From contig ONFF01000024.1 of the NCBI GenBank assembly GCA_900317055.1, positions 1-57,164 of the forward strand: a stretch of DNA of 57,164 bases, read 5' to 3'. The first letter of the stretch is position 1, and the number at the start of each line of letters is the position of its first letter. Under the pieces are notes generated by a model. The model was not told where the DNA came from. It did not search any database and worked only from the letters and a program-made list of their open reading frames with translations. Shown piece by piece: positions 1 through 57,164 of the stretch. Position numbers and translations under genes: made by a program. Source of the DNA: an uncultured Bacteroidales bacterium. Lineage in GTDB: Bacteria; Bacteroidota; Bacteroidia; Bacteroidales; F082.

Positions 1-1344
1 CCCCACCACCACATTGGGACAATTGATATCGCCGTAGGGATAGGGCGGCGGGTACAAGGCATCCTGGCAAAGAAAGACAAACTCCTTGTCGCTGACTTGA
101 ACGGCATCGGCATATTCTTGAGCCGAAGCCACATCAGCACCCATCACCCGCTCCCACAATAGATAACCTTTGGCATCCGTCCTGAAAATCCAAGGCTTTG
201 GAGCCCCCCACGAACCATCGGGGTTTTCATACAACTGCAAAGCACTTTGCACATCGCCATCCCTCGATTCCGACCATCCAGTAATCGTAAATCCACCATC
301 GTCATTTTGGAAAACTTTACACGCAGCATCATTAAGAGCGCCGCCATAGCATTTGCTCCAGACCACATTACCATCGAAATCAGTTTTCAGAAGCCAAGCA
401 TCATGACTGCGACCGTGATGGGGAAGACCTTGGTTGTAGCCCAAATGATAACCGGCTCCTCCAAGGTCGCCATCATCCGAAGCCGCACAACCCACATAGA
501 GATAGCCGTCTTCAAGCACAATGAAATCGGCAAAAGAATCGTTTTGGGTATAGCCGCCGTAGCATCGGTTATCCAACAAATTGCCTTCAGCATCTAATTT
601 GGCCACCACCCCGAACACAATAGTCGGATACTGGTTGCAACTATAGAGAGAGCCGTATTGTTGCGGGTCGCCGTTAATCAATACTGTATAGGAGCCATCT
701 TCCATTTCCTTGATTTTGCTGACCAATTCATTGTCTTCGGTCCCCAAGGTAACTTCCCATTGCAGGTTGCCGAGGCTGTCCAACTTGAAAATCCAGGCAT
801 CCCATGAACCATAATGATGGCTGATGTCACCGCCGTTCCATGCTACGGTATGACCGCCGACACATCCTCCGTCACTTGTTGCGGTAACTCTCGGTGAATA
901 CCATGAAGTGTACGCTGGGTTCCCTATGACACGCTTCCAAAGCACATTGAACTGTTCATCTATCTTTACGATACATGTATTGGCTTCTTCACCGACAGGG
1001 TCTGTCCCAATCAAATAAAAATGGTTGGGATTTGTCTTGGATTGAGACATTTGGGATATAGTGTTCATTTCCACACACGATTGGTCAACCAGTTCCCCTG
1101 CTTCATTCAGTTTGATAATCCAACCGTTTCGTTGACCAGTGTGTTCACACTCAACGGAAAAGCCTCCATCGTTGTCAATGTTTCCTCCAGCCAAATAACC
1201 ATCTAGAGTTTTGATGATGCAATAGGGATAATCATCGCCCATGCTGCCATAGCCCCATTGCCAGTCGAAACGGACTTGGGCTTGCATCACCCCGCCCGCC
1301 ATAATCAGGAGCACAAGCAGGGTCAAAAATCTTGTTGTTCTCAT
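1..1344 (-). CDS. Secreted propeller-like protein, 3' part beyond window
   Basis: The reading frame is open for 448 codons from the ATG at 1344 to the window edge, so the C-terminus is not visible. The product starts MRTTRFLTLLVLLIMAGG and has a signal peptide ending near VMQAQ. The body repeats a pattern of a DGG or DG turn, a short strand and a statement such as WIIKLNEAG, IFKLDSLG, WLLKTDFDG or IFRTDAKG. This is typical of secreted beta-propeller-like proteins of Bacteroidota that are exported by T9SS. The signal-peptide DNA belongs to the cassette shared with the genes upstream. I infer a C-terminal sorting domain outside the window. No enzymatic motif is seen. Confidence 0.8.
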   Translation of the reverse strand, partial: MRTTRFLTLLVLLIMAGGVMQAQVRFDWQWGYGSMGDDYPYCIIKTLDGYLAGGNIDNDGGFSVECEHTGQRNGWIIKLNEAGELVDQSCVEMNTISQMSQSKTNPNHFYLIGTDPVGEEANTCIVKIDEQFNVLWKRVIGNPAYTSWYSPRVTATSDGGCVGGHTVAWNGGDISHHYGSWDAWIFKLDSLGNLQWEVTLGTEDNELVSKIKEMEDGSYTVLINGDPQQYGSLYSCNQYPTIVFGVVAKLDAEGNLLDNRCYGGYTQNDSFADFIVLEDGYLYVGCAASDDGDLGGAGYHLGYNQGLPHHGRSHDAWLLKTDFDGNVVWSKCYGGALNDAACKVFQNDDGGFTITGWSESRDGDVQSALQLYENPDGSWGAPKPWIFRTDAKGYLLWERVMGADVASAQEYADAVQVSDKEFVFLCQDALYPPPYPYGDINCPNVVVG

Positions 1345-1375
1345 AGTTCTATTGGTTTTTTATTAGTCTTATTTG

Positions 1376-1428
1376 TCCTTTCCCCCCTCTTGAGGGGGTG
1401 CCTGAAAGGCGGGGGAGTCCGTCGTAAT
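1376..1428. repeat. GC-rich palindromic intergenic element
   Basis: Within the 118-base gap between two secreted-protein genes lies a GC-rich element with a short perfect palindrome, CCCCCTCttGAGGGGG-like, followed by a second arm pair (GCCT..AGGC). Its composition differs sharply from the AT-rich surroundings. It resembles dispersed REP-like elements of Bacteroidota, and it could also act as a terminator-like hairpin for the gene at 1463. Confidence 0.4.
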
Positions 1429-1462
1429 CCCGATAGTACGTAAGTACAAATAACGAACAATC

Positions 1463-2332
1463 CTATCTTTTCACCGCCATCCGTGCCACATGCTTTTTCC
1501 CTTCAACATCGGTAATCCTCACCAAATAAACCCCTTCCGCCAAACCAGCCACACTGATTTCATTCGCATCACGCACAGTCTTCACCAACTGGCCAAGGGC
1601 GTTGTAGACCTGCACTTCGGCAGCTTCAACACCATCTATCGTCACTATTTCCATGGCAGGATTAGGATAAACAGAAATCACTTTGTCATTGATTTCTTCG
1701 ACTGAAGTGATAACACATGCGTCGTATTCCGGATTTTGCCAAATGAGTTCCCCGTCTTGATGGAAGCAAAGGGCTCTATAGTAACCTCCACAGAAATAAT
1801 AGGAACCACAGTAGAGCAATCCAAAGTCACTGCCTATACCTTCTATCCATGTTTCCATAGCGTAGGGCTCTCCAATAAAGTCATATTCCAATCCGAACCA
1901 AAACTTTTTCCGGTCAACCCCACCGATTTGCTCTATGCTGATAGAATCAAGAACGAAATAATCTCCATAGCCACAGACCAAAGAATCGCCCACATTGGCA
2001 GTGAAGTCATAGAGCAGTATTTCAGAATTACCATTATAGGTTTCCCATACCTTGCCGTCTTCTTCCCTAAGCAAGGCGGCCAATGTTGGCGTGCCCACAT
2101 CGTTAACAGTTTGCATGACTTTTGTATATCGGACTCCTCCGATGAGCGTGTCGTCTGCTATCCGATGAACTAATGTATTGTAACCTCTTAAGGTTTGAGA
2201 ACTACACACTTGGGCATCAAGCGTATACCATTCGTTACCTTCCTGGATAATCGGTTCATAGTCTTGTGCCTTTGCCACGCCTGCCACAGCCAGCATCAAG
2301 GCAAGCAAAGTGCAAATCTTTAAGTTTTTCAT
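1463..2332 (-). CDS. T9SS type A sorting domain protein
   Basis: A 289-residue secreted protein. Residues 1-22 (MKNLKICTLLALMLAVAGV..) are a signal peptide ending AKAQ. The middle, about residues 25-210, has no family that I recognise; it contains several cysteines and reads like a short beta-rich ectodomain. The last ~75 residues are a Por-type C-terminal sorting domain: VYPNPAMEIVTIDG, then VYNALGQLVKT, then GLAEGVYLVRI and a basic end, KHVARMAVKR. This predicts export through the outer membrane by T9SS and cleavage of the domain. A -7 element lies upstream at 2376-2383, so it probably has its own promoter. Confidence 0.88.
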   Translation of the reverse strand: MKNLKICTLLALMLAVAGVAKAQDYEPIIQEGNEWYTLDAQVCSSQTLRGYNTLVHRIADDTLIGGVRYTKVMQTVNDVGTPTLAALLREEDGKVWETYNGNSEILLYDFTANVGDSLVCGYGDYFVLDSISIEQIGGVDRKKFWFGLEYDFIGEPYAMETWIEGIGSDFGLLYCGSYYFCGGYYRALCFHQDGELIWQNPEYDACVITSVEEINDKVISVYPNPAMEIVTIDGVEAAEVQVYNALGQLVKTVRDANEISVAGLAEGVYLVRITDVEGKKHVARMAVKR

Positions 2333-2375
2333 ATTCTGTTGGTTTTATCTGTTAGTGTTAAACTTTTAATATCTG

Positions 2376-2383
2376 CAAAGGTA
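2376..2383 (-). promoter_or_regulatory. -7 promoter element for the 1463-2332 gene
   Basis: On the minus strand this reads TACCTTTG, a match to the Bacteroidota TAnnTTTG -7 element. It lies 43 bases upstream of the start codon at 2332. I saw no clear -33 partner. Confidence 0.55.
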
Positions 2384-2435
2384 TGCATAAAAAATGCTCG
2401 TCAAAAGGTTTTGTTCCTTTTCGCCTACCACTTTT

Positions 2436-2945
2436 TCAGTTTTCAACGACAAACATCAGGTTGGTATCTGTTCCGAAAGTCACCTCAAACTGGAAATAAT
2501 CGTCGTCGTTTTTTTTGAGGGTGACGGCGTAGGTCTGTCCGATGGTCAACTCATCGAGGGTGAGATCTATATGGCGTCCACATATGCAGTCGCTCCACGG
2601 ATCTTCATATCGGAGAGCGATTATAACGCTCTGTCCCTGCGCATTGATTTCAGGTCGGACGGTGTCCGTGCCGCAAGAGAAAGGGGTGTTGGTAGTGCTG
2701 ATCTTCAACTTTGTCCCTTCAACAGTGGTGACGTAGATCGTGTCGGTATAAGGATAGTCGTTATCGCGCAGATAATCTGCATGCAGAACAACGTCATTGC
2801 ATCCCGAGTAGAAGAAGTCAGTAACTTTGGGCACCTGCGTTTCTTTCTTGTTGCATCCTTCGATGGCAAGAAATCCGATGGTGAAAAGTACTATCAGGCT
2901 GATCAAACCAGTTTTAAAAAATTGAAATGTCTTTTTCATTTTCAT
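2436..2945 (-). CDS. Small lipoprotein, unknown function
   Basis: A 169-residue protein with a lipoprotein signal: MKMKKTFQFFKTGLISLIVL.. and a lipobox-like AIEGC at about residues 27-31 followed by NKKE. The mature part is mostly beta-rich with scattered cysteines (for example DCICGRH) and no family that I recognise. It ends with a strand, LMFVVEN, that lacks a T9SS sorting motif. It is the first gene downstream of the regulator at 3117-4625 and of the paired direct repeats at 3036 and 3101. A second ATG (codon 3) is an equally good start. Confidence 0.75.
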   Translation of the reverse strand: MKMKKTFQFFKTGLISLIVLFTIGFLAIEGCNKKETQVPKVTDFFYSGCNDVVLHADYLRDNDYPYTDTIYVTTVEGTKLKISTTNTPFSCGTDTVRPEINAQGQSVIIALRYEDPWSDCICGRHIDLTLDELTIGQTYAVTLKKNDDDYFQFEVTFGTDTNLMFVVEN

Positions 2946-2991
2946 TTTACTAGATTTTTGAGGTTAATAATCGTGTTGTGTTTTGCAGCAA

Positions 2992-2999
2992 CAAAACTA
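2992..2999 (-). promoter_or_regulatory. -7 element upstream of lipoprotein gene 2436-2945
   Basis: On the minus strand this reads TAGTTTTG within TTATAGTTTTG. The same block occurs upstream of the T9SS operon at 21269-21276. A TTG lies 22 bases farther upstream at both sites. Confidence 0.5.
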
Positions 3000-3035
3000 T
3001 AACAAAATTTCCCAAATAAATCAAGTCCCAAGCCC

Positions 3036-3114
3036 AAGTATAGGTTTTTTCTCGGCTTGAAAAATACAATAATTTGAAAAACAATATATTACAAAAACTG
3101 AAGTACAGATTTTT
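3036..3114 (-). promoter_or_regulatory. Paired direct repeats next to regulator 1 stop codon
   Basis: Two copies of one word on the plus strand: AAGTATAGGTTTTT at 3036 and AAGTACAGATTTTT at 3101, a spacing of 65 bases. The second ends two bases before the stop codon of the regulator gene. The same arrangement occurs at 4673/4729 and 21313/21379. The repeats lie upstream of the promoter of the next gene (2436-2945). I infer an operator pair, possibly for the LuxR-like HTH encoded next door. Confidence 0.55.
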
Positions 3115-3116
3115 GT

Positions 3117-4625
3117 TTAGCCCAACAGGTCGAAAACGGGGCTTTTACCCACCTTTTTGTTGAGGTCGGAGCGGTATTTCATCACCGTATTCTCGCTCAA
3201 GCCCAAAATCTCGGCTTCTTCCTTGATGCGGAATTTGAGAAAGTTGAGTACAAGCAAATCGCGCTCTTGTTCGCTCAAGTCGGGGTAGGTGAATTTCAGT
3301 TTTTCATAAACATCGGGGTATGCCTTGTTGAAGGCTTCCAAGATACCCTCGCGTGAAGGGTCGGCTTTGCCGTAAAGGGTCTTCACTTCCTTCAGCAAAT
3401 CCTCAAAAGTCTTTTCCTTCAATGCAGCTTGTGCCTCGGTCAATTGTTGGCTGAAGGCTTTGCGCTGCTGGTCGAAAGCCTTTTGTTGCTGTTGGTGCTC
3501 TTCGCGGAGGTCGGCTTCGGTTCGTTTGTGGCGCTTGTGGGTGGCCCAAAGCACAAGTCCAAGCGCCAAAATCACCAGCAATATGATGGCTCCTATCAAA
3601 AGGTTCTGTCGCTGTGTTTGTCGCTTTTGCAACAAGGTATCGGCTTCCTGTTTTTCCTGAATGTAGTTGTTGAATAATTCGGTAAGTTCTGATGTTACAG
3701 GCGCGAAGGCTTCTTTTGCGTGAGGATATTGCGCCAAAAGACGGGCATATTCGTTCATCTTTTCGGTATCGCCCAAAGCTTCATAAACCTCGTGCAAATA
3801 CTCTATCGTTTGGGCTTTTGCTGTCATGTCCGAAAGACCTGAATGTTCAAACTTCTCATAAGCCCGATTCAGATACACCAGCGCCGAATCAAACTGTTTC
3901 TCCTCTTTGTAAATCCAACCGATGGTCAATTCAACATCCTGGTTGTCAACTTCACTACAATGCGGAAGCAGCGCTTTCAGGTCGCGGATAACGGGTTTTG
4001 CATCGTGATGAAGCTTGTAGTCGATGATACCTTTCCTTGAAACCGACATCCTGAAATCGAGTTCGGAAGAATCGTTTTCGAAGCATCTTATTGCGCTGTC
4101 ATAGTAATAGCAAGCACTGTCAAAACTATCACAAATGTCGAATCCATAGGCAATCAAAAACAAAGTGCTCCCAAATGATTTGCGCGAGTTCGAGTATTTC
4201 TTATTGATGGCCAAGGCTTGACGATAGAAATAAGAGCTTGCTTCCGGCAACAAGGAAATCGAATATTGGGTCCCCTGGCCCTTATAAGTTCTCTGAAGGA
4301 GATTGATTATATTCCTATCGGGTTTTGTAAGCTGCTCTATTTCAGGAAGATTATCAACAGAAAAGCGTTCCTCTAATAGTCCCAACACTTGGTAGAATTC
4401 TTTGCAACAGGCTACAGTGCTATCCATTTCCCAACAATGCATGGCATTTTGGTAGAGGGTATTGGCCATGTTATATATGGAATCGGCACGAAGGCTGTCG
4501 ATGGCAGTCTCTATGGTGGATGGGTTATTTTGTGAAGTCGTGACGCTCCTCGGCTCTTTAGGATTGCATCTTATCAGCATTGCCATCCCGAACATCAAAA
4601 ACAGTAGGTAAAACAATCGTTTCAT
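3117..4625 (-). CDS. Membrane TPR/LuxR-type HTH regulator (paralogue 1)
   Basis: A 502-residue protein. It starts with a lipoprotein-type signal with a Cys at residue 20 (LIRC). A long helical TPR-like region follows (about 30-335), then a single transmembrane helix (about 342-361, LLIGAIILLVILALGL), a Gln-rich coiled coil (about 367-415) and a C-terminal HTH (about 446-495) with YPDLSEQERDLLVL, FRIKEEAEILGLSENTV and MKYRSDLNKK. The HTH is LuxR/GerE-like. Predicted topology: TPR in the periplasm, HTH in the cytoplasm, so a one-step transmembrane transcription regulator. Three paralogues lie in this window. A -7 element sits five bases before the ATG. A lipobox combined with a DNA-binding domain is unusual; the cysteine may simply sit in an uncleaved signal anchor. 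The ligand is unknown. Confidence 0.85.
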   Translation of the reverse strand: MKRLFYLLFLMFGMAMLIRCNPKEPRSVTTSQNNPSTIETAIDSLRADSIYNMANTLYQNAMHCWEMDSTVACCKEFYQVLGLLEERFSVDNLPEIEQLTKPDRNIINLLQRTYKGQGTQYSISLLPEASSYFYRQALAINKKYSNSRKSFGSTLFLIAYGFDICDSFDSACYYYDSAIRCFENDSSELDFRMSVSRKGIIDYKLHHDAKPVIRDLKALLPHCSEVDNQDVELTIGWIYKEEKQFDSALVYLNRAYEKFEHSGLSDMTAKAQTIEYLHEVYEALGDTEKMNEYARLLAQYPHAKEAFAPVTSELTELFNNYIQEKQEADTLLQKRQTQRQNLLIGAIILLVILALGLVLWATHKRHKRTEADLREEHQQQQKAFDQQRKAFSQQLTEAQAALKEKTFEDLLKEVKTLYGKADPSREGILEAFNKAYPDVYEKLKFTYPDLSEQERDLLVLNFLKFRIKEEAEILGLSENTVMKYRSDLNKKVGKSPVFDLLG

Positions 4626-4630
4626 AGGCG

Positions 4631-4638
4631 CAAAAATA
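4631..4638 (-). promoter_or_regulatory. -7 element 5 bases before regulator 1 start
   Basis: Minus strand TATTTTTG, then CGCCT, then the ATG. This spacing predicts a leader of about zero to two bases. The other three regulator paralogues share the same spacing. Confidence 0.6.
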
Positions 4639-4672
4639 ACAAAAAACCACGAAACATTCTACCTCAAAGGCC

Positions 4673-4742
4673 AAGTACAGATTTTTGCTTCTTACTCACG
4701 CTGATAATCAATGCGTTGCAAGAAAAAAAAGTACAGATTCTT
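4673..4742 (-). promoter_or_regulatory. Paired direct repeats next to regulator 2 stop codon
   Basis: AAGTACAGATTTTT at 4673 and AAGTACAGATTCTT at 4729 on the plus strand, 56 bases apart. The second copy ends at 4742, directly before the stop codon (4744-4746) of regulator 2. The first copy is 48 bases upstream of the start of regulator 1 and 35 bases upstream of its -7 element. The spacing is ten bases shorter than at the other two sites, about one helical turn. Confidence 0.55.
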
Positions 4743-4743
4743 C

Positions 4744-6411
4744 TCAGTCGGTCAGAATGGAAATCGAGTCAAAATCAACTTTTTTGTTGAGCTTGGAGCG
4801 GTATTTTGCCACCGTATTTTCGCTCAAGCCAAGCAGGTCGGCCTCTTCTTTGATACGGAAGCCGAGGAACGACAAAACCACAAGATTGCGCTCCGTCTTG
4901 CTAAGGTCGGGATAGGCCGATTTCATCTTCTCAACACCTTGGGGATAGGCTGCCTCGAAAGCCTCCACGATGCGCTGCATGCGGTCTTTCTGCCCCAATT
5001 GGTAAATTGCGATCACCTGCTGTTGCAGCATATCACGTTGCTGCGTGGTAAGTTGCTCCAACTCCGCTTGCAGTTGGCGCTGCGCCTCGCGAAGACGACG
5101 GGTTTCGTTTTCTTTGTTGCGCCTATAAAAATAGACAAAGACGACCAACAGTAGCATACCGACCAACAGCAAGGCCAATAGCCAATAAAGCCTTCTGCTT
5201 TTCTGTTGATGCAATGTTTCCTGTTGTTGAAGCTCCTCTTGCTTTTCGAATTCCTCCTGCACTTTCACCATGTCTTTCATGTGCTTTTCGGGATGCTCCA
5301 TGGCTTGCATCATATCGGCATAGGCAACAGCCTTTTTCTCGTCGCCCAACGCCTTGCATGCCTCATAAAGATGAACATACAACATGTAGTTTTCAAAAAA
5401 CCTGTCATTGGCTTTGGCCACTTCAATAGCTTGTTCACCATAGAAAATGCAGGAATCGTACTGCTGCTGAATGTAATAGGTGTCAGAGAGTTCCTCGAGC
5501 AACAACTGCTTGACATAACCATAGCCATAATCCGATGTGTCGGTCAAACACGCAAAGCCCGCGTTGATTTCTTCAATGGCCTTGTCAAGAAAACCTTGGC
5601 GTTCCTCTTCCGATGCATAGTAATTCCCGCTTACCCGAAAATTGTAATAACCGGCAATGCTATGATGCGTTTGAGCAATATCATCGGCAAAACCTAAGGC
5701 CTCCGCTTCGAGCAGCGCTTTCTGAAAATAGACCAAACAGCTATCGAATTCCTGAGTGAGAAGATAAGAGAAAGCCAAAGAGGTCGCAGAACTTTCGCGG
5801 TTATAATGGTCACCCATTTTGGCGAAATAGGCATCAGCGAGCCTCAATGGAGGGATGGCCTCAGCAAAGTAAACCGATGAGGTATAAGTCATGCCGAGTT
5901 CAAGATAGATGAAATATTTGAGATTGTCGATCACCGTCTGCTCATCGGTGGGTTTCGGTGAAAAGTCCACCAAACGCTTGTCCACATGACGGCATGCTTC
6001 GATGCTCTTCTGGGCTTGCAACATGGATTTGAGTGCGATCTGTTTCGGCTGCTGCATATTGGCCGACTTGTTTGCCATGAGCCAATAGGTCCAAGCCTCA
6101 TGATACTTGTCGTCACTTCCAATAAACTGGTTACAAGCCACTTGAGACAACGAATCGAGCTCTGCACCAAACCTTTTCTTGTTATTGATAAGCAAAGCAC
6201 GCAACAAGGAATAATGTGCTTGTTCCTGATTTGAAAGGACACTGACATTCAATGTGTCGAGAATTTGCATGGCGTCATCGGGCTTTTGCTGCAAGAAGCA
6301 CTCCACGCGATAGAGCATGTCCTCCTCGGGCGGTGGAGGCGTTACTTGCTTGGAGCAGGCAGCCACCAACACGACAAAAAGCAAAAGCCCTATGGGAAAC
6401 AAACGTTTCAT
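4744..6411 (-). CDS. Membrane TPR/LuxR-type HTH regulator (paralogue 2)
   Basis: I place the start at 6411 (555 residues), not at an upstream in-frame ATG at 6489, because the lipoprotein-type signal MKRLFPIGLLLFVVLVAAC begins here and a -7 promoter element lies only five bases upstream; the longer start would lie upstream of the promoter. The Cys is at residue 19. A long TPR-like helical region follows (about 35-395), then a transmembrane helix (about 408-431, LYWLLALLLVGMLLLVVFVY), a coiled coil rich in Gln/Glu, and a LuxR-like HTH (about 500-545) with YPDLSKTERNLVVL, FRIKEEADLLGLSENTVAKY and RSKLNKK. It is closest to paralogue 1 in the HTH. It lies downstream of a T9SS gene from which a hairpin terminator separates it. 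Confidence 0.86.
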   Translation of the reverse strand: MKRLFPIGLLLFVVLVAACSKQVTPPPPEEDMLYRVECFLQQKPDDAMQILDTLNVSVLSNQEQAHYSLLRALLINNKKRFGAELDSLSQVACNQFIGSDDKYHEAWTYWLMANKSANMQQPKQIALKSMLQAQKSIEACRHVDKRLVDFSPKPTDEQTVIDNLKYFIYLELGMTYTSSVYFAEAIPPLRLADAYFAKMGDHYNRESSATSLAFSYLLTQEFDSCLVYFQKALLEAEALGFADDIAQTHHSIAGYYNFRVSGNYYASEEERQGFLDKAIEEINAGFACLTDTSDYGYGYVKQLLLEELSDTYYIQQQYDSCIFYGEQAIEVAKANDRFFENYMLYVHLYEACKALGDEKKAVAYADMMQAMEHPEKHMKDMVKVQEEFEKQEELQQQETLHQQKSRRLYWLLALLLVGMLLLVVFVYFYRRNKENETRRLREAQRQLQAELEQLTTQQRDMLQQQVIAIYQLGQKDRMQRIVEAFEAAYPQGVEKMKSAYPDLSKTERNLVVLSFLGFRIKEEADLLGLSENTVAKYRSKLNKKVDFDSISILTD

Positions 6412-6416
6412 GGCCG

Positions 6417-6449
6417 CAAAGGTAGCATTTTTTTGGCGATGCCAACAAA
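6417..6449 (-). promoter_or_regulatory. Promoter of regulator 2 (-33/-7), near leaderless
   Basis: Minus strand TTTG (6446-6449), a 21-base spacer, TACCTTTG (6417-6424), CGGCC and then the ATG at 6411. Both elements match the Bacteroidota housekeeping consensus. The -33 element overlaps the U-tract of the terminator just upstream. The whole block is repeated before regulator 3. Confidence 0.7.
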
Positions 6450-6476
6450 AAAGGCCAGCCACTTTCGTGACCAGCC
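6447..6476 (-). terminator. Rho-independent terminator after 6509-8038
   Basis: On the minus strand a 10-bp stem (GGCTGGTCAC with GTGGCTGGCC, including wobble pairs) closes a GAAA tetraloop and is followed by TTTTTT. A related copy lies at 23017-23045. Confidence 0.7.
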
Positions 6477-6508
6477 AACATGCTTTCACTTCATCCCTTG
6501 CGCAATCT

Positions 6509-8038
6509 CTATTCCTTCACCCACTTTCCCGTTTCCGCGAGGGTCGTTGAGCTAGCGGTCCCTGAGCCCATCGAAGGGCCGCCATCCGAAGTATAAACCT
6601 TCCAAACATAAACGCCCTCAACCCAATCCGTTGCATCAATCCCAGTCACGTTCTCCGTAATATCCTGTCTATGAACCAGTCTTCCTTTCACATCATACAC
6701 CTCCACCCAAGCATCCTGCAACCCCGTGCGGATATTCAGCACATCCTTCCCCGGATTAGGATAGGCAACAGCCACGGCAAAGCCAGCATCATGCGCCTCC
6801 TCAATACCAACAATAGTTTCATCCGAAAGCTTGTAGATGGCATGTTGCTGTTCAAATGTATGTCGGTCGTACCCATCTGTCGAGATCAAACAACCGCCAG
6901 AAGGAAGCGCATAAATGCTGTATGGTGTCAGCATTCGCGCTTCATTGTGATAGTAAATCTCCCCTTTGAGGTTCAAGTTTCCGTCAAGCAAGGCCACATA
7001 GAAATTTTCCACGCTTTCAGGATCGCTGCCGCCGTATGCATCCATCATGTTCATTAGGCCGCACATATAAATATCGTCGCCGCGAAAGGCAATGGCCTCA
7101 CACAGGGCCTTTTGGTCATGTTCATCAACAGTATAAGGTCCCATAACGTACTTTGTCTGAGTGAAATCTGGAGTAAACTGGCTCATATATATGTCTTGTC
7201 CTATCTTTGGGTTACCGTTGAAAGCCGGAAAACTGACATTGGATATAAGATAAACCATGTCCGTTTCAGGATGGACGGCAAAAAACTCATAAGTAGGCCT
7301 ATAGATGCCCACCGAATAGATGCAGTGCCTGATGTCAACCACATTAAGGCTATCGTCAAAAATGACACATTCCGAATTGACATCTTTGGCAGTGAGGTCT
7401 TCCATCACAAGGCGGCATCCCGTGTTTCCCTTCTTTGGCGGCAACAAGCTGGTATAAACACGGTTGGTGACATCCGTCCATTGGTGGGTCAACTCACCCG
7501 ACGCGTTGTAGCGCGCTATCACATGCACATTCATGTTGTTATCAAGATATGAACTAGAAACAAACACGCTTCCGTCGTCATTGGGCAGCCATTCAAAATC
7601 CCACCACTGGTCATGAGGGATTTCTTCCGGAATGGGAAACGGGTCAGGGAACTCAAAAGTGGTGAGTTCGAAATCATCCAAGATGGTGACCTTACACACA
7701 ATAGGCCTGTCGGGGCCTTTCACATAATAGAAGCAAGGTTTGCCATCGCTGTTTCTGAAGAATTTGCTTTCCGTGAGGAAGGAACAAGTGTTGTCGTTAA
7801 GATGCCATCTATCCATTTCCAGATCGTTGCCGTCTTCATCCATCCTGATAATGTAGCGGCCATCACCCAACACATTCGCATTGAGCAGCACTTCCCCATT
7901 GTCCCATTGGCAGAAATGGTAGGCGATGATCATGGGCGACTCAAAGATTTCCACGGGTTCAAGTTCCTGCGCTTTCATCGTCACCCCTCCCGCCATCAGC
8001 AGGAGCGCAAGCAGGGTGTAAAATCTTGTTGCTTTCAT
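6509..8038 (-). CDS. T9SS type A sorting domain protein, propeller-like
   Basis: I use the ATG at 8038 (509 residues); nine residues upstream (to 8065) lack signal character. The signal peptide is MKATRFYTLLALLLMAGG.. ending MKAQ. The body has repeated strand-turn units with phrases such as YRPTYEFFAVHPETDMV and LLDGNLNLKGEI, which suggests a beta-propeller-like ectodomain. The C-terminus has the Por sorting domain AYPNPGKDVLNIRTG, VEVYDVKGRLVHRQDI, VEGVYVWKVY and final GKWVKE. Just before the last strand an extra 14-15 residues (GPSMGSGTASSTTLAE) are encoded by a dispersed palindromic repeat at 6542-6580, absent from its paralogues at 8248 and 18181. Confidence 0.88.
   Translation of the reverse strand: MKATRFYTLLALLLMAGGVTMKAQELEPVEIFESPMIIAYHFCQWDNGEVLLNANVLGDGRYIIRMDEDGNDLEMDRWHLNDNTCSFLTESKFFRNSDGKPCFYYVKGPDRPIVCKVTILDDFELTTFEFPDPFPIPEEIPHDQWWDFEWLPNDDGSVFVSSSYLDNNMNVHVIARYNASGELTHQWTDVTNRVYTSLLPPKKGNTGCRLVMEDLTAKDVNSECVIFDDSLNVVDIRHCIYSVGIYRPTYEFFAVHPETDMVYLISNVSFPAFNGNPKIGQDIYMSQFTPDFTQTKYVMGPYTVDEHDQKALCEAIAFRGDDIYMCGLMNMMDAYGGSDPESVENFYVALLDGNLNLKGEIYYHNEARMLTPYSIYALPSGGCLISTDGYDRHTFEQQHAIYKLSDETIVGIEEAHDAGFAVAVAYPNPGKDVLNIRTGLQDAWVEVYDVKGRLVHRQDITENVTGIDATDWVEGVYVWKVYTSDGGPSMGSGTASSTTLAETGKWVKE
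6542..6580. repeat. Dispersed GAGCC..TCGAAGGG repeat inside a CDS
   Basis: Contains GGTCGTTGAGC and GGTCCCTGAGCCCATCGAAG, the two arms of the same element seen whole at 39832-39880. It adds in-frame residues to the sorting domain of the 6509 gene. Confidence 0.65.
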
Positions 8039-8062
8039 TGGGGTTCGGTTTTGAAATTTTCG

Positions 8063-8091
8063 CAAAGTTAATGATAAAGATTACTTGTCAA
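8063..8091 (-). promoter_or_regulatory. Promoter of 6509-8038
   Basis: Minus strand TTG (8089-8091), an 18-base spacer and TAACTTTG (8063-8070), followed by a 24-base leader to the ATG. It shows that this gene can be transcribed apart from the operon upstream. Confidence 0.6.
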
Positions 8092-8147
8092 GAGCTTTTC
8101 ACGGGCAACTCCTGCCTTGTCCATACTTTTTCATGTTGCCAGCTCTT
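8090..8147. other. Two-tier inverted repeat in the 209-base gap
   Basis: The plus strand has AAGAGCT, then GGCAAC, a 25-base interior, then GTTGCC directly followed by AGCTCTT. Both arm pairs are perfect and nested. The interior holds no gene. The element overlaps the -33 side of the promoter of the 8038 gene, so it may be a regulatory structure or operator. The rest of the gap 8039-8247 is AT-rich with no gene. Confidence 0.4.
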
Positions 8148-8247
8148 CAAAATATTGTTTTTCAATGATTTGAAAAATAGCAGTAAAACGGCTTGTCCCT
8201 ATTTTTTTGACAACACGCAATCTGTTTTCATCCCTCCAAAGGTATTT

Positions 8248-9909
8248 TCATTCCTTAATCCACTTCCCAACTTCCGCTTCCTTCCCATCTACAATTACCT
8301 TCCAAACATAAACGCCCGAAGGCCAACTCTCAGCATTTATGGAAGTGACATTCTCCGTAATTTCTTGCCCATAAACCATCCTCCCATTCATATCATACAC
8401 CTCCACCCAAGCATCCTGCAATCCCGTCCTGATGTTCAGCACATCCTTCCCAGGATTAGGATAGGCGATGGCAACCTTCAGCCCGTTGTCGTGCGCCTCC
8501 TCTATGCCTTCAAAAGCCTGGGCGGGGAATTTGGTGACCGTTGTCCAATGCTGGTCGATATTGTTGAGATTTACTGACGAAAAAACCAATAAAACACCTC
8601 CATCATTAGTCGCAGTGATGCCAAACGCTTCGCTGTGAATATTCTCGTATCCTCCCAAATCGTAATAAACGGTGGAAATCGTGTCAAGATTGGTGTCCAA
8701 ACGCTCAATCATCATCCACGAGTCAAGGTCATTCATAAAGCCCACATTCAAAGTGTAGGCAAAATACACCGTGTTATCATTCGCCAGGTCCACGCCTTTC
8801 AACATGGCAGGCATGTCCCATTGATCGGTGCCCCTAATGATGTGATTTGTCACCGAAACCGATGTGCCGCTGTCGTCATACTCATACAAACGGCAATCCT
8901 CGTCGTTGCTTGGATCTGACTTCGACTTTGACGAAGTGGCAAGATAGGTCGTGTTATGATTGCTACGCTTAACAGTGATGTTATAGAAAGTGTTTTCTAG
9001 CATCTGACTGTAATCTGCATGACGGAACTCCCTCACATTTAAAACATTGAGATGCTCGTCCAACCTAAACACACAACCTTTCCTGTTGACATTAGGCGAA
9101 AATTCTACCAAGCATCCATTTCCCTGAATATAGAAAAGATACCCAGAATCATCTTTTACGATATGGTTGCGACGATAGACAAACGAAACCGCACCACCTC
9201 TTGTCGTCATCTCATAACCTGTGAAGTCTTCAAATTCGCCTTCAAAATTCATTCTGAAGAAAAAGATAGAATCGTGCCAGTCTTGGTTTTCATTCCCATG
9301 ACTAATGGTCTTGATATAGCCACCAACAACGCTTCCTTCGTCCTCAAAAGCTGAAAACACATAGATTTCACCACTGTAATGATTTGGCAGCCAATTCCAT
9401 TGGGAATCATGTTTTTCGAAGGTATCTATTACAAAATCATGCTCATAACTCGCTTCAATTTCGAGGTTTTCATCCAATTTGTACAAACCTATGATGGCTT
9501 TGTCGGGTGGGTTGTCGTAGTTTTTGAAATAGTTAAAATAGGTATAGTCGTGGTCGGGGCTGTAAGTCGCCAGCATGTAAAGCCCGCCATTGGGATTCTC
9601 GATGAGATAAGGGATATTCGGGGAGAAATAACTTTCTCTGAAATGGCTTTTTTCAGCCAACAATTCGCCATCGGCAGACAACTTTCTGGCAGCTGAATGA
9701 TAAGAATAAAAGTCACCCTCACCGCTCTTGAAATAATGCACTGAGCTTACTGCAATTGTCCCATCTGATAATTCAGTCGCATCAAAATTCGTCATGCACT
9801 CATCGCTGGAATAGGAGAACTCGTCGGCAAATTCCCACACCTGCCCAAAAGCCTTGCCCCCAAACAATATCAGGAGCGCAAGCAGGGTGTAAAGTCTTGT
9901 TGCTTTCAT
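8248..9909 (-). CDS. T9SS type A sorting domain protein, propeller-like
   Basis: Starts at the ATG at 9909 (553 residues) where the signal peptide MKATRLYTLLALLILFGG begins, ending AFGQ; an eight-residue upstream extension is unlikely. The middle is a long beta-rich region with repeated phrases such as IGLYKLDENLEIE, CVFRLDEHLNVLNV and IERLDTNLDTIST, which suggests propeller blades. The sorting domain (about residues 480-553) has AYPNPGKDVLNIRTG, VEVYDMNGRMVYGQEI, PSGVYVWKVIV and terminal GKWIKE. It is the last gene of the tight run that begins at 21250; the gap to the gene upstream is 60 bases. The sorting-domain DNA is almost the same as in the 6509 and 18181 genes. Confidence 0.88.
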   Translation of the reverse strand: MKATRLYTLLALLILFGGKAFGQVWEFADEFSYSSDECMTNFDATELSDGTIAVSSVHYFKSGEGDFYSYHSAARKLSADGELLAEKSHFRESYFSPNIPYLIENPNGGLYMLATYSPDHDYTYFNYFKNYDNPPDKAIIGLYKLDENLEIEASYEHDFVIDTFEKHDSQWNWLPNHYSGEIYVFSAFEDEGSVVGGYIKTISHGNENQDWHDSIFFFRMNFEGEFEDFTGYEMTTRGGAVSFVYRRNHIVKDDSGYLFYIQGNGCLVEFSPNVNRKGCVFRLDEHLNVLNVREFRHADYSQMLENTFYNITVKRSNHNTTYLATSSKSKSDPSNDEDCRLYEYDDSGTSVSVTNHIIRGTDQWDMPAMLKGVDLANDNTVYFAYTLNVGFMNDLDSWMMIERLDTNLDTISTVYYDLGGYENIHSEAFGITATNDGGVLLVFSSVNLNNIDQHWTTVTKFPAQAFEGIEEAHDNGLKVAIAYPNPGKDVLNIRTGLQDAWVEVYDMNGRMVYGQEITENVTSINAESWPSGVYVWKVIVDGKEAEVGKWIKE

Positions 9910-9969
9910 TATTCTATTGTTTTTATTAGTCATATCAGTGTAAACCGTGGCAGAGTCGTCAAATTCACC

Positions 9970-10695
9970 TTAATAACATGTGTAATCGGTCACATCAAAC
10001 AGTTCGCCTGTTTTTGCATCAACTAAAACTCGAAATTCTTTTATTGCAGTACCGAGGTGAAAACTCCAAACAAACCTGTAGTTTTCTGCTGTTACTTCTG
10101 CTCCGAATTTTCTTGCTATGGTTAGTTTTCCCCTGGGCAGTATTTTTTTGTAACGTATGGAGTCAAAACTCCCATCGCAATTCCTACAATAGCTATTTAC
10201 GAATGATGAATCTAGCCATCCAGGCACTTCATGAATGGCTTCAAGAGCTTCAATGGCAATCGTTAGAGCTTCAGATTGCGAAACAGGAGAGGCCGTGTTT
10301 AAGCTTAATCTTTCCACTAAACTTTCGGTAATCATGGTAACCGTATCTTCCTTGGATTCAACGATTATGATGGCATCCTCCACCTCGTAGCCTTTGTAGT
10401 ATTGCTGGTATTTGGCAACTCGACTAGAAAAAGGCATGAAGTAATCCTTGAGACGCAGATCGTCGCTTTCACTCAAGCAGAATTCCTCCTTGCAAATGGG
10501 AATGAAATCCTTAACAAGAAGCGGGATGTTGTTGTCAGACTTGACAATGTACCCCGGCTTGTTGAAGATATAAAAATGGGGTTCTACCTCATGTGACTTG
10601 ATGGAAGGTTTTTCTTGGCCTTGAATAGCATTTGAAACTAGTAACATCGTTACAATTACGACATAGGCAATATCTGTAAATACTTGATTTTTCAT
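9970..10695 (-). CDS. Stand-alone PepSY/FTP propeptide-like secreted protein
   Basis: A 241-residue protein with an N-terminal signal (residues 1-27, hydrophobic YVVIVTMLLV, ending IQGQ). Residues 93-112 read VAKYQQYYKGYEVEDAII, the hallmark of the fungalysin/thermolysin propeptide (FTP) domain, where a YQQxYxGxxVxGA motif is typical. A PepSY-like segment follows (SQSEALTIAIEALE), and the C-terminus FRVLVDAKTGELFDVTDYTCY resembles the end of M4 propeptides. No HExxH protease domain follows. In the thermolysin family this part inhibits and folds the protease, so here it may be a free inhibitor or chaperone. It sits inside the T9SS operon, 12 bases after a signal-peptide remnant. Confidence 0.75.
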   Translation of the reverse strand: MKNQVFTDIAYVVIVTMLLVSNAIQGQEKPSIKSHEVEPHFYIFNKPGYIVKSDNNIPLLVKDFIPICKEEFCLSESDDLRLKDYFMPFSSRVAKYQQYYKGYEVEDAIIIVESKEDTVTMITESLVERLSLNTASPVSQSEALTIAIEALEAIHEVPGWLDSSFVNSYCRNCDGSFDSIRYKKILPRGKLTIARKFGAEVTAENYRFVWSFHLGTAIKEFRVLVDAKTGELFDVTDYTCY

Positions 10696-10707
10696 TTAAT
10701 AATAGTT

Positions 10708-10797
10708 TTATTCTCCGATAAGTTCTACTTCCAACAGATGAGCCCTTCCCGCCATCAGCAGGACTGCAAGCAGGGTGTAAATCTTTAAGTCTTTCAT
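10708..10797 (-). pseudogene. Signal-peptide remnant of a T9SS gene
   Basis: A 29-codon open frame reads MKDLKIYTLLAVLLMAGR followed by AHLLEVELIGE and a stop. The first part matches the shared signal-peptide cassette, and the end matches QLEVELIGD, the mature N-terminus of the protein encoded at 18181-19647. I read it as the stump of a deleted paralogue whose coding sequence was replaced by the downstream PepSY-like gene. It could still be translated as a small peptide between neighbours, 21 bases after one gene and 12 before the next. Confidence 0.65.
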
Positions 10798-10818
10798 ATT
10801 CTGTTGATTTTTGATTTG

Positions 10819-12417
10819 TTATTCCTTTATCCATTTTCCACCTAACATTTCTCCATCCTCACCATACAACCGATAAACATACACTCCCGCTTTAAGCCCC
10901 GAAACGCCCACAGTAAGCACATTCCCTTTTCCTCGGACAAACCTATCCAAGCAAGGACGGCCAAGGGCATCCGTAATGCTGATGCGGCAGCCGTCTATGT
11001 TTTCCATTCCGCTAAGGTCAATGTTCAGAACATCCTTTGCCGGATTAGGATACGCCTTGCCTTGAATTTCCGTTACAGGCATTTCCTTGACCGAAGCGGG
11101 TATGGGATTCATCTCCTCTCGCGTCAGCCTCAACACTTTGCTGGCCGCGTATGGCGACAAAGCTTCTCCACCGTCCATGACCAACAAACAATCTCCGTCA
11201 GGATAAGGAAGGACAAATTGCGGCCAATACTTATAGTATTCGTCCTCATCAAAGAAGCGACCGCCAAGGATTTCCATGTCGCGGTCGAAAAGGCACAAGC
11301 CTGTCTGTTTGTTATCCCCTGGGTAATACATGGTCATGTAACAGCCATACATGGTCGTGTCGTTCACCGTGGCCATGCATTTGCAACCATATCCCGATGG
11401 CTCTTCGTTTCTTCCCTCCTCGTGAAGGAAACCCACTTCATATTGATTAACTCGGCCACAGTCCACATTATAGCCCTGTTGGCCTGGTCCTACCGTCCAA
11501 CTGAGGTCAAGGTCACCAAGGGTCAACAGATACTTGTCGCCTCCTTCTTTCCAAGGATTTCTTGCTCCAAAAAACAGCAACCTGTCATCCGAAAGGAAAT
11601 AATCGGAATAACCTCGGTCACCCAAAGCGTAGCTGTCCATGTCAGCCGCACCAGGAGTGCCCAAAATGTAACGGTAAGCCTTCACATACTGAAAGTTATC
11701 GTCATAAACCGCCGTTCCAATTCCTCCTCCAGGTCCATTGCAGAGAAAAACATAACCATTTCCCGACGGATTCTTGAGAATGTTATGGCACATAAAACCT
11801 TGCAGTCGAAACTCTGGATCATTGGCATTGTAGTACTTAGGCACCACATAGCGGCACGCCAAGGTGTCGGCATTTTCGTCAAACCTATACATATAAGGGA
11901 ATGCTCTACTTGAGCTTTCATAATAATAACCGCAGGCAATCACCTGACCATTGTCGTATAGAAGACACGGCCGACTTATCCTTTCCAAAGAGTTCTGGGT
12001 ATATATTTTTGTATCTACGATTTCAAGATTGTCATCAAAAACAATCGCCCAAAGCTCACTGCCTCCATAATTAATCATTGTGGTGTCTGGCTGAAACTGT
12101 GCCACTGTGAAATAATTGCCATTGCTAAGCTGAACGATATCATGCGTCAGCAGCATTTTTGGCAAATCTTCACATACGCGACGTTCATAGGTGCCATCAG
12201 GATATACTTTGATGAGTTGTGTGTTCCAATCGCGGCGGCGACCAAATCGGCCCATCAAGACGGCGTTACCATCCGCATCAATCACGCCCGCATCGATGCG
12301 GGAATGTTGGTTGATGTCGTTCTGGTCGCCAAAGTCAAGCTCCCATTGCTGGGCTTGCATTGTGACTCCCGCCATCAGCAGGAGCGCAAGCAGGGTCGTA
12401 ATTCTTGTTGCTTTCAT
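10819..12417 (-). CDS. T9SS type A sorting domain protein (twin of 19652-21250)
   Basis: A 532-residue secreted protein. The signal peptide MKATRITTLLALLLMAGVTM ends QAQ. The ectodomain has beta-rich repeats with phrases such as LWAIVFDDNLEIV, YMYRFDENADTL and LCLFDRDMEILGG, each like a propeller blade. The C-terminal sorting domain has AYPNPAKDVLNIDLS, ISITDALGRPCLDR, LKAGVYVYRLYG and terminal GGKWIKE. Most residues are the same as in the protein at 19652-21250, so the two are recent duplicates within the same operon. The ATG overlaps the stop of the preceding gene by four bases (ATGA), which predicts translational coupling. Confidence 0.9.
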   Translation of the reverse strand: MKATRITTLLALLLMAGVTMQAQQWELDFGDQNDINQHSRIDAGVIDADGNAVLMGRFGRRRDWNTQLIKVYPDGTYERRVCEDLPKMLLTHDIVQLSNGNYFTVAQFQPDTTMINYGGSELWAIVFDDNLEIVDTKIYTQNSLERISRPCLLYDNGQVIACGYYYESSSRAFPYMYRFDENADTLACRYVVPKYYNANDPEFRLQGFMCHNILKNPSGNGYVFLCNGPGGGIGTAVYDDNFQYVKAYRYILGTPGAADMDSYALGDRGYSDYFLSDDRLLFFGARNPWKEGGDKYLLTLGDLDLSWTVGPGQQGYNVDCGRVNQYEVGFLHEEGRNEEPSGYGCKCMATVNDTTMYGCYMTMYYPGDNKQTGLCLFDRDMEILGGRFFDEDEYYKYWPQFVLPYPDGDCLLVMDGGEALSPYAASKVLRLTREEMNPIPASVKEMPVTEIQGKAYPNPAKDVLNIDLSGMENIDGCRISITDALGRPCLDRFVRGKGNVLTVGVSGLKAGVYVYRLYGEDGEMLGGKWIKE

Positions 12418-13385
12418 TGTATCGTTATCTTATTCGTGAAAACTTTTCCTTCCACATCCATGATGCGCAGTAGGTAAACGCCTTGCGGCAAGTCTGAAAC
12501 ATTGATTTCATTCGTGCCTTGAATGGTTTTCACCATCTGCCCAAAAGCATTGAACACCTGCACTTCGGCAACTTCAATGCCTTCAATTTTAATAATATCT
12601 TTGGTAGGATTTGGATAGAGTTTAACCTCGTCGGAAATCTCGGTAACATTCAGAAGGCCACCCCAGAAGAGGATGCTGTATGTTATCTGTCCAGCACTTG
12701 ATTCAAGGATAATATTAGTGCCAATCCAATCATCAGGCACTTGGAAGTTTGAATCGAGACGGAGATACATGTCAACACGGAAATACTCCTTTACCGGTAA
12801 ATCGTAGGGCAACTCATATTGAGGCACAATATCAAAATAATCCGTACCATCTTCGGCAACGGAATAAATCGTGATTGGCGTCAGGGTACCATAGTTCTGG
12901 TTGCATATTATACCGGTCAGATGGCTGGCTTCAGGAATCGGAATATAAAAGTTAGTGGGACTATCAAGGAAAAGACCGTGATCGACAAGAGTTGAGGAAG
13001 CCATCATGGCAACCACTGTCCTTTCTTCCAAGGAAGTCAGGATTTGAATATCGGTAGGCGTGTAACCTCCCTTTCCAGCAAAAGGTCTTTGTAACCAAAC
13101 TGATAAAAAGATAGAGTCTCCCACTGGGATTGTGTAAGGATATTGGCAAGGGTAAGGTAATAGCACGTCAATAGGTGTATCGTGGTCATAATCGGTTCCA
13201 CTAAGTGTTACCACTTCGGTGGTAAAATTTCTAATGATGATTTCGTCACATCTTCCAATTTCATTTAGCCACAGCGTATCAGGGGTGATAATCAGGCCAC
13301 TATTCCGCTGTTCCTGCGCTTGCATCGTCACCCTTCCCGCTATCAGCAGGAGCGCAAGCAGGGTACAAAGTCTAATGTTTTTCAT
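12414..13385 (-). CDS. T9SS type A sorting domain protein
   Basis: A 323-residue secreted protein. The signal MKNIRLCTLLALLLIAGRVT ends QAQ. Residues about 25-240 form a beta-rich domain with phrases such as IIIRNFTTEVVTLSG and PVGDSIFLSVWLQRP. These resemble the Ig-like ASH/SPD-2-type or choice-of-anchor domains that describe a stand-off from an expected value. The sorting domain has LYPNPTKDIIKIEG, VFNAFGQMVKTIQG, LPQGVYLLRIMD and terminal TNKITIQ; this class of tail matches the 13382 gene and differs from the KWIKE class. It overlaps both neighbours by ATGA, so the three genes 13382, 12414 and 10819 are a coupled unit. Confidence 0.87.
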   Translation of the reverse strand: MKNIRLCTLLALLLIAGRVTMQAQEQRNSGLIITPDTLWLNEIGRCDEIIIRNFTTEVVTLSGTDYDHDTPIDVLLPYPCQYPYTIPVGDSIFLSVWLQRPFAGKGGYTPTDIQILTSLEERTVVAMMASSTLVDHGLFLDSPTNFYIPIPEASHLTGIICNQNYGTLTPITIYSVAEDGTDYFDIVPQYELPYDLPVKEYFRVDMYLRLDSNFQVPDDWIGTNIILESSAGQITYSILFWGGLLNVTEISDEVKLYPNPTKDIIKIEGIEVAEVQVFNAFGQMVKTIQGTNEINVSDLPQGVYLLRIMDVEGKVFTNKITIQ

Positions 13386-15442
13386 TGTATTGTGATTTTG
13401 TTTGGATAAACTTTTCCGTCAATATCAGTAATTTGCAATAGATACATGCCTTTCGGTAATCCTACTACACTGATTTCATTCGTTCCTTGTATAGTCTTCA
13501 ACAGCTGGCCTAAAGTATTATAAATCTGCACCTCGGAGACTTTGAGTCCGTTGATGTGAATGGTAGTTGTGGCTGGATTGGGAAACAAAAGGCCATCTTC
13601 AACGAGAGTTTCGTTGAGCGAAGTAAGGTAATGCATCGTTGCGGCTTGCTTGACCGAGGTTTTCCCTTCCGAATAAACAGCTTGTACTTCAACAACATAA
13701 TACATACCCCATTCCACAGAAAAATCGTATGATTGTTCCGTGATGTTTTCCGCTACCAATTCACCATTGACAAAAACATTGTAACCTATTGGGTTGCCCA
13801 AGCTTGGCGAGTCCCATTCCGTAGTGAGGAATTCCGTGTCGGAGCAGACGGCAGGTTCAATCAATACAAGGTTTTCAACGGGATATGGATGCTCGTCAGT
13901 GTATTCGTAGGCAAAACGGCTGTTCAGAATTTCCTTTTCAGCCAAGGCATGGATGGATTTCACTATCATTTCGTGATGCTGTACCCAAATGGCCACCTCT
14001 AAATCGTCCATTTCCTCCACATGGGTCGGTGACATGTCGCAATCAAATTCCAAATGCTGACATTCGCCTGCCTTGAAATGGAAAAAAGTGCCATCACCAT
14101 CAGGCAACATCTTCATCATCACATGATGGAACGAGGTCTCGCCGCTCGTGCTGGCATTGTCGAAAGTCTCCTTCTCATTGACGGCGATATGAATTTTGGT
14201 ATCAATGTCAATGTAAGGCATGACGTCAGCCTTGACGGTGATTCGGTTGCCATCCACCGCAAACGAGCCTCTGATATCGACAAAAGCAAGCTTGTTGGCA
14301 AGTTGTTCAAAAACAGATTGTTGTATGGCTCCAATATAATGGAAGTCACCGTCAGGATAGCAACGGGGAACAAATTGCAAATCGTAGTATAGGGCACGTG
14401 TTCGTCCATCCTCTGTAAAATACGGGTCGCCGGGTGCTGGACCAGGCATCTGATAAGCGGTATAGGTGTATCGTCCGGCATTGTTTTCGCAAAGTTCATT
14501 CATCAATTCGCTGAAAGGCAGGCAGCCCGCGCAAGTCGACGAGGCAAAATGTTCCAGCATGGGAAACTTTTCGACAGTGCCCAAAGCAACGACAAGCCGT
14601 TTCTCGCAGTTATTGTTGCTGTTGTCCTCATCGGTCATGCCATTGACTCGGTTGATGTTGACAGACAGCCGATAACTCCCCGGAACCAGCCTTTTGGACT
14701 GCGAAAAAGTCAAGACTTGACGCCCCATTGACGGAATCTCCACATCAAAGGTCTCGGTGACAGGCCATTCGCCTTCGATTTCGTATGTGGCTTCAACGGA
14801 AAGGATGGGCATGATGCCAAAATTGAACACTTCCATGCCGACTTCCAACAATCCCACCTGCACCACATCCGCAACATTTAGAGCTTGAATGCCAAGATCC
14901 AAGGTTTGCATGGTGAACAGACGAAAGTCGTCGAAATACCAATCATTAAAGGCTTGTGTATTGCGGTCAAAATAAATGCAAAGGCTGAATTTGACTTCGG
15001 GCTGACCCAAGTCGGGTGTGTTCACTTCGAAACATTCGAAATGGCCACCGCTCTCGCCATATTCCCCATTCCAAACCTGACGCCAAGTGTGTCCTCCATC
15101 GGAAGAAGTTGCCACTCCTATGGTTTTGGGTTCTCCGTTGTTGGCAAGATAATGCTTGAAGGAGAAAAACAGATGGTTCACTTCCGACAGGTCAACGGAA
15201 GGCATGATGATGCGTGCCGCAGTTGTCTTGGAAGAATTATCGCGAAACAACAGCTCGTTGGCAGCATCGCCAGCGTTGTTCGTCTCGGAAATCATCCAAC
15301 GGTCTTGCGCAACGCCGTCAATCGTCCAACCGTATGGCAGTGAAGTGCTGTTGAAATGCTCTTCAAACAAGATGGCACGATTTTGTGCATGGCTTGTTGT
15401 CAATAGCGCCAAAATCAAAACTGTTAACAAAGTCTTTTTCAT
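13382..15442 (-). CDS. Secreted multi-domain protein with CxxC domain and T9SS tail
   Basis: A 686-residue protein. Signal MKKTLLTVLILALLTTSHAQ. Residues about 25-180 look like a MAM/cleaved-adhesin jelly roll (ILFEEHF..LPYGWTIDG, SSDGGHTWRQVW, NDWYFDDFRLF). A CARDB-like beta domain follows (about 183-290). From about residue 290 there is an Omp28/thioredoxin-like domain with EHFASSTCAGCLPF (Cys304, Cys307) and an Fn3-like module near residue 550. The C-terminal sorting domain has LFPNPATTTIHING, IYNTLGQLLKTIQG, LPKGMYLLQITD and NKITIQ. The CxxC domain is a candidate for disulfide or peptide handling at the surface. It is 12 bases from the lipoprotein gene upstream and overlaps the next gene by four bases. 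Confidence 0.85.
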   Translation of the reverse strand: MKKTLLTVLILALLTTSHAQNRAILFEEHFNSTSLPYGWTIDGVAQDRWMISETNNAGDAANELLFRDNSSKTTAARIIMPSVDLSEVNHLFFSFKHYLANNGEPKTIGVATSSDGGHTWRQVWNGEYGESGGHFECFEVNTPDLGQPEVKFSLCIYFDRNTQAFNDWYFDDFRLFTMQTLDLGIQALNVADVVQVGLLEVGMEVFNFGIMPILSVEATYEIEGEWPVTETFDVEIPSMGRQVLTFSQSKRLVPGSYRLSVNINRVNGMTDEDNSNNNCEKRLVVALGTVEKFPMLEHFASSTCAGCLPFSELMNELCENNAGRYTYTAYQMPGPAPGDPYFTEDGRTRALYYDLQFVPRCYPDGDFHYIGAIQQSVFEQLANKLAFVDIRGSFAVDGNRITVKADVMPYIDIDTKIHIAVNEKETFDNASTSGETSFHHVMMKMLPDGDGTFFHFKAGECQHLEFDCDMSPTHVEEMDDLEVAIWVQHHEMIVKSIHALAEKEILNSRFAYEYTDEHPYPVENLVLIEPAVCSDTEFLTTEWDSPSLGNPIGYNVFVNGELVAENITEQSYDFSVEWGMYYVVEVQAVYSEGKTSVKQAATMHYLTSLNETLVEDGLLFPNPATTTIHINGLKVSEVQIYNTLGQLLKTIQGTNEISVVGLPKGMYLLQITDIDGKVYPNKITIQ

Positions 15443-15454
15443 ATCTCGTTGGTT

Positions 15455-18160
15455 TTATTCGTCTTGCACCAATCTTACGGATAAACAGTAATGCTTATAC
15501 TCACTTACAGACGATTGGACTCTTTGTTCGTCAAAACCCATGTCATACGCAAATTGTTGGAAATTGTTGTAGTGGGATGACGACCAATAGAACCCCTTCT
15601 CATTCATCATGAGAGCTTCGTGGCCTTGGCATTGGCCCGCAGCCGGCAGGAAGACCACTCCAAGTGCTTCAAAAGTGTTTTCCCAATCAGTGGCACTGAT
15701 GATGTTGTCACAGTAGGTGGTTGAAATCCACTGGTTGTATCCCGTCAATGGGAAATAGCCATGATTCCAGTTGTCGGGCAGGACGATTACGCCGTTGACA
15801 TGGTTCACCTGCGCCTTGACCCAGCAATCGAAGCCATTGTTATACAGCCGATTGTTCAACAAATACTCCCATTCTCCTTTCGTGAGCGTCCGCCATTGCC
15901 CTACTACATTGCCGCCATTGCTGATGGCGTTATCGATGCCCCAGTCGGAGCGAGCATACTCGCCTGTCAAGTTGTTGGGATGCGGAGGCCCAAAATACGG
16001 ACCGTAATTGCCGCCACGACGTTCATACGGCTGGTAATAAATATTGCCGCAATCCCATCCGCTAGTGCCCCAACCGAACAAGTCGAACCAATCCGGATAA
16101 GAGGAGTTGACATTTGCATTGGCTTCGCCGATGTAATCGTATTGGTGTTCGGCAAAACGCCAGAGGTGTTTGGAAGTGTTTCCACGGCTAATCTTGCATT
16201 GCAGGTTGCCCTTCGAGAATCGCACCCGCTTGTTTTGGCCTACCGTGTAGAAGCCTTTCAAACTGCCTTCAGGGCCATCGGGTAGCACCTTGTCAGTGAA
16301 TAATTCCCTTGAAGAGCTGTAACTTATCCCGCTCCCGTTGATGGCGTATGCTCGGAAATAATAAGTGGTGTGTGGCGTAAGCCGGTTGACATAGCCTGAA
16401 TAAGTGCCCACGCCTGTTTCTGCATCCGCAATGTGTGGGTCATCTATGGTCGGAAAAGGATTCGTGCTCCAACATATGCCGCGTTCGGTCATGTATGAGC
16501 CGCCACTGTTGGTAACTTGAGCAAAGAAGTGGGCAATGGGTGAGACAATAAGAACTATATCGTTGATAGTAACCGTAGATAAGGCACCCGAAGTGTTGAA
16601 ACTGATCTCATTGCCATAGGTAATATCCCGCTCTGTTTTGAAATAGGCACGGACATGATAGGTGTAGTTCGGCTGGAGGTCGTCCATGGGGCAAGTGAAA
16701 ATGGCCGTGTTTTCTGTCGCTACAACATGAAAATGGCCTATCGTCGGGTTGCCACTGATGTTCCAGCAGATGCCCCGTTCGATGATAGGATGGCCACCGT
16801 CGGAAACGATTTGACCTCCACATAGTGCCGAATGGTCGGTGATTTCGGTGGCATCCAGTGTAATTACCTGTGCTGGTGCATAATCGGTTGTTTTGAATTG
16901 GATTTCTTCACCATAGCTTGTGCCTTTTGCGTTGGCGGAGTAGGTACGAACATGATAATTGGTGTTTGCTTCAAGGTTGGTAAGGTTTGCGCTAAAAGTA
17001 CCTATTCCCGAACCACATTCCACATGGTTTCCATCAAGGTTTGGTGAAGACGAAATGCTCCAGCAAAAGCCTCTTTCTGTGACTTCATCGCCTCCATCAT
17101 CCAATACTTGACCGTGTCCTACAGCCGTATGCATTTCAATGTCAGTTACTTGTATAGTCGTTACTGTAGGCGGAATGGCTGAAGTGATGAATTGGACTTC
17201 CTCGCCATAATTGGTTCCTTTGCCATTGGTTGCGTAAGCGCGAAGATAATAAGTGGTATGCGCCGAAAGGTCATCCAAGAGGCAAATAAAACTGCCCAAG
17301 CCTTCTCCCGAAGCAAGGTAATCGCTTTCAATGGTCGGGATTGGAGCCGTACTCCAGCAAACGCCACGCTCCGTGACGGGTGAGTCGCCATCGGTCAGGA
17401 CGATTCCTCCGCTTTTGGCCGAAGATTCGGTAATGTCGGTCACAGGTACGGTGCTAACCTCGGGGAATCCGTATTCCAAGGTGGAGAAACTGACCTCGTT
17501 TCCGTAAGCCGTTCCTTTTTCATTGGTAGCATAGGCGCGAACATAATATTGGGTTTCAGGCAAAAGGTTGGTCATTTCCAAGCAAAAATTGTCCATTTCG
17601 CTCTCTGCTTCAAGATGGTTGTCATCAAGTGTAGGGTCGGGACTCGTTGCCCAACATACGCCACATTCGGTGACGGGCGAACCGCCGTCGTTGACTATAT
17701 TGCCGCCACTTACGGCAGAATGCAAGGTCACTAATGTTATTTCTACGGTATTCACTTCAGGGAGAGCATAATCAGGTGTGGTGAAAGTCGCCTTGTCGCT
17801 AACGCCTGTTCCCGCCTCGTTGGTGGCAAAAGCCATGAAATGGTAGGTCGTATTGGGTAAAAGGTCGGTCAGTGTTGCAGAAAAGCGCCCCTTACCGTTT
17901 CCGCAGAATACCGTGTCGGGCGTTGTTCCTATGCGATTGTAGCAAAATCCTCGTTCCGTCACGGTGCCATTGCCGTCATCCATCACCTCGGCAGAAATCG
18001 TAGCCCTGGTGAAGCTCAATGCCATCACGTCCTCAACCACTTGAACCGTAGGCTTTTCGATTACTTCCCCTTCGGGTAGAGGTTGAGGCTTTTTGCAACC
18101 GTTTAAGACTATCGCCATCAGCAGGAGCGAAAGTAGGGTGTAAAATCTTGTTGCTTTCAT
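15455..18160 (-). CDS. Lipoprotein with six Fn3-like repeats and FISUMP-like domain
   Basis: A 901-residue protein. The signal MKATRFYTLLSLLLMAIVLN ends at GC, so it is a lipoprotein (Cys22). About residues 38-620 hold six tandem repeats of 93-99 residues. Each has a GG..V.DGG or similar turn, a V-T-E-R-G-x-C-W motif, PT or PN, then a Y-x-V/F-R-A-Y/F-A-x-N end, an Fn3-like fold common in Bacteroidota surface proteins. The last ~270 residues, from GSLKGFYTVGQNKRVRFSKG through a Trp/Gly-rich part (WFDLFGWGTSGWDC) to YCLSVRLVQDE, match the FISUMP/formylglycine-like fold seen in gut Bacteroidales. It has no T9SS tail, yet it shares the signal-peptide DNA cassette with the T9SS genes. It sits 20 bases after the 18181 gene. 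Confidence 0.85.
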   Translation of the reverse strand: MKATRFYTLLSLLLMAIVLNGCKKPQPLPEGEVIEKPTVQVVEDVMALSFTRATISAEVMDDGNGTVTERGFCYNRIGTTPDTVFCGNGKGRFSATLTDLLPNTTYHFMAFATNEAGTGVSDKATFTTPDYALPEVNTVEITLVTLHSAVSGGNIVNDGGSPVTECGVCWATSPDPTLDDNHLEAESEMDNFCLEMTNLLPETQYYVRAYATNEKGTAYGNEVSFSTLEYGFPEVSTVPVTDITESSAKSGGIVLTDGDSPVTERGVCWSTAPIPTIESDYLASGEGLGSFICLLDDLSAHTTYYLRAYATNGKGTNYGEEVQFITSAIPPTVTTIQVTDIEMHTAVGHGQVLDDGGDEVTERGFCWSISSSPNLDGNHVECGSGIGTFSANLTNLEANTNYHVRTYSANAKGTSYGEEIQFKTTDYAPAQVITLDATEITDHSALCGGQIVSDGGHPIIERGICWNISGNPTIGHFHVVATENTAIFTCPMDDLQPNYTYHVRAYFKTERDITYGNEISFNTSGALSTVTINDIVLIVSPIAHFFAQVTNSGGSYMTERGICWSTNPFPTIDDPHIADAETGVGTYSGYVNRLTPHTTYYFRAYAINGSGISYSSSRELFTDKVLPDGPEGSLKGFYTVGQNKRVRFSKGNLQCKISRGNTSKHLWRFAEHQYDYIGEANANVNSSYPDWFDLFGWGTSGWDCGNIYYQPYERRGGNYGPYFGPPHPNNLTGEYARSDWGIDNAISNGGNVVGQWRTLTKGEWEYLLNNRLYNNGFDCWVKAQVNHVNGVIVLPDNWNHGYFPLTGYNQWISTTYCDNIISATDWENTFEALGVVFLPAAGQCQGHEALMMNEKGFYWSSSHYNNFQQFAYDMGFDEQRVQSSVSEYKHYCLSVRLVQDE

Positions 18161-18180
18161 TGTACTATTGTTTTGATTTG

Positions 18181-19647
18181 TTATTCTTTAATCCATTTCC
18201 CGCATTCCGCTTCTTTGCTATTGGCCATCACTTTCCAAACATACACTCCCTTAGCCCAATCCTCAGCACCAATTTCCGTCACATTCTCCGTAATATCCTG
18301 TCTATGCACCAGCCTCCCATTCAAATCATACACCTCCACCCAAGCATCCCGCAACCCCGTCCTGATATTCAGCACATCCTTCCCCGGATTGGGATAAGCC
18401 ACCGCCACCTTCAGCCCGTTGTCGTGGGCTTCGTCGACATTCCAAAACGAGTCTGCGAGAACGTGGTAGATATTGTCGTTAATGGTCGTGATAAGGCAGT
18501 CGCCATTAGGCATGGCACAAATCTCTATAGGTCCCTGCCATTGGCCATCGAATGGTTTATAGATTTCGCTGATTTTGTTCAAATCCTCATCAAATCGGGC
18601 GACATAAAAACCTTCCTGATAATAGATATCCTGAACCAACGCACACATTGCAATGCTGCCATCTGGGAAGAAGTCTATTGACTTCCAATAAGCGCGTTGG
18701 TCTTCACCAGGATTGTCGACAGTCAATGCCCATTTGTCGATGTGTGACATTTCCTTATCGAACTTGGCTATGATCGCATTTTGATAGCCAGACTGCCCGT
18801 TGGCAACATATCTAAAGCTGCCCACCACATAAAGACAACCCGATACTGGATGTTTGGCTACGTACGGGAAAACGATACTTTGACGCCAACCTGGCAAAGG
18901 GAAATCGTTATAGATTTCATCATGCAGCAAGGTGGTGTCAAGATTGAAATCCAAATTGAAGCAACGTGTTTTGACAGGCTGCTCTTGAATATCGCATCCG
19001 CCTAAAAGGTAGCCCGTAGAATCTGCATTGAGAGCGAAAAGCCTTTCAGGGTCGAAGAGTACGGAAGTAAAGTACCTATCTGCAAGCACATTACCCCATC
19101 TGTCAAACCGAATGATACGGTGACGGTCAGCTACGTTCTGCCCTAATTGCTCGTTGGTGAAATAACTCACCGCAAAAATGCTATCGCTCTCGATGATGAA
19201 TTGAGGATCCATATAATGAACGGTAGAAACACCTGTGCCACTAAGCAAAACAGTTCCAGTTTCGACCACCAACAAATCCTCGTCAATGTCACCAACGGCA
19301 ATCCAAAGGGAATCGCCTCTCATCTTGTGGTAAATGATGCTTGGGAAACCATTTTCCTTCATGAACAACAATTGTTGGTTTGCCATAGAGAACCCTCCAT
19401 CGTTGAGGTGGTTTTGTGCGACATACTCCAATTCCGTGCCGTCAGTTTTAATGCGGCACAAAGCCATAGTACCGTTTTCTTCGCCACGCATGGTGACCAA
19501 ACACTCGTCTTCAGTCAAGGAAAGCAGGGCAAGATAGCCGTGGGTGTCTCCAATGAGTTCCACTTCCAATTGTTCTTGTGCTTGCATCGTCACCCCTCCC
19601 GCCATCATCATCAGCGCAAGCAGGGCGTAAATTCTTGTTGTTTTCAT
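18181..19647 (-). CDS. T9SS type A sorting domain protein, propeller-like
   Basis: A 488-residue secreted protein. The signal MKTTRIYALLALMMMAGG ends QAQ, and the mature part starts EQLEVELIGD. The body shows repeated phrases such as HRIIRFDRWGNVLADRYF, CFNLDFNLDTTLLHDEIY and VARFDEDLNKISEIY, blades of a propeller-like fold. The sorting domain has AYPNPGKDVLNIRTG, VEVYDLNGRLVHRQDI, AKGVYVWKVM and GKWIKE. Its DNA there is nearly the same as in the 6509 and 8248 genes. It lies four bases downstream of the 19652 gene. The remnant at 10708-10797 appears to derive from a relative of this gene. Confidence 0.89.
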   Translation of the reverse strand: MKTTRIYALLALMMMAGGVTMQAQEQLEVELIGDTHGYLALLSLTEDECLVTMRGEENGTMALCRIKTDGTELEYVAQNHLNDGGFSMANQQLLFMKENGFPSIIYHKMRGDSLWIAVGDIDEDLLVVETGTVLLSGTGVSTVHYMDPQFIIESDSIFAVSYFTNEQLGQNVADRHRIIRFDRWGNVLADRYFTSVLFDPERLFALNADSTGYLLGGCDIQEQPVKTRCFNLDFNLDTTLLHDEIYNDFPLPGWRQSIVFPYVAKHPVSGCLYVVGSFRYVANGQSGYQNAIIAKFDKEMSHIDKWALTVDNPGEDQRAYWKSIDFFPDGSIAMCALVQDIYYQEGFYVARFDEDLNKISEIYKPFDGQWQGPIEICAMPNGDCLITTINDNIYHVLADSFWNVDEAHDNGLKVAVAYPNPGKDVLNIRTGLRDAWVEVYDLNGRLVHRQDITENVTEIGAEDWAKGVYVWKVMANSKEAECGKWIKE

Positions 19648-19651
19648 CGTA

Positions 19652-21250
19652 TTATTGTTTTATCCATTTTCCGGTTAATAGTTCTTTTTCAGCATTGTAA
19701 ACTCGATAGAAATACACCCCAGCTTTCAATCCAGAAACGCCTATAGTAAGCACATTCCCCTCGCCACGGATAAACCTGTCCACGCAAGGGCGACCAAGGC
19801 CATCCGTAATGCTGATGCGGCAGCCATCAATGGTTCCCACTTCGCTAAGGTCAATGTTCAGAACATCCTTTGCTGGATTAGGATACGCCTTGCCTTGAAT
19901 CTCCGTCACAGGCATCTCCTTGACCGAAGCGGGTATGGGGTTCATCTCCTCGCGGGTCAATTTCAGAACCTTACTTGCAGAATATGAACTCATACAATTT
20001 GCACCTCCATTCATGGCCAAGAGACAACCACCATCGTTGTAGGGTAAAACGAATATGGGGAAATAGTCATAGTACTGATCCTCGTCAAAGAAGCGGCTGC
20101 CAAGGATTTCCATGTCGCGGTCAAAAAGGCACAATCCTGTTTGCAAGTCGCCTCCAAGGTCATACCAAGTCATGTAACAGCCGTACATGGTCGTGTCGTT
20201 CACCGTGGCCATACATCTACCACGGCCAGAAGGCTCTTCATTTCTTCTCCCCTCGTGAAGGAAACCAACTTCATAATGATTAACCCGACCACAGTCCAAA
20301 TTGTAATCATGTTGGCCTGGCCCTACGGTCCAACTAAGATCAAGGTCACCAATCGTCAACAGATAGTTGTCAATGCCTTGCTTCCAAGGGTATCTTGCAC
20401 CAAAGAACAGCAGTCTGTCATCCGAAAGGAAATAGTCGGAATAACCTTCGACACCCACAGCATAGCTCTCCATGTCTTCCATGCCTGGAGAACCCAATAT
20501 ATAACGGTAAGCCTTCACATACTGAAAGTCTTCGTCATAAAATGCCGTGCCTATACCACCTCCAGGGCCATTGCAGAGAAAGATATAGCCGTTTCCTGAA
20601 GGATTCTTGAAAATGTTATGGCACATAAAACCTTGCAGCCGAAACTCGGGGTCATTGGCATTGTAGTACTTAGGCACCACATAGCGGCACGCCAAGGTGT
20701 CGGCGTTTTGGTCAAACCTGTACATGTAAGGGAATACCCTATTTGAGCTTTCATAATAATAACCGCAGGCAATCACCTGGCCGTTATCATGAAGAAGAGA
20801 TGGCCAACTTTTCAACTCTGGAGAGTTATGGGTATAAACCTTTGACTCGACTATTTCAAGATTGCCATCAAAAACAATCGCCCAAAGTTCACTGCCTCCA
20901 TAATTGATCAATGTTGAGTCTGGTTGAAGTTGTGCCACTGTGAAGTAATTGCCATTGTCAAGCTGAACTATATCATGCGTCAGCAGCATTTTCGGCAAAT
21001 CCTCACAAATGTGGTGCTCGTAGTTGCCGTCAGGATGCACTTTGAAGAGCGATGTATTCCAATCGTGACGACGGCCGAATCGCCCTATCAAAACGGCATT
21101 GCCATCCGTATCCATCACACCCGCATCAATGCGGGAATACTGGTTGATGTCGTTCTGGTCGCCAAAGTCAAGCTCCCATTGCTGGGCGTGCATAGTGACT
21201 CCCGACATCAGCAGGAGCGCAAGCAGGGTTGTAATTCTTTTTGCTTTCAT
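19652..21250 (-). CDS. T9SS type A sorting domain protein (twin of 10819-12417)
   Basis: Start placed at 21250 (532 residues) where the signal MKAKRITTLLALLLMSGVTM begins; 17 further codons upstream (to 21301) lack signal character and run into promoter sequence. The body and sorting domain match the protein at 10819-12417 at most residues: QQWELDFGDQNDINQ, LWAIVFDGNLEIV, AYPNPAKDVLNIDLS and terminal TGKWIKQ. It is the first gene of the run of T9SS genes that extends to 8248, directly downstream of regulator 3 and its paired repeats. This places it as the likely first target of that regulatory region. Confidence 0.9.
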   Translation of the reverse strand: MKAKRITTLLALLLMSGVTMHAQQWELDFGDQNDINQYSRIDAGVMDTDGNAVLIGRFGRRHDWNTSLFKVHPDGNYEHHICEDLPKMLLTHDIVQLDNGNYFTVAQLQPDSTLINYGGSELWAIVFDGNLEIVESKVYTHNSPELKSWPSLLHDNGQVIACGYYYESSNRVFPYMYRFDQNADTLACRYVVPKYYNANDPEFRLQGFMCHNIFKNPSGNGYIFLCNGPGGGIGTAFYDEDFQYVKAYRYILGSPGMEDMESYAVGVEGYSDYFLSDDRLLFFGARYPWKQGIDNYLLTIGDLDLSWTVGPGQHDYNLDCGRVNHYEVGFLHEGRRNEEPSGRGRCMATVNDTTMYGCYMTWYDLGGDLQTGLCLFDRDMEILGSRFFDEDQYYDYFPIFVLPYNDGGCLLAMNGGANCMSSYSASKVLKLTREEMNPIPASVKEMPVTEIQGKAYPNPAKDVLNIDLSEVGTIDGCRISITDGLGRPCVDRFIRGEGNVLTIGVSGLKAGVYFYRVYNAEKELLTGKWIKQ

Positions 21251-21255
21251 TATAT

Positions 21256-21278
21256 TATAGTTTTGTTGCAAAACTATA
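21256..21278 (-). promoter_or_regulatory. Inverted repeat and -7 element of the T9SS operon
   Basis: Perfect 10-base arms, TATAGTTTTG and CAAAACTATA, flank TTG. On the minus strand, the arm at 21269-21276 supplies TAGTTTTG, a -7 match. The dyad lies between that box and the start codon, so it would sit at the transcription start or in the leader of the operon mRNA as a small hairpin. Confidence 0.5.
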
Positions 21279-21312
21279 ACAAAAAAACGCCAAAAAGCCA
21301 AGCCCCAAGCCC

Positions 21313-21392
21313 AAATATAGGATTTTGCGCCTGTTCAAAAACACAACAACTTGAAATACAATGAACTCAAAAATCTGAAAATATAGGTTTTT
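21313..21392 (-). promoter_or_regulatory. Paired direct repeats next to regulator 3 stop codon
   Basis: AAATATAGGATTTT at 21313 and AAATATAGGTTTTT at 21379 on the plus strand, 66 bases apart. The second ends one base before the stop codon of regulator 3 (21394). The first is preceded by CCAAGCCCCAAGCCC, and the site at 3036 is preceded by a like AAGTCCCAAGCCC, so more than the 14-base core is conserved. Confidence 0.55.
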
Positions 21393-21393
21393 G

Positions 21394-22983
21394 TTACCCT
21401 ATAGAGGTGAAAAGGCCATCGATATCTGCCTTTTTCTTGAGGTTGGATCGGTATTGCGTCACCGTGTTTTCTTTCAACCCAAGCAAATTCGCCGCCTCTT
21501 TTGCACGGAAGCCAAGGAACGAAAGAATGACGATGCGGCATTCCGTTTCGTTCAGATTGGGACAAGCCTGCTGCAGCCTAACCGTAGCCGATGGATAGGC
21601 GCTTTCAAACTCGTCAAGAATACGCTGTAGCCTATCCTCGCCACCCGTCTGGTAAATCGCCAACACCCGCTGCTGAAGCATATCCCTCTGGTGCTGCGAT
21701 GATTGTTCCACCGTTGCCTGCAGTCGTTTCACCTCTTCCTCATGGCTTTGCCGGGCTGCCTCCAATTGCCGCAATGCCTCGTCCTGCTTGGCCTTCAGCT
21801 CCAGTTCGTGTTGTGAATCCTTGGCCTTCAAGGCTCTTTCCGCCTCATCCTGTTGTTGCTTCAGCATCTTCCTTCCCTTCTGTTTCGCCAAAACAACAAC
21901 AGCAGTCAAAGCCAACAAGCCCACGATTATCGCCACCCATACTATCCCAGCCCTATGTTCCAATCTCTGCTTGTCACTCAGATAGGCGTTCAGCATCGGC
22001 AAAGCTTTGGCATTATGGTTGCTTGCCACTACATCCTTCTCCTCACTGGTTTTCAAAAAGGCGTAAAAGGGCAAAGTGCTCAAGGTATCACCCAACGCTT
22101 CGTAACAGTCGACAAGGCAGTAAGCTGCTTGCGCTTTAAGGTTTTCATCCTTTGACTGATAAGCGACTTTCGAATCGGCCAAAGCAGTCGCATAGTCATG
22201 TGCCTTATAATGGACATAGGCCTTTTCAATCGCATTCCTGTGAAACAAGAGACAGGAACTGTCAACCAATGCAAAACTATGTTCAAAATAGAAAATGGCT
22301 GAATCGTACTCATGGCTGTGACGCAAACAATTGGCAAGCGAATTTTCCAGCAAAGCCGTTTCGTACGGGAAACGGTCAGCATTGGCCAAATGAAGACCTT
22401 TGTGGCAATAGAAGAAGGCCGTGTCGCCTTCACCCGCCTTCCCGAAACGCTCATAGAGCAACCCGAGATTAGCCATTGAACGGAGCATCCAAGCCGTGTC
22501 ACCAACGACAGAAGCACAATCCAGGCCATAACGGGCAAAGCGTGTGCTGCAAAGCTTGTCAGAGAAATTGAATGCGATTCGTGACAAGATATAGCAAATC
22601 TTGCTGTATAGCCGCCCTACGGGAGCCTGCTTTGCATCGAAATGGGAATCCAAGATTTTCAAGGCTTCCAGGAAATGTACAGTTGCCTCCTCGGAAAAAT
22701 GGTTTTTATCAAAGACTAAACCACCTGCCAGATAATGGCAACGCGCCTGCATCCAATAATCGCGGGACCTGTCGCCTTTTTCGTAGAAAGCCAAGGCGGG
22801 ACTTACAAGGGAATCCGTGAAGTCATAGTACTTGTTACCGACATATATCGCTTCCACTGAGTCAATCAGCTCAGTGTATTCTGCGTCTTGGCTATCGATA
22901 GGCGAAAGAAAGTCACATTCGCGTTTGTTGCAGCCCATCATCACAACAACAATCAAAAGCCCTATGTACAAAATCCGTTTCAT
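21394..22983 (-). CDS. Membrane TPR/LuxR-type HTH regulator (paralogue 3)
   Basis: A 529-residue protein. The lipoprotein-type signal MKRILYIGLLIVVVMMGC puts the Cys at residue 18. A TPR-like helical region follows (about 30-335), then a transmembrane helix (about 346-366, GIVWVAIIVGLLALTAVVVL), a long coiled coil (about 370-445, Lys/Glu/Gln-rich) and a LuxR-like HTH (about 475-520) with LSFLGFRAKEAANLL, GLKENTVTQY and RSNLKKK. It lies directly upstream of the nine-gene T9SS run, which suggests local control. The promoter upstream is the same type as in paralogue 2, with a conserved terminator-promoter block. Confidence 0.86.
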   Translation of the reverse strand: MKRILYIGLLIVVVMMGCNKRECDFLSPIDSQDAEYTELIDSVEAIYVGNKYYDFTDSLVSPALAFYEKGDRSRDYWMQARCHYLAGGLVFDKNHFSEEATVHFLEALKILDSHFDAKQAPVGRLYSKICYILSRIAFNFSDKLCSTRFARYGLDCASVVGDTAWMLRSMANLGLLYERFGKAGEGDTAFFYCHKGLHLANADRFPYETALLENSLANCLRHSHEYDSAIFYFEHSFALVDSSCLLFHRNAIEKAYVHYKAHDYATALADSKVAYQSKDENLKAQAAYCLVDCYEALGDTLSTLPFYAFLKTSEEKDVVASNHNAKALPMLNAYLSDKQRLEHRAGIVWVAIIVGLLALTAVVVLAKQKGRKMLKQQQDEAERALKAKDSQHELELKAKQDEALRQLEAARQSHEEEVKRLQATVEQSSQHQRDMLQQRVLAIYQTGGEDRLQRILDEFESAYPSATVRLQQACPNLNETECRIVILSFLGFRAKEAANLLGLKENTVTQYRSNLKKKADIDGLFTSIG

Positions 22984-22988
22984 GGCCG

Positions 22989-23019
22989 CAAAAGTAACAT
23001 TTTTGGCGACACCAACAAA
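22989..23019 (-). promoter_or_regulatory. Promoter of regulator 3 (-33/-7), near leaderless
   Basis: Minus strand TTTG (23016-23019), a 19-base spacer, TACTTTTG (22989-22996), CGGCC and then the ATG at 22983. Both elements and spacing fit the Bacteroidota consensus. Confidence 0.72.
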
Positions 23020-23045
23020 ATAGGCTGGCCACTTTCGTGACTAGC
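23017..23045 (-). terminator. Rho-independent terminator after 23068-24801
   Basis: Minus strand stem GCTAGTCAC with GTGGCCAGC around a GAAA loop, then TATTTTG. One A-C mismatch lies in the stem. It is the relative of the terminator at 6447-6476 and, like it, overlaps the -33 element of a regulator promoter. Confidence 0.6.
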
Positions 23046-23067
23046 ACTAGGTTGTGAGGATAATCCG

Positions 23068-24801
23068 CTATTTCACGACGAATTTCACCGTCGCGCCATC
23101 AATGGTGAGAAGATACATGCCACTGGGCAAACCCGACACGTCAATCTGGCGCATCTCCCCTCCGACGCTGCCGGTTTGCAGGACTTGGCCAAGGAGGTTG
23201 GTGATGCGGTATTCATTTGCCGCTGGTAGAGACGTGGCGCGCCGCGTCTCTACAAACAAGATGTCATCGGTCGGGTTGGGATAGACCTGGAATGGGCTCT
23301 CCACGATTTCGTCAACGCGATTTGGATCCAAGAGGCCGAAGATGGGATAGCCGGCATTCTCGCCATCCACATCTTCCACCCATGTGCATTGGCCCATGGC
23401 ACCGGCGTTCAATGCCTCAACCAAGTCGGTGGTGCCATATTGCGCCTCGTCGAGCACCCATGTAGTTGGCGTTGCACCTGGACCGAAAACCGACGAGCCA
23501 GGAAGGAGCGTCCAGTTGCTGACCCCAATGTTGTAGACATAAGGTGTAATCGATTCATTGCCGATCCAATAGCAATTGCTGATCAATGTGTCGCTAAATA
23601 TGGCTGGAAGAACATGCCCGTACCATGAATTCGGGATGTCTGGATTCGATGGCTTGATGATTGCGCCTGCGTTATATACGTTTCGAATTTGTTCATCGTG
23701 AAGTGGAGTGCTTGTTATGCCTCCCATTTGGATCAAAAGAGGATCTTCCGTGAAAATAGCGGTTAAATCACCGCGATTGAAGCAGTTATAAATGGTGCCG
23801 TCGGCTCCTGAGATGCCACCAACCATGATTTCGTCATCATTGACTCCTGTAATGAGTGCCGCGTTACCACAGCATGACATGACGGTTTTTATCGCTGTGC
23901 CAATAATGCCTCCTGTATTCATGCCGCCCGTGATTACGCCCGACTCATGATTGAAACAATATGTGATCAAACAGTTTAGCCCTCCTTGTCCCGCCATACC
24001 TCCTGCGGTACCTTCCGAAACGATTTCGCCAAAGTTGTGGCAGTTTTTGATGATAAAATCGCCATTGCCAACCATACCTCCTGAAAAAGTCCAACCCTTA
24101 ATATAGCCATTATTGACACAATTGTCTATAACAAGATGGCCGTTATTGACAATCGTCTTTCCGACCACACCTCCAGTGCATTCGTTCCAGGTAACACTGG
24201 CATAGTTTACACAATTTTTAATGAAGACCGTATCGTTGACATCAACTTCGCATTGTCCAACCAAACCTCCGCTTGGTTTAGCACTAAAAATCTCAATCCA
24301 GCCATCCACCGAGCAATCCAAGATATGGGTGTTTTTCGCCTTGCCGACGAGAATTCCACCGATTGCAATATAAACAAAAGCCTGTTCATATTCCATGACG
24401 GTGGCTTTTTCAATCCTGACATTTTTTATCGTGGCGTTTTCCGTATATCCAAACAAACCAGACAATTTAAACCCGTTTTCGTACATACCGCTGATGGAGT
24501 GTTTATCGCCGTCAAAAACACCCCTAAAAGTACCCGTCAGACCAATAGGCGTCCAATAGAGGGTATCGCCTTCATTGAGACAAATGTCGTTGGTAAGCAC
24601 ATAGCAGGCATCACCTCCAGTGCCATCATCGGTTTGCTGGGCCAACAACGCCAGTTGCTCCGCAGTCGCAATCTGGTAAGGGTTTTCAGGCGTGCCGTCG
24701 CCGCCGTCGTAGGCTTCGGCGACCGTGCCGTTCCAGGGAGCTTGTGCTCCGCAAGCCAGTCCGAGCGCGAGTAAGACAAAAAATAGCAGATTTCTTTTCA
24801 T
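23068..24801 (-). CDS. GLUG-motif secreted protein with T9SS tail
   Basis: Start at 24801 (577 residues): MKRNLLFFVLLALGLACGAQ is a signal peptide, and an upstream ATG (24852) would lie beyond the -7 element at 24829. The mature part begins with GDGTPENPYQIATAEQLALL, the usual lead-in of GLUG proteins. At least five GLUG-like repeats follow (for example GGLVGQCEV, GGVVGKTI, GGMVGNGDF, GGMAGQGG), which predicts a right-handed beta-helix adhesin. The sorting domain has VYPNPTDDILFVE, YRITNLLGQVLQT, GLPSGMYLLTID and VKFVVK. An extra loop, TRRATSLPA, inside the sorting domain is encoded by a 28-base palindrome at 23226-23253. Confidence 0.87.
   Translation of the reverse strand: MKRNLLFFVLLALGLACGAQAPWNGTVAEAYDGGDGTPENPYQIATAEQLALLAQQTDDGTGGDACYVLTNDICLNEGDTLYWTPIGLTGTFRGVFDGDKHSISGMYENGFKLSGLFGYTENATIKNVRIEKATVMEYEQAFVYIAIGGILVGKAKNTHILDCSVDGWIEIFSAKPSGGLVGQCEVDVNDTVFIKNCVNYASVTWNECTGGVVGKTIVNNGHLVIDNCVNNGYIKGWTFSGGMVGNGDFIIKNCHNFGEIVSEGTAGGMAGQGGLNCLITYCFNHESGVITGGMNTGGIIGTAIKTVMSCCGNAALITGVNDDEIMVGGISGADGTIYNCFNRGDLTAIFTEDPLLIQMGGITSTPLHDEQIRNVYNAGAIIKPSNPDIPNSWYGHVLPAIFSDTLISNCYWIGNESITPYVYNIGVSNWTLLPGSSVFGPGATPTTWVLDEAQYGTTDLVEALNAGAMGQCTWVEDVDGENAGYPIFGLLDPNRVDEIVESPFQVYPNPTDDILFVETRRATSLPAANEYRITNLLGQVLQTGSVGGEMRQIDVSGLPSGMYLLTIDGATVKFVVK
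23226..23253. repeat. 28-base palindrome inside a T9SS sorting domain
   Basis: Arms GTAGAGACG and CGTCTCTAC flank a GC-rich centre (TGGCGCGCCG). All but one of 14 base pairs match. It is in frame and adds residues between FVE and NEYRI of the sorting domain. Elements of this kind are dispersed in other genomes; only one copy lies here. Confidence 0.65.
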
Positions 24802-24828
24802 AGTGATTAGATTTTTTCTTGGTTTTCG

Positions 24829-24836
24829 CAAAAGTA
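24829..24836 (-). promoter_or_regulatory. -7 element for 23068-24801
   Basis: Minus strand TACTTTTG, 27 bases upstream of the start codon. Confidence 0.5.
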
Positions 24837-24965
24837 TAGCAAAAAACCTCAAATAAAACTGATTCCATGGGCCAATCCACTATTTTTCAGGAAATCAATA
24901 TTGATTGTCAACAGATTACGAAAAATTTTTCCACTAAAAAGTTGTTGGAAATCCTTGATAAATTT

Positions 24966-25027
24966 GCAAAATTCGTTTTATTCGCCGAACAAAACAACGG
25001 CGAATTATACGAATTAAACGAATTTTG
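24966..25027. repeat. Iterated-word hairpin (CGAATTA units)
   Basis: One arm has CAAAATTCG and TTTTATTCGCCG; the other has CGGCGAATTATACG, AATTAAACG and AATTTTG. The arms are complementary but the right one has one word more. The element ends exactly at the stop codon of regulator 4. The rest of the gap 24837-24965 is AT-rich without a gene. Confidence 0.55.
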
Positions 25028-26410
25028 TCACCCGACAAACCGCCTCCATAGCACCTCAAACGAATCGGTTTGCGTCTTTTTCTTGATGCTGGTGCGGTAT
25101 TTCGACACGGTGTTTTCGCGCAGGTCGAGGATGTCGGCGATTTCCTTCGTGCGGAAAGGGAAATAGGAAAGCACACAGATGTCGAGCTCGGTGCCGTTCA
25201 GGTCGGGATGGGCGGCCTTCAGTTTCGTCAAGGCTTCGGGATAGGCTTCGTTGAACACTTCGAGGATACGGTTGAAGGTGTTGTTGCGCTTGTCGTCGTA
25301 GATGGCCTGCACCTTCATCCGCAAAACCTCGTTGGCATGAGCCTCCAAGGCACCGTGCGCGGCTTGCAGGTCGCGTTGGATGGCTTCGTTCGCTTGGGTC
25401 ATCTTCTTGCGGTAGACGCGATGGTAGACGACAAAGGCGGCAGCCGCTAACAAAAGCAGGGCTGCAACCACGCTAACAGTTCTTAACCTGTTTGTCTTAT
25501 ATGCCTGTTTCTGTTCACGCAAGTCGATCAACCGTGCATCACGTTCGGCCTTGTAGTTCTCGTATTGCTTTACGGCCAGCATCCCGTCGCTCACCCTATC
25601 CGATTCGGCTTTAACATAGGTCTTATTGAAGCTATGACAAAACGCAGCGCTATCCGCATTTCCCTCCTCTTCATAGATTTGTTCAAGCAACGACATGATG
25701 GCACTCCGTTCCAAATCACCCGTTTGCATATCCAACACTTTCAGCAGATATGGCTTCGCATCAAGACGATACGGCGAGTGATACATACTGATGCCGAGAC
25801 TGACGGAGTCATTTGTTGCGCTCATCCCACGTCGCGTCTTGAAAGCGATCGTGTTGCGTTGCACCATGAAGCAGGAGTCGAACTGGTGTTGGTCATAGTA
25901 CAAGTCCGACAACACAAGCTGGGCAGTAAAATAGTCATTCAAGTCGCCAGCAACCGTGTCCAGATAAGGCGTCACGAAATCGTGATAGTAGCGTGCGGAG
26001 TCGCTTTCCTTTAACGTCGAAAAGGCATTGGCCAATTCCAAACTGGACCTTACCATCCAGGTAGTGTCTTGAGCCATACGCTGGTATGCCAACGCCCAAC
26101 GCAAAGCATCGATTTCAGCGTTTTTGGCTATCTTTCGCCGAAATACGTATGCCATCTGGTAATAGGCACGCGAGGCAAGCAGCATCTCCTCGTCTGTCAT
26201 GTCTTCGGGCAAATATTCAAGATTTCCAGCCACATGGACAAAATGCGGAAAAGCTTGCAGCAAACTGTCCTGCTGAAGACAAACGAAACCGCTGTCATAA
26301 TAGGCTTTGGCTTCCTGCAAGTCAGCTTCAGAGGCACGTTGAGGCATCCTTCCGCAAGACATCACCGAAAACAGAAACAACAAACCTACTATGTGACTCA
26401 ATGTTTTCAC
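25028..26410 (-). CDS. Membrane TPR/LuxR-type HTH regulator (paralogue 4)
   Basis: A 460-residue protein that starts with GTG at 26410. The signal MKTLSHIVGLLFLFSVMSC puts the Cys at residue 19. A TPR-like helical region follows (about 30-300), then a transmembrane helix (about 309-331, TVSVVAALLLLAAAAFVV), a shorter coiled coil and a LuxR-like HTH (about 405-450) with HPDLNGTELDICVLSY, FRTKEIADILDLRENTV and SKYRTSIKKK. It is the most diverged of the four and is not followed by the paired direct repeats found after the others. It lies 24 bases after the stop codon of the GH20 gene. Confidence 0.84.
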   Translation of the reverse strand: MKTLSHIVGLLFLFSVMSCGRMPQRASEADLQEAKAYYDSGFVCLQQDSLLQAFPHFVHVAGNLEYLPEDMTDEEMLLASRAYYQMAYVFRRKIAKNAEIDALRWALAYQRMAQDTTWMVRSSLELANAFSTLKESDSARYYHDFVTPYLDTVAGDLNDYFTAQLVLSDLYYDQHQFDSCFMVQRNTIAFKTRRGMSATNDSVSLGISMYHSPYRLDAKPYLLKVLDMQTGDLERSAIMSLLEQIYEEEGNADSAAFCHSFNKTYVKAESDRVSDGMLAVKQYENYKAERDARLIDLREQKQAYKTNRLRTVSVVAALLLLAAAAFVVYHRVYRKKMTQANEAIQRDLQAAHGALEAHANEVLRMKVQAIYDDKRNNTFNRILEVFNEAYPEALTKLKAAHPDLNGTELDICVLSYFPFRTKEIADILDLRENTVSKYRTSIKKKTQTDSFEVLWRRFVG

Positions 26411-26415
26411 GGCGG

Positions 26416-26423
26416 CAAAATTA
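26416..26423 (-). promoter_or_regulatory. -7 element 5 bases before regulator 4 start
   Basis: Minus strand TAATTTTG, then CCGCC, then GTG. The spacing equals that of the other three regulators even though the start codon is GTG, which argues that the spacing is selected. Confidence 0.6.
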
Positions 26424-26433
26424 ATATTTTACC

Positions 26434-28596
26434 TCATTCCACTTCTATCTCATCCACGAAAATCCAAGCAGGATTGCCGAATCCACTATGGTCTTCAGGC
26501 AGGTCGTAACCTAAAATCACGACTTCGACAAACTTTGCCGTGACGGGCTCAAAGTCCACTTCGTAGGCGAAGATGCCGTCTCTGTCTTCCCAAGTGGAAA
26601 TCGGGATGTCCTTCTGCGCCACCTCACGGAAGTTCTCACCATCGTCGGAGACCAACACCTTGACTTGGCTCGGGTTGTAAATCCATGCGCCTTTGTTCAC
26701 CAAGGCATGGAAGCGAACATGCTTCATCTCAGCAGGTTGCTCCAAATCGATAATGGCATCCAGGGGATAGCCGCAGAAGCCCAGCCAACGTCCTGAGTTG
26801 TAGGCTCCCCTACCCAAATTGCCGTCGTTGAGCAACGATGCTCCTTCATAGGTGTATTTCTCGGCAGGCTGTTGGCGTAGCGTAATGGGTTTGCGGGTGG
26901 CCAAATTGGTTTCCACCGTGTCGGCCCAAACCTGTGGGTTGAAGATGTGGTTAGCGTAGGTGTAATGATAGAGTTCGTAGAGTTGCGTCATATGGCGGCA
27001 ACGCTCCACAAAAGCGTCAAAGTCACGCTCTTGCGGGTTATTCCACTGTATTTCCGTCAAAGCCTCCATGCGCGGCAGGGCCATGTACTGCACATGCCAG
27101 AAATGGGCGATGTATTCCGTCCAGATGTTGGCTTGCACTCCGATGATATGCTTTTGCTGCTCAGGTGTCAACTCCTCGGGCAGGGGCTGGAACTCATACA
27201 CGCGCTCCACGGGCAGAAAGCCACCAATACACATAGGCTCGCTAGCGATGTCCTCGCTCTGGTAGTAGTCGAAGTAGAGGTGCGAAGACGGCGCCATAAT
27301 CACATCGTGGCCCTTGCGTGCTGCCTCGATGCCGCCTTCCGTGCCGCGCCAACTCATGATGATGGCCGTCTCGGAGACGTTGCCTTCCAAGATCTCGTCC
27401 CAACCGATGACACGTCTTCCACGGGCCTCCACCACCTTGGCCATGCGGTTCATCACATAGCTCTGCAGGTAGTCCTCAGCGGAGAACTTGTCGTCTTTCT
27501 TGATGCCCAATTCCTTGATTTTGGCTTGGCACTTGGGGCACTTTTCCCAGCGCACCTTGGGACATTCATCGCCGCCAATGTGAATATAGGGCGAAGGAAA
27601 CACATCCATCACCTCGTTGAGCACATCCTCGACAAACAGCATGGTCTCCTCGTTACCTGCACAAAGCACGTCTTCCGACACGCCCCAGCGCTTCCACACC
27701 TCGTAAGGACCGCCGGTGCAACCCAAATGCGTATAGCAAGCCAAGGCAGCCTGCATGTGGCCCGGCAAATCGATTTCAGGAATGATGTTGATGTGACGCT
27801 CGGCGGCATATTCAATGAGGTCGTGGAGCTCGTCTTGGGTATAGAAACCGCCATGGCGAATGGTGTCGTAGAGGTTGCCATTATGCCCAATGACGGTACC
27901 GTTACGGTAGGCACCAATTTCAGTCAATTCGGGATACTTCTTGATTTCGATGCGCCAGCCTTGGTCGTCGCTGAGGTGGAAGTGGAACTGGTTCATGTTG
28001 TGCATGGCCAACATGTCAATGTAAACCTTCACCGAATCCAAAGGGATGAAATGGCGACAAGGATCGAGGTGCATGCCACGATAAGCGAAGTTGGGCCAAT
28101 CACGGATGGTACCGCAGAGAAGTTGACACTTGGTCTCGCCCATGTCATTCCTGCCTTGGCTTGTGGGTTGGCTGGAATCTATGGGCGAGATAGGCAAGCT
28201 CTTACGGAGAGTTTGAATGCCATAAAACACGCCGGCTGCATCAGAGCCTATGATGGTGACTTGCTTGGGTGTGATGTTGATTTCGTAGGCTTCGGCTTGG
28301 TCGAAATCCTCGGGAACTACTTTCAGCACAATGCCATCCGATTGGCCTTGGCATTCTAAAACATTCAAGGCGTAGCCCATGATGTCATTGACATATTCGC
28401 TGAGGAACTGTGCCTCGCGTTGGAGTCCCGATTCGTAATAGACAATAGTCTTTGGGCCTAGTTCGAATGGCTTCTCTTCATTCAGTTGAACCTCTTTGGG
28501 TTGCGGGATGATGTCGTAATTGGCGACAGGGAGTTGCTCTTTTGTGCAAGCAGCAAAAGCCATCGCTACAAGGCAGAATAGTAATAGTCTTTTCAT
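26434..28596 (-). CDS. Beta-N-acetylhexosaminidase, GH20 lipoprotein
   Basis: A 720-residue protein. The lipoprotein signal MKRLLLFCLVAMAFAAC puts the Cys at residue 17. The GH20b N-terminal domain covers about residues 28-165. The GH20 TIM barrel (about 168-540) starts with YRGMHLDPCRHFIPLDSVK, has HFHLSDDQGWRIEIK and EIDLPGH, and carries the catalytic Asp343-Glu344 pair in IHIGGDECPK. The last ~150 residues (about 570-720) look like an F5/8 type C/CBM32 sugar-binding domain. It removes terminal GlcNAc or GalNAc from glycans at the cell surface or in the periplasm. It lies 17 bases after the membrane protein gene at 28614, so it is probably cotranscribed with it. Confidence 0.95.
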   Translation of the reverse strand: MKRLLLFCLVAMAFAACTKEQLPVANYDIIPQPKEVQLNEEKPFELGPKTIVYYESGLQREAQFLSEYVNDIMGYALNVLECQGQSDGIVLKVVPEDFDQAEAYEINITPKQVTIIGSDAAGVFYGIQTLRKSLPISPIDSSQPTSQGRNDMGETKCQLLCGTIRDWPNFAYRGMHLDPCRHFIPLDSVKVYIDMLAMHNMNQFHFHLSDDQGWRIEIKKYPELTEIGAYRNGTVIGHNGNLYDTIRHGGFYTQDELHDLIEYAAERHINIIPEIDLPGHMQAALACYTHLGCTGGPYEVWKRWGVSEDVLCAGNEETMLFVEDVLNEVMDVFPSPYIHIGGDECPKVRWEKCPKCQAKIKELGIKKDDKFSAEDYLQSYVMNRMAKVVEARGRRVIGWDEILEGNVSETAIIMSWRGTEGGIEAARKGHDVIMAPSSHLYFDYYQSEDIASEPMCIGGFLPVERVYEFQPLPEELTPEQQKHIIGVQANIWTEYIAHFWHVQYMALPRMEALTEIQWNNPQERDFDAFVERCRHMTQLYELYHYTYANHIFNPQVWADTVETNLATRKPITLRQQPAEKYTYEGASLLNDGNLGRGAYNSGRWLGFCGYPLDAIIDLEQPAEMKHVRFHALVNKGAWIYNPSQVKVLVSDDGENFREVAQKDIPISTWEDRDGIFAYEVDFEPVTAKFVEVVILGYDLPEDHSGFGNPAWIFVDEIEVE

Positions 28597-28613
28597 TTAT
28601 TATTGTTTTATAA

Positions 28614-29261
28614 TCATTTCGCGTTAATACAACGTGACTTGATGAAATTATAGACAAAATCAAAGTCCTCGTCGGCCACATAAACCTGGTTCTTATCGAG
28701 CAGTTGGTTAACCTTGATCAGATTGAGCCGACGGCGCGCTTTGACACGCCGCACATTTACAAACTCCGAAGTGGATTTTGTTTTGGCGGTGGCCAACATG
28801 CCTGCACCAATCGTCGTAGGACTTTTGGCCATAGCACCCACCAACGCCGTAATCAGCCCAATCACCTCCGCTTTTTTGACTTGTCGGGGCATCTGGATGT
28901 GGGTCACTTCTTTCTCGTCCATCTCGAAAAGAACAACATACTTGCCTAATACGGCTGCCGTAACCAAAACACCAATGATTGTCAAGACAACAAATATTCC
29001 TAACATGATACCCGAAAGCTTCGTCCAAAACAGGAAATAATCCAAGCTCATATTGCCTAGGCCTATGATCAATCCGAACAGCCATATGATGCCGATGGAA
29101 ATCATCATAACCTTGAGAACCGTAAAGAAGATAGTTGGGTTTTTCAGCATATTCATCTCATACACCCAACGGTATTTCCCATCACTACATAGACGGACTT
29201 CCTTGCCTTGATAAGCCTTGCTTTCAACAGTCTGAGAGGCTTTTTCTAATGTCGCTTCCAT
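28614..29261 (-). CDS. Two-helix membrane protein, unknown function
   Basis: Start placed at 29261 (215 residues): a longer frame to 29366 would overlap tsf and lie upstream of the -7 element at 29274-29281. The N-terminal ~45 residues are soluble and include LCSDGKYRWVYEMNM. Two hydrophobic helices follow (TVLKVMMISIGIIWLFGLII and LSGIMLGIFVVLTIIGVLV). A C-terminal soluble domain has EVTHIQMPRQVKKAEV, an Ala/Gly-rich part (IGAGMLATAKT) and a basic part (RRVKARRRL), ending FIKSRCINAK. I do not recognise the family with certainty; the C-terminal part could be a bacterial PH-like module. Confidence 0.7.
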   Translation of the reverse strand: MEATLEKASQTVESKAYQGKEVRLCSDGKYRWVYEMNMLKNPTIFFTVLKVMMISIGIIWLFGLIIGLGNMSLDYFLFWTKLSGIMLGIFVVLTIIGVLVTAAVLGKYVVLFEMDEKEVTHIQMPRQVKKAEVIGLITALVGAMAKSPTTIGAGMLATAKTKSTSEFVNVRRVKARRRLNLIKVNQLLDKNQVYVADEDFDFVYNFIKSRCINAK

Positions 29262-29273
29262 GACTTTTTTTTG

Positions 29274-29281
29274 CAAAAATA
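29274..29281 (-). promoter_or_regulatory. -7 element downstream of tsf terminator
   Basis: Minus strand TATTTTTG, formed in part by the U-tract of the tsf terminator, 12 bases before the ATG at 29261. One sequence thus serves the end of one transcript and the start of the next. Confidence 0.5.
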
Positions 29282-29309
29282 AAAAAAGGATGGCATACGC
29301 CATCCTTTT
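29281..29309 (-). terminator. Terminator of the rplM-rpsI-rpsB-tsf operon
   Basis: Stem GGATGGC (29288-29294) and GCCATCC (29299-29305) with loop ATAC; on the minus strand it is followed by a run of T. It lies 24 bases after the tsf stop codon. Confidence 0.85.
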
Positions 29310-29332
29310 CTGTTGATTTTTGTCAAACAGGC

Positions 29333-30325
29333 TTATTCGCCCAACTTGATACGCACGAAGTTGCAAACCGTGGCTTCCTTGTCGGCAGCCTGGATGTATT
29401 CGGCGACGGTCTTCGGGTCGGCGACCAGAGAGACTTGGTTGAGCAGGCAGCTCTCCTTGAAGAACTTGTTCAGACGGCCTTTGGCGATGTTCTGAATCAT
29501 GCCTTCGTTGAGTTGCACTTGACCAGGCACAGTGGCCTTGATTTCGCGGGCCTGAGCACCTTGTTCCTCAGTGATGTAACCCTTGGTGATGTTCGAGTTG
29601 ATGTGGTCATCGCTATCGACGTGGTTGGGGTTGATACCAGCCTTGCGGAGAGCCTTCTCGACTTCCTTCTGGATCTGTTCTTCCTTGGTCTTGTCGACGG
29701 CAACGGCGAACTCGCGGTCCTTCACCTCTTGCGGGATGGAGGCTTCGCTCACCGAAAGCGGGTTCATGGCGGCGACGTGCATGCACACCTCGTGGCTCAC
29801 TTCCTCAACACCGGCGAAACTCTTGTTCATTTCGACGATGGTGGCGAGGCGGTTGCCAGGGTGGTTGTAGTTGGCCACATATTCACCTTCAAGGACTTTG
29901 AAGGCACCGAGTTCGGTCTTCTCACCAGTGACAGCGCTTTGATTGGCGACGAGGGCTTCAACGGTTTGGCCGTCGAGCGTCATGGCCTTCAGGGCTTCGA
30001 TGTCCTTCACGCGGTTGGCGACAGCCATGTCAAGCACATCCTTCGTGAACTTCACGAAGTCGGCGTTGTTGGCAACGAAGTCGGTCTCGCAGTTCACCAT
30101 GATGATGGCGGCGTACTTGTGGTCATCAGTGGCCTTTGAAAGCACGCAGCCTTCGCTGGCGGTGCGGTCGGCGCGCTTGGCAGCCTTGGCCATACCCTTC
30201 TTGCGAAGGATGTCGATAGCGGCTTGGATATCGCCATCGGTCTCGACGAGAGCCTTCTTGCAGTCCATCATGCCAGCACCCGTCATCTGTCTCAGTTCAT
30301 TAACTTGAGAAGCGGTAATATTCAT
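29333..30325 (-). CDS. tsf: Translation elongation factor Ts
   Basis: A 330-residue protein, the usual length in Bacteroidales. The N-terminal UBA-like domain has VNELRQMTGAGMMDCKKALVE, and the family motif around MVNCETDFVANNADF follows. It catalyses GDP-GTP exchange on EF-Tu in the cytoplasm. It is the last gene of the operon rplM-rpsI-rpsB-tsf; the terminator lies just downstream at 29281-29309. Confidence 0.98.
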   Translation of the reverse strand: MNITASQVNELRQMTGAGMMDCKKALVETDGDIQAAIDILRKKGMAKAAKRADRTASEGCVLSKATDDHKYAAIIMVNCETDFVANNADFVKFTKDVLDMAVANRVKDIEALKAMTLDGQTVEALVANQSAVTGEKTELGAFKVLEGEYVANYNHPGNRLATIVEMNKSFAGVEEVSHEVCMHVAAMNPLSVSEASIPQEVKDREFAVAVDKTKEEQIQKEVEKALRKAGINPNHVDSDDHINSNITKGYITEEQGAQAREIKATVPGQVQLNEGMIQNIAKGRLNKFFKESCLLNQVSLVADPKTVAEYIQAADKEATVCNFVRIKLGE

Positions 30326-30357
30326 GTTGTGTGTTGTTTTTAAGGTGATTATAATAA

Positions 30358-30459
30358 CTCTGGCTACTGGCTGCTGGCTATTGGCAACTTCAAAAAAAGG
30401 AAAGATCTTCCTTATTCAATTAAGCTGCCAGAAGCCAAAGGCCAGAAGCCAGAAGCAAA
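30358..30459. repeat. Iterated-word hairpin between rpsB and tsf
   Basis: The left arm has GGCTACTGGCTGCTGGCTA and TTGGCAA; the right arm has TGCCAGAAGCC, AAAGGCC, AGAAGCC and AGAAGC. The words GGCT(A/G) on one side are complementary to AGCC on the other. The hairpin is transcribed between two coding genes of one operon. Confidence 0.55.
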
Positions 30460-31284
30460 TTAATTCTTAGCGACGGGGCGGCGAGGGCGGCGGTTGCTAC
30501 GAGGACGGCGTTCGTCCTTGTTTTCCTCTTCCTCGGCGTTGTCTTTCACTTCGTCAACTTCTTCCTCTTCCTCTTCTTGGATGAGGTCCTTGTTGTTCTT
30601 GCGCTCGGTGATGCCTTCCTCGATGGCGTCGACCATCTTGCCGACGATGAGGGCGATGCTCTTCGAAGCGTCGTCATTGGCCGGGATGGGGAAGTCGATG
30701 AGGTTGGGGTTGGTGTTGGTGTCGACGATGGCGAAGGTCGGGATGTTGAGCTTGCGGGCTTCAGCAACGGCGATGTGTTCCTTCATGATGTCGACCACGA
30801 ACAGGGCTGAAGGCAGACGGCTCAGGTCGGCGATGGAACCGAGGTTCTTCTCGAGTTTCTCGCGTTCACGCTCGATCTGCAGCTTCTCACGCTTTGAAAG
30901 GCTCTTGTATGCGTCGCTGTTCATCATCTTGTCGATGCTTGTCATTTTCTTGACGGCCTTGCGGATGGTGGCGAAGTTGGTGAGCATGCCGCCGGGCCAA
31001 CGCTCGGTCACGTAAGGCATGTTGACTTTTTGGGCGAGTTCGGCGACGACATCCTTGGCCTGTTTCTTGGTGGCCACGAAGAGCACGCGCTTGCCCGATT
31101 TGGCCAGTTGGCAGAGGGCATTGGCAGCCTCGTCCATCTTGGCTTGTGTCTTATAGAGGTCTATGATGTGGATACCATTGCGCTCCATGAAAATATAGGG
31201 AGCCATGTTCGGATTCCATTTTCTTCTGAGGTGACCGAAATGACAACCGGCATCCAGTAATTCTTCAAATGTTACTTGTGTCAT
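30460..31284 (-). CDS. rpsB: 30S ribosomal protein S2
   Basis: A 274-residue protein. FEELLDAGCHFGHLRRKWNPNM and later RWPGGMLTNFATIRK and VVDIMKEHIAVAEARKLNIP are S2 signatures. The last ~45 residues are a low-complexity tail: an acidic stretch (QEEEEEEVDEVKDNAEEEEN) and then a basic end (RRPRSNRRPRRPVAKN); such tails are common in the phylum. It lies between rpsI and tsf. Confidence 0.98.
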   Translation of the reverse strand: MTQVTFEELLDAGCHFGHLRRKWNPNMAPYIFMERNGIHIIDLYKTQAKMDEAANALCQLAKSGKRVLFVATKKQAKDVVAELAQKVNMPYVTERWPGGMLTNFATIRKAVKKMTSIDKMMNSDAYKSLSKREKLQIEREREKLEKNLGSIADLSRLPSALFVVDIMKEHIAVAEARKLNIPTFAIVDTNTNPNLIDFPIPANDDASKSIALIVGKMVDAIEEGITERKNNKDLIQEEEEEEVDEVKDNAEEEENKDERRPRSNRRPRRPVAKN

Positions 31285-31393
31285 GTGTTGTTTTCTTTTT
31301 AATGTTTACATTCGCTAAATACAATCGCTGAGTAGTCTGCATAAGAATCTCAGCAATTTGGATACTAAACAAAATCGCTTTGCTTCTAAGGGC

Positions 31394-31780
31394 TTAACGT
31401 TTGCTGAATTGGAACTTCTTACGGGCACCAGGCTGACCGGGTTTCTTACGCTCGACCATACGCGGGTCGCGGCGCATCAAACCTTTAGCCTTCAAGGTGG
31501 GACGATACTCGGGGTTGATCTCGCAGAGGGCGCGGCTGATGGCGAGACGCAAAGCCTCGGCCTGGCCGTTGATGCCACCACCGTCGAGGTTGACCTTGAT
31601 GTCGTATTGGCCGAGGGTCTCGGTCAGCATCATAGGCTGTTCAACCACATAGTGGAGGATGCTCGTCGGGAAGTACTCCTTGTAGTCGCGCTTGTTCACC
31701 GTAATGTTACCACTGCCGGCCTTCATATAGATACGGGCAACGGCGGTCTTTCTTCTACCTAAAGCGTTGATAACTTCCAT
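31394..31780 (-). CDS. rpsI: 30S ribosomal protein S9
   Basis: A 128-residue protein. The N-terminus MEVINALGRRKTAVARIYMK and the C-terminal RDPRMVERKKPGQPGARKKF, ending QFSKR, are typical of S9 (the tail reaches the P-site tRNA). Two bases separate it from rplM. Confidence 0.98.
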   Translation of the reverse strand: MEVINALGRRKTAVARIYMKAGSGNITVNKRDYKEYFPTSILHYVVEQPMMLTETLGQYDIKVNLDGGGINGQAEALRLAISRALCEINPEYRPTLKAKGLMRRDPRMVERKKPGQPGARKKFQFSKR

Positions 31781-31782
31781 GA

Positions 31783-32250
31783 TTACTTGTTGTATTGCTT
31801 ATGAGTGTTGATTGTAAGTTCTTGGGGCTGTTGTGCCTCATGGTTGTGGTTAGGACCTTCGTAAACATAAAGGTTACGGAAGATGGCGTCGCCGAGACGG
31901 TTCTTCGGGAGCATGCCGCGGACGGCGTGTTCGACCACGAAGATGGGCTTACGCTTCAGCTGCTCAGCAACGGTGCGAGTACGCTGGCCACCCGGATAGC
32001 CCGTGTAGCGCATGTAGTACTTCTGGGTCATTTTGTTTCCTGTCAGCACAACTTTCTCTGCATTGATGATGATGACATTATCACCACAATCGCTGTGGGG
32101 AGTAAAGCATGCCTTCCTTTTGCCACGCAGAATCATGGCAACCTCGCTTGCCAAACGGCCGAGGATTTGTCCTTCAGCATCAACCACATACCACTTCTTG
32201 TTGGCATTCTCTTTGTTGACGCTTACTGTCTTGTAACTTAAGTAGTTCAT
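31783..32250 (-). CDS. rplM: 50S ribosomal protein L13
   Basis: A 155-residue protein. WYVVDAEGQILGRLASEVA, then YMRYTGYPGGQR and VEHAVRGMLPKNRLG are L13 signatures. First gene of the rplM-rpsI-rpsB-tsf operon. Confidence 0.98.
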   Translation of the reverse strand: MNYLSYKTVSVNKENANKKWYVVDAEGQILGRLASEVAMILRGKRKACFTPHSDCGDNVIIINAEKVVLTGNKMTQKYYMRYTGYPGGQRTRTVAEQLKRKPIFVVEHAVRGMLPKNRLGDAIFRNLYVYEGPNHNHEAQQPQELTINTHKQYNK

Positions 32251-32305
32251 TTTGTGTTTAATATGTTATCCAATTCTATAAGACACTACCCTATTTTAGG
32301 GCGTG

Positions 32306-32336
32306 CAAAAGTACAACTTTCTTCTTTACGCTCCAA
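32306..32336 (-). promoter_or_regulatory. Promoter of rplM-rpsI-rpsB-tsf
   Basis: Minus strand TTG (32334-32336), a 20-base spacer and TACTTTTG (32306-32313), 55 bases upstream of the rplM start. A second -7-like TACTTTTG lies at about 32414-32421. The intergenic stretch 32251-32581 (331 bases) holds no gene that I can support. Confidence 0.72.
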
Positions 32337-32477
32337 CTTTTTTATGCATTAATTCATGTTCGCCCATAAATCAATGCGTTAGCGCGTTCAGAAGACAGAT
32401 TTTGGATGATTGAACGAGGCCGCAAAAGTACTACTTTTTTGGTTAACCGCACACATTAATGCAACTTTTTCTTTTTT

Positions 32478-32566
32478 AAAACACGAATTGCCATGAATAA
32501 TTCACGAATTTTCATGAAATTAATTTCTGGTCAATTTGTGGATAATTCATGGACATTGGTGTTTTT
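32478..32566. repeat. Iterated ATTCATGAATT-type repeat region
   Basis: Words such as CACGAATT, CATGAATAATTC, CACGAATTTTCATG and AATTCATGG recur in both orientations, so the segment can fold on itself. It lies in the gap between rplM and the downstream end of the TonB-receptor-like gene. Confidence 0.45.
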
Positions 32567-32581
32567 TATATAAATATAATC

Positions 32582-35206
32582 TCAAAAACGGAATCTTACC
32601 GAGGCGAGCACTTCCATCGGGCGAAGGGTATAGACAGTTTCTTGAACTGAAAAGGGCCCTGAATAATAGGAAACATATTTCTTACTATTGAAGATGTTGT
32701 TCCAACGCACCTCAAAATCAAGTTTGGGCTTTTTTATGGAAAACTCATAGCTGGCATCCACAAAAAGATAAGGCTGCCCTTGGTGACGATAGTATTCCGC
32801 TGTGAGACTTACAATTTGGTTGTTCTTCAAGAAAGCGAAAGCCTTGCTGAAATGCCGCCAATAGGTGATGCTGCTGCGCTTTTGCGCATCAATAAAGGAA
32901 TACAACTTGTTGTAGTTAAGCGAATAATCAACATTAAGCCATTCTGTAACCTTGAACATCACCGAGGGAGACAAGCTGTAAGATAAGGCTTCCGTGTTCA
33001 TTAATGCGCCATTGACCAAAGCAACGCCACGCGAATCCAAAAGGTTGCCTTTCAAGCCTATGGACATGCGGATAGGTGAAAAGTATTTTTTGACACTACC
33101 GTTCAAGGTTTGGTAGAAACGATTGTTGGGCATGACCACAACCTGCAAAGTAGTGAGGCCTCCCTCCCCCACCTCGTAGCGATACATGTTCTCGGAATGG
33201 ATAAGTCCGAGTCCGTAATGCAAATCGGCATTCAAGGAAATGAAAGGTTCCTTGAATTGTGCGCCCACGCTACCCGACAGAGTATGTGACAAAGAGAGCG
33301 GTGCCTTCCGTAACACCAAGTCCTGATAGTCGGTGATAAGATAACCATCAAGCCATGTGTCGTAGTTTTCAATACTATGGCTCATTCGCATCGAAGCATT
33401 AAGTGTCCAAAAGTTGCCAAGCTTCAAACGGCTCCAAAGGGTAGGATTGAAAAGCAACTTGGTCAATCGGTCGCCATCATTTTCGCTCTGCACTGTGACG
33501 GATTGCAAACTCAACGGCAAGTCCAAGCCTGCGGTAAGGCGTTTACGCTGGTATTCCACACTAGCATTGAGATAGGGCTTCAGCTGACGGCGGTGCACCT
33601 TCATATCGGGAGCAATTGGGTTTTGCCAATCCGTTTCACCGTCGGAAAGGGCCAAATGCGAATGGATTTGCCGCTCCACAAATAGGAATCCCATCTTTGG
33701 CCGAATGGTGAACCTGCCTGCCGTGAAAATGGCGCAGGCGGCATGGTCGGCGAAATATTGACGGGTATTTAGTTCTTGGATGGTTTTGGCGTAAGCGAGG
33801 CTATCGTTAAGCAAGTTGCCAAACTGCCCCGGCTCTACCTCAAGACGATGTGGCGTTTGTCCATAACCTATATAAGAGGTGAAATCCAAAAGATGTTTCC
33901 CCACAGGAATGATGAGGCGTAAGTCATTGTCAATGGATAAAGCTGGTGTTTCCAATGTTTGTCTTACTAGTAACCCATTGTTCACATCAAAGCCAAAAGC
34001 CTTATCCCAAGCGGTAGAGAAATTGAGCTTATTGTCCAAATAATAGACTTTGTCGTTGCGGTTGAGCGTAATGGTGCCAAAAAGCTGGTTGTCACGGAAT
34101 CGGTTGTCAATCTGCTCAGCATACGCCAATGTGTCTGCTGCGAGATAAAGTGTGTTGCTTTGTCTGGCCGACTGCTTCCGCAAGTCGTTGAGGTAATAGA
34201 GATTGACGCGTAAAGTAGTGTTTTCGCTGACGGGAAACAATGTGTTCAGGTTGCCAAGATGCGTTTGGTTGTCCAAATAGCGGTTGGTGCTGAAAAGTGG
34301 TGTGGCAGCCTGCTTGACACTCAATTCCTCACCCAATTTAGCAGGTCGCTCACCTTGCAGGTTTTCCATAGTAAGCATTCTACTATACAATGTGAGATCA
34401 TCACCAGTGTTATTTGAGCGATAGGCTGCCAGCATCTGCACCTTGCCCGAAAACAACATGGGTGTAAGGTTGACGTTCCAAAGGAAAGGCCATGCTCCGA
34501 GCCCGACTTTGGCCGTGCCAGTGAGGGCAACATCCTTGGCCAGTTTGATATTGATGGAAGCCTGTTCAGAATCGACTTTATCCTCCAGCATCTTAACGGG
34601 CTGGTGGTTTTCGTACACCTCCACCGACGACACCGACTGGTGCGGCAGGTTCTTGCTGACCGCCGCGTAGTTGCCGCCCATTAGATCCATGCCTTCAACA
34701 TAGAACTTTTGTATCGGCAGACCTTGGTAGGTGATTTTGCCGTCGTCGGCCACCTCGATGCCAGGCATCCGTTTCAGAACATCCTCGATACTCTTGTCCT
34801 GCTTTTGCACAAACGAGCCTACGATATATTCTAAGGTGTCGCCTTTTTGCTCAATGCTGCGAGCGCGCACGGTGACACCTTTCAGTTCCTGAGTTTCCTC
34901 ACGAAGTATGAAATCAACCGTCTGGGTGCGATTTGCGATGCGTTTGGTCTGTTTCTCGAAAAAGAGCGACGAAGTGACCACATCAAGGCTATCGGCTTCA
35001 GCGCTGACGCTGATTTTATAGTTCCCGTCATTTTCGGTTCCAGCGTATGCTACAATAATACGGCTACCTGCTTTGTAGGCCAGCACCTTGATGTTGGGCA
35101 GAGGTTCTCCTTCGGTGTCCTTCACGTAGCCAGTGAGCACAGTTTGAGCAGACAAAAAATGACCAAACAGCAATAACAGAGCAATATGGAGCAACCTAAA
35201 CCTCAT
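32582..35206 (-). CDS. TonB-dependent-receptor-like outer membrane protein
   Basis: An 874-residue protein. Signal MRFRLLHIALLLLFGHFLSAQ. Residues about 22-100 are a carboxypeptidase-regulatory-like domain (VLTGYVKDTEGEPLPNIKVL). A plug-like region follows (about 110-230; IEDVLKRMPGIEVADDGKI, GMDLMGGNYAAV). The rest is an outer-membrane beta barrel with alternating strands that ends EVLASVRFRF with the terminal Phe needed for barrel assembly. It is probably an importer or surface receptor. Its ATG overlaps the stop of the GLPGLI gene by four bases, so the pair is translationally coupled; GLPGLI proteins often stand next to such receptors. Confidence 0.88.
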   Translation of the reverse strand: MRFRLLHIALLLLFGHFLSAQTVLTGYVKDTEGEPLPNIKVLAYKAGSRIIVAYAGTENDGNYKISVSAEADSLDVVTSSLFFEKQTKRIANRTQTVDFILREETQELKGVTVRARSIEQKGDTLEYIVGSFVQKQDKSIEDVLKRMPGIEVADDGKITYQGLPIQKFYVEGMDLMGGNYAAVSKNLPHQSVSSVEVYENHQPVKMLEDKVDSEQASINIKLAKDVALTGTAKVGLGAWPFLWNVNLTPMLFSGKVQMLAAYRSNNTGDDLTLYSRMLTMENLQGERPAKLGEELSVKQAATPLFSTNRYLDNQTHLGNLNTLFPVSENTTLRVNLYYLNDLRKQSARQSNTLYLAADTLAYAEQIDNRFRDNQLFGTITLNRNDKVYYLDNKLNFSTAWDKAFGFDVNNGLLVRQTLETPALSIDNDLRLIIPVGKHLLDFTSYIGYGQTPHRLEVEPGQFGNLLNDSLAYAKTIQELNTRQYFADHAACAIFTAGRFTIRPKMGFLFVERQIHSHLALSDGETDWQNPIAPDMKVHRRQLKPYLNASVEYQRKRLTAGLDLPLSLQSVTVQSENDGDRLTKLLFNPTLWSRLKLGNFWTLNASMRMSHSIENYDTWLDGYLITDYQDLVLRKAPLSLSHTLSGSVGAQFKEPFISLNADLHYGLGLIHSENMYRYEVGEGGLTTLQVVVMPNNRFYQTLNGSVKKYFSPIRMSIGLKGNLLDSRGVALVNGALMNTEALSYSLSPSVMFKVTEWLNVDYSLNYNKLYSFIDAQKRSSITYWRHFSKAFAFLKNNQIVSLTAEYYRHQGQPYLFVDASYEFSIKKPKLDFEVRWNNIFNSKKYVSYYSGPFSVQETVYTLRPMEVLASVRFRF

Positions 35207-36039
35207 TTTCTATCCAATTCGATGGGGTTGTTTTTCGTTGCAGCGTATTTATAGAGTTTTGCTTGCACATCATTATTGTTCCCGCCAGTAGCAACAATGT
35301 TAGGCAAAGCGTTTTCTATAATATTTGCCATGTAGTCATCGTAAGCCTTAAAATAAGCTTTTTTTGTGGTTCTCACATATTCCACATTCTCCCAAATGAT
35401 AGGAGTCTCTTCTGGAATCTCAGCCGAGACCATCTCAAAACAATAATGTTCCTGTGTGTCAACAATCCGAACGATAAGTCCAGGCAAACCGCAAAACATA
35501 TATGGACCGTCGTTGTAAGGCAATTCAGGTGCGAACCAGGCAGCCCATGTGCGACCACCGTAATCGCAAACTGCCTTTTGGGTAAAATGTCCATTGATAG
35601 TAGCTGTGTCCTCAGTAAATTCCCAAATCATGCAAGGATAATCTTCCTCATACAGAAAAGTTCCAGTCATCAGCACTCGGTCTATCATAGTGACTTTGCC
35701 TACAGGATAGTTTTTGAAAATCTTGAACTGATAACGAGAAATATCATCCGATTTTACATGGATTACTGTTTCAAAAATGCCTTTTCTCCATTTTTCCCTC
35801 ATATCATTCAAGCTTCTATATGCATTATAGCTTTGGAAAAAACTAATCTCATCGCCAATGAGCAGCAGCATCCGCTCCTTCTTGGCGCGGTCCATGTGAT
35901 TAGTGTCTTCGCGGTAAGTGAGTTCATACATCACCATAAGGCGGGCTTGGCAAAGCGTGTCAAGGTCTTCGCTCCATTGCGCCCGAAGCGGCAATGCCAA
36001 GACGAGAAAGACCGATAAAGAAAGGAGTCTTGTTTTCAT
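35203..36039 (-). CDS. GLPGLI family protein
   Basis: A 278-residue protein. The signal MKTRLLSLSVFLVLALPLRA precedes QWSEDLD. The family-naming motif GLPGLI is at residues 184-189 in YMFCGLPGLIVRIVDTQ, and the C-terminal segment IELDRK is also usual. The function of the family is not known; members are exported and lie beside TonB-receptor-like genes, as here (ATGA overlap). Confidence 0.9.
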   Translation of the reverse strand: MKTRLLSLSVFLVLALPLRAQWSEDLDTLCQARLMVMYELTYREDTNHMDRAKKERMLLLIGDEISFFQSYNAYRSLNDMREKWRKGIFETVIHVKSDDISRYQFKIFKNYPVGKVTMIDRVLMTGTFLYEEDYPCMIWEFTEDTATINGHFTQKAVCDYGGRTWAAWFAPELPYNDGPYMFCGLPGLIVRIVDTQEHYCFEMVSAEIPEETPIIWENVEYVRTTKKAYFKAYDDYMANIIENALPNIVATGGNNNDVQAKLYKYAATKNNPIELDRK

Positions 36040-36066
36040 GTTTCAGTTAGTTTATAATTAACGCTG

Positions 36067-36074
36067 CAAATATA
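36067..36074 (-). promoter_or_regulatory. -7 element for the GLPGLI gene
   Basis: Minus strand TATATTTG, 27 bases before the start codon, divergent to the gldA-like promoter. Confidence 0.45.
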
Positions 36075-36123
36075 AAAACTATTTTTTTAATTACATCATA
36101 ATTCTTCTAGTTTTTATCGCTTT

Positions 36124-36154
36124 TTTGTCCATTCCCGCAAAATTCCTAACTTTG
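36124..36154 (+). promoter_or_regulatory. Promoter of the gldA-like gene
   Basis: TTTG (36124-36127), a 19-base spacer and TAACTTTG (36147-36154), 20 bases before the ATG. This is the clearest match to the Bacteroidota -33/-7 consensus in the window. Confidence 0.78.
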
Positions 36155-36174
36155 CAGCCTCAAATCTAAAGCAA

Positions 36175-37083
36175 ATGTCCATCTCAATCAACCATATCAC
36201 CAAGCAATACGGCGAACAACTCGCCCTCAATGATGTGACACTCACTATTAATAAAGGTATCGTCGGTCTGCTCGGCCCCAACGGCGCGGGCAAGTCGACG
36301 CTGATGAAGATCATCACCTGCTTCATCCCGCCCACCTCGGGCACGGTGAGCGTGGAAGGACACGACGTCATGGACGACCCAATGGCCGTCAAGCGTATTG
36401 TAGGCTACCTGCCAGAACACAACCCGTTGTATCTTGACATGTATGTGCGCGAATACCTTGAGTTTGTGGCAGGCGTGCACCAACTGAAAGGCGAAGCTGC
36501 CCACAAGCGCATTGAGGCGATGATTGACGAGACAGGACTCGGCCTTGAGGCACACAAGAAAATCGGGGCTTTATCGAAGGGCTACCGTCAACGTGTCGGC
36601 CTTGCACAAGCCATGATGCATGACCCGCAGGTGCTCATCCTCGACGAGCCAACCTCCGGCCTCGACCCCAACCAGCTCATCGATATCCGCAACCTCATCT
36701 CCAGCCTCGGCAAAGAAAAGACTGTGCTGCTCAGCACCCACATCATGCAGGAGGTTGAAGCCATCTGTGAACGCGCCATTATTATTAATAAAGGTGTGGT
36801 GGTGGCCGACGACAAGATAGAAAACCTGAAACAGGACAACACCATGAGCAACGTGGTCATCGTGGAGTTCGAGAGCGAGGTAAGCGAAGACCTGCTCCAA
36901 AGCATCCCACAAGTTGGCCGCGTGCAACGCGTAAAAGAGAACCATTGGATCCTTGAACCGCAGGGCGACACCGACATCCGCGCCAACTTGATGAAATGGT
37001 CGGTAGACCGCGGCCTCATTATCAAGACTTTGCAAAAAGAAGACTTGAGCATTGAGGAGGCGTTCCAGAAGCTTACAAAATAA
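36175..37083 (+). CDS. gldA: ABC transporter ATPase, GldA-like
   Basis: A 302-residue ATPase. Walker A GPNGAGKST at residues 34-42, signature LSKGYRQRVGLAQA, Walker B VLILDEPTSGLDPNQ and switch His in STHIMQEVEA. The length, the GYLPEHNPLYLDMYVREYLEF segment and the C-terminal IEEAFQKLTK match GldA, the ATPase of the gliding-linked GldAFG exporter of Bacteroidota. The permease genes gldF and gldG are not in the window, so it could also be a GldA-like ATPase of another exporter. Confidence 0.85.
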   Translation: MSISINHITKQYGEQLALNDVTLTINKGIVGLLGPNGAGKSTLMKIITCFIPPTSGTVSVEGHDVMDDPMAVKRIVGYLPEHNPLYLDMYVREYLEFVAGVHQLKGEAAHKRIEAMIDETGLGLEAHKKIGALSKGYRQRVGLAQAMMHDPQVLILDEPTSGLDPNQLIDIRNLISSLGKEKTVLLSTHIMQEVEAICERAIIINKGVVVADDKIENLKQDNTMSNVVIVEFESEVSEDLLQSIPQVGRVQRVKENHWILEPQGDTDIRANLMKWSVDRGLIIKTLQKEDLSIEEAFQKLTK

Positions 37084-37156
37084 TGCTGAATGTAGAATGC
37101 TAATGCTAAATGCAGAACGCAAAAATAATTCAGCATTCCTCATTCAGCATTCATAT
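37084..37156. repeat. Iterated-word hairpin (GAATGCT / AGCATTC)
   Basis: The left part has AATGCTGAATGTAGAATGCTA and the right part has ATTCAGCATTCCTCATTCAG, complementary words in several registers. It starts at the gldA stop codon and ends before the metK promoter. Confidence 0.6.
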
Positions 37157-37164
37157 TTTATTTG

Positions 37165-37172
37165 TACCTTTG
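37165..37172 (+). promoter_or_regulatory. -7 element for metK
   Basis: TACCTTTG, with a leader of about 150 bases to the start codon at 37329. The leader holds one copy of a dispersed repeat at 37245-37270. I saw no SAM riboswitch. Confidence 0.6.
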
Positions 37173-37244
37173 CAGCCGCTTACGTGGAAAGATTTGATTT
37201 GATTGCAACCACAAGAAAAAATGCTAAAACAATGCTTTTTCCTT

Positions 37245-37270
37245 GGGTTCCTGAGCCTGTCGAAGGACCC
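37245..37270. repeat. Dispersed CCTGAGCCTGTCGAAGG repeat in metK leader
   Basis: Core CCTGAGCCTGTCGAAGGACC; the same core occurs at 6542, 39832 and 41030. It lies in the transcribed leader of metK, where it may fold with its GGGT/ACCC ends. Confidence 0.65.
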
Positions 37271-37328
37271 TTTCAGTCAACAACTTCCCACACAAATTTC
37301 TTATTAACTAACTAATAAACAATTTGTT

Positions 37329-38600
37329 ATGGGTTACTATTTCACATCAGAATCCGTCTCTGAAGGTCATCCCGACAAGGTATGTGACCAGATTTCGGAT
37401 GCCGTATTGGACGAGATTCTCCGTTATGACCCCACCTCCAAGGTGGCTTGCGAGACTTTAGTCACCACTGGTTTGGTGGTCGTTGCCGGCGAAATTCGCA
37501 CCAACGCTTATGTCGAAATCCAAGACATTGCCCGCCGCGTCATCGATCGCATCGGCTACAACAAGTCAGAATACCAGTTTGACGCACAGTCGTGCGGTGT
37601 ACTCTCTGCCCTTCACGGACAGTCGAACGACATCTTCCAAGGTGTCAAGCGCGAGGCTGACGAAAACCAAGGCGCTGGCGACCAAGGCATGATGTTCGGC
37701 TTCGCCTGCAAGGAGACTGAGAACTACATGCCCCTCACCATCGACCTTTCACACCTATTGCTGCAAGAACTGGCCAAAATCCGCCGTGAAGGCAAGAAAA
37801 TGACCTACCTCCGCCCCGACGCCAAATCGCAAGTGACGGTGGAATACGGCAAAGGCTGGGAACCTTTGCGCATCGATACCATTGTCATCAGCACGCAACA
37901 TGACGAGTTCGCTGACGACGAGACCATGCAAAGGAAAATAGAGGCTGACATGCGCGAAATCCTCATCCCGAGAGTGAAGGAACAACTGCCCGAACGCGTG
38001 AAGAAACTCTTCGGCAACGATATGAAGCTTTATGTGAATCCCACGGGTAAGTTCGTCATCGGAGGCCCCCACGGCGACACAGGCGTGACGGGCCGCAAAA
38101 TCATCGTCGACACCTACGGTGGTCGCGGTGCCCACGGTGGTGGTGCCTTCTCGGGCAAGGACAGCTCGAAGGTGGACCGCTCGGCCGCTTATGCCGCACG
38201 CCACATCGCCAAGAATCTAGTGGCCGCCGGCGTATGTGACCAAGCCTTGGTGCAGATTGCCTACGCCATTGGCAAGGCTGAGCCGGTGGGCTTCTACATT
38301 AACACTGAAGGCACCTCGCACATCAAGATGAGTGACTCCGAGATTGCCCTCAAAGTAAGAGAACTGGTCGACTTGAGGCCATACTTCATCGTGAAACGTT
38401 TCGGCCTTACCAACCCCATCTTTGAGGAGACGGCTTCCTATGGCCACTTCGGTCGCCAGCCCGAGACCCGCAAAGTTGAGGTTTATTACGAAGACAAAGA
38501 CACCTTCCGCGAAGGCGAACACATTTACAAGGAAGTGGAGCTTTTCGGTTGGGAACGACTCGATTTGGTGGACAAACTGAAAGCGGCCTTCGGCTGCTGA
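37329..38600 (+). CDS. metK: S-adenosylmethionine synthase
   Basis: A 423-residue protein. The N-terminus [20 protein letters not shown], the ATP-binding [12 protein letters not shown] and the loop [19 protein letters not shown] are signatures of MetK. It makes SAM from ATP and methionine in the cytoplasm. Codon use is rich in C-ending codons, unlike that of the secreted-protein island. A perfect hairpin terminator follows. Confidence 0.98.
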
Positions 38601-38602
38601 AC

Positions 38603-38640
38603 AACGAAAAAAGCCTGCGAGTACGCAGGCTTTTTTCGTT
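38603..38640. terminator. Bidirectional terminator between metK and 38656 gene
   Basis: A perfect 17-bp stem around AGTA: GCCTGCG and CGCAGGC extended by AACGAAAAAA and TTTTTTCGTT. It has a T-run on both strands, so it serves both convergent genes. Confidence 0.9.
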
Positions 38641-38655
38641 TCACTTCAAGAAGGT

Positions 38656-39201
38656 TTAGAAATCGCTGTCTTCAACAACATCCATCTGCGATGTCACAAA
38701 AAGCTCCATAATCTCTTCTGGCGTCATGCCGAGATATTCAATGGATTTCTTAGCGTCTTCAACAAGACCGCTTTCAGGATATTCATCTATCAACCTCTGA
38801 AACATGACATGCGCCTGAGCTGTGTCGTTGAGCTGGTCATTGTAGACAAAAGAGCCCAAAGTCAACAGCGTTTGGGGAGCCCATTTCGACTGAGGATATT
38901 GTTCCAAAAGCTGATTGCCAATCTCGATGCTCTTTTTCGAATCTTTCAGCATCAAATTGATTTCCATGGCATGAAAGAGCCACTTGACGGCAGCAGTGTC
39001 GCCAGGGTTTTGTTTGACGAACTGGCAATATTTTTCTGCCACCTTAGGTGCTTCCTTTTCGTTCAGTGTACCATTTTCATTGAACAAGACAGCTTGTGCC
39101 TCTTTCAATTCTTCTACAGTGATCTTCTTTGCGTTTCCGCTGCATGCCAACATACCCAATGCAAGCAAGGCAAAAACCATCGTTTTCAATGTTTTCTTCA
39201 T
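38656..39201 (-). CDS. TPR-like lipoprotein
   Basis: I place the start at 39201 (181 residues), where MKKTLKTMVFALLALGMLAC begins, giving a lipoprotein Cys at residue 20. An ATG seven codons upstream overlaps the def stop codon (TAATG) and is a possible coupled start. The mature part is helical with repeat-like segments (KNPGDTAAVKWLFHAMEIN; LLEQYPQSKWAPQTLLTLG; LIDEYPESGLVEDAKKSIE) that resemble TPR units of the outer-membrane YfiO/BamD group, although it is shorter than BamD. It follows def. Confidence 0.78.
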   Translation of the reverse strand: MKKTLKTMVFALLALGMLACSGNAKKITVEELKEAQAVLFNENGTLNEKEAPKVAEKYCQFVKQNPGDTAAVKWLFHAMEINLMLKDSKKSIEIGNQLLEQYPQSKWAPQTLLTLGSFVYNDQLNDTAQAHVMFQRLIDEYPESGLVEDAKKSIEYLGMTPEEIMELFVTSQMDVVEDSDF

Positions 39202-39221
39202 GATATTCAAGTTTTTAATCA

Positions 39222-39791
39222 TTATCTATGTCTCTTCTTATGCGGGAAAATCATACGATAGTCCACATCGCATTTTCCCTCAGAGATGGCACGCAACTTG
39301 CCTTGTAGCAAGGTCTTGCGCAGCGGGGCGATGCGATCCACATGAACATGGCCTTCCAGATGATCGTACTCATGTTGGATAATGCGAGCGCGGATGCCTT
39401 CAAACACCTCTTCATGCTCTTGGAAGTTCTCATCAAGGTATTTCAAGCGAATCTTTTCGGGACGCATCACCTCTTCATAGATGTTAGGCAAGCTGAGGCA
39501 GCCTTCCTTGAAAGGTACCTCTTCGCCAAAGGTCTCCAAGAGTTCAGCATTAATGAACACTTGCTTGAAATCCTTTGCATCCGGATAGTCGGGATAGAAG
39601 GGATTGCCATCAACGATAAACAATCGGATGGACTTGTTGACTTGCGGGGCGGCCAAACCGACACCTTCGGAATGGGTCAAAGTCTCCCACATGTCATTCA
39701 TCAGCGTGTCCAATTCAGGATAATCGGGGGTAATGGGTTGGGCGATGGCTTTCAGCGTGGGGTGACCGTATGCTACTATCGGTAATATCAT
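39222..39791 (-). CDS. def: Peptide deformylase
   Basis: A 189-residue enzyme that removes the formyl group from nascent proteins. All three motifs are present: GVGLAAPQ (43-50), EGCLSLP (96-102, Cys98 as metal ligand) and HEYDH (140-144, two His ligands and the catalytic Glu). Confidence 0.97.
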   Translation of the reverse strand: MILPIVAYGHPTLKAIAQPITPDYPELDTLMNDMWETLTHSEGVGLAAPQVNKSIRLFIVDGNPFYPDYPDAKDFKQVFINAELLETFGEEVPFKEGCLSLPNIYEEVMRPEKIRLKYLDENFQEHEEVFEGIRARIIQHEYDHLEGHVHVDRIAPLRKTLLQGKLRAISEGKCDVDYRMIFPHKKRHR

Positions 39792-39830
39792 TTCAGTTGT
39801 CAGTTATCAGTTGTTCAGTTAATCAGTTAT
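39786..39830. repeat. Iterated CAGTTAT/CAGTTGT word array
   Basis: Words CAGTTGT, CAGTTATCAGTT, GTTCAGTTAATCAGTTAT in direct order, just upstream of def. No long complementary arm is seen here, so this is the direct-repeat form of the same architecture. Confidence 0.5.
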
Positions 39831-39831
39831 T

Positions 39832-39880
39832 GGCCCTTCGACGGGCTCAGGGACCAAGGTCGTTGAGCCTGTCGAAACGC
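39832..39880. repeat. Complete dispersed palindromic element (two arms)
   Basis: Arm one CCCTTCGACGGGCTCAGGG and arm two GGTCGTTGAGCCTGTCGAAA are inverted copies of one word, with a two-base centre. This is the full form; single arms lie at 37245 and 41030 and a head-to-tail pair at 6542. It lies in the 96-base gap between ruvX and def. Confidence 0.7.
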
Positions 39881-39887
39881 CGAATTA

Positions 39888-40304
39888 TCATGGTTTTATA
39901 GAACTCATATACGATTGCAGGATGATGGTGGCGGCAATGGTGTCGACAAGTTCCTTGTCCTGACGGCGCGATTTGCTGAGACCCGCATCAATCATGGTCT
40001 GATGTGCCATTACCGAAGTGAAACGCTCGTCATAACGGACGATTTTCATGTCAGGAAGCAGCTTTTTCATTCGGTTGACAATGGGCTCAATGTATTTCGA
40101 GCAGTCGGAAGGATTGTTCTTCATGTCCTTGGGCTCGCCGATAACGATTTGCTCCACCTCTTCTGTCTTCACATAATCCAGCACAAAGTCGATGAGTTTA
40201 TGCGACTCCACGGTCGTCAACCCATTGGCGATAATCTGCAAAGGGTCGGTGACGGCGATGCCACTGCGTTTTCTGCCCAAGTCGATAGCCATTATCCTTG
40301 CCAT
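39888..40304 (-). CDS. ruvX: RuvX/YqgF-type putative pre-16S rRNA nuclease
   Basis: A 138-residue protein with the RNase H-like fold. MAIDLGRKRSGIAVTDP has the first Asp, IVIGEPKDM the second strand, VRYDERFTSVMA the Glu, and DTIAATIILQSYM the last Asp. It acts in rRNA maturation in E. coli; the older name is Holliday junction resolvase-like protein. A -7 element lies at 40324-40331. Confidence 0.93.
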   Translation of the reverse strand: MARIMAIDLGRKRSGIAVTDPLQIIANGLTTVESHKLIDFVLDYVKTEEVEQIVIGEPKDMKNNPSDCSKYIEPIVNRMKKLLPDMKIVRYDERFTSVMAHQTMIDAGLSKSRRQDKELVDTIAATIILQSYMSSIKP

Positions 40305-40323
40305 ATCCTTATTATTCGCGGTG

Positions 40324-40331
40324 CAAAATTA
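40324..40331 (-). promoter_or_regulatory. -7 element for ruvX
   Basis: Minus strand TAATTTTG, 19 bases before the start codon. Confidence 0.5.
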
Positions 40332-40364
40332 CATATTTTTTATTTCCCGAGCGATGCAAGGAAA

Positions 40365-40394
40365 ACAAAAAAAAGAGGCTCTTGCGAACCTCTT
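40365..40394 (-). terminator. Terminator after tRNA-His
   Basis: Minus strand AAGAGG and CCTCTT arms flank a ten-base loop and are followed by a run of T. It ends the tRNA-His transcript before ruvX. Confidence 0.6.
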
Positions 40395-40402
40395 CTTCTC
40401 AG

Positions 40403-40477
40403 GGTGGAATGTGGGATTCGAACCCACGACCCACGGAACCACAATCCGGTACTCTAACCAGCTGAGCTAAATCCACC
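40403..40477 (-). tRNA. tRNA-His (anticodon GTG)
   Basis: The minus strand starts GGTGGATTTAGCTCAGCTGG; the anticodon loop TTGTGGT gives GTG; the T arm reads GTGGGTTCGAATCCCAC. The extra 5' G pairs with C73, as is diagnostic of tRNA-His. One U-U mismatch lies in the acceptor stem. CCA is not encoded. Confidence 0.95.
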
Positions 40478-40584
40478 ATCTGATTTGCGGGTGCAAAAAT
40501 ACAACATTTTTCCGAAACGGCGATGCTTTTTAGGCAAATTTTTCATTTTTTTCTTTTTTGACTCTAAATCAAGGGGGATTTGCG

Positions 40585-40592
40585 TATTTTTG
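40585..40592 (+). promoter_or_regulatory. -7 element for the ABC permease gene
   Basis: TATTTTTG, 23 bases before the start codon at 40616; no clear -33. Confidence 0.45.
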
Positions 40593-40615
40593 ACGGTTGA
40601 ATCGAAAGGTATCTC

Positions 40616-41785
40616 ATGAAAGGCAAACCGAATCAAGAACAATCACCTAAAGCACTGGCTTGGAAGCGATTTCGCAGCAACAAACTCGGGATGGTCTCCT
40701 GTGGCTTCGTACTGCTTTGGGCTCTGATGGCTTTGTTTGCCTATCTCATCATCCCCGACAAGACCCCTAACGCCAACCGACAAATCCTTGAAATCAGCAC
40801 CAAGAAACCCGGCTTTGAGGTCGACATGCTGATGATTCCGAAGGAAACACCGCCACAAAAAACACCTTTTTTCGAATTTCTGTTCAACGGGCGACCCGAC
40901 GACTGCATTTATTTGCCTTTTGATAGCATCCTTGTTGATGCAAATCAGACGATAGTCTACCTATATCAAAGCGAAGAAAGCCTGAATGTCAGAACAGAAA
41001 TCATTGACAATCGAGATTTTTTACAAGTCGGCCCTTCGACTAGCTCAGGGATCTTGGCTTTTTCTTCGGAAGAGGAGGCCGACACCTATATAAGAAGTCA
41101 TTGCGTGAAACACCGCAAATTCCTATTGGGCACCGACCAATTTGGCCGCGACTTCCTCAGCCGTCTGGTTTTGGGTAGCCGCATCAGCTTGACAGTGGGT
41201 TTCATCGCCGTTCTGCTCAGCTTGATGATTGGCATCGTGATGGGTAGTTTGGGTGGTTTCTTCCGAGGCAAAGTCGATGACGCAGTGGTGTGGTTTATTA
41301 ATGTAGTGTGGTCCATCCCTACCCTGCTCTTGGTCATCGCCATCACCTTCGCCTTGGGCAAAGGCATCGCACAGGTGTTCATCGCTGTCGGCCTGACCAT
41401 GTGGGTGGAGGTGGCGCGAATCGTTCGTGGGCAGATTCTCTCCATCCGCGAAACGACTTTTGTAGAAGCAGGAAAAGCTTTGGGGTTCAGAAACTTGCGC
41501 ATCATCTTCAAGCACATTCTGCCCAATATCCTCAACCCCATCATCGTGGTATCGGCTGCCAATTTCGCTTCTGCTATCTTGCTTGAGGCGGGCTTAAGTT
41601 TCCTCGGCATTGGAGTGCAGCCACCCATGCCTTCATGGGGCAGCATGATTAAGGAGAACTATGCCTTCATCATCTTGGATGCGGCTTATTTAGCCATCCT
41701 GCCAGGTATTGCCATTATGCTGCTGGTCCTAGCGTTTATGCTCATTGGGAATGCATTGCGTGAGGCGCTTGATGTAAAGAATTAA
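40616..41785 (+). CDS. Oligopeptide/dipeptide ABC transporter permease (OppC-like)
   Basis: A 389-residue inner-membrane protein. The first transmembrane helix is near residues 22-42. A long periplasmic insert follows (about 45-160), then the OppC/DppC hallmark FLLGTDQFGRDFLSRLVLGS, five more helices and the EAA loop EAGKALGFRNLRIIFKHILP that binds the ATPase. It probably works with the fused ATPase at 50016-51746, although the OppB-type partner and binding protein are absent here. The segment GPSTSSGIL within the insert is encoded by a dispersed repeat at 41030-41056, so the periplasmic loop tolerates insertions. Confidence 0.9.
   Translation: MKGKPNQEQSPKALAWKRFRSNKLGMVSCGFVLLWALMALFAYLIIPDKTPNANRQILEISTKKPGFEVDMLMIPKETPPQKTPFFEFLFNGRPDDCIYLPFDSILVDANQTIVYLYQSEESLNVRTEIIDNRDFLQVGPSTSSGILAFSSEEEADTYIRSHCVKHRKFLLGTDQFGRDFLSRLVLGSRISLTVGFIAVLLSLMIGIVMGSLGGFFRGKVDDAVVWFINVVWSIPTLLLVIAITFALGKGIAQVFIAVGLTMWVEVARIVRGQILSIRETTFVEAGKALGFRNLRIIFKHILPNILNPIIVVSAANFASAILLEAGLSFLGIGVQPPMPSWGSMIKENYAFIILDAAYLAILPGIAIMLLVLAFMLIGNALREALDVKN
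41030..41056. repeat. Dispersed repeat inside the permease gene
   Basis: GGCCCTTCGACTAGCTCAGG is one arm of the element seen complete at 39832-39880. It is in frame within the periplasmic loop. Confidence 0.65.
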
Positions 41786-41868
41786 TTAGGAATGCTGAAT
41801 TTTGAATGCTGAATGACATTGACTTTGTCGAATCTGCGATTTCATAATTCCACATTCAGTATCCAGTA
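41786..41868. repeat. Iterated-word hairpin (GAATGCTGAAT / ATTCAGTAT)
   Basis: Left GGAATGCTGAATTTTGAATG and CTGAATGACA; right CACATTCAGTATCCAGTAT. It lies between the permease stop and the tRNA-Leu promoter. Confidence 0.5.
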
Positions 41869-41883
41869 TAAATAAAAAAGTTG

Positions 41884-41891
41884 TATCTTTG
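41884..41891 (+). promoter_or_regulatory. -7 element for tRNA-Leu
   Basis: TATCTTTG, 23 bases before the mature tRNA. Confidence 0.55.
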
Positions 41892-41914
41892 CGCCCTCAA
41901 AAGCCGACCTACAT

Positions 41915-41996
41915 GCGGGTGTGGCGGAATTGGTAGACGCGCTAGACTTAGGATCTAGTTTCTCACGAAGTAAGGGTTCGAGTCCCTTCATCCGCA
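41915..41996 (+). tRNA. tRNA-Leu (anticodon TAG)
   Basis: An 82-base tRNA with a long variable arm. Acceptor GCGGGTG pairs with CATCCGC; the anticodon arm CTAGA-CTTAGGA-TCTAG has TAG; the T arm is AGGGTTCGAGTCCCT. CCA is not encoded. It lies 28 bases before tig, so it may be cotranscribed with it. Confidence 0.96.
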
Positions 41997-42024
41997 CAAG
42001 TTAAAGACAATCAATAATTTAGAA

Positions 42025-43383
42025 ATGAATATCACACAAAGCACAAAAGGAGACAGCCTTATCTCCATCAAAATCAATGTTGAAAAGGCCGATTACGAAG
42101 AAATGGTTGAAAAGACCCTGAAGCAGATGCGCCAAAGAGCCAATGTGCCTGGTTTCCGTCCTGGCATGGTGCCCATGGGCATGATTAAGAAGATGTACGG
42201 CGCCAACGCAAAGATGGAAGCCTTGAATACCATCGTTTCGGACAACCTCAACAAGCATATCGTCGACAACAAGCTCGACCTCCTCGGCTATCCGCTCAAC
42301 GACACTGAAATGCAGCAGCCTGCCGACCTTGAAAAGGATGACAACCTCGACTTTTACTTCGAGGCCGCCCTTCGCCCTGAAATCAATGTCGACTTCACCA
42401 ACACGATGGTCGACTTCTACCATATCGTTCCCACTGACGAGGAAGTGGACAAGGTCGTTGAAGACCTCCTGGAACGCAACCCCAACACAAGCCATCCCGA
42501 GACCGTCGGCGAAGACGACCGCCTCGAGATCAAGATCCGCGAAGCCAAGGACGGCAAGGAAGTGGAAGGCGGCTTCGAGAAAGACGGCCTCTACTTCAAC
42601 ATGAGCCAAATCAAGAACAAGACCCAACGCAAGAAATTCATCGACAAGGAAGTGGGTTCTGAGTTCATTGTCAACTTCGCCAAGGTGTTCGGTTCGGAAG
42701 AAGAAGCTGCCAAGATTTTGGGCGAAGGTGCTCCCGCTGCCAGCGACTTCAACATCATCATCGACGATGCCATCCGCAACGAGAAACCTGAACTTGACGA
42801 AGACTTCTTCAAGAAGATTTTCCCCGACAAGGAAATCAAGGAACTCGATGCCTTCAAGCAAGCCGTCAAGGCCGAGATGGAGAAGCAGCATGAAGCCGAG
42901 GTTGACCCCATCCTGTTCAACAAGATGGTTGACGAGCTGGTGGCCGCCGTTCATTTCGACCTGCCCGATGCCTTCATGAAACGCTGGCTCGTCGAAAACA
43001 GCCAAGGCAACATCACTACAGAGGATGTGGAGAAGAACTACGAGAAAGACTATGCGAAAGGCCTGCGCTGGCAACTCATCGAAGACAGCATCGTGAAAGC
43101 CAACCCCGAGCTCATCATCAACGACGAGGAAGTGAAGAACTTCGTGCTGAAGCAGATCTTCCCCGGTATCGACTATGCTACGCTTGAAGACGACATGAAA
43201 GCCAACCTCGACAAGATTGCAGCAAACTACCTCAAAGACGGCAAACAAGTCGAGCAACTCAAGAACCAACTCGCCGACATCAAGATGACCGCCTTCCTGA
43301 AAGGCAAGATGAATATCAACTACGCCGAAACCACTGCCGCTGACTTCATGAAGAAGCTGGAAGAGGATCGGAAAGCAAAATAA
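42025..43383 (+). CDS. tig: Trigger factor (ribosome-bound chaperone/PPIase)
   Basis: A 452-residue protein. The N-terminal ribosome-binding domain has the signature GFRPGMVPMGMI near residue 45; the usual Lys of GFRxGKxP is a Met. A middle PPIase-like segment and a long helical C-terminal domain follow. It binds nascent chains at the ribosome exit. The gene order tig-clpP-clpX is conserved in many bacteria. Confidence 0.93.
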   Translation: MNITQSTKGDSLISIKINVEKADYEEMVEKTLKQMRQRANVPGFRPGMVPMGMIKKMYGANAKMEALNTIVSDNLNKHIVDNKLDLLGYPLNDTEMQQPADLEKDDNLDFYFEAALRPEINVDFTNTMVDFYHIVPTDEEVDKVVEDLLERNPNTSHPETVGEDDRLEIKIREAKDGKEVEGGFEKDGLYFNMSQIKNKTQRKKFIDKEVGSEFIVNFAKVFGSEEEAAKILGEGAPAASDFNIIIDDAIRNEKPELDEDFFKKIFPDKEIKELDAFKQAVKAEMEKQHEAEVDPILFNKMVDELVAAVHFDLPDAFMKRWLVENSQGNITTEDVEKNYEKDYAKGLRWQLIEDSIVKANPELIINDEEVKNFVLKQIFPGIDYATLEDDMKANLDKIAANYLKDGKQVEQLKNQLADIKMTAFLKGKMNINYAETTAADFMKKLEEDRKAK

Positions 43384-43386
43384 ACA

Positions 43387-43461
43387 ATGGCTTATGACTA
43401 TGGCCTATGGCTTGCCCTATACAATGGGACAGCCATAGGCCATTAGCTATACCATAGGCAA
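43387..43461. repeat. Iterated-word hairpin (GGCTATG / CATAGGC)
   Basis: Left GGCTTATGACTATGGCCTATGG; right GCCATAGGCCATTAG and CCATAGGC. The arms are complementary in several registers. It lies between tig and clpP within a probable operon. Confidence 0.6.
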
Positions 43462-43498
43462 CTAAAAGAACTCTATAACTCAAAAACTAATACAACAA

Positions 43499-44176
43499 AT
43501 GAACAACGAATTCTTCAAATACGCCACCAAGCATGTGGGACTAAACACCCTCGGTTTGGAACAATACATCTCCAAGATCAACAACAGCGGTTATATCAGC
43601 CCTACCGTCATTGAAGAGCGTCAGCTCAATGTGGCCCAAATGGATGTGTTCAGCCGCCTGATGATGGATCGTATCATTTTCCTTGGCACCGCCATCGACG
43701 ACTATGTGGCCAACATCATCCAAGCCCAGTTGCTCTTCCTTGAGTCGACCGACTCGAAGCGCGACATCCAGATTTACCTCAACTCCCCTGGTGGCAGCGT
43801 GTACGCTGGCTTGGGCATCTACGACACCATGCAGTTCATCAGCCCCGATGTGGCTACCATCTGCACCGGCATGGCCGCTTCGATGGCCGCCGTACTGATG
43901 TGCGCCGGCACCAAAGGCAAACGCTCAGCCCTACCCCACTCCCGCATCATGATCCACCAACCCATGGGCGGTGTGGAAGGACAAGCCACCGAGATTGAAA
44001 TCACGGCACGCGAGATCCAAAAACTGAAGAAGGAACTGTACGAAATCATCGCCTTGCACTCTGGCCAGACCTACGACAAGGTGTGGGCCGACTCCGACCG
44101 CGACTATTGGATGACCGCCGCCGAAGCCAAGGAATATGGCATGATTGACGAAGTACTCATCAAAAAACAAGCCTAA
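43499..44176 (+). CDS. clpP: ATP-dependent Clp protease, proteolytic subunit
   Basis: A 225-residue serine protease. The triad is Ser128 in GMAASMAAVL, His153 in SRIMIHQP and probably Asp202 in DRDYWM. The oxyanion-region NSPGGSVYAGLGIYD is intact. It forms the barrel that degrades proteins fed by ClpX. The gap to clpX is three bases. Confidence 0.98.
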   Translation: MNNEFFKYATKHVGLNTLGLEQYISKINNSGYISPTVIEERQLNVAQMDVFSRLMMDRIIFLGTAIDDYVANIIQAQLLFLESTDSKRDIQIYLNSPGGSVYAGLGIYDTMQFISPDVATICTGMAASMAAVLMCAGTKGKRSALPHSRIMIHQPMGGVEGQATEIEITAREIQKLKKELYEIIALHSGQTYDKVWADSDRDYWMTAAEAKEYGMIDEVLIKKQA

Positions 44177-44179
44177 CCG

Positions 44180-45418
44180 ATGGCAAAGAAATCAGGTGTT
44201 TGTGCGTTTTGCGGCAGGAAAGCCAGCGAAGTCAGGCTGCTCATCCAAGGCATAGATGCCGAGATTTGTGACAACTGCGCCGAGCAAGCTCATCTCATCG
44301 TCAAGGAACAATTTGGCGAACGCAAGCAAGGCCAAGGCTTCGACTCTAAAGGGATCACCCTGAAAAAGCCTGCCGAAATCAAGCGTTTCCTCGACCAGTA
44401 TGTCATCGGTCAAGACGAAGCCAAGCGCACCTTGGCTGTGGCCGTCTACAACCACTACAAGCGCATCAGCCAGAAGGTAGAAGCCGACGAGGTGGAGATC
44501 GAGAAGTCGAACATCATCCTCGTGGGTGAAACTGGCACGGGCAAAACCCTACTGGCCCGCACCATCGCCAAGATGCTCAATGTGCCTTTTGCCATCGCCG
44601 ATGCCACTGTGCTCACCGAGGCAGGTTATGTTGGCGAAGATGTGGAGAACATCCTTGTCAAATTGTTGCAAGCCGCCGATTACGATGTGGCCGCCACTGA
44701 ACGCGGCATCGTCTTCATTGATGAAATCGACAAGATTGCACGCAAGAGCGACAACCCCAGCATCACCCGCGATGTATCAGGTGAAGGCGTGCAACAAGCC
44801 ATGCTGAAGCTGTTGGAAGGCTCAGTCGTCAATGTGCCGCCCCAAGGTGGGCGCAAGCACCCCGAGCAAAAAATGATTGCCGTCAACACCAAGGACATCC
44901 TTTTCATCGCCGGTGGTGCCTTCGACGGCATCGAACGCCTCATCGCCGCCCGTAAGCGTACCAATGTCATCGGTTACGGCGCAGGCGGCAACGAAGCCAT
45001 CGACAAGGACAACATGCTGCAATACCTCTCGCCCGCCGACCTGAAGAAATACGGCCTCATCCCCGAAATCGTCGGACGACTGCCTGTTATCACCCACCTC
45101 AATCCCTTGGACAAAGAAGCCTTGAAACGCATCCTCACCGAACCAAAGAACGCTTTGGTGAAGCAATTCCAAAAGCTCTTTGCCATGGACCACATCAACT
45201 TAGTCATTCAAGACGAGGTGCTTGATTTCGTGGTGGAAAAAGCCATCGAGTTCAAGGTGGGCGCGCGCGGATTGCGTTCCATCATGGAAGCCATCCTGAA
45301 CGATGCCATGTTTGAGTTGCCTTCCGACATCAAAGCCACTGAGTTGGTTGTCGACCGCGCCTACGCCGAGGCAAAACTCGAGAAATCGGGACTGCAAAAA
45401 CTGCATGTTGGAGACTGA
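44180..45418 (+). CDS. clpX: ATP-dependent Clp protease, ATPase subunit ClpX
   Basis: A 412-residue AAA+ unfoldase. N-terminal zinc domain with CAFCGR and CDNC; Walker A GETGTGKT; pore loop GYVGEDVE; Walker [12 protein letters not shown] loop in [10 protein letters not shown]; and the ClpP-binding region. It works with ClpP directly upstream. Confidence 0.98.
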
Positions 45419-45436
45419 AGACCAAACAGTTTCATC

Positions 45437-45472
45437 AAAAAAGCATCAAGTCGCGGCTTGATGCTTTTTTTT
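45437..45472 (+). terminator. Terminator after clpX
   Basis: Stem AAAAAAGCATCAAG and CTTGATGCTTTTTT around TCGCGG, followed by T. It ends the tig-clpP-clpX transcript. Confidence 0.88.
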
Positions 45473-45523
45473 GGCACAATACTTGCATAGTTTCGAGCGT
45501 TGAATAAAGAAAAGAAGAACGCC

Positions 45524-46225
45524 ATGAAAAGAATTGCCTTGATTGTAGTGATTGCCTTGATGTGCCTCACGGGGTATTCCCAAATGATCTCCAAAGGCGA
45601 CCAAGCCAAAAAGAAGCCCCTTGTCCTCAACAAGCATGTAAAGCATAAGCCACAGCCGCAGTCGTCGGTGGTCGACTTCTCCAACCCCACTGAACCCACC
45701 ACTGGCAGCGTGGTTTACGGTCGCATCGAGCCTAACGGCGACACCACGCTCATCGTTTACCTGCCCGAAGTCGACATCGACCTAATGCAGCGCTACCTGC
45801 AAATCACCGACACGCGCCAAGGCCGCCGCTTGGCTAACAATGTGAAAAAGGTGTTCCCTTACGCCAAACTGGCTGGCGCGAAGATGCAGGAATACGATTC
45901 GATCCTGGCGAACATCTCCGACAAGAGCGAACGCAAGCGACTGATGAAACAAGCCGAGGACGAAATCACCGAGCAATATACCGAGGAACTGAAGAACCTC
46001 ACCATCGCCCAAGGACTCATCCTGGTACGCCTCATCGACCGTGAGACCGGCAACACCAGCTACAAGGTCGTCCAAGAGTTGCGCGGCAAGGTACGCGCCT
46101 TCTTCTACCAAGGCTTCGCAAGACTGTGGGGCTACAACCTCAAGACAGAATACGATCCGCACAACAACCCCGAGGACGATGATATCGAAACCATCATGAT
46201 CCTCTTGGAGCGCGGAGTGATTTAA
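45524..46225 (+). CDS. DUF4294 family exported protein
   Basis: I place the start at 45524 (233 residues), where MKRIALIVVIALMCLTGYSQ begins; the eight-residue extension to 45500 is charged. The DUF4294 region covers most of the protein (VVYGRIEPNGDTTLIVYLPEV; VKKVFPYAKLAGAKMQEYD; IDRETGNTSYKVVQELRG). It ends WGYNLKTEYDPHNNPEDDDI, also usual. The family is confined to Bacteroidota and has no known function. Confidence 0.88.
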   Translation: MKRIALIVVIALMCLTGYSQMISKGDQAKKKPLVLNKHVKHKPQPQSSVVDFSNPTEPTTGSVVYGRIEPNGDTTLIVYLPEVDIDLMQRYLQITDTRQGRRLANNVKKVFPYAKLAGAKMQEYDSILANISDKSERKRLMKQAEDEITEQYTEELKNLTIAQGLILVRLIDRETGNTSYKVVQELRGKVRAFFYQGFARLWGYNLKTEYDPHNNPEDDDIETIMILLERGVI

Positions 46226-46244
46226 TCCAATACAACATAATAAG

Positions 46245-46280
46245 AAAAGGTGTCGTCTCGGCTGAGGCGACACCTTTTTT
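46245..46280. terminator. Bidirectional terminator between DUF4294 and cvpA genes
   Basis: Stem AAAAGGTGTCG and CGACACCTTTT, extended inward by CTC/GAG around GGCT. It serves both convergent genes. Confidence 0.88.
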
Positions 46281-46329
46281 CATTACCAAATGCTCTGCAT
46301 TACAACAAGGAACGAAATTCATTCAAAGA

Positions 46330-46890
46330 CTACCAACTTGTAGAAGTAACACTATTCCCCTCTGTCTCCTCTTCAGATTCATCATCAGGTAACACATCCT
46401 TAGCGTAGTCCTTCACCAAATCGAAACCGTGATAGACATAAGGAACCGTCTGCTCAATGTAAGGATACAATTTCGATTCTTCTTTGACTTTGGGCTTCAC
46501 CACACCCAACAGCTGGAAATTGTTGAGCACCATCAGAAGGACACTGCACAACAGAACACCTTTGAGGATGCCAAACAAAAAACCACCGAGCTTGTCGAAA
46601 AAACCCAAGTTCATGGATTTCACCCACTTAGAGATAAGCCTCCCGATGAGGTTGACCAAGACAACCAATATGATGAATGTCAGCACAAATGCAACGGTGT
46701 TGAGATATTGTGGCTTAATCTCCATGAAATCCTGCAAATGGGCAGCGGTGAAATCGGAGAAGTGCATGGCACCATAGATGCCCACTCCAAAGGCCAACAA
46801 AGTGACCACCTCAATGATGAGACCTTTACGCAAGCCTTTCCATCCGAAGAGAAAGAGGATGATGGCGATGATGATGTCTAGGTAGTTCAT
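46330..46890 (-). CDS. CvpA family membrane protein
   Basis: A 186-residue protein with four hydrophobic helices (from YLDIIIAIILFLFGWKGLRK to LLCSVLLMVLNNFQ) and a short charged C-terminal tail. The N-terminal motif DIIIA..L..GWKGLRKGLI is characteristic of CvpA. E. coli CvpA is needed for colicin V production; here the role is unknown. Confidence 0.87.
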   Translation of the reverse strand: MNYLDIIIAIILFLFGWKGLRKGLIIEVVTLLAFGVGIYGAMHFSDFTAAHLQDFMEIKPQYLNTVAFVLTFIILVVLVNLIGRLISKWVKSMNLGFFDKLGGFLFGILKGVLLCSVLLMVLNNFQLLGVVKPKVKEESKLYPYIEQTVPYVYHGFDLVKDYAKDVLPDDESEEETEGNSVTSTSW

Positions 46891-46892
46891 TT

Positions 46893-46972
46893 TTTAATGT
46901 GGAATGTGGAATGCGGAATGTGGAATGACAAATTCATTCAGCATTCAGCATTCATAATTCATCATTTTGAAT
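46893..46972. repeat. Iterated-word hairpin (GGAATGTG / CATTCAG)
   Basis: Left arm AATGTGGAATGTGGAATGCG and GAATGTGGAATGA; right arm CATTCAGCATTCAGCATTC then ATAATTCATC. It fills the gap between the M64 peptidase gene and cvpA. Confidence 0.6.
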
Positions 46973-48230
46973 AATACAGTATCATTCGCTCGATGGCTCG
47001 TTGGCAGACTGGGCAGAATTCATGGCCGTTGAAGGTCTTCATCAGGCAGTCCATGTGAGGGCTGTACACACCTTCAGGCTCGTATCCACCACCCTCGAAG
47101 ACACCAATGGTGTTCTCGTATTTCTTCTCTCGGGGTGTGGGCACGGGCGTTTTCTTGTCCATCATGTCCTTCCACTTCGCGTCGAAGTTAACGAGCGTAG
47201 TGAGGTTAGGCTCCCAAGGCTCCAAGTCGTTGTTATACATGTCGCCGTAGGTATCGTCATTATAGTATTCGTCGGCCAATCCAGCAAAGCCGTGACCAAA
47301 CTCGTGGATGATGACATCACTCGAAAAACCGTTGCTGCTCGCACTGGAGCAATAGAAGTTATAAATGCCTCCACCACCGTATTTCTCCGTATTGACGAGG
47401 ATATAGATTTGATCGTACGGCACCTGTCCCGCCAAATCGCGAATGTCGCGGTTATCAGTGCTCATACAGTAGCGCTCCGAATCAAAGGTCCAGAAGCTGA
47501 AACGCATGACGGTGTTTTTGTAGATGTGGTCACCAGGCATGGTGCAACCGCTCTCGGCCGAAGGAGCCATCACACCACGGATGTTGAAGCTCTCGCGATA
47601 ACGGTCGTATGGCGCATAGTCGAACATGCTCTTCACGAAGAAGTCGCAATCCTTGATAAACTTGCCCATCTCAACTTGGGTGTAGCCTTCGGGAAGAATC
47701 ACAATATCAACGGCTTTGGTCGCTTCCTTGTTGCCAATCCAAGCCTCGTAGATGGGAAGATCGAGCTTGTCATAGTTGCGGATGAAATAATCATCGGGAC
47801 TCACGGTGAGTCGCAACCCTTCTTTGAGTTGTCCCTCCCAAGTCTTGTGGCACAAAACAATGTCGATTTTCACCTTGGGGAAAGGCACGATGACCGACTC
47901 ATCGAAGGTCTTGGTGACTAATTTCGCCTCGTCGGTGGTCTGCCACTCGCCGTAAAGGTTTTGGTAGCCTTTCGAAAACAGCAGATGGTCAGTACCAGCC
48001 TCATACACTTTGACAATGTAGCTGCCAAACTCCAAATCGTCGATAAGGTTGGTTTTGGAGCCACTCCAATAGGGCTCGTGAATGAGTTCCTTGAGCGAGA
48101 ATGTAGTTTCCTTGCTATTGCCCGTCAAGCAATAGTCCACACGGAGCGAAGACTCCGTAAAAAAGGCATCAAACTGGGCCCATGTCACTATAGGTAGCAG
48201 GGCAAGCAGGGATAAAAGAACTTTTTTCAT
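46962..48230 (-). CDS. Secreted zinc metallopeptidase, M64 (IgA peptidase) family
   Basis: A 422-residue protein. Signal MKKVLLSLLALLPIVTWAQ. Residues about 20-160 form the N-terminal M64 domain. The catalytic part starts at VDIVILPEGYTQVEM and has the metal site HEFGHGFAGLADEY (309-322), an HExxHxxxGxxD motif with His309, Glu310, His313 and Asp320. Two Cys pairs occur near the end (CLMKTFNGHEFCPVCQRA). Family members cut IgA1 in Clostridium ramosum; gut Bacteroidales members have broader, unknown substrates. No T9SS tail, so it is periplasmic or outer-membrane linked. Confidence 0.93.
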   Translation of the reverse strand: MKKVLLSLLALLPIVTWAQFDAFFTESSLRVDYCLTGNSKETTFSLKELIHEPYWSGSKTNLIDDLEFGSYIVKVYEAGTDHLLFSKGYQNLYGEWQTTDEAKLVTKTFDESVIVPFPKVKIDIVLCHKTWEGQLKEGLRLTVSPDDYFIRNYDKLDLPIYEAWIGNKEATKAVDIVILPEGYTQVEMGKFIKDCDFFVKSMFDYAPYDRYRESFNIRGVMAPSAESGCTMPGDHIYKNTVMRFSFWTFDSERYCMSTDNRDIRDLAGQVPYDQIYILVNTEKYGGGGIYNFYCSSASSNGFSSDVIIHEFGHGFAGLADEYYNDDTYGDMYNNDLEPWEPNLTTLVNFDAKWKDMMDKKTPVPTPREKKYENTIGVFEGGGYEPEGVYSPHMDCLMKTFNGHEFCPVCQRAIERMILYYSK

Positions 48231-48289
48231 GGTCTTACATCTGAATTTACAAATAAAATGGGATACCTGGTCAGCCCATAAAACAAGGC

Positions 48290-48904
48290 TTATTCATAAT
48301 ACTCGATGGTGCGGGTCTCCTCATACTCCTCAGTGTTCTCCATGTCGGCCATGGTAACCTTCACCGCACGACGGATCCAATTGCCATGACTGTCAAACTC
48401 AAGATAACTGAATTCCGAAGTCGACCAAAGGGGCAGTTCATCTTCTTCGTCTTCAAAGCCACCAATATATTCCATGAGCTTCACCAAACGGCCCACAGTA
48501 TCATATTCGTAATCGTTCTTCCATACCGTACCCTCCTCAAAACCAGCGGCGCTTACCACTCGGCCGTCGTTCCAAGTGTACTCCGACATGCCTTCAATAC
48601 CCGTAACAGATGCTATGTGGCCTTCCTCATCGCGTTCCCATTTGGAGAATTCCACAAAGTCATCGCCATCCATTTCTCGATAAGCTTGTTCGATGGAGAA
48701 TGGGTTGTAACCACCGATACTTACCATCGTGCCTTGGTTGTCGAATTCGACTTCGTTGCAGTGCTTCACCGGACCTTGTAAGTCCCAATAGGTCAAATCG
48801 GGCGTAATGGTCACCATTGCGGCTTCTTTTGTGCTGTTTTTGCATGAGGCACAAACTAAAAGCATCATAACGCAAGCTGACAGTAATAATTTGAAGTTTT
48901 TCAT
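48290..48904 (-). CDS. Lipoprotein with YD-like repeats
   Basis: Start at 48904 (204 residues): MKNFKLLLSACVMMLLVCASC is a lipoprotein signal (Cys21), and a 36-residue extension upstream lacks meaning and overlaps the gene at 48936. The mature part has EFDNQGTMVSIGG, WERDEEGHIASVTG and YEYDTVGRLVKLMEY, which resemble single YD/RHS-type repeats. No function can be assigned. It lies 31 bases after the 48936 gene, so both probably share a transcript. Confidence 0.75.
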   Translation of the reverse strand: MKNFKLLLSACVMMLLVCASCKNSTKEAAMVTITPDLTYWDLQGPVKHCNEVEFDNQGTMVSIGGYNPFSIEQAYREMDGDDFVEFSKWERDEEGHIASVTGIEGMSEYTWNDGRVVSAAGFEEGTVWKNDYEYDTVGRLVKLMEYIGGFEDEEDELPLWSTSEFSYLEFDSHGNWIRRAVKVTMADMENTEEYEETRTIEYYE

Positions 48905-48935
48905 GATTGTATGATTTTGATTGGTTTTCAAGATT

Positions 48936-49922
48936 TTATCCTCCGTATGTACCACAAGGCTTGAATTGGACAGGCTTGTCCATTCCATTGTTGCAGAAGT
49001 CAAGGCCCTCAATCGGGGTCACCATGCAACCCTGGTTGCCAAAATCAACATAGCGCATTTCAAAAACACCTTGGTTTTCCACATCTGTAGTGATGATGCC
49101 CTCGCCTGTGTACTCCATGCGAGTAGTCAGTTCGTAGCCAAAGGTAAAGACCATCTCATCCCAATCCTCATCGATGAGCCAAAAATGGCCTGTCTGTTCC
49201 TCCAACTTTTCGCTGAGGTAATAACCCATGACATAGCGCATCTTCCAGTCGTCAGTGAAAAACAGTTGGTAAACCACATCAGCTTGTTGACCATGGTCGA
49301 CATGTTCAATATCGTGTTCCAAAGAATACAGCGGAACCTCGTGCCGACCACCTTGTGCATCAATGCCATAGATGGTAGTGTATTCATAAAAAGTATTGCC
49401 TTCATCGTCTTTCCAAGGGCCTCCCGGGCCGTCTTTGAATTCCACGATAGACTCCATAGGCACCTCCGTCACTTCAATATCACCAGTGGCAATGGTGTTC
49501 CAAAGGCTCAGCATCTGCACCTTATCCTGATCTGTCAAGACACAAAGAATAGGATTGAAGTCCTGCCCGATGTCAGCGATGATAAAGTCCTTTGGCGCGC
49601 CTTGCAGACCTTCCACCTGAATGGGATAGTCTGGCAAGCGGTAGGAATCCTCGTCAACGACACCAAGCGGCAGGATTTCGTCTTCCATAAAAGTCAGCCA
49701 CAATTTGCCATCTTTGATTTCACCAATGATAACGGGTTGGTCTTCATCTATGGCATAATAATTTTTTGTCAATTCAAGTGCCTCTGTCGCTTTCGCAATG
49801 CTGTTTTTAACCGAATTGGCAACAGATTGTTTGTTAGTCTTTTCCTTCTTTCCCAACAAACCGCCGCAAGCCGTAGTCAGAACAAGAAGACCCAACGATA
49901 AGACAAGGTAAATGCGTTTCAT
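48936..49922 (-). CDS. Lipoprotein, unknown function
   Basis: A 328-residue protein with signal MKRIYLVLSLGLLVLTTAC (Cys19) and then GGLLGKKEKTNKQ. The mature part is beta-rich (LWLTFMEDEILPLGVVDED; VFEMRYVDFGNQGCMVTP) with no catalytic motif. The gene lies upstream of the 48290 gene and is divergent from the ABC ATPase gene at 50016. Confidence 0.75.
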   Translation of the reverse strand: MKRIYLVLSLGLLVLTTACGGLLGKKEKTNKQSVANSVKNSIAKATEALELTKNYYAIDEDQPVIIGEIKDGKLWLTFMEDEILPLGVVDEDSYRLPDYPIQVEGLQGAPKDFIIADIGQDFNPILCVLTDQDKVQMLSLWNTIATGDIEVTEVPMESIVEFKDGPGGPWKDDEGNTFYEYTTIYGIDAQGGRHEVPLYSLEHDIEHVDHGQQADVVYQLFFTDDWKMRYVMGYYLSEKLEEQTGHFWLIDEDWDEMVFTFGYELTTRMEYTGEGIITTDVENQGVFEMRYVDFGNQGCMVTPIEGLDFCNNGMDKPVQFKPCGTYGG

Positions 49923-49991
49923 AAGCTAGCTTTTATTGATGATTGATTTTACAAAAGTAGTAAAAAACCAATAAACCATTGAAAAAAGCAC

Positions 49992-49999
49992 TATTTTTG
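49992..49999 (+). promoter_or_regulatory. -7 element for the fused ABC ATPase gene
   Basis: TATTTTTG, 16 bases before the ATG at 50016. Confidence 0.5.
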
Positions 50000-50015
50000 C
50001 CCTAAAATTCACCTG

Positions 50016-51746
50016 ATGTCCTCAGCCCTATTATCCATCCGCAACCTCAAAGTCTCCTTCAAGCACGAAAACCAATGGGTCGAAGCCGTGCATGGCATCG
50101 ATTTGGATGTGTTTGCAGGCAAGACATTGGGATTAGTAGGCGAGTCGGGCTCGGGCAAGTCGGTGAGTTCCTTGGCGGTGATGCGCTTGCTCAACGAGAA
50201 AACGAGCCGCATCGAGGCCGACAGCATCCAAATCGAGGGCGAGGAAATCAAAGGCTTTAGCGAGAGCCAAATGGCCGAAGTGCGTGGCAAGCGCATCGCC
50301 ATGATTTTCCAAGAACCCATGACCTCACTCAATCCCGTCTACAAATGCGGCTATCAAGTGACAGAGATGATACTCCAACACGAAACTGTTAGCAAGGCCG
50401 AAGCCAAAAAACGGGTCATTGAGCTGTTCAAGCAGGTGATGCTACCTCGACCTGAAGCCATCTACGACAGCTATCCTCATGAGCTTTCTGGTGGACAGAA
50501 ACAGCGCGTGATGATTGCCATGGCCATTGCCTGCCATCCCAAGTTACTCATCGCCGACGAGCCCACCACGGCCCTTGATGTGACTGTTCAAAAAGAAATC
50601 CTGAAACTTTTGCGTCGGCTGCAAGCCGAAACGGGTATGGGCATGATCTTCATCACCCATGACTTAGGTGTGGTGTCTGAAATTGCCGACGATGTGGCGG
50701 TGATGCATAATGGAGAAATCATGGAACGGGGCACAGTGCAAGACATTCTTACCCATCCACAGCATCCTTATACGCAAGGGCTTTTGGCTTGCCGTCCGCC
50801 CATGAATGTGCGCCTCAAGCGTTTGCCCATCGTCAAGGAGTTTCTTGATGGACAATGGCAAGGTGGCAAGGAGCAAATCCTGCACGACCTGCAGATCACT
50901 ACTGAGGAACGGCAGTCGCATCTCCAGCAACTCTACAGCAAAGAGCCACTATTACGAGTGGAAGGCCTAAAGACATGGTATCCGCTCCGAAAAGGCGTGT
51001 TTGGCCGTGTTTACGACCATGTGAAGGCCGTTGACGATGTGAGTCTTGTAGTTTATGAGGGTGAAACCCTCGGACTCGTGGGTGAGTCGGGCTGTGGCAA
51101 GACCACATTGGGGCGCAGCATCCTGCGCCTCGCCGAGCCCACAGGCGGCAAGGTGTGGTTCAACGGCATCGAGGTGACCGCGCTAGAAGGTCAAGCCTTG
51201 CGCGACTTCCGCAAGCAGGCGCAGATTGTATTCCAAGACCCCTACTCTTCCCTCAACCCGCGCATTACCATTGGCGAGGCTATCATAGAACCTATGCTTG
51301 TGCATGGCATTGAAAAAGACAAGAAGAAAAGCCGAGGCTTGGCATGTGACTTATTGGAACAAGTGGGGTTGCAAGCCTCGCATTATGATCGCTATCCGCA
51401 CGAGTTTTCAGGCGGTCAGAGGCAGCGCATCTGCATCGCCCGTGCCCTTGCGGTTAACCCACATTTGGTTATCTGCGACGAATCCGTGTCAGCTTTGGAT
51501 GTATCGGTGCAAGCACAAGTCTTGAACCTGCTGAACCGACTGAAGGAAGAATGTCACCTCACTTACATTTTCATTTCTCATGACTTGAGTGTGGTGCGTT
51601 TCATGAGCGACCGCGTGGTGGTGATGTACAATGGAAAGCCCGTTGAAATGAACGACGCCGACGAATTATTTGAACATCCCCAAAACGATTACACGAAGAA
51701 ATTAATTGAAGCTTTGCCGGGAAGAGGAAAAACAAAAATAGGCTGA
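50016..51746 (+). CDS. Fused oligopeptide/dipeptide ABC ATPase (DppD-DppF type)
   Basis: A 576-residue protein with two ATPase domains. Domain 1 (about 1-260): Walker A GESGSGKS, signature LSGGQKQRV, Walker [13 protein letters not shown], switch His in FITHDLGVV. Domain 2 (about 300-570): Walker [10 protein letters not shown], signature FSGGQRQR, Walker [13 protein letters not shown], His in FISHDLSVV. The two halves match OppD/DppD and OppF/DppF. The probable permease partner is at 40616, about 8 kb away. The stop codon is within the terminator stem downstream. Confidence 0.93.
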
Positions 51747-51770
51747 CGATATTCATCAGCCTATTTTATT
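51734..51770. terminator. Terminator overlapping the ABC ATPase stop codon
   Basis: A 12-bp stem AAAATAGGCTGA and TCAGCCTATTTT with a nine-base loop. The stop codon TGA (51744-51746) is part of the stem. The A- and T-runs on both sides let it serve the convergent gene at 51792 as well. Confidence 0.8.
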
Positions 51771-51791
51771 CAACAAAAATACTGTTTTTGC

Positions 51792-52061
51792 TTATTCTTC
51801 GCGGCGTTTTTTGCCTACCATGTAGGCTGCACCGAGGCCGAGCAATACGGCGATGCCACTACCGAGCGGTGCATTCTGGTTACCATTCAGGTTGTGATCT
51901 GATGGGAGACCAGGCGTGAAGACGCCGCCTTCGCGGTCACCATAGACACCATAGGTGGGCTCGGAAGCGCCGCGTTGGAACAGACCGCCGTCGTTAGTGT
52001 TAGCAAATGTCGTCAGGCTGAGGCCAAGGACGACTGCGATTGTCAAAACTAATTTTTTCAT
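51792..52061 (-). CDS. Small exported protein with C-terminal PLGSG-helix-KKRR tail
   Basis: An 89-residue protein. Signal MKKLVLTIAVVLGLSLTTFA, then a short mature part without large domains (NDGGLFQRGASEPTYGV; GGVFTPGLPSDHNLNG). The last 25 residues are APLGSG, a hydrophobic helix IAVLLGLGAAYMV and the basic end GKKRREE. A short motif, a helix and a basic cluster at the very end is the layout of sortase- or exosortase-type C-terminal sorting signals. I cannot say which enzyme, if any, acts on it. Confidence 0.75.
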   Translation of the reverse strand: MKKLVLTIAVVLGLSLTTFANTNDGGLFQRGASEPTYGVYGDREGGVFTPGLPSDHNLNGNQNAPLGSGIAVLLGLGAAYMVGKKRREE

Positions 52062-52119
52062 TGTTAATAATTCAGTATTAATATTTTGTTTATTCTCTCT
52101 TATTATCTGTTTCGGGCTG

Positions 52120-52127
52120 CAAAAATA
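52120..52127 (-). promoter_or_regulatory. -7 element for the small exported protein gene
   Basis: Minus strand TATTTTTG, with a leader of about 58 bases. Confidence 0.45.
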
Positions 52128-52177
52128 GTAATTTTTTCAATACGAATAAGTTTACAACGAAAAAAAATATTTATTTG

Positions 52178-52214
52178 CCGAAAAAAAAGCCAGCGACATG
52201 TGTGTCGCTGGCTT
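52178..52214 (-). terminator. Terminator after the Fn3/DUF2436 gene
   Basis: An 11-bp stem AGCCAGCGACA and TGTCGCTGGCT with loop TGTG; on the minus strand a run of T follows. It resembles the terminator at 56952-56988. Confidence 0.85.
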
Positions 52215-52237
52215 CTGAGCATTCCTTATCGGAATAG

Positions 52238-52456
52238 TTATTTTGCGCTTGGGTAGACAAGCGTTCTTTCTTCTGTAGCAGATGCGCCCGAAACATACAT
52301 GTAGCCTTTTCCAGGTTCAAGGCTGTTCAGGCCTTGTGCTCTCCAGTTGCCATTACCGTATCTGGCGTTGCCGTCCTTGCCTTTGATGATGTCGGCGTTG
52401 ACTGCAAATCCAGCGGGGATAGCTTGGGCGGGTGTCATGCTCTCGGCAAACGGGAA
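52238..52456 (-). pseudogene. Frame-shifted C-terminal tail of the 52435-56469 gene
   Basis: This frame continues FPFAESMTPAQAIPAGFAV and ends NSLEPGKGYMYVSGAS..TLVYPSAK. In related Bacteroidales surface proteins this tail follows INPA plus a short strand in one frame. Here the upstream frame runs INPADSRLPRA and stops at 52435, so a small deletion or frameshift has separated the tail. The same tail, intact as far as visible, lies at the right edge (57025-57164). Confidence 0.7.
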
Positions 52457-55400
52457 TCGGCAGGGTTGATAGGCATTTCGGCCAAGGTAATCTCACAATC
52501 CTCGGGAACCACAATTTTGTACATCTTGGCCACATCCCAGGTAAAGCTCTGGTCTCTCCAGCGGCCACCTCTGTAAGTGGAGTTGCCATTCTGTGACTTG
52601 ATGACAGTACCGGCCGGGTTAGACAAAGCGGCAACGAGGGCGTTTTGCAGATCTTCTTTCGTGATTTCGACATAGCTCGACACCCAGTTCGTGCCTGCGG
52701 TCAGCGTGATGGTCTGGGTGACAGCTTCAAGAGTGGTGAAGTTCTGGATTTCAGTCCAATCAAGTGATTCGCAGCTGGCGTTCACACCTTGGATTTGCCA
52801 TTCGTAGTAAGTCTCAGGAGTGAGGCCAGTGAGGGTATAAGGAACTTCGTTGACAGTGACTTCGGTCCAGTCAGTCATAGGACGATCGATCACCAATGCA
52901 GCACCGTCATTATCACCAAATCTCTGCATGGTGAAGTGATAAGTCACACCAGGCTCGAACACGAAGTCATCTTCGGCACCACCCACTTCGCCAGCATCAG
53001 CGGCAATATAGAATCTGTCACCAGGAGTTGGGTTGAAAATGGCATAGTCATAAGTGCCAGCAGGGATCTGAAGCGTTACGCTACCGGTGACCACAACATT
53101 AGTGGTACTCAAAGAGCCGTCGGCTTCTGTAGGAATCTTGTATTCGAACTCATTATAATATTCTTCCGGAAGATCTCCACTACTGTATTGCTCACCATCC
53201 AAAAGGATATAGTGATTAGCATTCCACAGTACGCCATAAGCACTTGCATCGGCATCGAGCAGCATCTGATAGCCTGATCCATCTTCCCATACATCGTTTG
53301 CTTCAAGGATGATGGTGGCAGGAGCAGTCGGATCAGCTTCTTCAGCATGTCTGTATCTCAAAATATAGCTCTCTTGGTAGCCAACCCAACTGAGGGTAGC
53401 TGAGGTAGCCTTAGCTTCTGCATTAAAGGTGTTCGGCATGTCGCAGGCCGAAGGCGTGGTGAACACAGCCCAAGTCCAGCCGCTTTCACCATCTTCACCG
53501 CAATTGCTTTGCACTCTGACAGCATAGGTTGTTTCGGGTTCAAGGCCGGTGATGGTATAGGATGCCTCGTTGCTTGTGGCAGAGTTCCAATCCCATGCAG
53601 TAGCATCAAAGCCCTCGACATAGCCGCGGATCATCCAGCCGTAGGCAGCCAGATTGGCATTGTCATCGGCCATGTTGGTCCAAACGCCGTCGGAGTTGTT
53701 GTCCCACCACTGGTTGTTGCGTTCGGTGCTTTGGCAAGCAAGCATGACGTAGGTGCCTTCCACCTCCAAGGTAATCCACAGGTTTTGTGTAGGATTGATG
53801 GTGATAGGCGTCGACAACGTGATTTCATGCATTCCGGTTTCGCCTGAGGGAACCACGGTTTCGGTGCCGAGGAGCGTTTCGGGTTGGTCGGCGCCAGCGT
53901 AAATCTTAATCGTGTAAGATTCACATGTGTAGTAAGTTGAGCTCTCTTGAACGGCAACCTTGGTGAGGGTGTTATTGCCTTCGAGCATGGCGGCGGGATA
54001 CATCACACCCCACTTGCGGACGCCAGAAGTGGTACTACCAATACTTGTATATTGGGTGCCATTGTCGTATTGCAGCCAGAGGCCGTCACGTGTGGCGGGA
54101 GCTTCAGCCCATTGAATGGTGTAGCCTTCGCCAGATCCAGTCCAAGTCACATCGGCGGTAGTAGGATAGGGTTCGACGCTCAGGTCGTAAGGATTCGGGC
54201 AGGCCACATCGGTAGTCCAGTAAATCACATCACTCGGTTTGTCCACTTCGCACACAGGAGTCACCTGGGCAGCGTAAGCGGTTTCAGGAGTGAGGCCGGT
54301 GAGGGTGTAAGGATTGGTGTTGACAGTGATTTCGGTAATCTCCTCGTCATTTTCTGACAAGTAAGCAATGACCCATTCTGTGGCAGGACCATTCTCAGTC
54401 CAGCTCAGTTTCACGCTGTGGTTGCCGATTTCAGAAGCGACAAAGTCAGAAGGCTTGCGGCAGTCGGTCTCGGTGCAGTCGATGGTGTAAGCGAGGGCCA
54501 ACTCCATGTTGTCTTGAGCAACAATGTCGCCGTTGATGTCGGTGATGGTGTAGGAGCACTCGCTGTCATAGTTACCTGCTACCCAAGCGATGGCAAGCTC
54601 TTGGCCGTTGCAGAAATTGAGGGTGATGGTCTGGGTCTCCGCACCAGTTGTACCGTCAAGGTTCTCGTTGGCGACAGTGGCCAGAAGGTCGCCCAATTCT
54701 TCGCCGGTGTAGTCGTAAATCTGAATGGAAGCTCCGTTCCAGCCGTCGCCATAGCTGTCGGTGACGACGAAGGTGAGGGCGCATTGGTCTTCGGGCATGC
54801 AGTTGTCAGTGGTGAAGCTGACAGGGCCAGCCCACTCGGAGGTGGCGTCGCCGCAGTTGGCCTGCACTTCCACTTCGTAAGTGGTGGCGAGCTCAAGGCC
54901 AGTCAAAGTATAAGGATTGGTGATGGTACCATTGATTTCGGTGCCGTTCACACGCATGTTCCAAGCGGTGGCATCGCTGGTCCAGCTGATGGTGGCTTCA
55001 GTGCCGCCTTGGTAGTCGACAGCAAGAGCTGTGGGTTTCGGGCACGCTGGCGGTTCGCCAACAACGAGGCGGACGCGGTTTTTCACATTCAACACTGCGC
55101 CAGTGCCAGGAGCAGCGAGGTCGTAAGGAGAACCATCACGATAGAAGTAAATGGCTTGGCTTGTGGCATCAAAGACATAGAAGTTGATGCTGCTAACATA
55201 GCTGCCCGTCATGTCCCTAACGATAAGGGCGACATTGCTATGGCCATCATAGATGAACGGGTTGTCGAACTCGATGGTGTTCCATGAGTTTGCAGCAAAA
55301 GTCACGCTGCCGTTATAGACGAGGTTGCTTGCAGTGGCAGCAATCCAATCGGTGCCGTCAGTGAAGGTTTCCTTTTCGGTGCTCACCATATAGAATTCCA

Positions 55401-56469
55401 AGGTACGGGTAGCCGTGCCAACGCTATAGATGTCAACGCTCAAGATGGCGCCGGCTTGGCCAATCTCTTCGGCGGTGTAAATCTGCTCCGTCAAGGAATA
55501 GTTGTAATAGTTAGTAGTGGGCAAATAGGTGTGTGTGGCTGTGCCTTCACCAATGCAAATCTTGCCATCGGGGCAAACTTCCTTAGTGGTGAAGTTGGCG
55601 GTTCTGTAGCCGCTTTCGAGGCCAGCGTCGCAAACGGCCTTCACTCTGGTGTTGTAAGCGGTCATGGGTTCAAGATCGCTCAGCGTGTAGGTGTTGGCGG
55701 TGAGGCCATCAACAACTCTCCACTCGCTGTCTGCAGCCTTCTTGTACTCGAAGGTGTAGTTGCCCACATTGCTTTCCCAAGTGCAGGTGGCACCGTAACC
55801 AGTGATGTCGCTAACCACAAGGCTTTCGGGTCTGTCGCAGGTGGGGCCGCTACCAGCGGTGATGTCGATTTCGATGACATTTCTCTGGGCAAGTAATCCA
55901 GTAGCCGAAATACTGCTCATGTTGGTAGGATCGTAGTCATTGCTGTCACGACGGGCATAGATGGATCTTGTGACATTGTCGGTTGCTGTGAACACCTTTC
56001 CGTTCAAGCCGCCCTTCCATTGGCCGCAGTTGTTGTCGAAGGCAATCAGCAGGTTGCCCGTGCCACTGTAGGCGAACGGAGTAGCGAGCGTGAAGGTGTA
56101 GGCTTCAGCTGTGGTGTTGTGGACAGTCACCGAGCCAGAATACACGATGTCGCCTGAGGTCACGGACACCCAATCGGAGGTGCTTGCGAAACTCTCCTTG
56201 TCGGTCTCTACCATGTAGATGTCGAAAGGCATTGTGTAGAGGTCAGCAGCACCATACATCCAAATGGTGATGGCGTTGATGGTCCCTGCAGTTCCTATCT
56301 CCTCGGCAGTGTAGATCTGCTGAGTGTAGGAATACTCGTACAGTGAGTTCATCGGGAGATAGGTGTTGTCTCCGGCAGTCTCCAAATCTCCGATGGTCAC
56401 TTGCGCTCTCGCTACGCCAAAGAAGGCGAAGCAGAGCAACATCAATGAAAGTAGTCTCTTACTTTTCAT
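52435..56469 (-). CDS. Giant Fn3-repeat adhesin-like protein with DUF2436 domain
   Basis: A 1344-residue exported protein with signal MKSKRLLSLMLLCFAFFGVARA. It has several Fn3 modules, each starting like CPxPxxLxV and ending YxxxVxxxC or similar. Two tandem blocks that open with TYLP and contain QIYTAEEIG lie near residues 35 and 315. A module with TDSYGDGWNGASIQIYD lies near residue 555. About residues 1059-1197 match DUF2436, the domain of Porphyromonas gingipain/hemagglutinin adhesins (GSGYQMLLDADASAYG; IPAGTYDYAIFNPTPGDRFY; FTMQRFGDNDGA). A terminal segment (TAGTNWVSSYVEITKEDLQ) is the start of a Bacteroidales C-terminal module whose end is frameshifted away. There is no T9SS type A motif. 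It is probably a surface adhesin. Confidence 0.85.
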   Translation of the reverse strand: MKSKRLLSLMLLCFAFFGVARAQVTIGDLETAGDNTYLPMNSLYEYSYTQQIYTAEEIGTAGTINAITIWMYGAADLYTMPFDIYMVETDKESFASTSDWVSVTSGDIVYSGSVTVHNTTAEAYTFTLATPFAYSGTGNLLIAFDNNCGQWKGGLNGKVFTATDNVTRSIYARRDSNDYDPTNMSSISATGLLAQRNVIEIDITAGSGPTCDRPESLVVSDITGYGATCTWESNVGNYTFEYKKAADSEWRVVDGLTANTYTLSDLEPMTAYNTRVKAVCDAGLESGYRTANFTTKEVCPDGKICIGEGTATHTYLPTTNYYNYSLTEQIYTAEEIGQAGAILSVDIYSVGTATRTLEFYMVSTEKETFTDGTDWIAATASNLVYNGSVTFAANSWNTIEFDNPFIYDGHSNVALIVRDMTGSYVSSINFYVFDATSQAIYFYRDGSPYDLAAPGTGAVLNVKNRVRLVVGEPPACPKPTALAVDYQGGTEATISWTSDATAWNMRVNGTEINGTITNPYTLTGLELATTYEVEVQANCGDATSEWAGPVSFTTDNCMPEDQCALTFVVTDSYGDGWNGASIQIYDYTGEELGDLLATVANENLDGTTGAETQTITLNFCNGQELAIAWVAGNYDSECSYTITDINGDIVAQDNMELALAYTIDCTETDCRKPSDFVASEIGNHSVKLSWTENGPATEWVIAYLSENDEEITEITVNTNPYTLTGLTPETAYAAQVTPVCEVDKPSDVIYWTTDVACPNPYDLSVEPYPTTADVTWTGSGEGYTIQWAEAPATRDGLWLQYDNGTQYTSIGSTTSGVRKWGVMYPAAMLEGNNTLTKVAVQESSTYYTCESYTIKIYAGADQPETLLGTETVVPSGETGMHEITLSTPITINPTQNLWITLEVEGTYVMLACQSTERNNQWWDNNSDGVWTNMADDNANLAAYGWMIRGYVEGFDATAWDWNSATSNEASYTITGLEPETTYAVRVQSNCGEDGESGWTWAVFTTPSACDMPNTFNAEAKATSATLSWVGYQESYILRYRHAEEADPTAPATIILEANDVWEDGSGYQMLLDADASAYGVLWNANHYILLDGEQYSSGDLPEEYYNEFEYKIPTEADGSLSTTNVVVTGSVTLQIPAGTYDYAIFNPTPGDRFYIAADAGEVGGAEDDFVFEPGVTYHFTMQRFGDNDGAALVIDRPMTDWTEVTVNEVPYTLTGLTPETYYEWQIQGVNASCESLDWTEIQNFTTLEAVTQTITLTAGTNWVSSYVEITKEDLQNALVAALSNPAGTVIKSQNGNSTYRGGRWRDQSFTWDVAKMYKIVVPEDCEITLAEMPINPADSRLPRA

Positions 56470-56814
56470 GTTGATTTGAATTAGGTTAATAATTGAGTTA
56501 ATTGTGTTGATTGTTAATCGTTTAATTCTGAGTGATTTGATTTTTCTGATTTTGTGCTATGTTTTTTTGTTAGTAATGATAATTTCTTTCTATTAATTTG
56601 ATATTCAATTGTTTAATAATAATTTTACATATCAGTTATGGTGCATAGTTATAGACTAAGCCAAGTGCAAAAATAGTGTTTTTTTTGATATAAAAAGGAT
56701 TAATTTGAAAAATGTTGTTTTTTTTTTGAGTGGATGGAAGGGAGGTCGGTATTAATTAAATAAGGTGATGGATTGAAGTTCCTTGCGGGGAATGGCAAGT
56801 TGACATTAATCGGC
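56470..56814. other. AT-rich leader region of the 52435-56469 gene
   Basis: About 345 bases with strong A/T bias and no gene. A -7-like TATTTTTG on the minus strand at 56668-56675 would give a leader of about 190 bases. The rest holds no repeat that I can support. Confidence 0.5.
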
Positions 56815-56950
56815 CAGCGGCGGCCTAAAACCGCATCCCAGAGGAAACAGTCTCAAGCCGCCGCGGGATGAATCAAAGGAGGTTTCCATTCCCTTGGGAA
56901 TTTCATTTTGTCGCTGATGACAAAAATGGAAGTTCACCCGTAGGGGTTCC
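56815..56950. other. Highly structured intergenic segment (candidate structured RNA)
   Basis: Several arm pairs: GCGGCGGC (56817) with GCCGCCGC (56857) and CATCCC (56834) with GGGATG (56865), interleaved so that they can form a pseudoknot. Then TTCCA (56884)/TGGAA (56927) encloses ATTCC/GGAAT and CATTTTGTC (56904)/GACAAAA (56919), a three-way junction. GGAA/TTCC arms at 56928-56950 give another hairpin that is mutually exclusive with the junction. A 61-codon ORF covers the region on the minus strand but includes a terminator, so I do not call it a gene. Confidence 0.45.
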
Positions 56951-56951
56951 A

Positions 56952-56988
56952 CAAAAAAGAAGCCAGCGGCACACATGCCGCTGGCTTC
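56952..56988 (-). terminator. Terminator after the right-edge gene
   Basis: A 12-bp stem GAAGCCAGCGGC and GCCGCTGGCTTC around ACACAT; on the minus strand it is followed by TTTTTT. It ends the gene that enters from the right edge. Confidence 0.85.
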
Positions 56989-57024
56989 CAAGCATTCCTT
57001 ATCGGAATAGTTATTCTGGAGTAG

Positions 57025-57164
57025 TTATTTTGCGCTTGGGTAGACAAGCGTTCTTTCTTCTGTAGCAGATGCGCCCGAAACGTACATGTAGCCTTTTCCA
57101 GGTTCAAGGCTGTTCAGGCCTTGTGCTCTCCAGTTGCCATTACCATATCTGGCGTTGCCGTCCT
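57025..57164 (-). CDS. C-terminal end of a second surface protein (partial)
   Basis: The frame is open from the window edge to the stop at 57025-57027. It encodes ..GNARYGNGNWRAQGLNSLEP and ends in the same GYMYVSGAS..TLVYPSAK tail as at 52238. The two stretches differ at only two of 140 bases. The 5' part is beyond the window. Confidence 0.75.
   Translation of the reverse strand, partial: DGNARYGNGNWRAQGLNSLEPGKGYMYVSGASATEERTLVYPSAK

Follow-up and report, generated by a model that had tools for sequence, protein, structure and literature searches.

Immediately behind three paralogous regulator genes in a 57,164-nucleotide contig of an uncultured Bacteroidales bacterium (the window) stand pairs of short direct repeats that very probably serve the neighbouring regulator as operators. 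We hold with considerable confidence that the product of the gene directly upstream binds each pair, and this regulator would act as a one-component membrane switch activating the next gene. The closest known kind is that of the SusR-like regulators, and the overall design has a precedent in starch-sensing gut bacteria. The regulator branch, its targets, the spacing, the centre, a partial recognition code and the putative joint exchange of HTH and operator appear to be new.

Paired boxes in the window

The first-pass annotation had placed paired words at 3036/3101, 4673/4729 and 21313/21379, spaced by 65, 56 and 66 bases; all six are present in the sequence, with 0, 0, 0, 1, 2 and 1 mismatches to AAGTAYAGRTTTTT, and the spacings are correct. 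With up to two mismatches this word matches 10 times in the window against 1.47 expected, and none of 100 shuffles gave 10 or more. The word AARTAYAGRTTTTT has six exact matches in the 3.53-Mb genome, four of them inside the window, but with up to one mismatch it matches 53 times genome-wide against 27 for the reversed pattern, so that the pair and not the word carries the specificity. One two-box pattern gave three hits genome-wide and none in the control, fitting only 3036/3101 among the window's pairs. A further scan used no given word, only a 12-base repeat at offsets of 54-57 or 64-67 with TAnnTTTG 47-52 bases past the second copy. It returned the three reported pairs and one extra site (52232) at 10/12, two of the three pairs at 11/12, and zero sites at eight control offsets.

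All features lie on the minus strand. In the direction of transcription, the stop codon of the regulator is followed first by box B, then by a centre resembling TTGATTWTCAA, then by box A and, 48-50 bases further, by a -7-like TAnnTTTG element. One copy had been said to adjoin the regulator stop, and the 12-base box B indeed begins 5, 4 and 4 bases further on, counted along the transcribed strand from the first stop-codon base; as was also proposed, both boxes lie 5' of the next promoter, with 50, 48 and 50 bases from box A to TAnnTTTG. The gene of paralogue 1 (p1, 3117..4625), whose product has a lipoprotein-like N-terminus, a TM-like stretch from residue 342 and a C-terminal HTH, is followed by box B AAAAATCTGTAC (3103..3114), the central element TTGTTTTTCAA (3074..3084), box A AAAAACCTATAC (3038..3049), the -7-like element TAGTTTTG (2992..2999) and a gene for 169 aa without a Pfam match (2436..2945). 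Behind paralogue 2 (p2, 4744..6414, the listed ORF extending to 6489) are found box B AAGAATCTGTAC (4731..4742), the centre TTGATTATCAG (4701..4711), box A AAAAATCTGTAC (4675..4686) and the -7-like element preceding p1, TATTTTTG (4631..4638). Paralogue 3 (p3, 21394..22983) is followed by box B AAAAACCTATAT (21381..21392), the centre TTGTATTTCAA (21351..21361), box A AAAATCCTATAT (21315..21326), the -7-like element TAGTTTTG (21269..21276) and a gene with a T9SS sorting domain (19652..21301 as the listed ORF, with an ATG further in).

Paralogue 4 (p4, 25028..26410) had been described as lacking the sites. This word is indeed missing there, but p4 probably has its own, differently worded and weaker pair in the same geometry, with box B TTTTTAGTGGAA (24929..24940) agreeing in 7/12 bases with box A AAAATAGTGGAT (24875..24886), a centre TTGACAATCAA (24901..24911), the -7-like element TACTTTTG (24829..24836) and a next gene with a T9SS sorting domain (23068..24852, ORF bounds as listed). 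The pair has an offset of 54, lies 90 bases past the stop and is followed by TAnnTTTG 50 bases further. It was missed by the repeat tests, namely the unweighted offset search, the 12-base pair search and the word-free scan. In L162, a p4-like regulator, the two boxes agree in 12/12 bases (TTTTTGTGGATT, offset 54), and operator model R1, which had not been trained on p4, gives a match at 24826-24919 (E 2.8e-8). The view of p4 as a regulator without sites was dropped once a pair of TGTGGA words had been seen in its relative L162 and a weaker one, with TAGTGGA, in p4 itself. The eight best own-genome hits of the operator model are its own eight training sequences and are no evidence alone. Eleven more remote paralogues in the same genome have no such pair at the stop.

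Layout in relatives and promoter geometry

The same layout was found behind 67 of 79 kept related regulators in Bacteroidales and Bacteroidia records, mostly MAGs, and the loss of the pair from relatives keeping the regulator, which would have spoken against the annotation, is thus not seen. Twelve loci fail the scripted layout test. In several of them the DNA past the stop is unrelated, L064 has a pair that the eye can pick out but no intact TAnnTTTG, and three (L067, L070, L096) were excluded by hand once the best pair had been inspected. Among 45 non-redundant downstream regions (mutual identity at most 80%), 33 contain a 12-base pair of at least 10/12 at offsets of 53-68, one of which (L093) was judged spurious. 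An unweighted search at offsets of 48-72, which omitted 15 of 132 loci for short downstream DNA or for want of YR/NR in the last 75 residues, gave p <=0.05 for 24 of the 45 regions, the individual shuffle tests being weak. Their offsets cluster at 54-55 (11 regions) and 64-67 (12), with one at 49, which supports the suggestion that two bound proteins face the same side of the DNA. One geometry scoring favoured offsets 54, 55, 65 and 66 and an A-rich template, and the spacing claims rest on the other searches.

Promoters of Bacteroidetes have a consensus of a -7 element, TAnnTTTG, and a -33 element. The distance from box A to TAnnTTTG, the element compared with this consensus, is near-constant in the relatives, mostly 48-51 bases, with about 30 from box B to the centre and about 24 or 34 from the centre to box A. 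The regulator is predicted to consist of a lipoprotein-type N-terminus, a periplasmic TPR-like sensor, one TM helix continuing as a long helix, and, in the cytoplasm, an HTH of the NarL/LuxR type. A dimer or oligomer, presumably responding to a signal, would place one HTH unit on each box, both units oriented alike and on one DNA face, about five or six turns apart, across the conserved AT-rich near-palindromic central element. With box A immediately 5' of where the -33 region is expected, the bound regulator could contact RNA polymerase and would thereby activate the next gene, often one for a T9SS-secreted protein and, for p2, the next regulator p1. The sign of control is not visible in the sequence and long spacers also fit looping, so that the adjacent regulator might bind as a repressor or loop-forming autoregulator. 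This we consider improbable, because an activator would be expected to sit as the two boxes do, 5' of the presumed -33 region and with little variation in their distance from TAnnTTTG, and because SusR, the closest studied kind, activates (PMC3878776).

Control of secreted-protein genes, as first proposed, does not apply to the pair behind p2, which precedes p1, but agrees with the next genes examined, 21 of 26 of which (first downstream gene only) encode a T9SS sorting domain; a SusC/RagA model matched one of the 26. The pattern suggests that single T9SS-secreted proteins of rumen Bacteroidales have switches of their own.

Box words and the recognition helix

The two boxes of one promoter match each other. 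Own-promoter boxes agree at 10.97/12 against 8.95 for mismatched promoters (30 promoters, equal maximising search), and none of 20,000 shuffles reached the own-pair sum, although with this even-handed control the own partner was best or tied best in only 20 of the 30 promoters. An earlier test had given 4.32 against 2.77 of 5, a figure inflated because the boxes had been picked for likeness; the test was therefore redone with the even-handed search, and the result held.

The box compilation omits 15 loci by manual choice, the majority because of poor or unusual pairs, although two of them, L152 and L183, do have boxes agreeing in 11/12 bases (AAAAGGTGGAAA/AAATGGTGGAAA, offset 54). Manual steps also brought in p4 and fixed the register for seven loci; covariation was repeated without these rows. 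The box position that is G or A covaries best, among 520 protein columns, with a Lys/Gln column of the recognition helix (NMI 0.67, the next column reaching 0.31), and this column ranked top in all five versions tried. Gln goes with A in 14/14 boxes, and Lys with G in 72/78 and with A in 6/78, the exceptions being L086 (both boxes), p1, L033 and L140 (box A) and L099 (box B). Within the window, p2 carries Lys and the word TCTGTA, p3 Gln and the word CCTATA. On a tree built without the HTH, G/A moved with K/Q in 7/7 independent contrasts (sign test p 0.0156), a test that does not count L086, a G-to-A change without K-to-Q. No helix column covaries best with box position 5, and for position 6 a helix column came top in just 3/5 versions, a weak result. 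The contrast V/non-V against box T/non-T agreed in 4/7 cases and was without change in three (p 0.125, not significant). The K/Q column and the preceding one align with DosR Asn183 and Lys182, which are reported base contacts (PMC5861037, PMC4082495).

Two explanations had been offered at the outset, operators of these LuxR-like regulators or a shared target of another factor. The first is favoured because the word varies with the recognition-helix residues of the adjacent regulator and the own copies are alike. A single shared factor is very unlikely: TCTGTA, the commonest word, recurs behind many regulators and the central element is common to most loci, but the box cores, of which there are at least 18, track the helix of the adjacent regulator, where one factor would keep one word. 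The reader of the central element may still be a shared factor. That the pairs are functionless relics of a duplicated regulator with its downstream DNA is hardly credible, as the downstream regions of p1 and p3 do align along most of their length but words vary among copies and agree inside each copy, the geometry is kept in the 45 diverged regions, and the boxes covary with a base-reading residue. If the boxes are operators of their adjacent regulators, the 46 unique helix/box combinations in natural variation would make up a first, partial recognition code for the SusR-like kind of regulator, and cognate regulator-target pairs should become predictable from sequence.

Regulator family and a possible joint exchange of HTH and operator

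The order of parts, a predicted N-terminal periplasmic sensor and then a C-terminal HTH, agrees with the hydropathy of p1-p4 and with the structure that AlphaFold modelled for p2 (12 sequences, mean pLDDT 84.0). The HTH is of the NarL/LuxR type by sequence and fold; profile searches gave EsrB (E 4.1e-4) and StyR (E 0.0028), and Foldseek ranked TraR, DosR, LiaR and VpsT high with no match at E <0.3. The HTH thus resembles by profile and model that of NarL/FixJ (LuxR, GerE)-type regulators such as DosR and EsrB, and its covarying columns correspond to the reported base contacts of DosR. Unlike in these regulators, no receiver or autoinducer domain was found. The half-sites of NarL/FixJ-type regulators lie close together, whereas the boxes described here are about 5-6 turns apart. 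Profiles of the BT3442 family (NCBIfam NF053779) weakly matched p2, p3, p4, L009 and L014, mostly at the HTH end. A closer relative lies at C11:9137-10567 (E 1.7e-29). All of these score far under the curated cut-off of 940 bits. Against the SusR family (NF058541, cut-off 480 bits) the best score was 28.8 bits in the same genome and 21.4 bits for L009.

The SusR-like regulators of Bacteroides comprise SusR (BT3705), SusR2 (BT3091), SusR3 and SusR4 (Ravcheev et al. 2013, PMC3878776). That paper calls them unique and little studied, states that their DNA-binding domain bears no significant similarity to other known ones, describes SusR as an activator, and gives predicted motifs of direct repeats 67 or 77 bp apart between centres, spacings that differ by one turn and are read as a dimer on one DNA side. 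The regulators described here are predicted to share with them the membrane location, a periplasmic sensor and a cytoplasmic HTH, and their boxes, too, are direct repeats with a long spacer and spacings one turn apart. They differ in the spacing (54-57/64-67), in a spacer that holds a conserved element where the SusR-like one is called non-conserved, and in next genes that mostly have a T9SS sorting domain instead of belonging to polysaccharide utilisation, as judged from the first downstream gene in the 26 cases. The words also differ: here they are AAAAATCTGTA and variants, whereas the SusR loci inspected have words resembling ACTTTTTT. Six of 18 SusR-family loci fetched (L221, L222, L224, L226, L227, L237), picked by eye and without a shuffle control, have a repeat at offset 64-67 past the stop, and in some of them the centre resembles that of the window's operators; the best repeats of the remaining 12 look different or chance-like. 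Through the regulators described here, the HTH of the SusR-like kind would be related to the NarL/LuxR type. Apart from PMC3878776, nothing on such operators was found in the open-access literature searched, which is no proof of absence.

The evidence is evenly balanced on whether HTH and operator form one exchangeable cassette, in which recombination close to where the gene ends would swap HTH, operator and sometimes target together, re-wiring sensors. Because the operator touches the stop codon, such recombination would move the DNA-binding domain and the operator jointly, and cassette exchange would explain why box B abuts or overlaps the stop. A sensor could then be re-wired to another cargo gene with cognate recognition kept and, together with the helix/box covariation, SusR-like systems would be modular and their code partly readable. 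The DNA profile of L008 and L058 is uneven, with high values confined to the stretch between about -546 and -186, and gives no clean exchange. There are two candidate examples. Between p3 and L092 the sensor stretch is 94% identical and the HTH 69%, the operator word and spacing differ, and DNA identity drops after about -141 from the stop. In L042 a different sensor precedes a stretch from about -69 to +651, covering the HTH end, the operator and the downstream gene, in which the identity with L031 is 92-100%.

Box pairs behind the regulator genes

The three repeat pairs that the first-pass annotation had placed behind the genes of the regulator paralogues p1, p2 and p3 (minus strand, 3117..4625, 4744..6414 and 21394..22983) were confirmed at 3036/3101, 4673/4729 and 21313/21379. 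On the transcribed (minus) strand the box word is AAAAATCTGTACTT and variants thereof. The box nearer the regulator (box B) starts 4-5 bases past the stop codon's first base, the offset from it to box A is 65, 56 and 66 bases for p1, p2 and p3, respectively, and a -7-like element, TAnnTTTG, is found 50, 48 and 50 bases beyond box A, in agreement with the proposed location of the boxes upstream of the promoter of the next gene. These pairs are very likely operators of the adjacent regulator, judging from sequence. With up to two mismatches, the word was found 10 times in the window versus 1.47 expected. In the own genome (assembly GCA_900317055.1), the single word is frequent (53 matches with at most one mismatch, compared to 27 for the reversed control) and a two-box pattern is rare (3 matches, control 0). 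A word-free repeat scan recovered all three pairs and one extra site (52232) at 10/12, and two of the three at 11/12; no match was found at eight control offsets. The extra pair, at ~52154-52243, consists of AAATAACTATTC and AAATAAATATTT at offset 67, with a -7-like element, and may be due to chance.

The pair had been described as missing after the fourth paralogue, p4 (25028..26410), which probably has a differently worded pair of its own in a similar geometry, TTTTTAGTGGAA and AAAATAGTGGAT at offset 54, with box B 90 bases past the stop codon. As these boxes are alike at 7/12 bases only, repeat tests miss them. The assignment rests on the geometry, on a match of the p4 promoter to an operator model built without p4 (E 2.8e-8) and on the pair of regulator locus L162, which is identical at 12/12 bases (TTTTTGTGGATT).

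From a set of 132 regulator loci, 117 were used for clustering, which gave 45 non-redundant downstream regions. In an unweighted search of offsets 48-72, 24/45 regions scored at p ≤0.05, with offsets of 54-55 (11 regions), 64-67 (12 regions) and 49 (L078 alone, where a pair at offset 66 competes); the mean best match was 10.49/12, and two control ranges gave 8.56 and 8.93. At offsets 53-68, matches of ≥10/12 occurred in 33/45 regions, 15 at 54-57, 18 at 64-67 (including L093, judged spurious) and none at 58-63. The distance from box B to a central element is ~30 bases and from there to box A either ~24 or ~34, and TAnnTTTG lies 48-51 bases beyond box A in most regions. The central element, TTGATTNNCAA, is well conserved in the 14 non-redundant short-class spacers and weaker in the 16 long-class ones. 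Its mean best match was 8.94/11 versus 7.00 in shuffles.

Regulator proteins and probable box recognition

In all four proteins the N-terminus is lipoprotein-like, and a single strong hydrophobic stretch starts at residue 342, 409, 347 and 311 in p1 to p4, respectively. In the structure model of p2 (12 sequences, mean pLDDT 84.0), a domain of helical repeats is followed by a helix of 94 residues, which contains this stretch, and by a helical end domain with the HTH. A family profile matched TPR proteins in PDB over the repeat part, and a profile of the end domain matched EsrB (E 4.1e-4) and StyR (E 0.0028). LuxR/NarL-type domains including DosR ranked high in Foldseek, all at E > 0.3, and the BT3442 and SusR families of NCBIfam were matched weakly, below threshold. 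The regulators are not SusR family proteins by strict membership; they very probably work like SusR. A similar pair was seen in six SusR-family loci picked by eye, out of 18 (149 genomes of the class), and these pairs, together with the work of Ravcheev et al., indicate that the general kind is already known. The literature searched contains no description of this branch, of its words, spacing and target class, of the central element, or of the covariation and the apparent cassette behaviour.

Covariation was analyzed in 96 accepted loci (15 removed and p4 added by hand), representing 46 unique helix/box combinations and 31 distinct helices. Boxes of the same promoter were alike at 10.97/12 bases, compared to 8.95 for mismatched promoters searched identically; none of 20,000 shuffles reached the own-pair sum, and the own partner was best or tied best in 20/30 promoters. 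For box position 8 (G/A), the top among 520 alignment columns was residue 5 (Lys/Gln) of the recognition helix (NMI 0.67, next 0.31), and this held in all five versions, also when rows registered by hand were omitted or each helix was limited to a single row. Gln occurs with A in 14/14 boxes and Lys with G in 72/78. In each of the five versions, helix residue 0 was the best partner of position 7. For position 9, residue -1 came first in four versions (in the fifth, residues 1, -4 and 3 at 0.58 each), and for position 6, residue 4 did so in 3/5; among the 520 columns, the best partner of position 5 was none of the helix columns. On a sensor-only tree, G/A was concordant in all seven independent Lys/Gln contrasts (p 0.0156), a test that leaves out L086, a Lys regulator with A. 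The DosR peptide FLAEKTVKNYVSRL corresponds to residues 175-188, of which Lys179, Lys182 and Asn183 are reported as base contacts (PMC5861037, PMC4082495); hand alignment on TV..Y places helix residues 4 and 5 at Lys182 and Asn183.

Distribution and probable target genes

The own genome contains 21 p1-like stretches. The pair is plain behind p1, p2, p3, L009, L014 and L017. Behind L008, as in L036 and L049, box B overlaps the stop codon (e.g. GKI-stop, EKSE-stop) so that the regulator's final residues are encoded by the box itself. The probable pair of p4 lies further away from the stop. Sensor pieces make up two of the stretches, one frameshifted (L015) and one cut by a contig end (L016); at C11:65341-66496 (L015, L017), the operator pair lies behind a frameshift-split regulator gene. 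The eleven remaining stretches, with more remote HTHs, have no such pair at the stop. Weak operator-model matches lie behind two of these eleven, L020 (E 0.24) and L021 (E 0.0106). The operator model gave 26 matches at E ≤1 in this genome; the best eight are its own training sequences, and the other 18 are new and include, besides the p4 promoter, pairs that are worded differently. Weaker matches (E 3.8e-5 to 0.0099) at C10:690-804, C8:63102-63203, C29:70370-70453 and C31:1548-1689 carry, by eye, another repeated word near GGACAAAA and might be operators of another subfamily of regulators. Paired AAAAGTTTGTAAT-like boxes with a central element were seen at C11:10736-10857 and C11:11498-11617, the former ahead of a BT3442-like regulator gene, which suggests autoregulation.

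A scan of genome contigs yielded 103 relatives, and 79 loci were kept, from Bacteroidales/Bacteroidia bacteria and 'bacterium F082', many ruminant-associated by record title. A scripted pair test was passed by 67/79; three of the 12 failures were set aside by hand, and in L064, which failed, the pair is visible by eye. L047, L087, L108 and L165 lack the pair, and their post-stop DNA is alike across loci and resembles, by eye, a convergent gene end. L093, L097 and L153 have broken operators, box B being retained past the stop and box A replaced by other DNA, similar by eye in all three. Among 100 family genomes sampled, L086 and L100 have relatives (E ≤1e-15) in 17 and 19 genomes, all among the 26 of the own genus, and in none of the 74 from 15 other genera; within this sample and at this threshold, the branch is limited to a single genus.

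In the window, p3 and p4 are each followed by a gene for a T9SS protein, and p1 by one for an unnamed protein of 169 aa; the gene after p2 is p1 itself, so that a p2-to-p1 cascade is likely. A T9SS type A sorting domain was found in 21/26 first downstream ORFs (26 non-redundant loci); the own genome has at least 150 such domains (150/191 candidates scored). At C25:6465/6519, a pair lies ahead of a T9SS gene with no regulator directly upstream. The window also contains a 1344-aa ORF (52435-56469) in which DUF2436 and fibronectin III domains were identified, a Glycosyl hydrolase family 20 gene (26434-28596) and a peptidase M64 gene (46962-48230).

Possible exchange of sensor and HTH modules

Between p3 and L092, identity is 94% over the compared sensor stretch and 69% in the HTH, and both word and spacing differ. 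For L041 and L058 the values are 89% in the sensor and 45% in the HTH, and for p2 and L071, which have an identical word, 41% and 100%. As the sequences are MAGs, single exchange cases may be chimeric assemblies. The DNA identity of p3 and L092 is mostly 0.88-1.00 up to -141 from the stop, apart from a single gap region at about -381 to -441, and next 0.73, 0.75, 0.52 and 0.48, rising to 0.90 at ~+100 to +159 before falling to ~0.4-0.75. The L008/L058 profile is patchy, and that of L042/L031 is ~0.4-0.65 up to -69 and 0.92-1.00 from there to +651.
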